A stretch of DNA of 64,000 bases from positions 19,536,917-19,600,916 of the forward strand of contig OX419346.1 in NCBI GenBank assembly GCA_948470475.1, read 5' to 3'. A model generated the notes under the pieces. That model saw nothing but the letters and a program-made list of their open reading frames with translations, searched no databases and was not told the DNA's origin. This document shows, piece by piece, positions 1 to 64,000 of the stretch; positions within the stretch are counted from its first letter, which is position 1, and each line of letters starts with the position of its first letter. The translations under genes were made by a program, and so were the position numbers. This DNA is from Galaxea fascicularis. Its lineage: Eukaryota; Cnidaria; Anthozoa; Scleractinia; Euphylliidae.

Positions 1-1003
1 TAAACTGAGCTACTTAATATGGCTACAGAAAGGGAGAAGACTGTACTACAGCCCGACGCGTCGAAGAGGTATGTACTTTTTGGATTTTTTTCCAGATTTA
101 AAGACATTTTTTGCATCTTACAGAGGACCGAAATAGTATGACAGTGCTCCTTTAAAATAATGCAGCGAGGGCTAAATCGGCCTGCTGTCATCTTTAAGTG
201 AGTTGTCAAGACCGTTACACAACAAAATTGGTGATAAATCACGTTAATTCCTCTTTTATCCGGACCACTATTTTAACAGATACCTCCATGATAATTTTCA
301 CCGCCAAAACTTGTTTTCTTCCCTCCCCTCAAGCGGTTGCCGAAACATAAATCATGATAGTCGACTCGATCTCTCACGTCATAAGTACCAAAGGGGTACA
401 ACGTTTCTACATCGTTCCCGATTTGCTTTGTTATGTACTATTTGTATGTTTTTGACATACATCTCACAGGTGTCGTGGTTACGGTGATAAACAACAGTAA
501 ACATATTTTTCTTTCAGTAACGTAAGACAGCAAAAGGCTGTTCCAGATAACTGCGAATAACTATCGCAATATGAAGTCTGCCGTGAAAAACGTTTTCAGC
601 CAGAAGTTTTCAAAAACGAAAGCTGTCTTCGAGATGGCCGGCACTAACAGGCACCATGAGCGTTCGGTGTAGTGATGAACTTTATTTTCTAGAGCATTAC
701 AACATGACAAATCGTTTGCGTTTCTCAGTGCATGAATGGATACGTTAATTGGTGCGTGTGGTTTTTGAATGACGACAAGGCTACTGGGTTCTGGCTTTTG
801 AATGACTTTTCTCGTAATATTTCAAGCTTTTAGGTCCGAAAACTAGGTTTCTGTTGCATTACATTGAACATGTTGCGAAAATGAAAATGCGCCTCAAAAA
901 TTTCCAATTTCTTTTGTTTTTGTACCAAGATCTAACTAACTTCCTCAGTAGGCAGGCAGGGAAAATAATAATTTCTGATTCAACTCTTACTTCACTGACT
1001 TAC
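1..1003. other. Probable intron 1 of paralogue 1; nothing else seen
   Basis: This stretch lies 3' of the exon 1 donor of paralogue 1, so it should be intron if that gene is intact. I looked on the minus strand for the exon 2 pattern (a Cys, then a Gly-Cys pair, then a YxLxV-like end before a donor) and found none. In the paralogues exon 2 lies about 1 to 3.5 kb from exon 1, so it may fall outside the window. Short plus-strand ORFs here look random. Confidence 0.4.
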
Positions 1004-1322
1004 CTAGTTGCTTTCGCACCTCCGTATTTTCTTGACATCTCCAAAGATTGTCTCGAAGTATTAGAGTAGCGTTAGTTTCTGGACATGAGCAAGAGTAGTG
1101 ATCACTCGTTCCATCTAATTGACAGTCGATGTCTGAGTGATTACAATAATCCCCGAACGCTCTTTCTCCTTGTCGGCAAGCAGATTGGGGTATGTAGAAC
1201 GAGTCCTTTACCTCCTTCCACTTGTTATGTTCTATTACCCTGTGGATTGTAATGTTCTGGAGATGCGTTGGATCGATAAGCAGTAATTGCAGTATCAAAA
1301 CCTTCAATTGCGATATCTTCAT
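1004..1322 (-). CDS. Paralogue 1 of the receptor array, exon 1 only (signal peptide and Cys-rich module)
   Basis: Coding exon with ATG at 1322 and donor CTAG|GTAAGT after 1004; it ends in phase 1 like every other exon 1 in the array. It encodes about 106 aa. The hydrophobic start (MKISQLKVLILQLLLIDPT) reads as a weak signal peptide. Next comes the family pattern: DSFYIPQSAC, further Cys residues, CSCPETNATL, a W-R-C and the exon-end motif VRKQLG. Six Cys are visible. This copy has CxC where most paralogues have CxCxC, plus an extra upstream Cys. The remaining exons must lie to the left of the window, so I cannot tell whether the gene is complete. The function is not known from this module alone; membership of the receptor family is inferred from exon 1 similarity. 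Confidence 0.72.
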
Positions 1323-2707
1323 GTCGGCTCAGCAAGAGACCTTTTTGCTTTCCAGTCTTTACTGAGTCGGTACCGTAACTGACAAAATCCCGTAGACTCT
1401 TGAAATGTACGCTTTCAATGTGTCCAGGTAAATCTTTTTCTCACCCTGAGATCAAGACAGAAAAACTCTAACGCAGCCGTCTTTATCTCTCAGGAATTTG
1501 AAACACCAACCAAGTTATTCTAATTTTCACGCTTGAAAACACAACTTTGTCCCTGGTGATGAATTATCGAATCCAAAATGTGTTCGAAACCAAAAAAATT
1601 CACTTCCTTAATGTAACCAATAGGCCATGGACACTATGGGGTAGGTAGTCTGTAAGGAGATAATAAAAGATGTCTTACGGATATTGCTCTTTTGTTTGGC
1701 AATTCAAGGACAAAATCACGATCAAGGGCAACATTATGACGAAGACTGGCTTGCTTCTAGTCCACTTGTTTTGCCCCTAGTCCACTTTTGACGATGCCCG
1801 TAAAGGATTTAAACTGGGTTTCTTTTCAGGCTCAAGTAAACAGCATTTTGGTTGTCGGCTCAAGCCGGGGAGAGGTGTTCAATTTCGATGTGGTATAATT
1901 AGCAGAATGTGCTTCTTCAAATACCCTAGCCTTTAGAAGTGTATAAATTTTCCGCTTTGGTCCACATGCAAGATATGATACCTTCGCTTACTATTCAACC
2001 TGAATTAGCTCGGCGGTCTATTTTACTCGGCCCGCGTACCCGTAAAGACAGCCACTGATTAATGAATGACCTTAGAGTTCATAGCGACAACTTAAAACTG
2101 AAGGCCTTTAAGTTGTGTTTTGATTGTTCGCTTTAATCTTGCTGCCTTCTCTCCTTCTGTGACTCAATATACCAATTCATACTCTCCTTTCTTTTCTCGA
2201 TAAGCTGCTTCTTGTTTTGGCTGTGATAATGTTCTTAAGCGTCACCACATTTTTGTCCAGTTTCATGATTGTTGTAAAAAAAAGAATATTGCGAATAGAA
2301 AATAGATGTCGATCACTACCTTAGCTAAAGCGGTTTAAGAGCGCAAACTTTTTTTGAATGTACAGATGGTTTGGGCCCGGTACCTTTATTACACGGCGCA
2401 GTTAAGTACAAATATCGTCGTCACTGAAGTCCTGTCAAACGCCAATTTATTTTTACTTTCAATTGATTACGTCAAAGTTTCGGAAATCATCGATGACTCT
2501 GCCAAAAATATCGAAAAGGGGATAAAGTTCGTTCATTGTATCTTGGCCCAAGATACATTATGACCATATTTGGACAATGTACATGACAATGTGTTGAAAA
2601 ACAATGTCTTTTATATGACCATAAAAGAAACATTTTTATAACGAAAAAAAACGTGATCATCATTTAACGATATTTTAATTGCAGCGCAACTTGATAATTA
2701 GTAAATA

Positions 2708-2935
2708 GGGACCTTTAGATTTGGGTACGAGTACGAGATCTAGGACGAGTACGACTTTTCAAATCCTGTTCGCGTGCTTTAGATGATCATTAGTGACACC
2801 AATCTTATTTCTACAATCTCAGGGTCTACTGGTAAGTAACAAGGAAGAGTGAGGGTTCAGGGGAGGTGACTGGTTTGAAATTAAAAATTCGTACTCGTAC
2901 TCGATCTCGTACTCGTACTCAAATCTAAAGGTCCC
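2708..2935. repeat. MITE-like element with TA target duplication
   Basis: The left end, gggacctttagattt, reappears inverted at the right end, and the TIRs continue into a degenerate GTACGAG/CTCGTAC tandem. A TA dinucleotide flanks both ends (2706-2707 and 2936-2937), as expected for a Tc1/mariner-type non-autonomous element. There is no coding sequence inside. Confidence 0.75.
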
Positions 2936-4202
2936 TAATGTATTGAATCGATCATTTCACCTGACCTCCTAGCACAAAAGGAAAGGCTCTTTCTTCAATC
3001 CAGGTATAATTATCCCCTAAACAACATAAAAAGGGTCAAGATTTTAGCCAAAATGTGTAAATTACTTCAGCTCACTGACTGGATTTTCTTTCAAACTGTA
3101 CAGTGAAACTCGGTCAAGTTTTCCTATCTAGAATGAAATTTGACGTTGAGTATTTATTGTTCGTTTTAATTATAAGATTATCAGTTGAAGAATTACAAAT
3201 TCAAAACTAACAAACAAGCAACGTCAAATTCAATCATTTCCGGTAAGAACGTTTCCCATGGTGTTGACCATACTCAAGACAGACGTAACAACGTTTCTTT
3301 ACCCGATTCTTTCAATAGTAGAAACTATTTCGTTGAATATTTTCTCTTTTAGTTGAATTTAATCCTTATATTGTTCATTCAAACAGCAGCAAAAACTCAT
3401 TTACGTAGAGCATTCAAAGCTCCGTGTTGAAAGCTCACCATTCAATAACAGCTTCGTATGCCCGAGGGGGTACTCCTCGGACGTTTTGCTTAGGGTATGC
3501 TCTGCAGTTTAACAATCCTAACCCTATTTCAGACGAGTAATCCAGTAGCTCTTTCGGGCCAAGATACGCTGTTTTCCAGAGTTGTATTGAGATATGGTCC
3601 TTAAGTCCATGCCACCATGTTTTCAAACATGTATTCAGACCATGAGAAATCATCGCACACGTGTAACAAGCTAACGCCAATCTCTCTTTGTAATTTTTTT
3701 ACGCCCAATTCCTTTGAAAACCACGCTTAAATACAGACCAAATGGTTGAGAACCACGCTCTTCGGGGAGGTACATACCTGTATGATTTATACTTGGGAGT
3801 ACCAAACGGACCAATTAATTATATATCTTCCAATTATGTACTTGGGTAAATCATAGTTAATAAAAATAATTAGGGTATTCTTATACCTCATCAGTTTGCA
3901 AAAGTTTGTTCTATAACTTATTTTCAACTCTTGAAATCTATTTATAACAATACGTTAATCGGTCCTCTGGAGGCAATACTTTGAGACAACTAGGGTAATA
4001 TCTGAAACCAATATTATAACAGGGAATATAAAATATGCAAAAAGCTATGATATAGTTGTCCTGATCATTGGCTTAACATTCACCGTTAACACGCCCAGGC
4101 AGAGGTCTTCCTGAATTGAACATACCTAAGCTCTCACATTGACACTTAAGACTAGAAAAACGTGGCACACCGCTCGGCTGCATGATCAAATACACGTGTC
4201 CA

Positions 4203-4213
4203 TTTATTTTATT
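4203..4213 (-). terminator. Overlapping AATAAA polyadenylation signals of paralogue 2
   Basis: Two TTTATT words (AATAAA on the minus strand) lie about 55 nt beyond the stop codon at 4265. The spacing is reasonable for a short 3' UTR. Assignment is by position only. Confidence 0.4.
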
Positions 4214-4264
4214 TGAATCTGCTCCGGTCAAGAAAACCAATCGCTGTGTCATTTGTACTCTTCT

Positions 4265-7200
4265 TTAACATGGAGACTCGTCGTTTGATTTCTTTCCGCT
4301 GTTTGGATAAGTCCTCTTCATCGTGGAACCACCTGGCCATTGTGAACGGCTACTCTCTCCTGAGCCGCTAGGATTATAGCACTCGTTGACAATATCGTTT
4401 GCTGGTTCAATGTCTTGGCAATCAATACCCGGTCTCTTGAGGGTGTCAGAACACAATTCTTCCAACGTGAAATAAACTGGTTTCTCCTCTGGCTTATCTT
4501 TGCCTTCTGTACCCTTAAGATACTGTTCTCCCACAACAGCGTAGATTGGTTCATCCTGCCATCTGGGTTGAATTCTGGTTGCTCTGGAGTGATTAGATTT
4601 CAACCTTCTCAAATGGAAGTAAACTGGACCGTCATGATTTGTCACCGCTTTATATTTGGGAGGTCCGTTACTACAAACCTCCTCAAAGAAGTTGTACACC
4701 ACCGGTACTGGTTCATTTGCGCCTTCAGTATCACTCTTGTCTTTCTTACCTGAAAGGCGCCGTGGTAGCAGCAATCCTGGCCTAGCTGAAAGGGGAATTC
4801 CTGGTTGTTCCGTCTTATTGAGATAACGTTCCTCCAATTGGTCAAAAACTTGTCCAATTGTGAATTTAGAATTGTTGTTGTCGTTGTTGTTGTTATTGTT
4901 TTGTCTATCAGAACCAGACCGTTTTAAGGTGTAATAAACTAGCGCTTCTGTGCATATGGCTTTGTATTGATCTGGTCCTTCAGACCCTTTACGAACCGGC
5001 ACATTTTCGCATTCTGGATCATTCTTTGTTCTCTTAAACGTATCCGAAAAGCAATTCTCCAGCGTGAAGTACACTGACTTTTGCGACCCAGTTTCAGGCT
5101 CTTCTGATTCAGTTCCACCCACAACGTAAGGCCTCAACACCTCGAGCACCGGTTCAGTTCCGCCATCAGAATTGCCACTGTTTTCTCTAAAGTTAATCAA
5201 CTCAGACATATCCATGGAATTCCTCGCCAGTCGCTTTTTAGAAAAGTCTACTTCTGCGTATATGTGGTCCTCCTTTAACTGTGGCCCAGGTGTCAATAAT
5301 GCTGGATCTTCTGTAACTATACTATCCTCCAATTCTTTATCGCTAACTTCTGCCTGCTCAAGAACGTAATAAAACGGTTCGTCGTCATTTGCTGCTTCTG
5401 GATTTGCCCCCTCGGGAAATCGGATGACAGCATAAATTGGACCATTGTCTGGCTCATCCTCCCATAAAGGAATTCCGTAGTTTGGAACGTACATCGCTGT
5501 TAATGATGGAAATAACGAGAAAATCATTCAACTGGCACAGTAAACAAAACTGAACGACCACCTATCAACTTAATAATGGTTCTTTTTTCTTTTGACTGCC
5601 TTTTAAAATGTGTTACCGAAAGATAGTGGTAGTTTGGTCGATGGATTCACTTACATGATCTTCTAAGTGTGACGTCAGCTTCTTCTACTCCAAAAGTTGA
5701 GTTTCGCGGGCTCACCAGTACAGACACCTGTGAGAATTAGAGAAACGAAACTTTGAATTGAACGCAAGAAATCAAACACCAGCTCTGAAGAAACTAAGGA
5801 ACAAAAAAGTAAAAGATAACAAACACGGTAGTCTTTGTGTAGTGGTCGTAAAGTTAAGCAGGTCAAATAAATTTTGCTCTTGGTGGCAAATAGCCGCTCA
5901 GAAAATAATTAGGGCTGTTTTTTCGAAGATTCGCTCTTCCAGCAGCAGACATATGGTACTTGTTTAAGAAAAAAACAACTTTTATATACGCTACCTTTGT
6001 TTCTTCACTGAGACTTCTTTCTCGCGGCTGGACCCTGTGGAAAAGACACATTCTACTGAATTTCATTGAGATCAACAGTTGGCTGGTTAATTGGAACATG
6101 TTCAGTGCAACAGTTTTAACCATTTGTGGTCTTAAGAGGAAACTAAGAGAGTAACTTGTTGGAACTTACGAATTACAATATTTTCATCAGACAATTCAAT
6201 CAAATCAGCAGTCTCCCCTCCCCGCTGATCCCAATCCCTGAGATCACATCTCTACTAACTAGTGCACATATTCCAGGCGGCAGCAATATTTGCTTCGTGT
6301 TTTATTTCTTTGTTTTACGGCAGAGAGTTTGTAAATTACACATCTATGACGTACAAAAAGCCAACTCAATTTGACATATTCTTTTGTTTTCTGTTTCCAG
6401 AAAGTGACCATCCAACATAATTACATATGATCTTTAGAAAATCATTGCTTACAAAAGTTCAGTTTTTAATAGCGCTAACCCGGAGTGCCGACAGATAATA
6501 ACAGTTTACATACAAAAAAGATGGCTATAATTAGATCTGTATAGGTAAACAGGAATTGTTACAGTGATCTGTTGCATAATGTTATACAATGTTTCAACAG
6601 TAGTATGATAAGATTCGATGTGAAATATGCCAATGCTTTCAATCCTTCCCCCAAGCCTGATTTTAGCTAAAAAAAAAAAAGGTAATATCTTTTTTGTAAT
6701 TAGTTAGACAATTCAGTTTTTGGTTCATTTTGTTGATTTTTCTCTTAAGCGACCGCCTCCCGAAGTGACCACAGCTGTGTAGTGCACCAAAGTGACTGTA
6801 TAAAGTAACTGTATAATGTCCGCGATATATATATTAAACCTGAGCACTACTATTTAGGGCATGACCTAAAGTTCAACCTCGTAGTCGGCTGCCCTCCCTT
6901 TGAACGTTTGATGATGACTTTTGCCTCTACGCCAGCCCCCCTCTTCTCCCTAAATCTCTATACAACCTCTTTCTCGTGCTGAAGACAAACTGGCTACTGA
7001 AATCAATATAAAGGTAGATTTATACCTGTACTTATAACTTTTATCCATTCATTTTATTATTTTTTTTAATAATGCAAAACTTTATTTACAATTATTCTTC
7101 GAAAACAAATACAGAAAGGTTTCAGATAAAAATTCAATAAACGCTTTCAAATTCTGCACTTCATGTTAAAAAGTGTCCATGCATGATACTTTTTAAAAAA

Positions 7201-10200
7201 AAACGTTGTTAATAGATGCAAAATTACAAGTCTTAAAAAAAAATCATTATGATTAAGATGGAATGTGTCCCTTTGTTTCTTAGAGTTCGATTACTTAGAT
7301 TTTATTCTCGAGACACAAAACTAGAAAAGCGAAAGGCGAATGGCAAAACTAAAACCCTAGACAAGGCTGCTAAAAATTATTATTATTATGGTTGTTGTCA
7401 TTATTATTATTATTATTGTTATAATAATTATTAATAATAATCATTCGATTTATTGATCGATAACAAACGCTAATATTAAAATCCTATATACAATTAATTC
7501 GCTAAAAAACTATTTGGTCAAAACACTATTTACAATTTCTTTGGATCAAAAAGAAGAGCACTTAGATTTGGTCGGAAAGAAAAATTCAATTGATTAAAAA
7601 CGAGACGCAAAATTAAGTTATATCGGTTGCTCCTATTTTACAATAACAATGATAATCGTTTTTTTTTATTTAATTCGATTAAAAAAATTCATCTCAGTTA
7701 AAAAAAACATTCCAAATAATAATCTCGTATAAGAACTTTGTTAATAACAGTAACAAAAAATTTAATATATTATTATTATTATTATTGTTATTATTATTAT
7801 TATTATTATCAATAACAGGTTTCAACTTACTTTGAACAACGGCGTTGATACATAAAGGATCCAACGATAACAACAGTTATTATAATGAACACTGTAATCC
7901 CTGTCGAGACACCGATGTATAAACCATTGGTTTGTTCTTTGCGCCCGCTGCCAACGTTGGGAGGAATCTAAAGCAGAAACAAGAACATAACTTGTCACCC
8001 TAAGAAAGTCTTCTGAAAATGACACTCAACCGACCAAGTATTCTTCAAGCACCGATCAAGCTCTAGTGTGACGTCGTGCCAGCTCAAATCATTTACGATG
8101 TTACTTTCAGTTAGAACATAGTGCACACTCTTAGTTACCAACCTTCTTATCTTTGAAGTCGAAAGTGACTGATTGACTCAGTGACTGACTGAGTGACTGA
8201 ATGACTAACTGACTCACTGACTTTATGAGGGGACGCAGCAGACTTTAACTGTAAGTATCGTTTTTCGCAGAGAATTTTTCTTGTGGTCAGTGAAGGCGTC
8301 ATAATCTGTAATACTCTGCGACATTCATCTGTCAACTGTCCTGTCTGTGGCGTCTGGGAAAAGTTTTCCTTTGAGTCTACTGTTGTAGTTTCGTGTTTCA
8401 GCTTAAGGCAATGTTTTTTTTTGTTTCACAAAGGACAAACGTTCTTTATTTTACCTCATGGTCAGACCAGAACTCCAGAACGCAACGTTATGGCACTGAG
8501 GAAGGCTTTACTTGCGAATGGAAGTCCATATGACGGAAAATCGGGTTGCTGGCGGTAATACTACGGCAAAATTCAGACAAAAGTACCCTTAAGGAGGATG
8601 GAACACTCAGTCAGTTGAAAAAGCTTGTCAATGCTATTGATTTTAGCCCTATTTCGAGCGAATGCGCTCGGGAAGCTAGTGACAGTGATCGTCCTCCAAC
8701 TGCGCGCCGTTTGGCTATGCCTTCTACACAAGTGCAAGATGCAACGAGATAACTTCTGCAAATCCCGTTCAGATGCAAAGGAGTAATCATTTCCTTCTCC
8801 GCGCTATATTACGGTTAGCTTGGCTGCCCTTCGCCGCTCCCGCTTTCTTTTTTTCCACTCTTTCAGCTGCTTTAACTTTTCTTCACTGCTCTTCATGTGC
8901 ACGAGAGTAAGTGACCCACACTCGCTTCGAAGTCTGCTTTTTGCGAATTACTTTCACTGGCGGAGTCCGCCATCTCGCTGTACGTCTAAAATAAATTCAC
9001 TCGGAGTCACTGTTTTTAACGCACGATCTAATTTCATAAGGTGTTTTTATTTATCACGAGTAAATCTATATGGCGTATTTGTTAAGAACATATCCCCAAA
9101 GCGTTTTCTGGTTCATTTCTAAAACAACGACAACTTCCATGACATTAAAACAGATTAAGACGCCTTGCCGGTCTCAGAGGAAAAGAAAACCAGTGGGCGT
9201 TAAGTTGAGGTATGTCAGGAATGCTGGTGTATTTCACTAGCATTCCCTTGCGGTACTTACAGCACACGTCTGCAGCGTCTGACTGACTGGCTGACTCAAT
9301 GTCTCAATGTCTCACTGACTCACTGACTCACTGACTCACTGACTGGCTGGCTGGCTGACTGACTGATTGACTGACTGGCTGACGGACGGACGGACGGACT
9401 GACTGACTCAATGTCTCACTGACTCACTGAGTCACTGACTAGCTGGCTGGCTGACTGACTGACAGACGGACGGACAGAAGGTCGGGCTGGCTGACGACAG
9501 ACTGACTGATTGACTTTAAACAATCAAGCCAGTCGTTTAACCTAACTTCCTTCGGAACACTCTCTTTCTAATTGCTTACATTAGGGTCGAATGTGGTTGG
9601 TTCAACACCACTTGCCTCTGTTGGTGGAGCCAAAACAGGGGTTTCTCGGCCTTCATTGATTGTCGGTGAGACTTCGACGACTTCTGGTGGAATCCTCGCT
9701 GTTGGTAGAATATTCAGTGTTGGCAAAATCTCCACTTTCATTCCCGCTCCCTCGGCTGTGACACTGGAGACCTTCGAGGAACTTATGGAGGCTTTAGGCG
9801 AGCTTCTGGAAGTTGTTAACAGTCTTAGCAAGGCTGTTGGTGTGGCATCTGAAGTCGGTAAATTGGCTGTGGTTGAAGTAGCGGATTCTTTCGATTTAAC
9901 ACTTGGGGAAGTTCGCAATGAGAAAGGTTTGTAGGAACTAACTAGGGCTGTCGATGAAATGTCAGACGTAACAATTCTTCGTGAAGATGAGACTTCTCGT
10001 GAAGAATAAGCAGCTACTTGTGAACTAACGGCAGCTGATGGTGAGATGGCGGAGGTTCTCAGTGAAGTGTGAAAATCTAAAGAAGATGCAGTAGGGGTTT
10101 CCGATGTTGCAACGGTTGATTCCAGGCCTGAAGAGGTAGATCCATGTGAGTACATTGTCGTCAGTGATTGCATTGAGGAAGACATTGTGTTTGTGGGCTT

Positions 10201-13200
10201 GTCTACAGGACCTGTAAGTAATTATATAAGACTTAAGAAACTCACTGCTAAGATATTTGAGTCTTCATGTACTTGTCGTTTCGGACTGGCCTGGTCAAAG
10301 GTTTTTTTTGTTACCAGCGAAGAAATTGACTATGGTTTGGCAAATTACACCAAGCTTAATTAATTTTTCACTTTTTCACTTTTTCACGAATTTTGCTCTT
10401 TTTGCCTCAAACTTTTGAAGCTTACGATGTTGCCTAATACGTTGTTGCCATTTTGAATCACTTTAGTCGGTGTTTGGCCAGTTTTAACCATGAGCAATTT
10501 GGTTGTCGTCGCTTTCACATTCTTTACGAGTAGACGTTACGAGGGGAAGGGGTAATATCACCCCCAGGGTCAGGAACCGGAAACTAAGACCCACGCGAAA
10601 TAAAGTTAAACTTACATGTTTCTTTTCCTTCGATCTTCAACAAGAGACAAATGTCTATAATGACCTGAATTACGCTGAGGCCACGACATTGCATGGCCAA
10701 GTTGATAATCTTTCCTTGAAGTAGATGGCTTCCTGGCTTACCAGCATTGACCTTTAAACAGAAAAAAATAGAATCTACTTAAATTAACCTGTTAATTTGG
10801 CAAAATTGAATAATTATTGCATCTTAACTTCCTTCAGATTTATGACAGATGACGGAGATCACTCTTTCCCTTCGTGATCATGAACCATTAATAAGATAGA
10901 ATAATTGAAAATTGTCGGCGACGAGCAGGTAATTTGGCTGTACGCACTCACGCTGGCGCCGCTAAAGGACATTGCCACTTAACAGAGTTTTTTTTTTCTT
11001 TTTTCTTTCTGGTAGTTTGTTATCGATACCATTAGTTGGTAACAGGAAACCGTGTTGTCCGGTCTTGTTAAAGTCAATGTGAATGTTTTGGGATAAAATT
11101 TTTCATCCGAAGGAACACGTAATGTGCATTATATAAACTTTCATTTATTTATTGCTTACCTCAAGAACGTAACGATCTACCGGTCTTATTCTTCTGATTG
11201 AAAACAGTTGCGATGCGGCGTTGTTATATTGGTGAGTGAACAGAACTTTGGAACCATTGCATCCAATGAACCATGAGGAACTGATATCTAGAGTGCATGT
11301 CCAGTATTCCCAAAGCCAGTACCTGATAGAAATTTCTGCTGCACTACCAATGGCCAAGGAAGGTATTCGGTTATCGGGGTTTTGTCCAGTAAAAGTAGTC
11401 CTCGCTTCACATCCTAAGGTGGTAAAAAGTAATGACGATGGTGCATGCTATGTTTAGTTTCACATTAAATCAGCTAGCATACATACTCTTTTGCTTGCCT
11501 ATATGTAATTCCTAAAATTGACGAATATGTTTTCGCGTGCTCTTTAAAAATCCTTAAGTTGAGTTAACCAACAAAGAGGCACACTAACACGAACATGGCG
11601 AGTAACCATTACCTTCAACAGGCGCATAACCTAGCGTCATGTACGATTGTTTCAGGTAATGCTTGAGATGTAATCTCAAAGCAATCAAGCGAATATCGCA
11701 AAAAGCAAACTCAGTGAAAGGTTCTTACGATTAATTTGGCAAAATTTATTGGTTGTTTTCTAATAAAACAATTATAATGGTTATAAGCAACTAGCTGGCG
11801 AACTGTCATCTTATATCCAACACTATCTCGCTCATAAGTTAAACATCAGTTGTTCAACAAGCTCGTGCACAGTAGAGGAATATGTCATATTTTTATGTAG
11901 TAGTATAATGGTTTGACACTGACTAGTTTGTGATGTTATGTTCAAGACGTTTCGGCCGGTGCTTAAGCCTTCATCAGTTGGAGAAAAAAAATAACGTTAG
12001 CACGCGTGATTCAAATAAAAAACAGCTCGTCGAGCGCACGCCTAGAACTATCTGCGTGCAGTTTCCTGAAAACGTAGCGCGAGACTTATGCGCATGCCAG
12101 AGACTTGTAGAACTCTGGGATGGAGATGTGGTCATTTCCAGAATGCGCGTCCTTGATTGAAAACCAGGCTTCCAAGAAAAGTCGCTCGTGATAATTAGCC
12201 TCATGTCCAACAACTTCGACATTTCCAAAATCCATTACATGGTTGTTTTCGTGGACATGGCAGGAGATCTTGGAGTCATGGTCGAACATAGAAACAGCCC
12301 TTTTGTGTTCTGTAATCCGGGTTTTAAGTGATCGTTCAGTCTGGCCGTAGTATACAAAACTGCAGTTGGCGCAACTGACTTTGTACACTGTGCCAGACTG
12401 TGTCCGGTCAACCTTTTCCTGGGCTTTCGGTCGCGGGAGCAAACTGTTCACAGTTTTCAAAGGTTTGAAGGCGACTTTGATTTGTTGCTGCCTTAAGATT
12501 CGACCAATCCTTTCCGAAATGCCCTGCACATAGGGTAACACCACGAAGCCATTGGACGGTAGATCGGTGGGTAGTTTCGACAGTGATCTTTCGCAGCTAT
12601 TGATGAAGGATGAGGGATAACTATTGTCTCGCAGTACAGCCTTTACTCGCTTGGCTTCTTCACGTTTCCCTTTTTGTGTTGATGGTATGTTCTGTGCTCT
12701 GCGTAGCAAGGTACTGACTACAGATCTCTTATGGCACAGGGGATGGTGAGAGTTGAAGTCGAGATAACGGTCTGTGTGGGTTGGCTTTCTGTAGACATTC
12801 ACATTCACTGCCATGTCCACGAAAACAACCACGTAATGGATTTTGGAAATGTCGAAGTTGTTGGACATGAGGCTAATTATCATGAGCGACTTTTCTTGGA
12901 AGCCTGGTTTTCAATCAAGGACGCGCATTCTGGAAATGACCACATCTCCATCCCAGAGTTCTACAAGTCTCTGGCATGCGCATAAGTCTCGCGCTACGTT
13001 TTCAGGAAACTGCACGCAGATAGTTCTAGGCGCGCGCTCGACGAGCTGTTTTTTATTTGAATCACGCGTGCTAACGTAATTTTTTTCTCCAACTGATGAA
13101 GGCTTAAGCACCAGCCGAAACGTCTTGAACATAACATCAAAAACTAGTCAGTGTCAAACCATTATACTACTATGTTAGCTCCTGACTGCCACTACTCTAT

Positions 13201-15167
13201 TTTTAAACATATTTTTATGTCATAGCTAATTTTTTTGTTATTTCCTGTAACAGCCGTTTTCATAATTAAGGTAGAAAATTTTTCCAAATATATCTTTCAG
13301 CATTTCCTGTGTTCCAAATATCCACCTTCTCAAATTTCATCAAATATTTCTCTCTTGGGACAGAAGAAAAAGTATTGTTCTTTAACAGTCGTCCAAACTC
13401 CTCAAAGGAAAACAAATTGTGCCCAGAAAACATTTCTAGGAAAAAAATCATCTTCGAAATCACGGTATTAATTATGTTAATTAATAAAAACGAATAAAAA
13501 AAATGTTAGTTATGTAAGTATGTTAGTTAATTATGTTGGCATTAATGCAAAATTTGTAAAGCAAATTTGTTAACAATTGCATTTCATTTTATTGTTAAAA
13601 TTTAATTTTCAAGTCCGCAAAAATATCCTACCATGGTTCCATTTTAATTGAGCTGTTGTTCTATTATATGCCACCAAAACCACCTTATATGTTCCTCTTT
13701 TCTAAAATAGACCAACATTAACCAGTCATTCAAAATATTGCTGCACTGATTTTAGCGCCAAACTTCTTGATAGCCTAGAGTCAAACAATATTAATTGTAC
13801 GATCTAAGGCTTGTGATAATCCAAAATTATCTGGTCAAAGAAGAAGTTGATCAAAGTAAAGTAAGGATTTTTTTTTCCTTGTGTGGGTTTTTTAATCACG
13901 GATTATCGATCATTTGAAACCCTAAGACGCTAGGACTACGATGCTAACACTTATAAGGTTAAGCTGCATCTTGGATATCGCTGAGGAGTATGAATGAACG
14001 AATATGTCATTAGATAACTAGGAGTAAAATATTCAGGTAGTTAGTTAAACAGCTTAGAAAGTGTGGGAAAACAAGGTTTGAATCATCACCTTGAGATGCC
14101 GACGCATTCCTTTAACTAAAGAGGCATCGCGGATCAAGCGAAAACTTAACGTAACTACGAAAAAAAGACGTTGCCCGTTATGAATTAAACAGAGTTTTAC
14201 AAAGCTCGAAGTTCGTAATATATCTCGTATAAAGATCTCACTGCTCGCACTATTGTTGCTCGAATTGGAATCTATTAACGATGGTTTAAAAACGAGTTTT
14301 GAATGTTCTTTTTGTAGTAAACGTTTTCTGCCTTGTTGCTATGATATCGAATAACATCATATTGGGTAGAGCGTGATTTTAAGTGCTCATTTGGTTGAAA
14401 AAGAAAATGATGAAATATTTTGCACGAGAAACGTTCACTTGATCGAAGTAAAACGTTTAATTTCGTTGTTTAAAATGCAATAAGTAGCATAGACATAATT
14501 GGCGAACTCAAACATGGTTGAAAACAAAATAATTGTTCCCAATTAATGGAAGACTTCCGCATCAGCGTCTTTAGAAACTAAATCATATTTAATACAGATA
14601 TGCTATGGCCAGGCGAGCTCTCCCGCTTAATTTTTGGGTGGCCTATGTGACCTCTGTAAGTCGACGGCGCTCAAATACAGATCTAAATTAACAGTATTTC
14701 GCATGCCTTAATATTAACTACACTTTTTGTCTCGCCAACTATTATTCGAGTATCAAAGTCAATGGCTTATAATTGCTCCAAATCAAAGCGCAAGAAACAA
14801 GAAAAATCTGGATGGCCTAAAGTCGGGTAGAGTAGGCAATTAATTCTTTCGAAGCTTCATCTGAATTTTACAAGTAAGGCCCCTTACCTGGTTGAAACTT
14901 GTTCCGAGCCTGTGCGTTTTCCATGCATATCCATTGGTTATTGGAAAATGTGAAAGTTGAGTTGGAAGCGGGGCATGAACAAATACAGCTGGAAGCTTGC
15001 CCCTTAGCATAAAATGAGCTACATCTATAACGTGAACCACCGCACATAAAAGAAGGGACATTAAAAGTGTCTAAGCCAGTTACTGGTCTTGAAATTTCAA
15101 AACTTTGAGCAGTCGCACAATGTAAAAGCAGAACCAGAAACGGCCGAATTTGACGCATTACAACCAT
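4265..15167 (-). CDS. Paralogue 2: multi-tyrosine-tail type I membrane receptor, 8 exons, 927 aa, longest tail
   Basis: Exons (5' to 3'): 15167-14888, 11413-11160, 10751-10616, 10211-9580, 7967-7831, 6034-5995, 5727-5655, 5496-4265; together an exact multiple of three. Residues 1-25 are a signal peptide (an MRQIR start at 15158 is also possible). Residues to 93 are the Cys-rich module (CICSC, NSTF). Residues 94-223 are the second Cys module, whose last Cys codon is split over exons 3/4. Residues 224-434 are a Ser/Thr/Pro stalk with mucin-like O-glycosylation expected. The membrane helix is about 450-474, followed by a basic YQRRCSK-type stop-transfer. The roughly 450-residue cytoplasmic part has ten Y-x-x-[LIV] motifs (YAVI, YYVL, YAEV, YFTL twice, YKAI, YYTL, YKAV, YFHL, YAVV). 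SVYFTL and LVYYTL fit the classical ITIM. It lacks the NLYxxL exon 7 motif of paralogues 4-7. An Asn run comes from a GTT microsatellite near 4875-4905. Likely an SH2-recruiting surface receptor (inference). Confidence 0.82.
7376..7441. repeat. TTA/TAA microsatellite
   Basis: Imperfect (TTA)n in intron 5 of paralogue 2. The surrounding intron (6035-7830) is strongly AT-rich and otherwise featureless. Confidence 0.8.
7768..7809. repeat. TTA microsatellite next to the exon 5 donor of paralogue 2
   Basis: A (TTA)n run with one GTT interruption, 22 bases beyond the splice donor of the membrane exon (minus orientation). Confidence 0.8.
8161..8222. repeat. Short GACT-type minisatellite
   Basis: Tandem variants of TGACTGACTCAG in intron 4 of paralogue 2. 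It belongs to the same sequence family as the longer array at 9268-9522. Confidence 0.75.
9268..9522. repeat. CTGACTGGCTGA / CACTGACT minisatellite
   Basis: About 250 bp of 4-base-phased tandem words (CTGA, CTGG, CGGA, CTCA), with sub-blocks duplicated: the order CTCA, then CTGG, then CGGA occurs twice. It ends 57 bases from the stalk exon of paralogue 2. Confidence 0.85.
11946..11979 (-). ncRNA. Hammerhead-ribozyme-like core, left arm of the Penelope-like element
   Basis: On the minus strand the core CTGATGA is followed by GGCT-loop-GGCC (stem II, one G-U pair), then GAAA and CGTC. An ACG lies upstream, able to pair with the CGT after GAAA as a 3-bp stem III. Minimal hammerheads of this form are known in Penelope-like elements. 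Stem I looks weak (a T-rich run), so activity is doubtful. Confidence 0.5.
12086..12808 (-). pseudogene. Penelope-like polyprotein fragment: end of reverse transcriptase plus GIY-YIG endonuclease
   Basis: Open frame of about 240 codons ending at a stop at 12086. It opens with VYRKPTHTDRYL and NSHHPLCHKRSV, the conserved C-terminal block of Penelope-type reverse transcriptases. A GIY-YIG domain follows (VYKVSCANCSFVYYGQTERS, then the catalytic Arg in LKTRITEHKR), and then the typical C-terminal extension with E residues near FLEAWFS. GIY-YIG nickases supply target cleavage in this class. The 5' end is cut at the inverted-repeat junction, so only a fragment remains; no stop or frameshift is seen within it. 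A frame continuing upstream of 12808 reads the antisense of the inverted arm and is not real coding. Confidence 0.85.
12809..12985 (+). pseudogene. Inverted duplicate of the GIY-YIG protein C-terminus
   Basis: The plus-strand frame repeats the last ~58 residues of the fragment at 12086-12808 (from CHVHENNHVMDFGN to the KSLACA end) with no evident residue change. It is part of the right arm of the inverted repeat. It is only a 3' end copy, with no domain of its own. Confidence 0.85.
13093..13124 (+). ncRNA. Hammerhead-ribozyme-like core, right arm
   Basis: CTGATGA, then GGCT-loop-AGCC (stem II, four Watson-Crick pairs), then GAAA and CGTC, with ACGTA upstream giving a 3-bp stem III and a possible U-A cleavage step. 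Compared with the left-arm copy, the stem II base that differs (A versus G) keeps pairing through a wobble, which fits an RNA that was under selection. Stem I is unclear. Confidence 0.5.
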
Positions 15168-17604
15168 CTCGGACGTAATGTTCGAAACGTTTTCTCCTGG
15201 CAGCCAATCTTACTGTCAAACTCCAAATGGTCTCTTGACTGTTTCTGTAAAGGCGCTCAAAACAGACCCAGTATCTCTTTGTGAACTGAAGTTTCCACGA
15301 AGCATAAATTCCTCAAATTTCGCAGTGAACTTTATAGTCTTGTTTATCTTATCACTATGCTGTCGTGTTTATCTAGCATGGAGGGCCCATATTTGTGGAA
15401 TGATTTTAAATGGTCAATTTGTATCTATTGTAACTGTGAAGATCAGTGATGATGACAGGTGGGAATTGTTGATCAATACCTTTCCTATTTTTTTAATCAA
15501 AAACAAAAATAGAAAGGCTTACTTGCCACTTTCACCAGGGTGAAAAATAGTAAGTAAATGTGACAACAAATTTACTACCAACTACTTAGATTCTGTATTA
15601 ACTTGTTTCAGCAAACGTTTTAAAAGCTTGTGTTGTTAATGATGTTTACTGACGTAAGTCAAATACAACGAGCAGTCTTTCAAGCTAAGGATATATGAAG
15701 CATTAGAGGCCGTAAGAGGGTCAGCCTCAGTCGACAAAAATCGAATTTAAAAGGAAAAAAAATTAAGACTAAGGCAATTAGTAAGTTAACTACATCATAA
15801 TCTGTTTCATAGGTTAGAAACTACGTTTTAATTTAGACAAATATCGATTAAGGAATATGACAGGATGTGCTCAAAGTGTACTCCAAATCCATATCGAGTC
15901 CGGCCATAGAAACCAAGTAAACAACTTTTTAAATAAGTATCTGTCAGGAATATTTCTACCGTTTTCCTCATTTTGAGCATTATTTGCACAAAACAACACT
16001 TTGCCGAAACTAAATACAGCACCGCAAACCACAAACTCCATCTCAAAAGTTGCGCAATCCATTATATAACATCAAACATTAATAAGGTCTTAGGATATCC
16101 CTCCCATCATATAAGAAAACGTCCCCCAACATTCGTTGATTCTTAAAGCATATTCTAACGTTTTATGCTGGGCATGGTTTTCAGGAAGACAGGCCGCTCA
16201 GAAAAAGTAAACGAGTTCAGATTTAAACTATTGATTTCCTGAAGTTATTGGACTTTATTGGGTGCTGGAAAGCATGAGCAGCCCGGCAAGATATGACAAT
16301 TATTAAGTTCTAGCTATTTTCTTTGGAACAAATATCTCGTATTTTCTGCCAAGCATATGCCAAAAGATCGCTACATTCATGAACAGCAGATGTAACATTC
16401 GAGTGTCCACTTTTCAGCGGTCAAAAGGTCCTGGGCGTAGCTCTTACGTTTTTTTGCAATACTCAGAGCAATACTTTGGTATTAGTTTATCTTTCGTTAG
16501 TATTATTCCACCAATTAAAAAAAACACGCAAGTTGTAACTATGCTTTCTGTTAACTGTACATTTATATTTAATGTCTGTGTAAATTACAATATGACATTG
16601 CTGGATGCTGACCAACCCACCTTAATTCTTACTTCGACACTACACCGGCCCCCTCCCCTTCCTGCAATTTCTTGCTGTTACGAATTGTACTTCAAATTAT
16701 TTCAAAAATCTAGGATCAATATCCAAGACCTCATTCTGTAAAATTGTTACGACTATACAACTTACAACTATGTACCCTGGCCTGGAGTCACATAGGCCTG
16801 TCTTAATCATCTTCAGAAAATCTCGGACCAGTAGCTTTCATGAGAATCCTCCGAATGTAGTGCATCCGAAGTTCTAAGAAAACAGCCCTGAGGAGATGGC
16901 GCCATATAGATCAGGGACCTCCGTGTTTGTTTGATTAGGATCTTCCAAAACATTGCACATTGATCTAGTTCGGCGTCAAACGTTTTTGTTGAGAAAATGT
17001 CGTAGCCATATTCCCGTGCTTTCAGAAAAGCGTGGAGAATCATGTTAAACCCATACCCATAACCCGACTTCACGTTCATGCCTGTAAACGATTCACAGGT
17101 GATTAGACAGAGTAGTGCCCTTTACCGTATTATCATTTCTTGTCAGTGGAGTTTGTAGCACTAAGTTGAGCTTGAAGCTTCTTTCTGTTAAAGAAACATA
17201 CAAAATAGTACTGTACACACCAAGTTTACTTAGTAATTCAACTATCAACTGGTAATTAAGCCAGAAGGTACTTTGCAGCCAATCTCTAGAGACAGAGATA
17301 CAGTAACAATGGTGACATGGACAAATGCTGGTGGACAAAACAGAACGAGCAAATGAGAGATCTATTGTTTACCGTCCACCATCATGCCGGTCGACGATGA
17401 CGTTATGTGAAAACCACCTATGAGCCTTTTGTGCCAGATCGTGGAACAGATTTTGTTGGGCTGGAAAGCTGGGCTAAATTCCGGCGCTTTCTTAGCCTTT
17501 TGTTGGGTTTCAATGAAGAACCATTTTCAGTGAAAGCAATCCTTTAACGCGAAAGCTACACGTGACAATAATTAAACAAAAATTAGAAAGACCAATTAAG
17601 CTAC
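15168..17604. other. Spacer between pseudogene 3 and paralogue 2
   Basis: Contains the presumed promoter of paralogue 2, where I see no convincing TATA box. Several ORFs of 60-120 codons on both strands are not recognisable and lack splice context. If pseudogene 3 ever had a tail exon it should lie here, but I see no Y-x-x-L-E-E remnant. Confidence 0.4.
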
Positions 17605-17761
17605 TTTGAATGACGGCGGCGATAAAGCAGTAATTCGATGATTATTAAGAAATAAAGTAGACCAAAAGAACTGTAATGCCAGCAATCAGACCAGAGGAAG
17701 ATGAGCCTTCGTCTCTGCTCTGTTCATAACCACCGCCTCTGAAACTTGGGCGAGGAGGAAC
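17605..17761 (-). pseudogene. Paralogue 3 (pseudogene): membrane exon with one-base deletion
   Basis: Matches exon 5 of the family: acceptor CCAG|GTTCCTCC, then VPPRPSFRGGGYEQ, an acidic spacer and GLIAGITVLLVYFIS, then stop. The exon is 157 nt, whereas intact copies are 2 modulo 3 (137, 140, 146, 152, 158). Shifting frame by one base after the stop-side Leu-Val gives a helix continuing to a YRRRHSK basic end and the usual AA|GT donor. This is a single-base loss that ends the reading frame inside the membrane helix. A GPI-anchored product is a remote alternative. No exon 6, 7 or tail follows. Confidence 0.8.
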
Positions 17762-18265
17762 CTGGAGAAACACAAAACGATTACTAAGACAAAGCTGAAT
17801 TATTGCATCATTTTGTTTAAGAGCGAACTCGGCTTTCATGCATACCACAGAAATTTTCCCTGCAAGTGCTTGATGAGCTCATGGTATGCGCCAAGTCCTG
17901 TATGCCCGGTCTAATGACGGACACCTTGAACTGGGGATCTGTTCAAAGCAAAACCTTTACTTCTCTCCCTACTGTGTGCCAAACGAATGGTTCATCTTCA
18001 ATCACATCCAGCTTAGCTATAGAGGCCGAGGTCTGTGAACTGCCTCATGCCAATAACCTGTCTTACTGGAGAAGCTGGTCAGGAAAATGTGCCGAGTTCC
18101 TTGGATATTGATCCTTCATAAAATGACATAAAATCTTTGTCTGCATTTCCTACTGTAAGTTAATTATTTCAGTCGTTTCAGCAACCACAGGGGTACCAGG
18201 GCATAAAAGGATTTTAATAAGCTTTCCAGAAAGGTTCGTCACCTGCTAAACTGTCATATCCTTAC

Positions 18266-18480
18266 CTTGAAGATTGCCTCTAACCTTATCATTGTCCTTG
18301 AGACAGGTCCACTCGTTTTCATCAAAAAGAAAGGTTGCTTTCTGGAGAGGACACGAACGTGCATGAACAGTCTTTCACCGGCGGCGTCATATGAACAGCA
18401 TCGTTTGACATATGTGCTTGCTCCATTACATATCTGGATCCAGGAATCTTTAGAGAGTCCCAGCTACGCCAAAACTTGGG
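18266..18480 (-). pseudogene. Paralogue 3 (pseudogene): degenerate exon 1
   Basis: Reading minus, WDSLKIPGS and DCSCTF recall the FxIPxS...CxC part of exon 1. The frame then hits a stop after SNLSF. One base over, it resumes as FLFDENEWTCLKDNDKVRGN before an intact CAAG|GTAAGG donor after 18266. There is no signal peptide or ATG upstream. Exons 2-4 are absent between this piece and the membrane exon 500 bp away, so the locus lost its ectodomain core and stalk. Clearly a relic. Confidence 0.78.
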
Positions 18481-19076
18481 GAAAACATTAGCTCCTGCTG
18501 GTCTATTTCGGTTAATCTAAAAAAAAGGCTTGCGTTGGCAAAGCCGACCGAAACATCAAAGGGGGTCCCAGACGGGGGGTCTCTTTACGATTTTAAATTG
18601 GAATTCCACTATTCGGTTGACAGAAACAGAATTTTATTCCGCAGCGAACATTCTAACACGGCCCTGTGGTGTCCACTAGATATTTCCTTATTTTGTCTAC
18701 CTTGCAAAACGTGACATGATTGTGAAATTTCGCATTCGGAAATACATATTTCCTAACTACCCGAGAATAATCTGTAATAGAATGATTTGCAGACAAGCTT
18801 ATGTTTAAAAGTTAACAGATTAGTCATTCTACCTTACTATATATTGTCTTAATTGACAATCCACCGATCCTGAGTTTTATCTGTAGCTCTTAGATGATCA
18901 GCGCAATTAACGTTTATTATCTCCATTGTATAAGTAACTTATACCTATTTTTGTCCGTTACAAAATCTTGGTGTTGAATAATATAATTCATGTGTTGCTG
19001 TAGCATGTAATTCTACAACCATCGCGAATTGTTCGCTTGCAATACACTGCTGAAAAGCGGCTGCAGACATTCCCGA
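18481..19076. other. Spacer between paralogue 4 and pseudogene 3
   Basis: AT-rich. A TTTATT (AATAAA on minus) at 18913-18918 could serve as the polyadenylation signal of paralogue 4. Nothing else seen. Confidence 0.4.
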
Positions 19077-22000
19077 CTAATCGTCTTCTTTTACAGTGGT
19101 ATAAACTGGCTTATAGGTGAGTTCAGAGAGGCAATTAGAATCACTAATAAGTTCTAAATAAGGCTCCTCCAAAGTGCTGTAAACAGGCCCTCCTGGCTGC
19201 CCCTTTGCATAGTTGGTGCCATAATAACCTGAGCCCTGTGATTCGTCTGCATTCTGACTTGTGGGCCTCTTTGGTGATTCTTCGTAGCAACGGCTCTTAA
19301 AGGATCTCAACACAAGAGGTTCTTCACTACTAGAGCCAGGACTCTGCAATGGGGCTTCAGATTTGGGACTCTCCACGACTTCATAAAGAACTTCCTGATT
19401 GTTTCTTGATTCATAGATATTCTTTCTCTCTGGTATATTCAGAGGTGCATAGAAATGATCTGATTTAGGTGGCTGTGTGGTTGGGCTCTGTGGCACAGTA
19501 TACGCAGTTGTGTAGGGATCTGAAATTAGCATTGGTGACGAGAGTTAGATGGTAAATTTTTAAGGTGTATTTTTAATGTGAATTATGTAATACTGTCACA
19601 CAAACTCGAGAAATCAGACATGCTAACCCTAGGGGGAGCAGGGTTGACACAGTGGTGAAAGCACTCGCCTCCCACCAATATGGCCGGGGTTCGATTCTCA
19701 GGTTTGTTTATTTATTTATCAAGATTTCATTCTGATCTTAGTAGTCCTAAGTTCCCGCATGTTTCTGGTAGCTCCGTGGATGGAGTATCCACCTCGTCTG
19801 TTGGGAAAACTCGGAATTTCTTTTCCAATTTTGCATGTGACAGTAATGGATGAATCACATCTTTCAGAAGTGAGAAGTTTCAAGAACTTCACCAGAGGTA
19901 GCTTTTGTGGCTTTTAATAGTGTTGAACATGACTGAGTTACCTGTTTCCCTAGTCATGTTATTCAGGTTCTGGTACACGTTCATACCGTCATTTTGAAAC
20001 GCTGTATTGGTTTGGGGGTTTGCCGTGCCAGCTTGAACCTGATGATATGAAAATACAGTATTATTGTCTGCCGGTAACATGGTGGACCAGTCTTTTACTC
20101 AAGATCAACACATATGATTTGAAAATGAACTCAGAAAATCCAAGGAAATGTGACCATACTTACCTGGATATTATTTTCCTTGGACTGACTAGAAGTGCTC
20201 TCACGAGGTCGCTTCCTGTAAAAATGTAAACATTTTGGAGCGCTAGCACATATATCAAATTAAATGTTACGTACTTGTTTAAATTAGGTTAGTGTTTGTT
20301 CAGGCGTTAAGAACTCAAACTATATGAGTAGACTTTGAGAGATTTACATATCATGCGACGTGCAGTGCTAATAGGCCATTTCAGAGTTCATGTCTGCCTC
20401 TTCTTCAAAGCGAGTCTAAGTGCGAAGTTTTTGTGATGGTAATTAGTTCTACTTTACATATGAATGAAAACTAATTTTCATAACAAAAACTTCGCACTTA
20501 GACTCACTTTGAAGAGGAGGCAGACATGAACTCGGAAATGGCCTATTGCAGATACTATGTATGCGACTTCCTCAGAGACTCCGACCAGATATTTTCTCGT
20601 CGTTTCAATGCCTGTATCCTACCTCGGAGGAGAAAGATAGGATTGGTCGCAATTTGAATTTACTGTGGGAGGGATAAAAGGAAATTGAAGAAAATATGAA
20701 AATCTCAGTCGATACTCTTTACGTAAGCTCTTTTTGGCCCAGCTTCCAAGCAGTACATGATGTTGGATTAAGAACCCTGGAGGAAAAGAGAAGACTAGCA
20801 GATAGGTGTAAAGCTATGTGGTCAAGAAATGATAAAAAGGCTGATTAATACTGAAAAGAACAGAGTATTTGGGTACTTTAAATATCGCCAACGATAGACG
20901 AGGAAGACAATGACGATGATGACAAGCAACACAACAGAACCAGTGATGCCTGCTATAAGAGGAAGCGGAGGCGACTGAGATGGGTCCTCTTCAATTCGTT
21001 CATAACCTGATCTGGGACGAGACGGGACCTGAAGAAAGAAAAATGGACGGTGTCAAACATCTTTTTGGGAAACGATAATAGTAAAACTGACTGACGTTCC
21101 AGTATCCTCAGTGCTTTATATCTGAGGATATGGCTTTTTAGGCTTGTTAACTTTCTAGTTATTTTAGGAAGCCAACACCCCTTTTAGCTTTAATTTACAT
21201 TTCATGTAAACTTAATTTTTCTTAAGTATAAGAGGTGAATAAAAATTGTTCTTCTTGTTGTTGTTGTTGTTGTTGGTACGATATTTCAGTAGTTTTGACC
21301 AAAATAAAACGTCGTAGCTGCTAACGTCTTCTATTAACCGAAAGTGAGGTCCACGGGAAAATTTCAAACTGAGGCAGCGAGGTCAATACAGCGAGGCCGA
21401 GGTTTGAGATTTTCACGTCAAGACCGAATGTTCGAGAGGTTAATGAGTCGCTTATTATATAGATTTGTAAAAACAGCTAAAACATGTTTTGTTTTGTTTT
21501 TGCATAATTCGTAATCTGCGCGTGAGCATTACGAAAGAACAATGCCCTAGCACTTCACTGTACGGCCCGCTGAATTTGAAAGTTTCCTTTTCCTCGCGTC
21601 TGATTAACCTCAGAGATATAATAAATATCTTACTAACCTCGTTTTCTCGGTCCGTACTGTAAGTTACGGATCCTCTTTTTTTCCCGTTGTTTTATGGCCC
21701 GCGCGCTTCGTGCTTGGGCCATAAGCGAACGGGAAAAAACTCGGTCCGTAACTTACGGTACAGACCTCGAACTCGGTTAATAAGAGGTATTTATAGTGAA
21801 ATGGTGGACTAGGTTGAAAAGTGAACTTTCATGGCAGAGAAAATCACGGTGCAACATCATTGGAAACATGCAACTGTAAACAACCCAAGGAAATGAATAT
21901 GACAATAGAAACAGCAAAAATAATCTGCAGTTGAAGCACAAGACTTAAGTTGCGAGTCGACATTTACAACATTGCAATTACCAGTTGTTAGAATTCAATA

Positions 22001-22363
22001 AAGCTAGCCATAAATTGCGGTTGAAGATCACGTCGCACTCCGAAAATTGGAGCTAGTACATCGTCATGAAATCAATGCCGAAAACTTCATACCGAGGGAT
22101 GAATAGCAATTCAAAAATTTGTAAAACCCCGTTCTTCAAAACGAAAGCGGAGAAGAAGAAAAGCAACTCAAGGAAAGCAGATAGCAAGTCTAAAGTAGCT
22201 TGGCTATACAGCGCATGCGGGATCGACTTTAAGTTCTATTTTCCTATACGTATGTTCCGTTTGTTAATCAAAAGCTGTTATTACGATTTAATCGTTGAGT
22301 CAACATTGAGACAATGTTTACAGTAATACTTACACTGGAACTGAGCGTTGTAGTCGCAGACAT
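19077..22363 (-). CDS. Paralogue 4: short form without ectodomain, 5 exons, 257 aa
   Basis: Exons: 22363-22334, 21028-20877, 20215-20164, 20038-19942, 19519-19077; total 774 nt, in frame throughout. Exon 1 encodes only ten residues (MSATTTLSSS) before a strong AGT|GTAAGT donor in phase 0, the same phase as the stalk exons of full-length copies. No signal peptide, Cys modules or real stalk are found in the 1.2 kb upstream. The membrane helix is about 32-54 (LIAGITGSVVLLVIIVIVF), followed by basic KKKRPRE. The tail has YQNL, YAPL, YEVV, YSTL, YLEL and YTTV; VLYEVV fits an ITIM, and DHFYAPLNIP is shared with 6 and 7. It may be a signalling subunit, a decoy, or a degenerate gene whose upstream exons come from paralogue 5 by read-through splicing. 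The start exon is the weakest part of the model. Confidence 0.68.
19632..19740 (+). mobile_element. tRNA-like SINE fragment
   Basis: The stretch gtggtgaaagcactcgcctc is followed 25-30 bases on by GGTTCGATTCT (19688-19698), a good pol III B box, and then a T-rich segment. The acceptor stem is not preserved, so this is a tRNA-derived SINE head and not a tRNA gene. It sits in the last intron of paralogue 4. Confidence 0.5.
20372..20546. repeat. Fold-back MITE with ~80-bp arms
   Basis: The left arm (starting aataggccatttc, running through cttcgcacttagactc in inverse) and the right arm are near-perfect inverted copies around a short AT-rich centre. It lies in intron 2 of paralogue 4 (exons 21028-20877 / 20215-20164). 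Confidence 0.85.
21620..21795. repeat. Fold-back element, arms ~75 bp
   Basis: An inverted pair: ...ctcggtccgtactgtaagtt...cccgtt...atggccc, then gggccat...aacgggaaaaaactcggtccgtaacttacgg. The outer arms are more diverged (ataaatatctta... versus ...taagaggtatttat). It is in intron 1 of paralogue 4. A related AACCGAAAGTGAGG-type segment just before it (21320-21440) may be part of the same element. Confidence 0.7.
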
Positions 22364-23604
22364 GATCTCCTGACAACGCAGCCAGCCGAACTGAAGCGAT
22401 AACGAAGTCGAAAACTTAAATAAAACGTTTGTTTCCTAGAGGAGCTTGGAATGAAATAACGATATCAGGGACGGAAATAATGAATCTGTTCTGTTAGCAC
22501 TGATATTGGTGTCCCTGCAAAGAGATCGGTGCTGTGGTTTTACTATAAAAAGGGCTCTTAAATTGCTTAGGAGCATTGCCCTGAAAAGTGAATACTCATG
22601 TTGCTTACTATGTGCGTCCGAATATCATTAACCTCGATCCGTTCATCCACAATCAGCATTACTTAAGACGATGACGATTCCGAAACTTCTTTTGGGCTAT
22701 AACTTTTTATGACGTCTAACTTTGCATGCTGTAGAGGGGTGCAGTGACTAAGCGGAAGTACACCAAATATAGAAGAACATGTATAAGGCTCCGTGGTTTC
22801 GGTCTAAACTCGGTGAGATTGTAAAAAGACCGAAAAAAATTCATAGTCTGAGAATATTGTACTGCGGCTTAAATATTACATGTTTGTTAGCCAATCCGTT
22901 CAAACATCAAACAACCACAACCATTTTGCGTTGTTGCAAGGTGATTGTTTAAACCTATAGCATACCTTTCCTCATCCTGTGCGGCATTTTTGACCAGTAG
23001 TCATTGCTTTCAAGTCGAAAGTTGCCCTTTGTTTTCTCCCTCTAATACGTTTTATTTCAAAAACTAAAATGCTTTATTTAAAGAACAATATCTTTTTCTT
23101 TGAAGTCGACAAGGGGCCTCAAGCAAGTGTCCTAAATGGACCGTGAATGATACATTAATTAATTTATTTAAAATATTGGCAAGGTTTTTATCATTGTGGA
23201 ACCGCCAAAGAAATTAAATTACCAAGTATTCCATAATATACTGAACAGATACCTTTGGAGGCCAGCAATAACAGATCTTAAATGTTATTTTCATGCTATA
23301 AATATATCCTAATATTTATTTGAATCCATACTTGGTTGAAAAATAAACCACAACCCAGTACAACGGTCAAAAGGAATCAGTTTGAATCACACGTATTTTA
23401 CAAGGCTAAACCATATAATGTGTTATTCATTTTTGTATGGCTTACACGAAGTGTGTAACCACATTATGGCACGATTGGATTTATTTATTTGTCCACGAGA
23501 GTCGAGCGCCTTTTGTGAAAAATAACACGAAAATACGGAAGCACAAAGATCCCGACCATGATTTCCTGGAAGCCCCCGCGGCACCATCTTAATTGCTCGT
23601 ACAT
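22364..23604. other. Spacer between paralogues 5 and 4
   Basis: Presumed promoter region of paralogue 4. A TATAAAAA word near 22543 is on the plus strand, so it is in the wrong orientation for that gene. There are no Cys-module exons on the minus strand. Confidence 0.4.
23480..23489 (-). terminator. AATAAA polyadenylation signals of paralogue 5
   Basis: Overlapping TTTATTTATT (AATAAATAAA on minus), about 120 nt beyond the stop at 23605. Assigned by position only. Confidence 0.4.
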
Positions 23605-26600
23605 TCATGACTTCCAATTAGCTCCATAAATGTAAACGGAACAATATTCCGGCTCCACGGTATTGTAAAGTGGTTCTACAGCAGTCATGGCAACAGAGGC
23701 CTGTACGTCCTCATAATCATCGTCTACCAAGACGTTGTATACCGGTTGGTTGCAGTTCGCATCCTTAGGACCATCTGTATTTACAAACGCATGTTGTTTT
23801 GGGCACGTTACTCCTTTACGGCGAAGATCCTCTATAACGTTGTACATTGGGTTGGCACTATCACAGGGAGTCCCCACAGGTCCACTAGCAGGGTATTCCT
23901 TCTCCACATTATGGTACACAGATTGCTTCAATGCACTTGGGCCATAATTTTGTAACGGTATCTCAGTATTGGGTGTTTCCAGAGCAGAATAGAATGATTC
24001 CTGAGTCTTTGCAGAACCGTTTATGTTATTTCCTCCTTCAATGTTTAGTGCAGCGTGAACGTGATCTGAATCAGAAGAATCGTTTGGAACAGGCCGCATA
24101 GGAACGCTGTACGTCGAAGCATAAATGTCTGCAAAAAAATGTTACTGCTATAAGCACCGGTTCTATTATAAAACTCGGCACTAAAATCAAAATTAACTTA
24201 CGTGGTGTTTCGTGTAGCTCTTCCGTCCTGAAATTAAGCTCCTGGTACAAGTTTTCACCATCACTCCTGAAAGCTGCATTTATCTGCGAGATCGTCTTAG
24301 TTATATCCTACCAAAAGTAAATAATTATGATAAATAGTACGTAAAGAGATGTCTTCTAAACATGACAGCCGTGTTATTGAACACAAATGATTGCTTTGGA
24401 ATTACATGCACCTACACCATTGGGTGTTCAAAATAACGTATTCCAAGATATAAATAAAAGAACGGCTTATCAGTTATTACCTGTGTATTCCTTTCTTTAG
24501 AAACTGCGTCATCAGTAACAGCAAATTTCCTCCTGGAGATTAAGCAGAAAAGGTTGGAAACGTTAGCACTACTTAGTGCTACCTAGCGCTACCTACAATC
24601 GTGGTCAAAAGTTGTTGGGAAAGTTGCGTGCATCAGTTCACTTCGCACGTAATTCGATTGTTCGAACTATTAGCTGTATTATTTGGGAAATGAAATGCTC
24701 TTGTGCCCCCCCCCCCCCCCCTTATGCCCCCATGGGGTTCGTCACGCAAGAGAAGTCACCATTTTCTTCCTGGAAAATCCAACATTGATAAGGGGGAGGG
24801 GGTTATCTCTAAAGTGACGCTACCTTCCCAACACTTTTGTCCAGGATTGTGGTTTTAAATTAGTTTGAGAAGATTTTTGAAAGACTATGTCTTGAAACAC
24901 ATTATTGACTGGCATGGTATCATAATTATATTATAAGTAAACCTTATTTAGAGCTCACTTTAACTGTTCTTTGTTCATGGAAACCTAAGCCTGTCTTAGT
25001 TGACTTCATAGTTTTCTAGAATAACATACGTCATTCTTTCTTTACATCATCGATGACGTAGAGGAAACATTGCGAGATTACAAATAATGTTGTTTCCTTT
25101 CTTAAACTGGACCCTTATCTAGATGGGGTGTTATCCTATGTATACAAGAAAAAGGAAGATTAGTTACTTTGAGTAGCGAAAACGGTAATACAGTGAACCA
25201 ATGAGGATGATGATGACAGCAAGAGAAACAATGGCGCCAGGAATGCCTGCAGTGAGCCCAAGCGAAGATCGGGAGTCATTGTCTGTCCTCTGTCGTTCAA
25301 GACCTGAATTTGGACCAGGAGGACCCTGGAGAATCATCAAACGATCACAGTGATCAGGAAAGAATCTTCAAACGGAAATAGCTAAATCTACCACATCAAT
25401 CAAGACATTAGAACAGGTTCCACTCCCGGACAAGCCTTTTAGTTCTTCTACTCAAGTAGTGTTCATAATTGCGATGATCACTCGAGCTCAAATCTTCATT
25501 CTTCAATCTGCAGTTTAAATAATTTATTTGATTTTCATATTCACACTAGTATTAGAATTTAATCATCAAAAGCATTTTTGAACGAACGACTTCCAACCGC
25601 AAGGCCTGACAAACTTGTTTGTTGTTGTTGTTGTTCTTTTTTAATTCAGTCCTGTGTTTTGAATTCCATTAAGATATTACACACGTATGCATATGTATGA
25701 TTTAATCGCACATTTATTAGATCCCAGGTAACATTAAAATCACAGCAAAAGTTTGGATTTTTGCAGGATACTTACTCCTTGCGAGACAGATGCATTTCTT
25801 GACGGCATGACTAATGACTTGTCAAATGTGGGAGGTTGTGACGAAGCAGTTGACGAAATCGCCAAGACTCTTGCGCGTTGCACACTGGAGGTCGTCGCAG
25901 AAGTATTGGCGATGGTCGTAGAGGCCGATTCAGTTTCGGAAATGGTCGTAACGGCCGATGGTTGCGGCGTAGGAGTCGTACGTAACTTGGTTGCTGACAC
26001 ATTACCTTAAAAAAAGCAAGCCCACGGTTATAATCTATGTACTCTAGCTTGGCCTCTTTATGTTCCTTGCTCTTGTTGCTATTGATGCCCCTTTTTTGCT
26101 CTTTGATATTTTCTGGTTTTTAAGATATTTGTTGTTTTTTAGTTTTTATTTATTGGAGGGCAAAATGTTGTAATGTTGTGTTGGTGTCAAAAGAAACTGC
26201 TAATAAATCGTTATCGTAAACATGAGAATACCGACTGAGTTTGTCAAAATGTCAAATCTACGAAGGCAATTTGCACGTACACAACCGGCGCAACGGAATA
26301 AACTCACATGTTTGTTGCCCCAATAATTTGAACATCAGGCAGCCCTGGTATGGAGCTTTATTGGGGTCTGTACATCGGATACCGAGGTTAATAATCTTTC
26401 CCTTCAACATCTCAGCATTTGCTGCTTGACTGTTTAGCTGAAAAAAACAAAATAACACTCTTGAATTGAAATGATGATTTGGGGAGAGTATTCAAATGTT
26501 ATTCTGTGGTACCAGGAGCTGGTATTTATGGGCTCCTGGAGGTACGCAAAGGACTCATGAAGCCATATTAAGTCTACAGAATGTGTTGTGCTTGTCAATA

Positions 26601-29600
26601 AAGCTACGTAAACTGTGTTCTTCGAATCTATCCTCTTACGGTTAACTCTTGTTACCAGCTGTCAGTGAAGTAACGCTGCAGGCAGCGGTCTATCGCGTAA
26701 ATTTAGTTACCAGGCCCCGCAGTTAACTTGATCATGTGTCGAAGAGAGCGCCATGTTTGAAGTGTTTCTGTTTGATCTCTCACCTTCACGCATTCCTAAG
26801 ACATTCAAGGATGCTCGGTAAGTAAAATCAGTTTAATCTTGTACACTCGTGTGGTGTTTATTCTTGCGTGGCACAAGTTATAAATCGTTGATTACCGTGG
26901 TTTGTGTGTTTTAGTATCTCTCATGCTAAGCTTTCATTTGCACGTGCTTGAGATTTGATTACTGTAATTATCGGCTAGTGTCTTGTTGCATAAATCTAGC
27001 CGTATTTTTTAGTCTTGCACAAACGGTAAATCGACTTCATTGCAAATGAATTGTTTCAGGAAAAAAATTTCCCCGTGTCAGGCGCTACATTCAGAGTAGA
27101 CCAGCAGTATTATTGCCGGATCAACGGAGCACAAACTCCTTTCATAAGATAAATCACGGATTGTTTCCTTTCTTTCTGAATGTATTCAACTCAGATTGCG
27201 TTAATCGCACTCTCATCCGTCAACGCTTCGAAAATTATATCAAAACAACCATAACAGCCAAGTTCTTTTGATGTTTCCGGTTTTCACTATTTATTAATGC
27301 ATCAGTCAGACCGCCTTGTATACAAATCAGTTGTGATTTTCTTCCGACCCAAACTCTCCCAAACAATTATTTCTTCTTCTTCTTTTTTTTTTTTTTTTGA
27401 TGATAGGACGTCATTTTTAGTATTCCATAAGAGAGATACACGAGAGTAATTTTATTAGAAGTTGTAGCGAGAAATTAGCATTCGTTAACAGTGATCAGCA
27501 TTGAATTTCCCTCACCGTTCGCGAGATCACGATACTCTCGTTTTGTAATGGAGCGTTGATTTTCCGCTTTTAAGAAATGCAGTTAGTAATGACAAATGAA
27601 AGGAGTTTAAGTCTTTAGCTTGTTGTCAGTCACTACATCGGGCAATTACAGCCATAGAGAATTTAGTTTGGTCTGAAAATGCTAGAATACCCGGCGAATC
27701 TCGTGGTAGAGTGCAATGTTTCGCTTTTAGCGTTCCCTAGTCAGATGCATTAAGCAGACGGCTGGCAATTCGATTTTTTATTACTCTTCACAACTTAGAG
27801 ACGTATTATTTCAGGAAAGAAGGCGGCTCAGAATTTGAAGTAGCCAGTTGTTAAGCCGTCGACCGGCACTTTACAGTGAGAACCCTGTGATTCTTTGTAA
27901 TCGTGTCGAGGGCGTTAGCGGCGAGCACCCTTAGAGTTAAATGGCAAGCCCAGGATTCGCTATGCGCCCTGAGCCCTCCCTACCCCACCCCCCTAACCCC
28001 CAACCCCCTCCTCCAGAGGTTGGTCTTGCCACTATAATACGAGAAGTCGGAGTTTCAAAAAACACTTGCGCGCGTCGGGATAAAATTAAAGATACAAAGG
28101 TTTTTGAATGCAAATTCGTGAAAGTATATTGCATGACAAAAGAAAAAATTATATGCTTCTTTTTATCCCGACGCGTGCACGTGTTTTTTGAAACTCCGAC
28201 TTCTGAGTGCATTGGAACGTCCGTCATATTGGATACGAGAACTTCTCGTATCCAATATGACGGACGTTCCAATGAAGCCAACTGAACTACTAAGATTAAG
28301 GCTATGCCAACACTCTTTCTGAAGTTCGACTAAGCATTATTTTATCTTCGCTATATTAGCAGATGCATGCACTTTTACTGGCACGTGTAGATTGAACTAG
28401 AACCTGCGATCGTAGGTAGCCTGCACCGCTGACGGCATCAACTGGCGGCGCAAGTTAGTATCTATCATACGGTACCACAAGTGGATTCCAATACACAGCT
28501 AAAAAAAAAAAAGCCTTAAAAGACTTCTCAATATTTCAGTCGATATTGTAAGCTAATCAAGGTTAAGAGCCCTCCATAGTAAGATTATTTCTCACCTGCA
28601 GAAAGAACAAGGAGTATCTTGGTCTAGTTGTAAATGAAAATAGTTCTTTCATGATACGTAAATGCTGTGTTGATCTTACTCGGGTCCCAGTACATCCAAG
28701 ATACCACGATGAATTTAGGTTCACTTCACACGTCTGCCAGCCAGCCAATCCTCTGTATGGAATGGCGGTTAAATGCACATATCGTAGATAGTCCTCAATA
28801 TCAAATGTCCTCAGCCCTAGTGAAGGATTTATTGTCTCGCTATAGAAAAGCGAAGCACGGGCGCAATCTGCAGTTTTAAAAAGATTGTATCAGTGTTAAT
28901 TCCGTCTAATGGAAGGCGCGCAAGATAACTTTGTGTACCTAAGGTCTGTGTTAATCCCAAACAATTAACCCTAACTTTGAAAGAATCATCAAACATAAGC
29001 TGCATCCTTTTTTTTATAAAAATATCGAGGCTAAAATTTGCGAAATTTTAAGAATATGTTAGGAATAAAGCCGAGGCTGAGAGTTGTATAACAGGAATAT
29101 AATTTTGCGTGGTGCAGATATGTAAATACAATACAACCATTTGTTTTTAACTAAACCGTAGAGAATTCTTCCTTTTTCTAAACTGCAAAACTAGTCACAA
29201 AAACAAACACAGTACTAGTACTAGCCGTAAGTTCAATGCTAATAACCTTTCTGCAAGAAGTAAGATGTGTCATATAAGGCTTTATTGGCTGCAGTCTGAG
29301 TCTAATCTTAGAATGTACATAATGATATTATTCTCAGCCTAAAACTATGATCGGCAGAAAAATCGGAATATTCAGCCTGGGCCGAAAAAACAATATTCTT
29401 ATATAAAAAAAAAAGAGTGTAATACACTTTATAAATGAATCGGTGAACTTCAGCATACAGGCATTTTTAAACTTATCAAAACACGCCATCTCAGTAAGAG
29501 TGATTCACTCATTTATTCTCTGGTTCGATCATCCTTTCTAAATCAGTCGCTAAACTGAAAAAAGAAAAGATTATTCACAATCTGTGGACTAATATGACGA

Positions 29601-30023
29601 CCCATGATTTCATTGGTGAAGCAAACGTTGGAACTGTTGTTATATTAAACGGTGCTTCAGGTAAACGGACAATCTTCACTCTGCTGTCTTTACTTTCTTA
29701 CCTTGAACATCTCTAACCCGGCTATTGTCAACGCATCTCCATTTGTTATCTTTGAAAGCAAATGTGGTTCTAGATCCTGGGCAGTAGCAGGAACAGCTGT
29801 GTGGGGTATCTAACACCGCATCAAAGAGTCCGCATCCACCGTCCATGCTTGTTAAGTTGCATATCGAAGTGGGCATAGTGAAAGAATCCCAACTGTACAT
29901 GAAACGAAGACCCAGATACCTCTTTCTTTCGATCGTATAAACGTCTCCTTGTGTGTATCCTATGAAAACGTGGCAAATCAGAATCAAAGAAGACGTTATC
30001 AGCTTCACGTTGCGTGACTTCAT
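23605..30023 (-). CDS. Paralogue 5: multi-tyrosine-tail type I membrane receptor, 8 exons, 597 aa
   Basis: Exons: 30023-29702, 28867-28596, 26437-26308, 26005-25776, 25325-25168, 24532-24481, 24307-24202, 24128-23605; 1794 nt, in frame. Signal peptide about 1-25 (LITSSLILICHVFIG). Cys-rich module to 107, with CSCYC and a WRC. Second Cys module 108-241, with the signature TCEVNLNSSWYLGCTG and the exon 3 core GKIINLGIRC. Stalk about 77 aa, rich in Ser/Thr. Membrane helix about 340-365. Cytoplasmic motifs: ENLYQEL in exon 7, then YSAL, YHNV, YNVI, YNVL, YNTV, YCSV. SFYSAL and SVYHNV fit the classical ITIM. The DHYAxLNIPEG block of 6 and 7 is here DHVHAALNIEGG, so its Tyr is lost. The NATF glycosylation sequon is also missing (RTTF). 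Likely an SH2-docking receptor (inference). Confidence 0.83.
28043..28205. repeat. Fold-back element, ~40-bp arms
   Basis: gaagtcggagtttcaaaaaa opens the left arm and returns inverted at the right end; both arms include a gcgtcgggata-type inner part. It explains the mirror-image ORFs on both strands. It lies in intron 2 of paralogue 5, directly beside the palindrome at 28210-28274. Confidence 0.85.
28210..28274. repeat. Perfect 65-bp palindrome (32-bp arms, 1-base centre)
   Basis: Begins cattggaacgtccgtcatat and ends atatgacggacgttccaatg, with a single C at 28242 as the centre. All 32 pairs match by direct reading. It is non-coding, within intron 2 of paralogue 5. Confidence 0.92.
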
Positions 30024-31283
30024 GGCAAGAATAACCCTGGATGCCTTGTTTTCACAGCCAAGATTCTTTGCAGTCCTTTGTCAGTAATGGTCCTTCAGCA
30101 ATATGCTAGCTATACCAACCCCTGACTTTTCAACTTTTTCTTTCCTCCCCGTAACTAAGAAGGAATCAAAAGCACTGGAGTGGATACTTTCAAAACTATA
30201 CTGAGTGTTTCTCTCTGAGTGTTTCTCTCGATACGCTTCAAGAACTATTTGTTTCGTTTTTCGCAGTGTTTTCATATCATCATTAATATAATAGTATATT
30301 ATATCATACTATGTTTTGCTATCCTTGGCAACACGATTCTGGTTGACGTAGAGGTAGCTGCTAATGACCATTCTACGAGTGCTACTATTTCAAGCCACCA
30401 TTAGTGCTATTTCTATACGCTGTTCACTGCCACGCAGAAAATTACTCTTTGTTCGATTCCTATTTATTCGTTAAACACAAACAGGAAAAAGCCCAGCTGT
30501 TCCGCTGTGTCATAGCCGGCTAAAGGATCTTGAATACTGACTATTTTTAATAAATATGTTATAGAAAAATACAGCTGTAACAATGGCTAAACCTTTGAGA
30601 GGTTACGCTACACTGGATCAGAAGCGTTTGCTTCATTTTGGTTTCTAAATTATCACGAAAGCGCCAAGCATTGATGCGTGGCAAAAACGGAAAATAGAAG
30701 GTTGTTGGGAAGTCAGTTTCTCTTAAAGACGAGGTACCATTTTACGCAGTCAGGTGAAGCTTTAGCACTGTGGATTTCCCCTCTGGAAAAAAACAACACC
30801 ACTCTCTGTTCTTTTACCCGCTATTTTTGAAGAAACGTGTTGCGCCGTTTACATCATGCTGACCATAGGTGAGACAGCGATCTCTACAGTCAGAGTTTTT
30901 GGTACATGCGACCGTATTAACTGAAGCTACCTAACGGTATGGCCTCCACTAACTGTAGTTTTGTATTAGGTCGTGCAACATAGGCGCTGTAAACTACATA
31001 CCACTGAGTCAATCTAGTCAAGGCGTAGATGTTAGCACGACCGCAATGTAAGCCAATTTTGATGAGCATTTTGCGTGACTGGAGATGAAAAATCGGCTCC
31101 ATTTGAAGATATTGTACTCCGCGTGTTGTATATGTTCTCTGTTTAGTTCGTCGATACTTCCTTTTAGCTATGATTAACTAGGATGGGAATTCACCAGAAG
31201 TCGTTAGCCATGTTAGTCGTTTCTTGGTTGTTGTTAATCAGATATTATGATTATTGGTCTGTAAAGAGGGTCCAAAATAGGTT

Positions 31284-31446
31284 TGGCGGGATGCGGGATG
31301 AGGCTTAAAATCAAGGCGGGATGCGGGATACGAAAAAGTTTAGGGGCGGGATACGGGATGAAACTTCCCTGGCGAGACCGGGATGCTTGTATTTTCGCAG
31401 GCGGGATGTGGGATGTTTTAAAAATGAATGGCGGGATGCGGGATGG
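31284..31446. repeat. Interspersed GGCGGGATGCGGGAT repeats
   Basis: Several irregularly spaced copies of GCGGGATGCGGGAT or close variants within 160 bp. The inverse motif ATCCCGTATCCCG recurs at 37441-37511 and 37742-37820, which points to a dispersed repeat family. Confidence 0.65.
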
Positions 31447-32423
31447 AACACGTGAAAAAAGACCTTCAAAAACAGCCATAAAACCTCTTTCAGCAAGATC
31501 TCTGTTGATAAAGGAAGTTTTATTTTGGTACACGTTGGCGATCTGTTTACACTAAAATAGATACTTTATGATGCATCTGTCATTACGCGGAGTGCGATTG
31601 GTTGGTGCTGGGACCCAATTTGACCCAATTTGGACCAATTTGCGTGTACATCGGTGTTCGTACGCGTGTTCGTTCATTCGTCCAAGGCGCGCAGATACTG
31701 ATCTGACTGATACCTTGTTTTACAATGTGAAATGAGTTTGTAGACTCTTAAAACAGCTTGAATTTTTTGACTTTTTTAAAGGTCACTTTAACTCAAAATC
31801 TTTCAGTTGTTTGAAGTTGAAAGTAGAGTATTTATTGTACTGCGCGAACAGAATCTTGTTGGTTTGTCTTAGTGAAAACAAGACACCATGCAAATAGACC
31901 AAATAAAAATGACTATTAATTTAGATTCTGCCGAGGTATCTGCTTGATACTGCGCACCTTACCTTTGTCATTATGTTGTGATATAATTAAGGCTTTCGGA
32001 GAAACATTGTGGGGACTAAACTTGAAAAGAATGTAATCTCTACTTTTGTCAGATGTGTAAACTCGTCGAGTAAATATTTCAGACAAAGGTGTTTCATGTT
32101 TATTTCCTTCATTAAGAAGGAGCGTAACTCTGATATTGTACACGTTTCAAATGACGTCATTTTCACTGAAAGAAATATTGCCAGGGTTTTCAACTGTTTT
32201 GTAAAGTAGCGGACATACTTCTGAAAGTACCGGACGTGAATAATACAGTAGTAAAAAAAATCGCCAATATTGATCTCAAAGTACCGGACGTGGAATGGCA
32301 AACGACCGGACGAAACGTCCGGCCTCCGGCCTCAAATGAAAACCCTGTATTGCTGTTATTTCTTTTGTTAAATTTTACATTTGATCTAGCTTATAGCTAC
32401 ACATGAAATAGTCATGGTAATTG

Positions 32424-32690
32424 CAGGGACCGCAGAGCCGGGGGGGCTGGGGGGGCTTCAGCCCCCCCAATAATTTTTGACATTTTTTTTTCAATTGAAT
32501 TCACTTTGTCTGCTTTATTGGGATCTATTTTTAGCCATTCTAGAAGCATTTATTTTAAAAAATTTTCCGGGGGAGCATGCCCCAGACCCCTCTAGGACGC
32601 TGGCGCCTGCGGCGCGCGCTAAAAATGCCTTCGGCATTTTATTCAGCCCCCCCCCCCCCCTCCAATCGCAAAAATGCTGCGCGGTCCCTG
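32424..32690. repeat. MITE with 10-bp TIRs and AATTG target duplication
   Basis: The TIR cagggaccgc at 32424-32433 is repeated inverted as gcggtccctg at 32681-32690. AATTG occurs directly on both sides (32419-32423 and 32691-32695). The inside holds G and C homopolymer runs and no coding sequence. Confidence 0.85.
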
Positions 32691-33297
32691 AATTGTCGTC
32701 TATGGTAATCGTTTTCAGATAACAGTAAGTTCTGGTATTCAAGTTATTTGAATTGTAAACTTCCAGTACGATTCAAAATGCTTGTACTGATTGAGGAATT
32801 AAGTATTTAGCAGATTGAAGTGATGTGGGATATGCTATATTCACAACAAAATTTTCAGACAGAAACTCCACCATCATATCATATCTTATTTGTCACCTTT
32901 GTCGTGATTAAGACCTTGTTTAATTATTTGCACTGCTATTCAGTACCTCATAAAACTGTGATATTATTCGAAACAGGTTTTCAGAACTCATTCTTTTGTC
33001 AAACCTGTTACACCTCATTTGTTGAACTTGCGATGCGTTCCTCTGTAATTATGCAAGATTTGCCTGCATCTATCAGAAAATCGAGAGGGATATTTTCTGA
33101 AGAAGCTTAAGATTGGGGATCCGAAAATATTCATGATTTCTCATTCCGCGTTTTGCAATATATTTTTCTTTGTACTTCCTACACGAGAGGTGAGTCAAAC
33201 AATTCATCTACGCAAAACTATCACGCAAAACTTAAAGTTATAGCTCGGTTCATTATTTTTATCTTACGCGCATTCTTAGTCATGCCAACCGAAGGTC

Positions 33298-36200
33298 TTA
33301 CAAACTTCTACCATCGTTGTAGCAAACATTGTCTTCTCCCGACAGGCTTAGATAGTCTCCCTCCTCTAAAACGTTGTAGATTGGTTCATTTACGCGTTCA
33401 GATTCATTAAAAATATCCTCGGCGCCTTTTTGATAGGGTCTCTCTAAGGCGGTATAAACTGGCTCTTCCTTTGAAATAGTACCATAATAATGAGCATCTT
33501 CAGAATGGTCTGCATGCGTTTCCTCTAAAACGTTGTAAACGGGCTCTGTTTTCGAATTCAGGGATTCGTCTGATCCTTCCAATCTGGATACCTCCTCAAG
33601 AACATTATACACTGGTTGTTGAAAACTTATGGAGTGATAATTTTGGCATAGTTTGTCGTCACGATTGAGGTCATTTCGCAATCCATAGATGTTGCTTCCC
33701 TCTGGGATGTTCAAACAAGCGTAATGATCCACTTCAGTATCAACTTCGTCTGACTTTTTTTCCTTTGTGTCATGTATGTCATCCATAGGAACTTGATATG
33801 GTACCTCGTAGTGGACGGCATAGATTGCTGAAACAGTACCATAACATAAAATAGATTTTAACAGTCCTGATTGCACGAGTCGAGATAAAATTGTAAGAAA
33901 AGGTGCCGCATCTTGTTATTTTGTCAAAAGTCTAAACAGTATCAACTACCATAATGATGATAACAGGCACAAGGTTGAATCTTAAGTGTCTGCCTGAAAC
34001 TGTTATGTACTATACCTGGAAACGCTAAGTAACGAAAGAATTCGTGATGAATTAAGAAATCTAAAGAGTGTTTAAATTGACGTGATGCCACTGTTGATAT
34101 ACATAAGCTTGTCCCCAAAAGACGTGAAGAGTTCCTTTATTTTTGTTTGAAAACTGGTCCAAATGGTAGATAGATTTGCTGCACACAAAAAATATCAAAG
34201 AAAAAGGGAGGGGTTGAGCGAAATTCTGAGATAAAATAAGTGGAGAAATAGTCACATAACGCCCCTCAAAAAAAAGGTTTGGGGGGATGATCCCCCACCC
34301 CCCTTACCCTCCAAAATAAGTCACACTAGCTAAAACTAGTAAGCTAGGGTGTCTTACAAAGAGCAAATGAAACCCCCCCCCCCCTTCTTTCTCCCGCCCA
34401 CTCCATAAAAAATGAACTGTCCCTCAATTTAAATTAAGACGTGGAAAGTGGAGTCTCGTTTTGACTTTCTTTGGAAAACTCGGAAATCCCACAATGGCAT
34501 GGGTGTGATTGTCACCGCCGCAATTCCGTCATTTGATTGTCTACATGGAAGGATTGCTTTCCGATAATAGGGGCGCCCCTGTGACGTCATAAGTCCATAA
34601 TAGGGAAACATTGGAGGTTTTAGAGCAAAACTACACTTATCCATTACGATAATCTAAAGTCAATTTGCAGCAAGGTATGATGTCCCTTAATGAATCAACT
34701 CATCTCCATTGTGCGAATTTAACAACATCCTTACGAATGACAGTACTGCATGAATAGACTTACGCGGTTCGCTGAGGTTGAGCGTTTTGTACAAGTTTTG
34801 ACCATCATCCCGTTCGTACACCGAGTTAGCCTGCGAGTTCATCGTTGTTGAAACCTTACGAAACAAGGAAACCCCAAAATATTAGAGACTAAGTAAATGG
34901 TTGGGTAATAAATAAAACAAATTAAGCGCTGTCTTAGTCCTTACTTGACCGTTTTCCCTTGGGGTTTCAGAACGGGGCTTCCTGTTGAGAACAGAAACAA
35001 ACTTCAGATGAGCTACTCTAATGATAGCATGTGCACACTTCCGTAAAAGCGAGTTTTTCGTTTTTTAAATAATAAACGTACAAGTTTTACATTTACTTTT
35101 ACGGAAAAAGTTTGTTACGGAAGGTCGTGGCAGATAAACTTAATAAGTAACCAGAAACCTATGTTATGCTTTTATATTCGAGTGTCGTGTGCTGGACAAT
35201 ACTATGAGTCATGATCAGTTATAATAAAGTTTCCAGAGTTCTTGAGCATACAATGGTGTAGACGAAAATATTTTCAGAATAGATTTTACGGGGTAAAAAC
35301 AGCTAACGTGTAACGTTGTTTGGTTGAACACCGGTCTTTAAGCTAAAATTCGCTTACTTTGAGTGGCAGCGGCGATAAAATAGGAAGACAATAAAGCTGA
35401 TAGCAATCAGCGAGACGCCGGAGACAACACTTGCGATCAGCACGAGTGACACTTGGTCATGGCCAGTCCTGAGTTCACGAGATGAGCTGGGCTTGGAAGT
35501 GACCTAAGAAGAAAAACAATGGTTTAGGCAGTGATTAAAACATGAAAACATTGTTTTCTTTATAAGCGTTGCTCAAATGAGTTTATGCAAAGTTTCAAGA
35601 ATCACTTGCAAGCCATGCACTAGCTAACCTCAAAAGTAAACGTAACATTTCAAGATCTTCGTCAAAATATTGTTGCTGTATTCAACAGGTATTATAAAGT
35701 GTAGGCTATCTTATTCAAGGAAGAATTTTGTATTGGCCTTCTCCCACCTGTCGTTCATAATTTTAAGACGATTCAAACCATAATAATGAAACTCGGATGG
35801 TATAAACCGAATCCCAAATCGATCCTTTTATGTTTGGAAAACGTTCCCCCCCCCCCCTCCCCTCCAAAAAAAAAAATTAATAGGTTTTTGTTTCTAGTAT
35901 AAGGGAAAGGCAGATGGTGGACGGTAAACTAAAATAAACTAAATAGGCAAGAACATTCTGCACTAACCATCATTAAGAAAGATACGAATCAAAACCTTTA
36001 GGGACGAAAACTAAACGATACTCAGTACTCAATTTGGAGATAAGTCGACTGATTGATTAGAGAAACGACTGTTTGGAATGCACTTATTAAAGTACTTACT
36101 TTGGATGAAACGTATACAGTTGGCTCTGTTGTCGGCAATGGAAAAGAAGCAAATGGTGGAATTTCCGAAATAGCTGGCTGCGGAAAAGAGATGCTGGACG

Positions 36201-39200
36201 AGGCCACGAGGACACTTGGCGAAGTTACGGGGATTGTCGGCGACGTCTGAGGGACGATAGATGGCGTGTTGGAGGGTTTTGATGGACTGTAGACCGAGGT
36301 CGATGGAGGAGTATCGGTGGATGTCCTTAACCTACTATGGAAAATTGGTAAACTTTCGGGAATTGCATGTGATGTATCGAATATAGTTGGTTTGGGGTCA
36401 GAGATGATCGGCAAAGATGCCGAAGAACTCGTCTGAGTAGGAGCTACTGTTTTCGATCTCGCTGCTGTTGTTGTTGTGGTTGTTGTAACTGTTAATTGTC
36501 GTGCTGTTGGTAGCACTGTTGTTGTATCACCTGTGTATATCGTTGTGTTTGTTGCTGTTGCATCCTGTGACTTTGCTGGAACAGAAGGATGTGAAGTTGG
36601 CAATGAAATAGAACCTGGAATATTAAAGAGTAGTAAAATCAATATAGAGGGTGTTCGCTCACGCGACCAGCGGCCATATTTGTTTTCGGAAACCAGAGAA
36701 AGATTTTTCGTAACAGTAGAGTTCAATTCTACTCCTCCAACATGGCCACTGTGACTTCAAGTGAACACACTATATTTTTTTCCTCATAAACCATGTTAAC
36801 TATTAGAACATCTCAGAGCGAATGAGCAGTTGTTTTGTGAACTGACGAAAACAAAAACAGAACTTACAATTGATTGCTCCCTCTAATTTGAACAACAGTC
36901 TTTTCCAAGTAATGCTGCTTTTATTCCGCTTGACGCATTTTATGCTTAAATTGATGATTCGCCCTGTTACGAGATGCGCATTTGACACATTGCTGTTCAC
37001 CTGCAAGTAAAAAACGTTTCGTTACTACAGATCAGATGAACAGAAATTTCAACAGAAAGAGTTGAAAGACGTCGATTTGAGTAGTCTCAGATATGATGAC
37101 AAGTAACCATTTAGGATTTTAAAGTTGCTAAACTAGGGAAGTACCCCTTCTTAAATTCAAGTGAGATTAAACCTCTCAGAACTGGACGTAGGTCATTCCA
37201 CATTTGGGAAATGTAACTGGAATGAGTTTTATTAAATGCACCTTTAATTCACCATTCGTCACGATAACAAGTCAAGAAACAAGGTATTAAAATGTATGGA
37301 TATAAATTCGGTCATAAAATGGGAGAAGCCAGCCTTAAACCAACAGTTAAAACATGTGAATTTGACCCTTTCTAGTTCAGTAATTATGGTATCTTTATTA
37401 TCTGTGTATTTGTTATTTTTTTGGTTGATTGTTTTTTCTATTAGGATGGGGTCTGAGTATCCCGTAACCCATTAATGTTTGGCCCAAATATCCCGTATCC
37501 CGTTAATCCCTGTGGTTTGTATCCCTATGAAGCGCAAGACACTACTGATGATCTGATTGTGGGCAATATGTCTGGGTACTACATAATGACAAACTATCTG
37601 GAAGGGCCGATGTTTGATGTAAAATACAAATGATCGCGTGGGCAAGTATATTTTTTTTCATTTTTTGCGCCTTCAAAATTGATCAGTGAACCTATTTTAC
37701 ACTATTTTATTCTTTTAAAAAGTGACAACTTTGATGTTCGATATCCTAGAATTTCTTTTTAAATATCCCGTATCCGGTTAATTTTTCCAACAATTATCCC
37801 GTATCCCGATAACCCCTAATAGAGCTTCTTTCATGCTTTTCTTGCAACATTGTGATCTTTATAATTAACCTCCATTGTCTTTCTTTAAGTGTATTAATAT
37901 TTAAAACTTCAAATTGTAACGAACATTTGCAACTGAAGATAGAATATAGGTATGCCGAAACATGTAAACTTAAGAACGTTTTATTTTTAAAGTATGGATG
38001 TATATATAAGTACATACTATCTCGCGTTACTCACTTTCAGGCAGTACTTGTTGGGGTGGCCCTTTTTTAATTTAACAACTGTAAACGGACTGTTTTTGAA
38101 AAACTCTTTGTTACCATCGCATCCAGTGCTCCAGGATAGGCTTTGATTAACTGCACAAGTTTTCCATCTGTTTCGTATAAACACTTCTCTTTCATTTTCC
38201 CCGATGTTGATCATGCGTAATTCACTAACCTTTTTCTCATTTTTGAAAAATACATCGGTCTGATTTGCAAAGGCTAGAAAATAAAAGCAATTGCAAACAT
38301 TAATGAAGAGTTATTTACAAGCTACAGTCGTTCAAAATGTTTTTGCATGTTCTAAATTTAATCTGTGGGACGTCAAAGTATTCACACACTGTTTGATGAG
38401 CAAGGGACAAGCCGCTGGTGTGGTGGTTTATCTTTCCTCTGATTGCATCAGTAAATTGATTTTGAAAACGCAATTTAGGCGAATTAATATAATTTAACTA
38501 TTGGGGGGTATGTAATAAGTAATAAATAACCGTATATCATGTTATGTTTGCTTTGGTATTATTTTCCTTTCATTCCTAAAGTCGTATGGCGTCATTATCA
38601 TTTTTACGTTTTTCGTCGAATTGTCAGTCATGTCTGAATTCAATTGTTTTCGCGGAAATGAAAGCAAAAGTTTAAAGACCTCCTCTCAGTGCTGTTCGCG
38701 GGTAGCTGAATCGATTTGTATCGTTTTGTTCACTGTGTTCAGTCACACCAATCGGATTGTCCTATATGTTATAAATTCGTTTTTGGTTAAAATTTTTTTC
38801 AACCAGGGAAAATAAAAATAAAACTGGTGGTAAAACCAGGAAAAAATTTAAACCAAAACATGTACTTTAAAATATATGATACCTCAGTTGTAGATTAGTT
38901 ACTGGAGAAGAATATATACATAAAAATATTGAGTACTGTCGGTAATAACGCCCTGCTGAATATAAGGATTCTAAACAATGAGTAAACTACAAGGCTTTAT
39001 AAAACTTATATTTGATTTTCGAGGACGAACGCATGCACTGCGGTTCGAAACGCCATCGCTACTAAAGGGCAGGTTCAACCACACTTTCAACGAATATTTC
39101 CTGGTGGAAAAAACTGAGGACTGTTACTGATCAGGTATTCATTTTACACGTCTTTAAGTAAAATATCGTCGTCAATAGACCTTAGTGAACAAACAATAGG

Positions 39201-39618
39201 CTTGTGTTGAATCTTAAAGACTAAACTTCACTAAACTTGGTTCATTGTCTTTGAGATCCAAGACTGCTTACGGCTTCTGTTGTCACTATCACTTACCAAG
39301 GACGCTACGAACGTCGGAGTTCTTGAGACATTTCCACGTATTATTATTAAATATCAACGTCGCACTGTCATTAGAACACAAGCAATGGTAATGACTCGTG
39401 CTGTCACTGATGTCTTGAGCGTTGAATCTCGAACAATCACTGGTATGGCTTCCGTCGTGGCTAAAGAACGAATGATGAATCTTAAACGAGTCTCTGCTTC
39501 TCTGCCAACCATTCCTTCCACCTTCCCTTTTTCTTAAAATCTCAAATGTTTCTGAAAGGGCAAAGTCAGTAATGTGGATTAAAATCACGATGGTGAACTC
39601 AAACTTGAGTTTTTCCAT
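33298..39618 (-). CDS. Paralogue 6: multi-tyrosine-tail type I membrane receptor, 8 exons, 670 aa
   Basis: Exons: 39618-39297, 38273-38035, 37000-36868, 36614-36100, 35503-35358, 34981-34945, 34854-34764, 33827-33298; 2013 nt, in frame. Signal peptide about 1-22. The Cys-rich module to 107 keeps only four Cys: the usual IPxSxC is IHHSFF, and CxCxC is CLC. Second Cys module 108-231 (WSTGCDGN; exon 3 GRIINLSIKC). Mucin-like stalk about 172 aa. Membrane helix about 421-445, then FYRRCHSK. The cytoplasmic part holds QNLYKTL (exon 7), DHYACLNIPEGSNIYG, three YNVLEE motifs each preceded by P-V or P-I, YTAL, YGTI and YLSL; eight Y-x-x-[LI] in all. This is the cleanest version of the E-P-V-Y-N-V-L-E-E repeat. 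The acidic residues around each Tyr suit Src- or Syk-type kinases (inference). Confidence 0.84.
36655..36775. repeat. Fold-back element in intron 3 of paralogue 6
   Basis: gtgttcgctcacg...cggccat on the left pairs imperfectly with catggccactgtg...gtgaacac on the right. Non-coding. Confidence 0.5.
37441..37820. repeat. ATCCCGTATCCCG repeats in intron 2 of paralogue 6
   Basis: Two clusters (37441-37511 and 37742-37820) of ATCCCGTATCCCGTTAA-like words, inverse to the GCGGGAT words at 31284-31446. The sequence between the clusters is AT-rich and unremarkable. Confidence 0.55.
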
Positions 39619-40072
39619 TTATGGGATGTCTTATGTATTTTTGTGATGTAACTTATGATCGAAAGTATCAGTCCCACAGTGATTAGTTTTGATTTTGAAA
39701 CGTAAACGTCATATGAATGACAGGAAAGGGAAGCCAGCTTCAAGAGGGGTCTGGGACCATCTGAGCGTCATTGTGTTTGTTTGTGGTTCATGAACGATGT
39801 TAGGTGCGAACACCCCCCAAAAGTGTTATTTCCTGCTAGACTGTGCTTCACTTACGGAGAAATAGTCTACGTTACGTAGAAGCCGATACTGATATTACCA
39901 GTTCAGAGTAAAAGCATTACCCTTGAATTATGTGATAGTTGATAGTTGCCCTTGATCCAACACGTACAAACACATTTTTTTTATCTTGACATTTTGTGAA
40001 TTGTAAAAAAATCAATCTTAGTTTACGTATGCCGATCACGTAGATTTTTAATTCACTAGTTGGTTAAATTTA

Positions 40073-40713
40073 AGCCTGGTTTCCATATGATCGCAAACGA
40101 TCGCGGTTCGCAGATCGCAGATCGCAGATCGCAAATGATTGAAGAGAGTGCTGGTTCCATATAATCGCAAACGATCGCAACGCAAAGTTTTATCACACAT
40201 TTCGGTCTTAGGAGATTATGAAAATTACGGGCTGTGGGCAATTCTGTGGCTTGAATTGATCCGGTGAAATGGAAAATTCTCACTGAACAGAATATCGCCG
40301 CGATCTAAATGGTAGCTCTCTCGTTCGCTACAGTATCTAGGACTATTATTACCACTTGAAGAATTTTGCCTTCGCATCTTCCGCATATATCTTGAATATC
40401 TTCCCAATTCAAGCCCATCCTTTTTCTCTATTTGTATATCCTTTAAATATTTTACTGTTGTGGTAAGACAGGGCAGCTATTCATAACTGTCTCTTAACTG
40501 ACGCTACTGTCTTCGCGCATTGCCGCATCATGGCGATTGTTGCTCTAAACAGACGCTCGAGCCTTGTTTCTATCAAACATAGCTCAGAATACGGCATATT
40601 ATGGGATGTATTTCGATCGCAGATCGCAGTTGATCGCCGACGATCGCAGAAGGGTGTTTCCATATGATTGCAGACAATCTAAAAACGTTCTGCGATCATA
40701 TAGAAACCAGGCT
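40073..40713. repeat. MITE with AGCCTGGTTTC TIRs and TTA target duplication
   Basis: agcctggtttccatatgatcgca on the left and tgcgatcatatagaaaccaggct on the right are inverted with about one mismatch. TTA flanks both ends (40070-40072 and 40714-40716), typical of PIF/Harbinger-type insertions. The interior has repeated GCAGATC words and no transposase. Confidence 0.82.
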
Positions 40714-41292
40714 TTAACTTCACATGGAAATGTAAACGTAAATTAAAAGTTGTAGCTTGAGAGGGTAAAACCACTAACAAGTTACGGTAGTCGTTTACAA
40801 AGACAGAAAATGATTTCGTGATAATTGATGTGGCTCGCAGAATATTTGTGATATCCCTGCTAATTCAAGCAGCATTTCGACGGTTTCTTTTGCCAATGAC
40901 TACGGAAACTCCTTCGCTTGATTACGTCTTAGAAATTTGGCTTTGTCTCAGAGACATAACCGTGAATATGCTTTCTTAAAGGAATTGAAAGATCCCACTT
41001 TTATAACCTGCACTGAACTGAAAAAAGCAAGTTCAAAACTAAACACTTTCTATTCTAAACTGGTGAGAATCGTCGGCTGGTTTCGATAACTACACTCAAA
41101 CGTGACTCCGCGTCGCGTGTGGTCAGTAGAATGTTTGCATAACCACAATCGATGACATTAATATTGGATCCTCGTTCTATTCGAAATCATTGGAAGCTGT
41201 CTTCTTGAGCTCCTGCATTTTTTCTTTTTTTTTTTTATTTACTGCCAGAAATGTTGCGGCAGGGTGAAACAAGGTTTCCTGTTTAGCTGTGA

Positions 41293-41409
41293 ACAGTCCC
41301 TCTTTCTTTCGATCGTCGATCTTCCGCTCGCCCTAATTTCCACTCGCACATAGTTTGCGCTCGCTCCCAAGATCTTCCATGTCTTCGATCGAAAGAAGGA
41401 GGGACTGCT
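41293..41409. repeat. Fold-back element
   Basis: acagtccctctttctttcgatcg on the left pairs with cgatcgaaagaaggagggactg on the right. Probable small MITE with a GC-rich centre. Confidence 0.7.
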
Positions 41410-41847
41410 CGCAGTCCAGTGAAGAACTATCTTAGATTACTCTGTGCACTTCTGTAAGACGGAATACGGCAACATCTGATGTTGTGCTCTCGATTTTTTG
41501 GTTCAGTCTTCTATTGTTTACGTTCTACTTTCGAAAGACACTTGAAAACAAAGTAAATAATATTAGTTTAGTATGCCACAAGTGGATCGTTCTTTTTGAG
41601 GGCCTGAAGCGGTAAACATCTGAACAATTAAAGTTAAGGCAAAATGACTGCGGAGGCGCGGTGTGAACGTTCTGGCTGAAAGCAGTCCTTTCAGGTTCTA
41701 GCTTCTGACGTCACGACTTTTCCACATACAAGATACCTTTCTACAAATCGTGTCTCCTCATCCGAGTGAAGACATAGGAATCAGCAATAAACGTGTAGTA
41801 ACCGGTGCTAACCATTCAATAACCTGGCATTTTGTTTTAGGTGAGCG

Positions 41848-41849
<2 letters not shown>

Positions 41850-41879
<30 letters not shown>

Positions 41880-41903
41880 AGGAGGAGGGGGGGGGGGGGG
41901 GGA
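41850..41903. repeat. GT microsatellite followed by a G run
   Basis: (GT)n of about 13 units, then GGAGGAG and a run of about 17 G. Possible Z-DNA or G-rich structure, and a likely sequencing-error spot. Confidence 0.85.
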
Positions 41904-42024
41904 GGGGAGAACAATAGCTTCTTCATGCTAATTAACCTCGGCCGCTTTGTTAGCATTGTCTGATGACGTGTAAGTGTTTTGGTTCAATTTTATCCTTGGT
42001 TTACATATAACTACCGTAGGTTTC

Positions 42025-42262
42025 AATTAAGTGTCGTAAAACCTATTCAATTACTCTGACCAATCACAAGATACGAAGACTCCTCAGTGAACCAATCACA
42101 ATTTAAAGTAGCTACATGCGACCTGCGCAGAGATATGCGCGCGCATAACTGGCGATTGGTTTGATTTTGCTTTTCATTGGCTGAGAAAATGGCACGAGTT
42201 TGGTCAACCAATCACAGAACGAAGTAGAACCAAAGCAAAAGTGAATTACTCTGTGAACTTTG
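42025..42262. repeat. CCAATCA-rich dispersed repeat, copy 1
   Basis: Begins aagtgtcgtaaaacc and ends attactctgtgaac. It includes accaatcac, gcgcgcataact and tcattggctgagaaa words shared in order with 45221-45475, and more weakly with 53112-53300. Confidence 0.65.
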
Positions 42263-42833
42263 TTTTTAAAAATAGAATTTGCACCGAGGATAAAATTGAA
42301 CCACAACGTGCGATGTATGATTTTCCTGCGCTTTGCAGCTCCTGTCTGTCGATGTGTCCCGAAATAGCAAGGGATTTTTGTAATTTTCAAACCTCAGAAA
42401 TATTTATTACAAGCCCAATTTATTCGTATACGGGCATTCTAATCGGATTGTTGTATGATCCGAATATACTTTTCTTAACTTGAAACATCCATAAAGTTAT
42501 TTTCGTCCATGATATAACTGACCATGGGCATCGTGAACAATACATTTTATGTACTTTTATGACCCTTACTGAGAAGAGGTTGTTCTCGACGTGGCAACAT
42601 GGCAGGTTTGCATGGCTTAGCACAACACGCTAAACACCTCACGAATTCTGGAAAGCAAACGTGTTCTTCTGCACAGTTAGTTTTTGTTCTCTGTGAACAG
42701 CAATATATTCAACGTCTCCACGGAGATCGATATTTCCTACCCAACACTTTATGTGGTCAGCAATTCATCACGCTATGTAAGGCTTTCATTCGCTGTTTGA
42801 AGAAAGTATCCTACTATGCCAGTGCGTCACTGA

Positions 42834-45800
42834 TTACAACTCGTCACTTGTCACTACCTTTCGTTCTAAAACAAGTTCTTTAAGGACATTTTTGACGAAA
42901 TCTTTAGTAACAAAATCATCGTCATCTTCCGATTCGCAGGTATCACGCTCATCATCTATAACACTGTACACGGGTTCATTAATGTTCTCTGAGTCTTCAT
43001 TTGCCACTGCAGCCTCCTGACGTGATCGTTCCAAGGTGTTGACATAAATGACGTCAGAAATGCGACCGCCATAATCAGATTCATTTGAAGAGTCGTTACC
43101 AGGTTCCTCCAAAACGTTGTACACTGGCTCCGCTCCAACGTCAACAGGATTCTCCGCAACAAAGCTATTTCTTTTGCTTAACAGTCCGCTGTTGCGTCCT
43201 TTAACAACACCCCGACTACACCTCTCTGCGGTGTTACCGTAATTACGATCGCCGTCAGAAATAATTTCTTCATGATCAGGCTCCACCACTTTCTCGTGGT
43301 AAGACTCCTCTAAAGCATTATACACTGGCTCCTCACTTTTGTTAACTGGCTCCTCTAAAGAAGCGCTATAATTTTGGTAGATTATTTCGTCTTCCTCCAA
43401 GACGTTGTAAAATGGTTCCAGGATGATTGTATGCCCATAGATATTTTGGCCCTCTGGAATGTTTAGTGGTGCATAGTGATCCTCCTTCGTATCCTTCTCA
43501 TCTCTGTCTGTTCCCCTCTTAAGGTGTGTGTTTCCTGTGGGTGAATGCTGGAGTGCTTTGTAATGTGGGCCATAAATTGCTGTTAAATAAGATGAGAATA
43601 ATTAGTAACTTTTCTTAGAAGGTAGCCTTTCAGTAACGAGTATTTCTGAGGGACAAAGTCCACACTTCTTGACAATGACAGAAAATCTCTTATTTATACA
43701 CCCGCGTCGCCAGGGTGCGGTGAAAATCGCATGTGTAGCAACCTTCGCGCATTTGACGCGATGGTGGCAGCTAAAAACAACCGCAGTAAAACTTCGCGAG
43801 AAATTCAAAGAGTTGAATTTTTCGCGACAAAATCACGAACTTTGTAACTCGAGTAGCTACCACCGCGCGCCGGCGACGCGACAATTGAAAAGAAATCCCG
43901 TTACCATCGCAAGCAAAAAAGTCGCTCGTGTAGCTGCGGCTTGAGAAAAAACCCAGCTTAATTATATGTAACTGTTCAAAAAGGAAACAAAGTGTTGTTG
44001 GTGAGAGTTAAGAATTTCTTAAACAATTTCCTTAGAAGGACACCGCCATATATAATAAAAGACAATAACCTGCCCGTTTGAGGGAGTAACCAGTCTCGGA
44101 GAAACCCCTGTCAAGGGCTGCTCCTGGAAAGAAAAAATCTCTAAAATGCGGGACACGACTTGTAGATTAACACCAATTTTAGGTGAATATATATGATGCC
44201 TCCCAGGAAAAAAGACCCTCTTGGCTTTCCTTGACTTTTTTACAATGGATATTTTCGTAGGAACAAGCTACTTACGTGGTTCTTCAAGGCTGAGTGATCG
44301 GTACAAGTTTTGTTCATCCGTTTCGTACGCTTTATTAAACTGCGAGCCACGTGTAATTACTAAATCATGAATCCCTGTATTTACTGAATCCTGAAACAAT
44401 ATTGATAGAGAACAGAGGAACTGAAAGTCTTGTTTCGCTGAAACACTTTTGCAGTTATTAGCAATTGCAACTGAAGAAAATATTTTTTACCTGACTTGTT
44501 GTACTTATGACACTCGGACGCGGAGGCTTTCTGCAGACAAGATAACATAAGATCACAGTTAGGAATAGTTTCTCTTGGAGGATTATGTTGGAGCATATAC
44601 TTTGAACAAGAAATGATTTCCTTTTCCCCACCCCACCCCACCCCTATTTTCTTTCTTTTCTCATGGTGGCGTCTTCTTGTTCCTTTTTATCGTGATTGTG
44701 AAGTAGAGGTGATTTAAAATGATACATCTAAGTGTGATACAGCTGGTTTCTGAATCCGGATAAACGCGTTTTGCCAGTCAACAATGTGCCATTGTGATGC
44801 CTTATAATATTTGCCATACAGCAGTTTTCAGCAAAGTTTTCCGGGATAAAAAAGCATAATTATTCTTCGTTTTCAAGCACGTGAAAAGGCGGCCATGTTG
44901 GTGGTCAATTTCGTTTTTCAAAACTTGCATAAAAATAAACTTTAATTCCCAGCGGAAAGACAGGCTATTGTTCTTGACCGCCAACATGGCCGTTAAAACT
45001 TTATCAGCCATGTATAAAACAGTAACATTTCAATTACCTCATATGGCGGCGTCCTAAAACTAAGCACACAACGAGGATAATAACGAATGTGGCTGAGCCC
45101 GCTATTCCTGCGATGAGACCAACAGACATTGGACTGTTATTGCCTCTGTTTTCTTCACTACCAGCGCTTGGAGGAGACTGGAGGGAATATTGCAAACCAA
45201 AGACATTTAGAGTGATTTTCGATTGAGTGTCGTGAAACCAAACCCAAAGCAATTACTCTGATTAATAACAAGAGAGGCAAGTGGGCTCACTGAACCAATC
45301 AGAATTTGAAGTAATTACATCCAGCTGGCGCAAAGCGCGTGAAAATGCGCGTGTGCAACTCGCGAGTGGTTATGGTTTTGCTTCTCATTGGCTGAGAAAG
45401 TAGCGTAAAGGTAGTTTTGTCGACCAATCACAGAGCTTGTGTTCATGTTCATGTTCATGTTTATTACTCTGTGACCTTAACACCCAAACAAGGTAAAAGA
45501 AAGAAATCAGTGTATTTGAAGATTATCACAGGGCGTTAGCCAATTAAAATCGATTTAATTTAAATTATTTTGTTTATTTGTTTGTTCGTTTTTGTTGTTT
45601 TCCTCTTCACTCTTCTCATTGGTAAAAGCAGCTCAGTTAGCTTTGAAAGCCAAATTCATTTTATTGAAAAGTGTTTTTAAACTTGCACCCAAGTTTGGTA
45701 TCTGCGTGTGTTGCTCTACACAAGTGTATTTCTTACAGTGGTTGGTTGGGCATCTTGACCACGTGTTGTCGATTGAGGAAGAACAACAGTTGCTCGACTT

Positions 45801-48609
45801 CTCGAGGTACTTGATGAAGTAACTGAGATTTGCGGTTGGCCAGTGAATATGGTGGAAGAGGCAGTGAAGGTGGTGGATGTAGTTATAGTCGATATATTGA
45901 CAGAGGTGATGGGCAAAGAAGTCGTTTGACCAATTGTTGCGGCAGTTTTCTTCTCTTCTGAAGTTGGTTTTGCAGATGTTGATAGTAACAAAGACAAAAC
46001 CGCCCCTGGCGATGGGGCTCTCGTGACCAAGGACTCTGAAGATAGACCTTTGATGAAAGAACAGGAAAACGTAATGGGCTTTAATACAAATTCCTTAACT
46101 TGGTTGGTTACTCTATTTACTCTCTATTCTGTAATAGGTAACGCAAGAGGACGACAAATAACAATATGTTATGACGTGAGAAGACTGAATTGTCCCTGTG
46201 TCCCTCAGCTGTAGGAATTCGGAAACATCGGCGCAAATTGAATAAAGGATTGAGCAGGTAACAAAACATAGTAAATAAATAGTTGATAATAATGATAACG
46301 ATAATGAGGAAAAAGCCATATCATCCTTCATTGAATGGATTGAAAAAAGATGAAAAAATATGAATCCCTATTCTCCTTGCGCTTGCTTTGAAACTCTTAG
46401 GGGAATTTGGTAACTGAACTAAAATAGCCGTGAAATAATGAGAAAATGGTGGCCAAAACCTGGCCAGTTACTTACAACTGGTGTTCCCCACCAGCTTAAA
46501 CAGAATCCGTCGGCTTGGTTCACGACCATTACACGTGATAGCAAGCTTGATGATTTTTCCACGTAATAATTCTGTATTTGATACACCACTATTCACCTGC
46601 AAAAGAAAAAAGCGCGGTCAGTCATTAAAGTGACCAAGTAAAGGGCCAAAATGCTCTTTTCATACTCGGGAACTGATCTTGTTCAAATCAGCCTTCCTGT
46701 TCTATCGATGAACGGGATTGGAACCAGTCAGTAATAACCTCGCCATTCCCTATTTCTTTTCCCAAGTCATGGATGAAGGTTTACAAAGCTTTTTATCTCG
46801 CACACGGTTTTAAATGCAGTAGTGGACGCTGTAGCTTCAACTGTGTCGATTCACAGCATAGTTTTATTGTCAAGTTGATCATTACCCACGCTAAACCTTT
46901 TGAAACTAATTGAACCGCAACTTAAGGAATTCGTACCTTAAGAGAGTAGAAATTGTTTGCGTTACTGCGACTTTGCAGTGTGAATAAATTGCTACTGAAT
47001 GGGATGTCCACACCGTCACATGCAACGTAGCGGGAAGACCCCTGGTCTACTTCACAGTTTCTCCCTAATGCCTGAATACTGGCACTATCGTTGATGTCTA
47101 GCATACACAGAGAACTGTCTTTATTCTCGCCGGAAAAAAATCGGTATGAAGAATAATCGTGCCCTGTGGAAAAAAGATCAAGTTAAATGAAAACAAACAG
47201 AAATAGAAACACTTTATTACACTCTCCTTATACTGAGCTATTCTGTCGTAATAATGAACAGAACTGCAAAAACAAATGTTAAGAAGAAAAATAAACGTTA
47301 AATTCAAATATGATGCTTGATTAGTGGCATAAAATTAAATTACATACTTAAATATTTATATGTAACCATTAATATTATTGGCAACTTTGATGTTCCTGGG
47401 TTTATTGTGAAAAAGTACGGTTTGCGTCCAGAAAAGCAAGGTTTGTTGGCCTGCAGCTAATCTGCACTGACATCTCAAGCGAAACGCAAGAATTAATTAC
47501 GATAAGAACGTGTCATGGGACTTGGCAAAATGTGATCCTTGTCACGGAGTTTCTTGATATAGGCACGAGATTCGTGCAATACTATTCTGGCGAATATCGT
47601 TCGTTATATTAAGCTAGAAAGCACTGCAGCTGATATAGAATGAGTGAAGTTAACTTATTCTATACCTTTCAAAAGAATCTACTTCATGGTTGAGAACGTA
47701 TCAAGTGAAGTAAAAAAAAAAATGTCTAACTGTTTCCTTCCTTCGCCGTGAAACCGGAACCCCAACTGTACGTAGACAAGCAGAGTATTACTTTAGATGC
47801 TTTTTGTTACGCTTTGAAAGATGGTTCTACCTCCTGTGTAGATGAAATCTTAAAATGTGATCATTCTGAAATGAAAGCTACTGAGCAGTACTTTCCTGTG
47901 GTGCTGTTTATTATGCTGTACAAGGTGGTTCTAACTTTTGAGTCTGTGGATGAAATCCTAAAGTGTGACCATTCAAATGAAAGCTACTGAGCAGTACTTT
48001 CCTGTGGTGCTGTTTATTATGCTGTACAAGGTGGCTCTAACTTTTGAGTCTGTGAGTGCAATCCTGAAGTGTAACCATTCTACTGGGCATTATGGTTTTC
48101 ATTTTCTGTTTCCTCGGTTTTTTGTTTTCATGGTTCTCAACAAGATAGACAATTTGCAAATATTAGGTATTTAACTACTCATAAGACTCACGTGGACCGG
48201 TCATAGACAAAAGTTCTCTCTGTTATTTTAAGTGTAGAACTGGAGCTATCTTAACTTTAAAACTTTTCTGTCTTTTAATTAATTACTTACCTAGAACGTC
48301 CCGAACTTTGGAGTTCCTTAGACATGTCCATTGATTTTTATAGAACATAAACGTAGCGTTCTCTCTAGAACATGAACAAATGCATTGTTGGCTGCCATTT
48401 CCACTGGCTCTCGCGTTAAATTTGGCGCAAATCGTAGAGCTAGTTTCTGTTGGACGACAAAGTGAAGGAGGAATCTCGAATGTATCTGTCCATTTTTCCA
48501 CTCCATCTTCCGTATTTACTCTTCTAAAAATCTCGAACACCTCTGACCTCGTGTTAAAACTCAGGTAAATTAAAACAAAAGCGGTAAATTCGATTTTAAA
48601 TGTCTGCAT
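42834..48609 (-). CDS. Paralogue 7: multi-tyrosine-tail type I membrane receptor, 8 exons, 672 aa
   Basis: Exons: 48609-48291, 47163-46937, 46596-46476, 46047-45737, 45177-45038, 44530-44491, 44390-44276, 43579-42834; 2019 nt, in frame. I chose the ATG at 48609 because it starts a clean signal peptide (MQTFKIEFTAFVLIYLSF); an upstream in-frame ATG at 48714 adds 35 non-hydrophobic residues. Cys-rich module to 106 with CICSC and NATF. Second Cys module 107-222 (NCEVDQGSSRYVACDG; exon 3 GKIIKLAITC). Stalk about 104 aa. The exon 4 acceptor was set at 46047 because the nearer AG would give an in-frame TAG. Membrane helix about 345-367. Motifs: YRSL, YKAL, YAPL, YNVL twice, YNAL, YSVI; YVNT could bind a Grb2-type SH2 domain. 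The DHYAPLNIPEGQNIYG block is shared with 6. Probable SH2-docking receptor (inference). Confidence 0.82.
44889..44998. repeat. Fold-back element in intron 5 of paralogue 7
   Basis: ggccatgttggtggtcaa on the left is matched by ttgaccgccaacatggcc on the right, with one mismatch. Small MITE candidate. Confidence 0.65.
45221..45475. repeat. CCAATCA-rich dispersed repeat, copy 2
   Basis: Shares aagtgtcgtgaaacc-like, accaatcag, gcgcaaagcgcg and tcattggctgagaaag words with copy 1 in the same order and spacing, and ends in attactctgtgac. It contains a (TTCATG) triplet repeat near 45440. It lies in intron 4 of paralogue 7. Confidence 0.65.
47841..48062. repeat. Tandem duplication, period ~108 bp, just over two copies
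   Basis: gatgaaatcttaaaatgtga at 47841 recurs at 47949, with a weaker third start near 48054. The intervening gctactgagcagtactttcc is identical in both full copies. It lies in intron 1 of paralogue 7. Plus-strand ORFs crossing it are a by-product. Confidence 0.85.
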
Positions 48610-48943
48610 TTTGTCAGAAGATACGAACTCGCGTGTTTGCTGTGTCCTGTCGCTACTTCTCGAACAATAACCCCGTTGACAACAGCTGTAGATAAGCCTC
48701 TGATATGCTTTCACAAATTGAAGATACTACATAACCTCCGTTTGAATTTTATTACAAGCAAACGTGCTAAATTTGTTATTTCAATTTAAAGCCTCATAAA
48801 GTACCCGGGAAAGTACCTATTGTTCTGCTGACGGTTTGACTTCATCACTTCCTGTAATTTACTGACCTCAAAATATCTTCAGCGTAAAATATTACGTCAG
48901 CACTGAAACGCAAATTTGTAAATTTAGGTCTCGTTCTAGTAAG

Positions 48944-49856
48944 CCCGGCATAGTAAATCGAACCCAATCGAACTAAATTTCAATCGAACTCAATCGAACT
49001 CAATCGAACTCAATCGGTGGATTGAGTTCGATTGAGTTCGGCAATCGAACGAAATCGAACTCACCGAAAAGAAAAAAGATCAATCGAACCCAATCGAACG
49101 TTCGATTTTCGAACTCGTGATTTATGTAAAACAGACGTTGAAAATCCATTGCCAGATCTTAGGGCCTGATTACATGAGCCGGGCTGGTTTGAGTTTGCCG
49201 GGATCTCGGCATGTTTGTTAAACGCAACAAAAATCAACTTCGCGATTACATGACAACCGGGCCAGCCCACACCGAATCAGCCCGGCTCATGTAATCAGGC
49301 CCTTAGAAGCTCGAGTTACTTCAGCCCTGAGTGTAGCGCAAGTGTTTTTCGTAAACGAAGAAATTCCGCAGAAATGGCTTCAGACGAGTTGTGGATCGTA
49401 AGCTACAAATGTATAGTCAAAGGCTACCAGGAATGCCGCTTTGACGTTTTTTAGCTTTGTTTTGTTCTGTTCTGTTGCCGTGGACAGTTTATAAATGGGG
49501 TTTTGTTATTGAGTAAATAGTAAAAAAAGCGCAACAAAAACTTGCTTTGACGGGCTTGCTTTGGGCTTGCTTTGGGCTTGCTTTGGGCTTGCTTTGTATA
49601 GGTTCACCAGAGCCAATCGAACGAAATCCATTTAATTGTGTTCGATTGAGTTCGGTTTCCGAACTCAATCGAACACAATCAGATGGATTGAGTTCGATTG
49701 AGTTCGATTTGTTCGATTGAATTCGATTTGTTCGGAAATCGAACTCACTGAAAGTGTGGTGTTCGATTTCGTTCGATTGCCGAACTCAATCGAACTCAAT
49801 CCACGGATTGAGTTCGATTGAGTTCGATTTTCGAACGTTCGATTTACTATGCCGGG
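48944..49856. mobile_element. Non-autonomous DNA element built of AATCGAACTC repeats, AGTAAG target duplication
   Basis: Terminal inverted repeats cccggcatagtaaatcgaac / gttcgatttactatgccggg, flanked on both sides by AGTAAG (938-943 of the 48 kb block and 49857-49862). The ends carry many tandem and inverted AATCGAACTC words; the centre has four GGGCTTGCTTT units. It contains a younger MITE. No transposase is seen. Confidence 0.85.
49162..49302. mobile_element. Nested 141-bp MITE with TTA target duplication
   Basis: The 24-bp ends begin gggcctgattacatgagccg and are perfectly inverted at the right. TTA flanks both sides (49159-49161 and 49303-49305). It is inserted inside the 48944-49856 element and so is younger than it. 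PIF/Harbinger-like by its target site. Confidence 0.88.
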
Positions 49857-52186
49857 AGTAAGCTAATATCGTTATAGAGTTCTTTTTGATACTGTTTAAT
49901 TTTTTGGTTTATAATTCGTTTGTCAACTTTGTTAAATGACCAGAAGGTGCTACTGTTAAAAAAATGATATTGATAAGAGTTGCATTGTGGTAAATTCAAT
50001 GTATCGCCATCCTTTTTTTTCATTCATTATTCAGATTTATCAACTGAAATGCTTATTTAAGCATGTCGCAGTTGGTGGTCGTAGAATCAAAGGAAGAAAC
50101 ATATTTTTTCAAGGATTTAAGGAAATTCGTTTCGTTTTCGAGATGAGAAAGACATTTCAGTGCCCAGGCCAATGAGTGGTTTTAGTATTTTGGCGCAAAA
50201 TACTTTACGTTTTCTTCAGCTTAAGAATTGAGCTTTTCTTATGTGTATTTAGATTTTTTTTATTTGCTAACCGTGAGAACGTAACGAAAGCAGTATAGCG
50301 TTTTGTTTTCGTCACATCTTTCGGATCATTACGCAAGAGCTGGGCGGAAGCTGCTGCTGTCCAAAGCTGGGGTATATTTCGTCATCATCGTCCGAAAAAA
50401 AAAATGTAATGTTGGTATCGTAACATTCGACTGTTTTGCTTGGTTTGCGGTGAACACTGTAATCGTTCCAAAACTGGAGTTGCCCTTAACGTTTTAGTTA
50501 TTCAGCTTTCTTTACTTCGCGTTTAAAGGAGTTAAAAATTGTGGTGATTTAAGCTATCGAGGACCAGCATATGTTTAAGGTCAAATATAACGACCTTTTA
50601 TGTTATCTCGAGTGTTGTGTTAAAGCTAAAACGCTCAGTACTGTCTTTGATTTAATTGTAGGCTTTTTTGGCAGTGCAAACCGCGGAAATAAGGAATGTT
50701 TCAATTTTTTCCTCGTTTTAATTTGTCAAACAAAATCAATATAGACGTCCAATTACGTTGCATGACGTTTAAGTATTACTATGAAATAAGCTTCGTTTGG
50801 TAGACACAAACAACAAAATTTTGTTATCCTCGCCAAAACAATTAATTGTCCTGTTTTCATGAATCATTCTTGTTTTTTTTGGTTTGGAGTGAAGGCCACA
50901 GTAACGAGGCAATTTTTCACTTCACGTTTTCGTCATGTTCAAATTACTTATCCGAGGTGCATGAAAGCGTATCTTAGGAGATCACATGGGTGCTACACGA
51001 CATTCGAGATATCGGGATGTTTTCATAATATAACATTCAATATAAGAGGAAACAGGTCGTGTGGAGAAAAGAAACAATTCTCAGAAATACGCATCCTCTT
51101 TTTGCTAGTTTGCAGTCGGGGGAAATCGTTCCATTCTTTATCCTGGTTTTAACGTCATAAACAAAATGTAGATTTTTACAGTGCTTTCAATAAGATTTAA
51201 AGTAGGTGGCTTCCTCGGAACAGCACCCGCTGGAGTAATATGAGAAGCCCAGGAGAATTTCAACTGAATTAGCGACTTGAACGCGATACTAAAATGTCCG
51301 CCGACTTTCAACAGAATACCCGCCGGGGCTCCAGCGGGTGACGGGTCCTATTGCAAGTACTGTCTAGTAGATAAAGGCATGAAAAATGGAATCCTCCCAT
51401 GAGAACGGGCTTCACCCATTTAACACTGAAGGGGTTTCTTCTAGTTCTTCCAGGCGCGCGTTCCTCTGAATGTGATCTTGTCTTATACAGAGACTTAATT
51501 CTACCCTCTACTCTCGACACAAGCTTTCGGTGTGAGCTCTTCGAAACCAGTATACAAGGCAACTGATGAAGGATCCAATCGTTTGGGGGAGAAACTAGTA
51601 TTGCAATCTTAACTTAAAACCAGTTCTGCTCTGAGAACTCTACCATGGCACAGATAGAACGTGCCCTGCGGCTATGAAATAAGCAAAGAAAATGTTCTTA
51701 GTTCACTTCAGTATAACTATGCATTATCCAAGTCTGTAGCACATCTGGTGAAACGTTATGATTTCTTTATTTTTTCTTCCTGATGAAATTTATTCTCCCC
51801 ACCCTCGTTCAAATTGCAAGCCCACTCCCCTGCGGAGACATTGCACGCGAACATGATCACGTGTCACACGCGCGACATTTGAATTTTTATGGAGCATAGT
51901 TGACGCACAATTAAGATTTTTGAAGTTTTGTTTCTTTTGAAGTTGATTTCTTGAAGCGTTGTTACCTCTCAATTTCATTTGATTAGTTCTAGTTTGAGCC
52001 TTTGAATTCAAGACAGGTTTTCATAAAACCCTCTCTTAGACCCTGGCAGAAACCCATCACTAGGAGCATACAACTGCCATACTAAGCCTATGTCACGGCA
52101 TTTTTACAGAGTGATTCATTTTTAGACTATCTTTTCCGTGAAAAAAGGCAGATCTGGTGCACGTGATACCGCATCATCAACGTCAC

Positions 52187-52243
52187 CTTTCTTTTGTTCT
52201 AAAGTTTCTTAGCTTCGCAGATAAACTTTAGAACAAAAGAAAG
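52187..52243. repeat. Perfect hairpin, 21-bp arms, 15-base loop
   Basis: ctttcttttgttctaaagtt starts the left arm and aactttagaacaaaagaaag ends the right arm, with no mismatch. Intergenic. It could be an element end or a small structured transcript. Confidence 0.85.
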
Positions 52244-53111
52244 TTCGAGGAAAAGTTTCGCACGAGAGAATGGGATTCCTGAGGGAGTCCCATATTTGCG
52301 GAAAATTCAATCTGAAAATAGATCGGTCTGAAAACGCCGTGATGGGAAAATACAGCAGTAACACGCTCCTAGTGATGGGCGTGGTACTCTTTTCTTGGTC
52401 CATTTCTTTTACTCCTTGGTGTAGAATAAACAATTTTGTAATTATTATTACTGGATTTTTATAATGTATTGGCGAAAAAAGCAATGATTTTTAAATTACA
52501 TTTTCTTCTCTAAACTTTTATTTTCTTCATACTTTCGTAACGTAAGTGTATTTTACTCAATTTTTAGCATCTATTTACAATTTGTGTTCTACTAAGATTT
52601 CTTAAGAATTCCTGTTTCCATTTCTACCGTTTATCTCGCCTATATAGATTCATACACTATCTCTGAATTACATTTCTGTTCGACCCTATTAAAACATGAC
52701 GTCGATAGATGACATATAGATTTCTGGTAGGTTACTCCCGAAATATCAAAATTCAGCGTGATAGTTAGGCCCAGAGGCCAAAAGCAAAGGAAAATAAAAG
52801 CTATGTTAATCATCTATTGTTTTTGTTCTCAGGGGCTCGCTATTAAGCTGAATTGTGATATTTCGAAAGTAGCCTATTAAGTAGTAACTGATCAATACCG
52901 ACTTAATTTGTTGTTATCGAATAAGATAAACTAGCTACTGTTTTATAGTTAGAAAATAAATAGTTATATTAATAAATAAGTAAAATGCAAGAGAGAATAG
53001 AAAGAAATTTAATTGAAATTAAATTTAACTTGTCCAAAGCTTGAGTCGGTATTGATAGTTGTAGTGGTTGTTATAGCCAGCCTGCTTCGGCCGGAACGAT
53101 TTGTACAGCAG

Positions 53112-53300
53112 GAGGGTTCCGCATCATTTTTAATTCCCGCGTAAGGGGTCCAATGCACCGATTAGAATTCGAAGCAAGTACATACTCCCAGCGCCAAGCG
53201 CGGGAAAATTCGTGGAAATACGTCATAATTGGTTTGGTTTTTCTTTTCTTCTCACTGATTGAAAAAAAAAATGGCGCGAACTTGCTTACCTGTCGTTGAA
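53112..53300. repeat. Weak third copy of the CCAATCA-rich dispersed repeat
   Basis: Shares the order of gcgccaagcgcggg, aattggtttggttttt and tcactgattgaaaaa-type words with copies at 42025 and 45221, but is much diverged. Confidence 0.35.
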
Positions 53301-53521
53301 CGATGCAAAGCAAAACAAAACAAACGCTAATTTGGTTCGACACTGAAACGAAAGTCGCCCGTAATCGTCTCATAATGTTTTAATCATCTGTAATCCTTAT
53401 TCTTTTCCTTCTTCTTGGTCTCCTGATTCTGTTTATATTTCTTTTTCTTTGTAATGTGATTACAAAGAAAGGTTCACAGTTTGGTCTGTTTGCTTGGTTT
53501 GGGCAAGGTTCCTCTAACACA

Positions 53522-56500
53522 TTACACCTTAGGTTTTTGATGTTCATCACTGGACCCTGCAGCCTTTGTTGAAGGCTCCTCCAAGACGTGGTATACAGGT
53601 TTTTCGGAAGCCGGACGTTCAGGATTTTCCGCATTGTTTACTATATTGAGGTTCTCGACGAGGGTATATTCACGTTGTTCCACACTGATAGGACCTTCAG
53701 TGTCGCGTCTTTGGGAGGAACCATTATCAGAGGGGCTTTGTGCGGTGCCTGTATCCAGGTCCTCAATGAGGGTATACAGGCGCTGTTCCACACTTAAATG
53801 AGCTTTCTGAATGGATGTTTCAGAGGTACCATGGTTGTGTAGGCCTTGTTTGGGGGTCGCAGAAAGGTCCTCGATAAGGTTGTATACGCGCTGCTCCACG
53901 CTAAGAGGGGCATTATTCTGAGGTCCATTAGAGGAGCCATAATTGCTGGAGCGTTTTGGGGGGACTGCTGGGAGCACCTCGATGATATTGCACACCGGTT
54001 GTTCAACACTCCTTGGAGCATCATTGTGGACAAAAGTGGGGACTCGATAGACTGAGGCATAGTTTCCTAAAACGTAATAAGTTAGCTATTACTTTTATAA
54101 TATCAGGAAGTTAGGAACATGGAAATGATGCTAAATAGCTCATAGGGTGTCAAAATAAATAACTCGCGAGACTGCTATGTTCCTTGGGGCTGGTGCACAT
54201 ATGTATATTTCTGGTTTTCGAGAGTTTGCTTTTTCGTCCGAAAGAAACAAAAATAACGTTCCGCATTGTCTCAAAGATTTTCAAGTCGTGTGAGCCATCC
54301 ATACAAACCGCACAGAAAGTAGTAGAAGCCAAGACAAGCAAAGCCAGTTGGTCTCAATTTCTCGGCGTAATTATTTCAAAACATGTTCCACATGCAAGAG
54401 TGCACTTTTCAACAATTTGTTCTTCAAAATAGGAGCAGTAAAACCACGGGCAAAGACGATCCTTCTGCAAGCTTTCTTCCTCCAATTTTTTTTACTCACC
54501 ACAGTTGCTGGGAGTAAGAGTAGCATAGTCTGCATTCTGTTGGCCATTCTGGATTTCTAAACTTGAAAGAGAACTTTCAAGAGTTTCACTTGGAACACTT
54601 GTCAGAGGATAGCTCCTGTGATTAAATAAAAAGCATCACAGTTTGTTAATGTGTGCAGGAAAAACCTGCCATTTGCATGTCCATTTTCTTTGGGCGCCAG
54701 GAAAACCTCAGAAGCGTTTTCTATGTATGTCTGTTGGTCTGCCTGCCTCTGTCTGACTCTCCAGTGGGGAAATTGACATTTGAAAACCAAACCCTGAAAA
54801 TGTCAAATTCCCTTGGGGTTGCCCGCCCTCCTCATCCTGGGGTAAACCATTAATAGGTACATAAATCTGACTTCTACAACAATGGAGCTTCATTACCTTG
54901 ACCGTTGCCTATGATAGATACACAATCCAATGACAAGTATCACAAGAACTAGAAAGCCATTGATTCCTGCGATAAGAGCGACAATAGACGTTGAAATGAT
55001 AGCACCAGAATTGCGATCCGACTCCGAACCGGGGACCTGAGACAAGATGAGGGAAAGGAAAGAATGAGTCGTTATCATGAACGATGTCTTTAACAGTAAT
55101 ATGGAAGCGATGACAACATTACATCGGTTACCTAACAGTTACGTTCTTTTGCGCCTGTTAAGTATATATGACTGTTGATTCCTCGCGTGTAGTTAATCTT
55201 TTACGAAACACTTGTGCAATGGACAGTGTTGTTTCATTCGTTGAGATTCATGCTGGCGTGAAGTGTTGTAGTGAAAGTCATACAAGACCTTGCCTTGAAG
55301 GGACTAACTCATGGTAAATTATTGGGTCATTTAGAACCAGATATGCCCTCAAGGGTTCCTAATAACCAAAATACTCCGCGATCACCAATAGAAATTAAAG
55401 ATACCAAGCCCTTCACTTAAAGTGGAACCAAACCATATTCTGACGAATTCTCTCTGACAAAGGGCTAACGCTCGAAATGTCAGCTTTTAGAATCCCTGAA
55501 CGGTGGCCAATTTACATTTCATCAATTCCGCTGATAAAACCAAATTTCCATAGTAACTACTTGACTACTTTTCCACAACACAGAAGAAAACTTTGAAAAA
55601 TTGGCCTCAGTTTTTAAAGTTGCTATGCATTGCATTGTAATCCTCGCTATCAATGGTTAAAGAGATTGTTTGTAACTTTGTTGGACTGGTTAAGTAATCT
55701 TGAACTAAGTTGGACCATTCCTTTTGGAAACAAGAATCATGATGTAAAAGAAACTCCGGACGTTTGGCAGTCAAGATCTCACACAACAATTAACAGCAGA
55801 TCACAACAACAAACTACACTGATTGACGATGAAAGACCACTATTCACCTTTAACAGTAATATGAAGAAGTTACCTTTCTCACTTCAGTAGAGGTTGATAA
55901 ACTGGATAACCTTGAAGGCTCTGTTGATTTTCCATCTATCATACTGATGGTTGTCTTTGCGTTGGTCGTCAGAGGAGCTCTGCCTAAGATGCAAACAGGA
56001 CAAAATACAAAAAATGCCATTTAATCCTTGTATTACAATTACAAGCACAACTCCAGAAAGCGACAGCTGTACTTTGGCATTCATAACGTCATCACAGTGT
56101 TTATCGTAAAATGCAGTGGTGGTCCAACGATAGTTTGGACAACACCGTACCAAAATTGAGACTAGCGGCAGCAATTTATACGCACCAAATGCTCCGAGAA
56201 TAACAACTGTTAGGAAACCAAATGATACTTGTTAATTGTTACTGACTTACAGTTAGTAGTTCCTGCCATCTTAAACAACAAGCACTCGTCTGCAGTTGCA
56301 CCGTCGCACTTAATGCTCAGGTTGATGATTTCTCCCTGCAGTGCGGGCTTCTCGTCTGGAAGATCGAACTTTAGCAAAAAAAATAAAAATGAAAAACGTG
56401 GAAATGAATACGACTTTTCCTAAGGGAAACCGAGGGGTTGTCCTAGAGCCTCTACATCGGTTTACGCTACGAAGCATTTGGTTTGTATGGTCACCACGTT

Positions 56501-58232
56501 TAACGGACCCGTCATTAGCGCAGATTTGTTCTTAGTTGTCTCGCCCCATGACCTATTTACCATTATCTGACACTTCTTTCTGGTCCAAGTAGAAACCGTT
56601 TATTGTGTTTGATATTATTATTGTTGTTTGGGTAACAGTACGCCTCCAATAATATTACTTTATAGCCGAATGCTTTTATCAATGCACAAGAAATAAATGA
56701 TTTTCACCTCAAGTTTGTTGGTAGAATCCCGAGCGATTGTAAATGCGCCAGAAGGTATCGTTCCTCCCAGGGAGAGCCCGTTTCCAGGACAACGCATGTT
56801 CCGAGAAGCCGCCAAATTTACTCTACATTTTTCTGTCAACGTCAACGACAGATATTTCGTATGAGAACCGTACTTTACCACTTGTAGCTGTTGGTCTGGT
56901 GTTTCATTTTGAAAGAACGTCCTTTTGTGGCAGCCTGATGAAAAAGTATGTGATAAAATATTTTTACGTCTTGATCTCTGAAGGAAATATGTATTCTTTT
57001 TCGACCATTTTGCTGCTTTTTAGTCCGTTTGGAGCAATACTGAATGAAGGCAAAACCCTTAATTGAATAGCCTACCACTTGCGGGTTACCCGCCTTTCAG
57101 TGATAACCATCTACATTAAGTTCTGAGCTGGTTTAAAGAGTTCACTGACCAAACCATCGAAAAACACGAAAACAAATCTGTAAGGTCAGAGTACATTTCC
57201 AACCTAGTAGATTCGGTCTGTAGCTTCTCTGTATCACAGATCACAGAAAACAGTTCGTCGTGCTATTTAAGTAGACCACGTTCCATTCTATTATAGCAGC
57301 GACTTACCTGGCGAGAACCAAAATGTCATCGTAGTTACCTTTCAGAGGTAATTTCATGTGATAACTCCCTTTTCGTTTTAAGGAGCATATTGTAAGTGTT
57401 TAAAATGTCAGCAATGATTTTTGCACGCTTCTGACCTTCAAACCAAAAAAAATCACTTTGACGCTAAGTCTTGTGTGTGGTTACACTTCCGTGATCTTCG
57501 GCTAAGGTAAAAATGTTCGGAAGTCCCGGTGTTACTTTTGAAATTTTTGGACGTTTACGGTATCGATCTTTTAAACTCTGTAAACTGTAGAGTATGAGAT
57601 GCTTGGTATTTCATGATCATTCTAGATATATTGTCGTAAGATATCTTCACTCGTCTCGAGTGTTATCTCTACTAAGGAAAGTTGGATAAATATTACATCC
57701 CGTATTATTACGAATATTTAATTCTGTCTGTACTCAGAAAGTAACATAAAACTTAAAACATCGATGTCGTCGCACATCGTTTATTAATTGACAGTAATAA
57801 ATCAGTTTACTGAGAACTACTTCATGTTTACAACCAAAAGGTCAAAGGCTTCTGGTACTGAGCTGCCTGGGCCACAATCAGGTTCTAATCTCTTAATTGT
57901 CAATTAGCTAACTATCTTTTTTATTTGAAATAAGTATAGGTAGAGTAAAGCTTACCAAGAAGGCGTCTGACGACTTCATTTCCAACGCATTGCCAAGAAT
58001 TCTCATAAAATGCAAACGTCGCGTTTTGTGCGTCGCATTGGCAACTACAGCTTGTCACGCCTCTCAGGGCATTGTACTTGCTACAGTCAGAATTGGTTGC
58101 CTTGCATTGTGATGGTGGAATCGTGAAAACATCCGAATTGTTCCGCTGAATTTGAAACAACTCCGATAAATATACTCCAGTGGTTAAAAACAACCAGATC
58201 GCAATCATGAATTTCTGCGGCAAGACATTCAT
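53522..58232 (-). CDS. Paralogue 8: multi-tyrosine-tail type I membrane receptor, 7 exons, 510 aa, repeated tail
   Basis: Exons: 58232-57956, 56934-56708, 56368-56251, 55983-55874, 55036-54897, 54615-54500, 54066-53522; 1533 nt, in frame. Signal peptide about 1-22 (FMIAIWLFLTTGVYL). Cys-rich module to 92 with CSCQC and NATF. Second Cys module 93-207 (exon 3 GEIINLSIKC). A short stalk of about 37 aa. Membrane helix about 258-284. The single 116-nt exon 6 stands for exons 6 plus 7 of the others (phase 2 in, phase 1 out), suggesting loss of an intron, and carries DYATL. The tail holds four roughly 41-residue repeats around SVEQRVYNLIEDL; the first has Cys in place of Tyr (PVCNII). Motifs: YASV, YNLI, YTLI, YTLV, YHVL. 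Beyond the stop, another frame reads CNVLEEP, a probable lost tail end. Confidence 0.83.
53620..54035 (-). repeat. Four-fold coding repeat in the tail of paralogue 8
   Basis: Repeat units of about 41 codons share S-V-E-Q, then [PR]-[VLE]-[YC], then [NT]-[IL]-[IV]-E. The linkers are Gly/Ser/Asn-rich (NYGSSNG, NHGTSET, NGSSQRR). Local tandem duplication is the simplest origin, as the linkers also resemble each other. Confidence 0.8.
55441..55500 (+). mobile_element. Relic of a Penelope-type element end (hammerhead-like core)
   Basis: CTGACAA, then GGGC-TAAC-GCTC (stem II with one G-U), then GAAATGTC. It recalls the CTGATGA/GAAACGTC arrangement at 13093 but has core changes (CTGACAA), so it is unlikely to be active. 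It is in intron 4 of paralogue 8 with no protein fragment nearby. Confidence 0.4.
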
Positions 58233-61200
58233 TTCCGCAACGTTTACCCCAGAGATGTTTGTTCAGCTCGCTCCGGTTCAAGCCGCCTCTAAGGAATGAT
58301 CTCTAGAAATTAATTTAAAATTCTCGAAAAGGAAGATAATGGCTTACACTTGCTATCTAGGCCAGCATGGCTTTGTTTCACAGAAATCGAAGTTTTGTCC
58401 TCAAGCTACACCGCCTTGCCTTTCGTCAACGCACAACTGCTTTTCGAGTTTCACTTTCTAGGCGATATTAGTGCTGTGGGAAAGCTATATTGGCAAATAG
58501 CAACATTTATAAACTATTTTTGCTGCCGCTCTTGACGTCATGGAACAAACAACTGTAGCAGTGCTATTGATTCCACGGAAGACGCAATATTGCATTCGCG
58601 GTTTGTATTATCAAATTACTAATCAAGCCTTAAATTACTTTTTACGCACTTGAGTGTGCGGAAAAAAGAGATTTTGAGATCTCATGCCGTTGTGAACTCA
58701 AACGAAGGTTAATGGTCGTTTGAAATTTACTTAGCGATCCTGTATTACTATGAAATTTTTTAGATGTGTCAACATTGTGATATCGCATTCAGCGGAAAGG
58801 GCTTAATATTGAATCTTGATGTATGACTTAGCACTTCACTTTCGGAAGAATATTGATAGTATTTAGAATCTCCTTAAAAAGCATCAAAATGATTTTTTTT
58901 TAATTCCTTCACATAGATAATTAAGTTATATATAAATTGTTTTCTCATAGATCGGTTTCCAAGGTATGGCAAATATCACGAAAGAATTTAGCTAGCGGAT
59001 TTCATAAGCCCTTGTTTCTAAAGATCACCTGTGTATACACAGTGAAGGTATCTTTATGAATAGTGTTACTAGATTTGTATCGCTCGCAAAGATCTCTACT
59101 AAAATAGCTAAGGTGAATTTTAAGTATTATCCCCAGCACTGATTTCTCGGGAAAACCAAACCCGGTGGTCTTCCATTCCAAGTCTTCGCTCCCTTAGTTG
59201 TCTACCACTTCGTTTAAGAGAAACGATTTTTCACTCAAGCAGCTGTTGGAGAACTTGCAGCATGTGCTAACTTAACAGCTTGTTAATGATTCTTTGTCAA
59301 TTTGGCAATCTGATTGGTTGCTACCACATTGGCCCTCAGGATAAGTACTCCACTTGGTTCAATGAAAACTATTATTAAATCTCTAAGGAAACTCAAAAAT
59401 ATTTTTCCTCTTCAGATTTTCCACAAAAAAAAAGTTATCAGATTCCTAGGGAGTTGCCTATGCACATAAATATTGTGGGACGTTTTGGACCATTGAACAG
59501 CTCTTCGATTTTTCCACCTTTTTTCGCAATAGGAGAGATTCTTTTTGCCTTCCATATAGTAAATTTTGCACACGGCAAAGAAGTGCGAGGTTACCAAAAG
59601 CAATTTACTGGCAAGAGATTGTCTCTGCTTTCAAACCACTCGAAAAGCCCTAAACTGAATTCAATAGCATCACTTCAAAGTGTATTAGACGCCGTGTTAG
59701 TTTTCGTCTAGGGAAGGGTTCTTACTCAGGTATTTGAATATCGCGCGGAAGTTGTTTTCATCGTCGGCCCTCTAAGTCAGGGTATTTTTTTTCGCTTCGG
59801 TTGCCCGAACATTTCATAAAAACAAAGCAACATTGGAAGTCGTGTTGATCACCTACAAAACATACCAAACATGGCCCGATCACAGCCAAGCACGTAGTTG
59901 CGTCAATGGTATTGGTTGAACACTTTCTGGCAAAAATAAAATCAATCGTGACTTCCTAATTTAGACAAAAACGCATTAACGACAGAGAACGCGAGGGAAA
60001 GTTCTGCTTAATAAAGAACAATGTGAGAAAATGTTGCCGAAACTGGTTGATTTTTTGTGTCTCAACGGAATTCTAGTTAGAAGATTTCAGTTTCGTTTCA
60101 TTGCCAGTTAACAACAGAATTGGAAACCAGGGTTTTCTTTCGGCTAATGACACAAGAAAAATATCATTTGAAATGCAATAGCACTTGGACGTACTTTCTG
60201 TTCCTTTGCAGGTAGTATGAGTAGCCAGAGACAGTATAGAAAACTGTAGTTATTGCAGTTGTCATAGTAACTGTTGATGGACAATCACTTTATGAATTAG
60301 CAATTACACTCGAACCTCCTGGAGAGACTACTTCCTTAACCCCTTAACGGACCGCTAAAACTGGTGACTAATACTTAGTTAAAAGTTGTTATGTGAAGAC
60401 CTACCTTCTATGGAACCTGCACTTTCCAAGTACAGTATGGTAACATTTGATTGATCATATTTACGAAAGGTAACTGGTTAGAAACGACTACAAAAGGACA
60501 AGGTTGAGTTAAAGAAAGTTTATTTATTGTGCCATCGCTGAGAAGAGTCCTATCAAGTTTCCGTTACATTCGTATATATTTCTGAGATGCTCGATCTAAG
60601 ATGGCGGTTGTTCAGTATAGGAGTTATGACGCCGGTAGTGCATTGTCATTTACTCCAAATAAAAGCATTTTACAATGTACAATTTTGAAGGTACAATATA
60701 CCCTACATGTTCTATTTTCAAATAGCTTTGATTTTCTTGAGGTCATGTAGAGATGGTAATTAGCCTCCTCCACTAGGGATCAAAACCTCTAAATGATATT
60801 TAAAAAATCAATAATTATATTAGCAATTTCCAAACCATAGATCTTAAAGTTATTGAATTAAAGTTCAATTAAATGGAGTCGGACTTCTTGTACCGGCGGT
60901 GAATTGATAGTTTAAACACGAAGCTTTCGAAAGTATCCATCTTAAATTTGTCGAATGTAAGTGCAATCAAATGAAGTCGGCTATTGATGCTGTCAAGGTA
61001 CAGTTAAAATAGCAGTTACAGTTTACAGTTGAAAACGGTAAAAAGTAACATTCTTACCAAATCAAGGTAAAGTTAATTTGAAAACGGTAACAACATTCTT
61101 ACCAAAACAAAAGAATTGAATGAAAATTCCACTGTATACCTATATTACAAGAAAATGAATGCATATTGGCCACTGAAATCCATTGCTCTCAACAAAATGT

Positions 61201-61437
61201 TTTACATCTTTGTTTTAACTTTGTTTTCCCACTGTTATAATGGGATTGTTCAAGGCTTAAGAGTTCAGGAATTCTCATAAGGTATTTAGTTTGCGGTGTC
61301 GTAACCTACAATTACTGTATTTTTCGTGTGATGTCATCAATTTCTGACAGGTGGAATAAGGGCACATTAAGGCCGGACTTTCGTTTCCTTTCAGTTTACA
61401 CGCCATATTGGGCAATGCCTGAGAACTTTCTGGTTGA
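58233..61437. other. Spacer between paralogues 9 and 8
   Basis: AT-rich, including the presumed promoter of paralogue 8. I saw no family exon, no clear repeat and no other gene; ORFs of 60-85 codons look random. Confidence 0.4.
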
Positions 61438-64000
61438 CTAAAGAGTCATTTTAAAAAATGTTTGAAGTTTCTTTCTCGAGCTGGACTGGTTCACTTTCGT
61501 CGCATTTTGACTTGAACATGACTGTCTTTCCGTATTGCTACCCTCTGTCGGAGCTCCCTCGCTTGACTGAGCGAGAGTAGAGTTTTCAGACCGAATATTA
61601 TGGCAGCCTCTATTCACGGCGGTTTTGTTCTCCTCTACAAGTATCGAAGGGCGTGTGCACATTTTTTCAAAAAGATCTTCAGTTGTTTGTAGATTATCTA
61701 TCTCCCTGTCCTCAACCGAAATGTCCCTTAACATGTATTTGTCTTTTCGCTCCGCGTTTGGGAGGTCCTCTGTTATGCTTGATAGTGGTCCTCTTACGTT
61801 GGGTTCTTTTTTTGTGTCTTCTCCTGTCCCCCTGCGAAGAGGTCCTTGCAGAGGTCTCTCAGGCACTGCGTAACGCGACGCATATATTACTGAAAGAAGA
61901 ATTAGAAGACATTTGATTGCAGTTTATGTCCCCACTTTGCAAGATCGAGTGACCATTGAAATGTTCCATTGTGTTTCACTGAATATGCGATGCAATGAAT
62001 ACGTCATGATACTCGGATTCAGCATTCCAATATATGGAGTCTTTTTATAACATACCTTATATTAGACTCAACTTGCTACGGATTTCATACAAATGTTTTA
62101 TGTAGCTTACTTTGAAAGGAGTGATTACTTGGGATGGAGTGTCCTGCCAAAATGTATAAGCTGCTAAGAGTATTTTCGTTCCAATTGTTACAGAAAGTCC
62201 TCGAATCTAGCATTTTTGCAGTATATGATAAGAGAAAACTTTTCCGCCGTGCCTTTCCTGAGCGTCTTCCCGCACAATCCCGCAATCCCTTACGCAGCAC
62301 CCTCGACCCCAGTCTTTTCCAAACTGAGTTATCAGAAACCAGATACCTGTGTCATTGTCATGACGTCTGACTGAAATCCCTTTCTGCGGTATCTGGTCGT
62401 TTCGCCAACGAGTCGTTGCACTAACGTACTAAGACGTTTCGCTAATGTCGTTTGCGAATCGTCTGAACACGTTAGCGAAACATCTTCGGACGTTGGCGAA
62501 CTGGACGTCGGCGAAACGACTTCTTGACGAAACGACCGACATTCCTTTCAAAACCTCGCACTGTAAAGAAGCGAATCGAAATCTCACCTTTATTCTTACC
62601 ATTGTCTTGGTTTTTAGTAAGGAGGTTCTGATATCCAGAAGCACTTTTCGGAGGATCAATATTTCCATTCAAGTTTGGTAAAGCTCTGGCGGGATCGCTT
62701 TCTCCAGGAGGACGTGCAAACGGCTCAGCGTAGATAACTTCCACGTTGCCAGGCGTCTTTGCGCGTGCGCGGAGGGCAATCTGTTCTTTTTTATACACGG
62801 GATTTAAAACTGAGGTTGGACAATTTCGGTTTTCGTTTTTATTTGTTATGTTTCCTCTTTCAACTAACTCATAACCAGAAAGATTGTCTTCACTTGCATG
62901 AACAGTGGCTTCCTGTAAGAGAATTTCACCACGCAGTTAATTAAGTGTTACGGCTTAAAGCTAATGTTGTGTCAAACAACATTCCATTAATGGTGTGTAG
63001 TTTTGGTTCTGTCCTGGTAATTCTTATTCCAGTTTAAGAAAAGTAAAAACATGGAAGACTGTTTTCCGAAAGAAATCGTATCCTAAAACCGGAAGACTCT
63101 TTGCGGTTGCGACCTGAGTCAAGCCCGTCATGTAGTCTGGACTGAATGTCTCTAACCGACTTCCGGTGCTTCTAACGGCGCACGATTTTCCCGCCAAACA
63201 TTTTCCATTAGAAGGCACATCGCGCATGTTCATGCTTTCCTCCACGTTCGTTCTAATTTTCCACTCCGTTAAACTGACACCTCATAACAACCAGGGACCA
63301 ACGTTGTACTGCAGTTACATGTGTTTTCCTAAATAACGAAAATAACTTGGATAAATATGTAGTTATAATAACATTAACAGCAACTTACCTCACTAAAAGA
63401 ATGTTCCTCGCCTGTAAGAAATAAAGAAAGTTCGTCACCATGGGTGAAAAATGGAATCAGATTGCGTTTTGTTCACAAAACATTAGTTTATTCGTGCAGG
63501 AAATGGTAGTGGGCGCCTCAGCGCCCTCATCTTGCATTGCAACATTGTTAAGAAATTGAGCTATGTAGTCAATCAGTGAGAGGCAAAAGCAATCGTAGCT
63601 ACACATTTTTCCGCGCTCGCTGCTGGATACATGTGTTTCCTTTCGAATTCTGATTGGTTATGTGCACCGTTCTCTTCTTTTCTAATTGGCCAGATAATAA
63701 CTCTGATTTGGATTTTTTGATACACGATTGAGAAATTTCTCTAAAACGTTTTACTATGTTATCTATTTAAATATAGAATCAAACCTTCGGCTCCCTCTCT
63801 TCTGTCAGCTCCAACACGTCTGAAAAATATAACGGATCACGGTTGAGACAATAAAGAAGTATGTTATTTTTCAAATCAGAAATTGAAAGTAAGGAAATAA
63901 AGAAAACTGCCTACATTTTTCCCATTTTCCGAGCGAGGTAGAGCAACAGTATGGCAAAGAAAATAAGAAGTACTCCTGCAATGGCTCCTGGGATTACACC
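61438..64000 (-). CDS. Paralogue 9: divergent member, membrane exon to tail (cut at the right edge)
   Basis: Exons seen: from the window edge to 63915 (membrane helix GVIPGAIAGVLLIFFAILLL, then LARKMGK), 63819-63785, 63411-63389, 62912-62588, 61889-61438. Phases match across all junctions (2, 1, 0, 1), which supports the model, although the donor after 63785 (GTTTGA) is weak. The ectodomain lies outside the window. The usual exon 6 appears split by an extra intron, and exon 7 is enlarged to 325 nt. It carries YELV, YQNL and NPVYKKE/VIYAEPF, which resemble the family motifs without the hydrophobic +3 residue. The last exon keeps the family start (IYASRYAVP) but has no Y-x-x-[LIV]. This could be a non-signalling or differently signalling paralogue. 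Confidence 0.7.
62396..62546. repeat. Cluster of GTTTCGC / GCGAAAC words
   Basis: Direct and inverted GTTTCGCCAACG, CGTTAGCGAAAC and GTCGGCGAAACGAC words packed into 150 bp, in the intron between the last two exons of paralogue 9. It may be a degenerate fold-back element. Confidence 0.5.

Follow-up and report, generated by a model that had tools for sequence, protein, structure and literature searches.

The 64,000 nt stretch of Galaxea fascicularis DNA analyzed here, hereafter the window, carries exons of a single receptor gene family at nine positions, and all of the family exons found lie on the minus strand. With 46 GFP-family matches, the genome is anthozoan by gene content as well. They comprise four complete gene models (copies A, B, C and D), one model of five exons (copy F) and four partial copies (Table 1). 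The complete models encode proteins of 507, 672, 670 and 596 amino acids, respectively. All four end at a stop codon without internal stops, their introns are bounded by GT-AG (27 of 27), and they have in common the intron phases 1-0-1-0-2-(0)-1, with copy A lacking one mini-exon. The mini-exons were chosen by eye, with 4, 5, 5 and 10 splice-compatible candidates in copies B, C, D and E, respectively. Copy F was traced as far as the membrane exon (4 of 4 introns GT-AG, phases 1-0-1-0). Copy E consists of membrane, YxxL and tail exons, and exon profiles detected no ectodomain exon upstream of it before copy D. The first exon of copy G is followed by 5000 masked bases left of the window, and the 3' end of a further copy, S5, whose first exon (at 69361) is beyond the window, lies at 62936-61438. 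An earlier note on this DNA had described nine positions of the same plan and six complete in-frame models; family exons are indeed present at all nine, but the full exon order and phases were verified in four and the first five exons in a fifth, and four rather than six complete models were reproduced.

Table 1 Family features in the window. Positions are counted from the first base of the window.
Feature	Position	Strand	Support
Copy A exon 1, signal peptide and Sha_B_N module	57956..58232	-	Pfam match, gene model
Copy A exon 2, module 2 first part	56708..56934	-	exon profile, gene model
Copy A exon 3, module 2 second part	56251..56368	-	exon profile, gene model
Copy A stalk exon, 33 aa	55883..55983	-	gene model
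Copy A membrane exon	54897..55036	-	gene model
Copy A YxxL exon (DYATL)	54500..54615	-	gene model
Copy A tail exon with stop	53522..54066	-	tail statistics, gene model
End of similarity, copy A vs near-duplicates S4/S2 (~54440), intron before tail exon	54350..54500	.	
Copy B exon 1, signal peptide and module 1	48291..48609	-	exon profile, gene model
Copy B exon 2, module 2	46937..47163	-	exon profile, gene model
Copy B exon 3, module 2	46476..46596	-	exon profile, gene model
Copy B stalk exon	45737..46047	-	gene model
Copy B membrane exon	45038..45177	-	gene model
Copy B mini-exon	44491..44530	-	chosen by eye, gene model
Copy B YxxL exon (LYRSL)	44276..44390	-	gene model
Copy B tail exon with stop	42834..43579	-	tail statistics, gene model
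Copy C exon 1, signal peptide and module 1	39297..39618	-	exon profile, gene model
Copy C exon 2, module 2	38035..38273	-	exon profile, gene model
Copy C exon 3, module 2	36868..37000	-	exon profile, gene model
Copy C stalk exon, 171 aa	36100..36614	-	gene model
Copy C membrane exon	35358..35503	-	gene model
Copy C mini-exon	34945..34981	-	chosen by eye, gene model
Copy C YxxL exon (LYKTL)	34764..34854	-	gene model
Copy C tail exon with stop	33298..33827	-	tail statistics, gene model
Copy D exon 1, signal peptide and module 1	29702..30023	-	exon profile, gene model
Copy D exon 2, module 2	28596..28867	-	exon profile, gene model
Copy D exon 3, module 2	26308..26437	-	exon profile, gene model
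Copy D stalk exon	25776..26005	-	gene model
Copy D membrane exon	25168..25325	-	gene model
Copy D mini-exon	24481..24529	-	chosen by eye, gene model
Copy D YxxL exon (LYQEL)	24202..24307	-	gene model
Copy D tail exon with stop	23605..24128	-	tail statistics, gene model
Copy E membrane exon, ends approximate	20880..21028	-	
Copy E YxxL exon, matched part (VYQNL)	19961..20026	-	
Copy E tail exon, matched part with stop	19077..19514	-	
First-exon fragment, frame broken upstream	18249..18374	-	exon profile
Copy F exon 1, signal peptide and module 1	14888..15158	-	exon profile, gene model
Copy F exon 2, module 2	11160..11413	-	exon profile, gene model
Copy F exon 3, module 2	10616..10751	-	exon profile, gene model
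Copy F stalk exon	9580..10211	-	gene model
Copy F membrane exon	7831..7967	-	gene model
Copy F putative tail exon, 409 aa	4265..5494	-	tail statistics
Copy G exon 1	1002..1322	-	exon profile
Copy S5 3' end, open frame with Tyr motifs	62472..62936	-	
Copy S5 second tail-like open frame (IYASRYAVP start)	61438..61923	-	

Profiles of the first three exons, seeded with 13 first, 5 second and 6 third exons, were searched against both strands of 224 kb of C12 and 30 kb of C4. At E < 0.01 the three profiles hit 18, 12 and 15 exons, seeds included, of which 5, 7 and 9, respectively, were new. All but one of these 45 matches (44, including the 24 seeds) share a single strand of C12 or fall on the strand that carries the C4 copy; the exception, on the plus strand, is outside the window. 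The array extends past the window, with 17 first exons in the 224 kb of C12, and one relative resides on another chromosome (C4). The open models, the constant phases and the strand agreement of the profile matches rule out chance or misread frames: in the one haploid assembly analyzed, the tandem array of receptor genes is real. The gene models also support the earlier reading of tandem receptor genes with multi-tyrosine tails, the receptors being type I membrane proteins. The N-terminus is hydrophobic and was taken to be a signal peptide. It is followed by module 1, with four invariant and usually six cysteines, and by module 2, which spans 115-134 residues in the window copies, is divided between two exons and has four invariant cysteines, plus a fifth in 8 of the 10 members aligned. 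Next come a Ser/Thr/Pro stalk, between 33 and about 210 residues long, a single membrane helix and a tail in which [E/Q]P[V/I/L/F]YxxL-type motifs recur.

Module 1 matches the Pfam domain Sha_B_N (PF23328, Shavenoid isoform B N-terminal domain). Six matches exceed the cut-off in the genome, all on C12, and the one in the window is copy A exon 1, which scored 27.5 bits in the genome scan vs a curated cut-off of 24.4, with the full-length copy A protein just under it at 23.8 bits. Most window copies fall below the cut-off (copy B, 15.1 bits) and are tied to the family by alignment and exon profile; of the 13 exon-1 sequences scanned, 7 reached E ≤ 5, the best of them at 3.6e-6, and copy C gave no match. 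An exon-1 profile retrieved seven public proteins, all short open frames, four of them labelled Sha_B_N. One of these public sequences, P0012, is 95% identical to copy B exon 1 and stops shortly after the splice site of that exon, as would be expected of unspliced DNA from a near relative rather than of a transcript. Residues 1-235 of the copy C model had no relative at E 0.001 among 500 candidates, and no spliced relative was seen with copy C, the only full-length spliced model searched. A PDB sequence search with exon 1 returned nothing at E ≤ 10. Open-access PMC yielded no link between cnidarians and Shavenoid and, among the titles listed, none on this receptor family.

Pfam scans found no Ig, lectin, TIR, LRR, SRCR or EGF domain in the sequences scanned, as the earlier note had claimed; for Ig this covers the A and B proteins, exon 1 and module 2, at the sequence level. 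The stalk and membrane region of copy A reached 15.1 bits vs a cut-off of 30.1 for Glycophorin A (PF01102). Module 2 had no credible Pfam or PDB match: DUF5348 (E 0.0025), MobC_2 (0.13) and Tsi1 (0.18) were each hit by 1 of 10 members and were rejected as chance, and PDB sequence searches with exon 2 and the joined module 2 gave nothing at E ≤ 10. A module-2 profile matched 11 public proteins, again short open frames. The description of the family as undescribed and lacking any named domain is therefore retained for module 2 but abandoned for module 1.

With Sha_B_N as the sole named domain, the array could encode developmental or structural surface proteins that shape apical cell extensions as insect Shavenoid does, amplified in the coral for dosage or tissue specialization and using their tyrosines to regulate the cytoskeleton. 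According to an excerpt of PMC4053989, the trichome phenotype of fly shavenoid is extreme and the gene product is a "pioneer protein". However, the part matched is one small Cys module, and rapid change in module 2 together with tail exchange (both below) would be unusual for structural proteins, making such a function unlikely.

Among the recent duplicates A, S4 and S2, exon 2 differs by 10.2% (A-S4), 7.8% (A-S2) and 9.3% (S4-S2), whereas pooled intervening sequence differs by 3.7%, 3.6% and 1.7% (Fisher p = 6e-5, 0.005 and 3e-8, respectively); these pairs share sequences, 205 of the 227 bases of exon 2 entered the contrast, and the 2829 "intron" sites, although mostly intronic, take in the stalk exon (101 bases) and a few bases from exon edges. 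In a DNA-anchored core of 69 codons of exon 2 and 30 of exon 3, which omitted the last 6-8 codons of exon 2 and the first 8-9 of exon 3, protein-altering vs silent changes numbered 24.5/2.5 (A-S4), 19.5/1.5 (A-S2) and 21.0/1.0 (S4-S2), with one-sided p for pN/pS of 0.036, 0.074 and 0.020. This excess was gone when whole exons were aligned with protein guidance (p = 0.50, 0.24 and 0.24), an alignment that left a 6-base indel at the end of S4 exon 2 unplaced. A codon count that took in some intron codons along with exons 2 and 3 gave Fisher p = 0.017, 0.045 and 0.21 for exon 2 and 0.012, 0.039 and 0.25 for exons 2 and 3 together. In that same count, another trio of duplicates showed no excess (omega 1.07, 0.40 and 0.75). 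The dN/dS test is thus marginal and alignment-dependent, and more weight is given to the exon-versus-intron contrast.

These numbers bear on neutral birth and death, whereby surplus copies under relaxed constraint accumulate and gene conversion creates the exon-2 differences. Tandem duplication is pervasive in coral genomes, as stated in an excerpt of PMC10236652, and the decayed members (copy E and the 18.3 kb fragment), omega near 1 in several comparisons and the marginal or null pN/pS tests are all in keeping with such a process. Yet relaxation cannot lift an exon above the divergence of nearby introns, conversion from an old paralogue should add silent changes, of which the core has just 1.0-2.5, and four models remain fully open. 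We therefore regard a purely neutral origin as quite unlikely.

In the tails, YxxL/I/V motifs exceed composition shuffles (p < 0.05) in six of eight cases, the exceptions being C4 (p = 0.23) and S4 (p = 0.22). The S4 tail tested was the exon at 74198-73728; a nearer splice-compatible last exon at 75398-75183 (YAKV, YAFL, YQRL) lay outside the shuffle test, and the E tail was joined by hand at a junction known only approximately. Strict ITIMs occur in three of the eight (D, E and F, two each) and are absent from five, and ITAM-like spacing (6-12) occurs in three (B one, C two, F one), both as raw counts. Similarity of copy A to S4/S2 stops ahead of the tail exon, and an inverted segment at 143-145 kb contains a 90-97% match to the last exon of S4/S2. 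Near-identical ectodomains are thus joined to unrelated tails, and one of these tails recurs in a segment next to a distant member of the family. The copy B tail matches only C12 at 19.53-19.58 Mb.

The excess change of module 2 in one duplicate trio and the exchange of tail exons lend support to a recognition role. Judging from evolution and architecture, the array probably encodes type I recognition receptors that signal through YxxL tyrosines and were tandemly amplified in the coral, and it is a good candidate recognition system. Module 2 would bind a changing ligand, be it a microbial, symbiont or self marker; upon clustering, a Src-type kinase would phosphorylate the YxxL sites, which Syk-, SHP- or Grb2-type SH2 proteins would then read. 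Copies may arise via unequal crossing-over, and recombination within the intron that precedes the final exon may join old ectodomains to other tails, altering output and leaving specificity unchanged, as in vertebrate paired receptors. Gamete or cell-cell recognition proteins, driven by reproductive conflict rather than immunity, would also display fast change and tandem birth, but the long multi-tyrosine tails indicate signalling, and many gamete-coat proteins have no signalling tails, so that we consider a reproductive role improbable.

Several known systems resemble these candidate receptors. Hydractinia Alr genes are likewise cnidarian, tandemly clustered and encode membrane receptors, but their ectodomains are Ig-like, with no sequence-level Ig match in the coral family. 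Vertebrate paired receptors (KIR, CEACAM, SIRP) also combine tandem growth, a fast ectodomain and one ectodomain type with varied tails; however, they use an Ig fold and strict ITIM/ITAM motifs, neither of which is the rule here. An excerpt of PMC12065747 describes ITIM/ITAM-type motifs in Alr candidate genes, and Botryllus fester co-receptors (FcoR) encoded at a polymorphic locus, with splicing that swaps motifs and a long tail bearing ITIM, hemITAM and the core YxxI/L/V motif. The coral tails are similarly long and carry this core motif, but the Ig and sushi domains of FcoR were not matched and the coral tail exchange is between genomic copies. Lineage-specific tandem amplification of surface and immune receptors is reported for corals (excerpt of PMC10236652), but in TIR, NACHT, lectin and GPCR families, whose domains did not turn up in the sequences scanned; the present family may sit among the unnamed orthogroups of that study.

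The mapped array, with its complete models, candidate diversity module and exchanged tails, is directly testable, and it places the little-known Sha_B_N domain in a receptor context. To our knowledge, few of the molecules that let stony corals distinguish self, symbiont and microbe have been identified, and it is a hydroid that has supplied the allorecognition genes studied best among cnidarians. That the array is a coral self/non-self complex on one chromosome, for allorecognition or symbiont sensing, whose receptors combine a Shavenoid-type domain with a new diversity module and whose specificity (module 2) and output (tail) are separate, recombining cassettes, is a more speculative and rather unlikely proposal; if true, it would represent an independent animal solution converging on YxxL signalling with no Ig domains. 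More generally, if the array is a recognition system, unrelated ectodomains in different animal lineages would feed the same tyrosine signalling.

The tandem receptor array proposed in the earlier note is real and well built: four of the copies in the window (A, B, C and D) form complete, open minus-strand models terminated by a stop, all 27 of their introns are GT-AG, and the intron phases are constant (1-0-1-0-2-(0)-1). Copy F follows the same plan over five exons. Frame closure in B, C and D required a mini-exon of 12-16 residues between the membrane and YxxL exons, chosen in each case among splice-compatible candidates; the copy E region also holds a similar mini-exon. Thus, the proposal of nine positions with one plan and six closed models holds in full for A-D and over five exons for F, with the rest partial (E, the 18.3 kb fragment, G, and a 3' end at 62.9-61.4 kb). 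Copy E may be a decayed copy or may supply alternative 3' exons for D.

Location and content of copy E and of other features in and around the array (window numbering unless chromosome C12 is named)
Feature	Position	Content	Context
Copy E, ectodomain-less	23605-19077	membrane, YxxL and tail exons	immediately downstream of copy D
Open frame, minus strand	12910-12086	GIY-YIG-like end	resembles a Penelope-type retroelement fragment
Inverted repeat, plus strand	12707-12985	C-terminal part of the 12910-12086 frame	
CTGA-type short repeat	9241-9515		directly after copy F stalk exon
106-base tandem repeat	47837-48080		copy B intron 1
252-base satellite (L023-L024)	~146-164 kb	one short minus-strand open frame, many repeats	right of receptor array
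Second Sha_B_N exon group, plus strand (L031, L032, L035)	C12:20338098-20365109	the Sha_B_N exon of L035 is preceded by a short open frame rich in Tyr (SGYEYGYLVL, PYYFKIE, PYYYKLD)	~0.75 Mb off

The array extends beyond the window. We counted 17 first exons in 224 kb including the flanks, 16 of them minus-strand (a single one fragmentary) and one plus-strand; this is a lower bound because 17.5 kb of flanking sequence is masked. To the right, two-gene units are duplicated at 93-98% identity. In the 416.6 Mb genome searched (window, C12:19536917-19600916), the first exon of copy C gave 9 matches and that of a relative on chromosome C4 gave 11, both sets confined to the C12 region and C4. The C4 relative carries all main exon types, identified as separate exons. 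The copy B tail had 4 genome matches, every one within C12 19.53-19.58 Mb. Separately, the GFP family gave 46 exon matches, all over the cut-off, on C10, C12, C4, C5 and C9, and none in 14 control genomes, which points to an anthozoan genome.

Seven of 13 sequences of exon 1, which encodes the first Cys module (module 1), matched the Pfam family Sha_B_N (PF23328, Shavenoid isoform B N-terminal domain; cut-off 24.4 bits), and none of the 13 matched any other Pfam family. A genome scan returned ten Sha_B_N matches at E <= 1; the six exceeding the cut-off, copy A exon 1 among them, all lie on C12 at 19.59-20.36 Mb, and the control genomes had no Sha_B_N matches. As full proteins, copy A scored slightly below the cut-off and copy B far below. 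The label is also present on the public relatives P0014, P0015, P0016 and P0018, and some automated databases give cnidarian proteins the name "Shavenoid-like N-terminal domain" proteins. Judged by these profile matches, module 1 is a Sha_B_N domain. The array, earlier described as an apparently undescribed family lacking a recognised ectodomain, is therefore not wholly undescribed; that description stands for the second Cys module (module 2, split over exons 2 and 3), which had no credible match in Pfam or PDB. In the fly, shavenoid is described as a trichome gene whose product is a pioneer protein (PMC4053989), and we found no open-access paper joining shavenoid and cnidarians.

The module 2 alignment has ten invariant columns, including four Cys. 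Among the recent duplicates A, S4 (first exon 79505) and S2 (101555), the latter two right of the window, module 2 exon 2 diverged by 7.8-10.2% versus 1.7-3.7% for pooled intervening sequence (Fisher p 6e-5, 0.005 and 3e-8 for three pairs that share sequences and are not independent). Their aligned core holds 19.5-24.5 protein-altering changes versus 1.0-2.5 silent ones; this excess was non-significant with exon ends included and protein-guided alignment, and was absent in the other duplicate trio, S5, S3 and S1. From these comparisons, module 2 has changed fast in one branch. The S5-type branch occurs in other samples, since its exon is almost unchanged in the public open frames P0001 and P0002 and further diverged in P0004 and P0011.

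In 6 of the 8 tails, YxxL/I/V motifs, frequently of the form [E/Q]P[V/I/L/F]YxxLE, were commoner than in composition shuffles, and 3 of 8 carry strict ITIMs. The similarity of copy A to S4 and S2 stops at ~54440, in the intron preceding the tail exon, and the last exon of S4 and S2, as part of a stretch totalling 1.7 kb, matches an inverted segment at 143-145 kb at 90-97%. That segment lies ~7 kb beyond first exon 136405, itself just a distant family relative (Sha_B_N 39 bits as L029), and with 5 kb of masked sequence this exon and the segment's tail exons are not provably one gene. Because the S4/S2 tail matches a segment near a distant relative and A loses its similarity to S4 and S2 before the tail, tail exons have evidently moved between copies.

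Architecture, tandem growth, decayed members, one-branch fast change in module 2 and tail exchange are read directly from the sequence. The receptor would sit at the cell surface, where module 2 may bind a microbial, symbiont or allogeneic ligand; Src-type kinases would phosphorylate YxxL, SH2 proteins would read the phosphorylated motif, and the family would act in recognition. ITIM/hemITAM-type tails are described for Hydractinia Alr and Botryllus FcoR receptors (PMC12065747). Receptors are tandemly amplified in corals generally, which is interpreted as innate immunity (PMC10236652), and recurrent tandem duplication via unequal recombination has been proposed in Acropora (PMC12314368). The putative recognition role of the family, still unproven, is plausible and now better supported.
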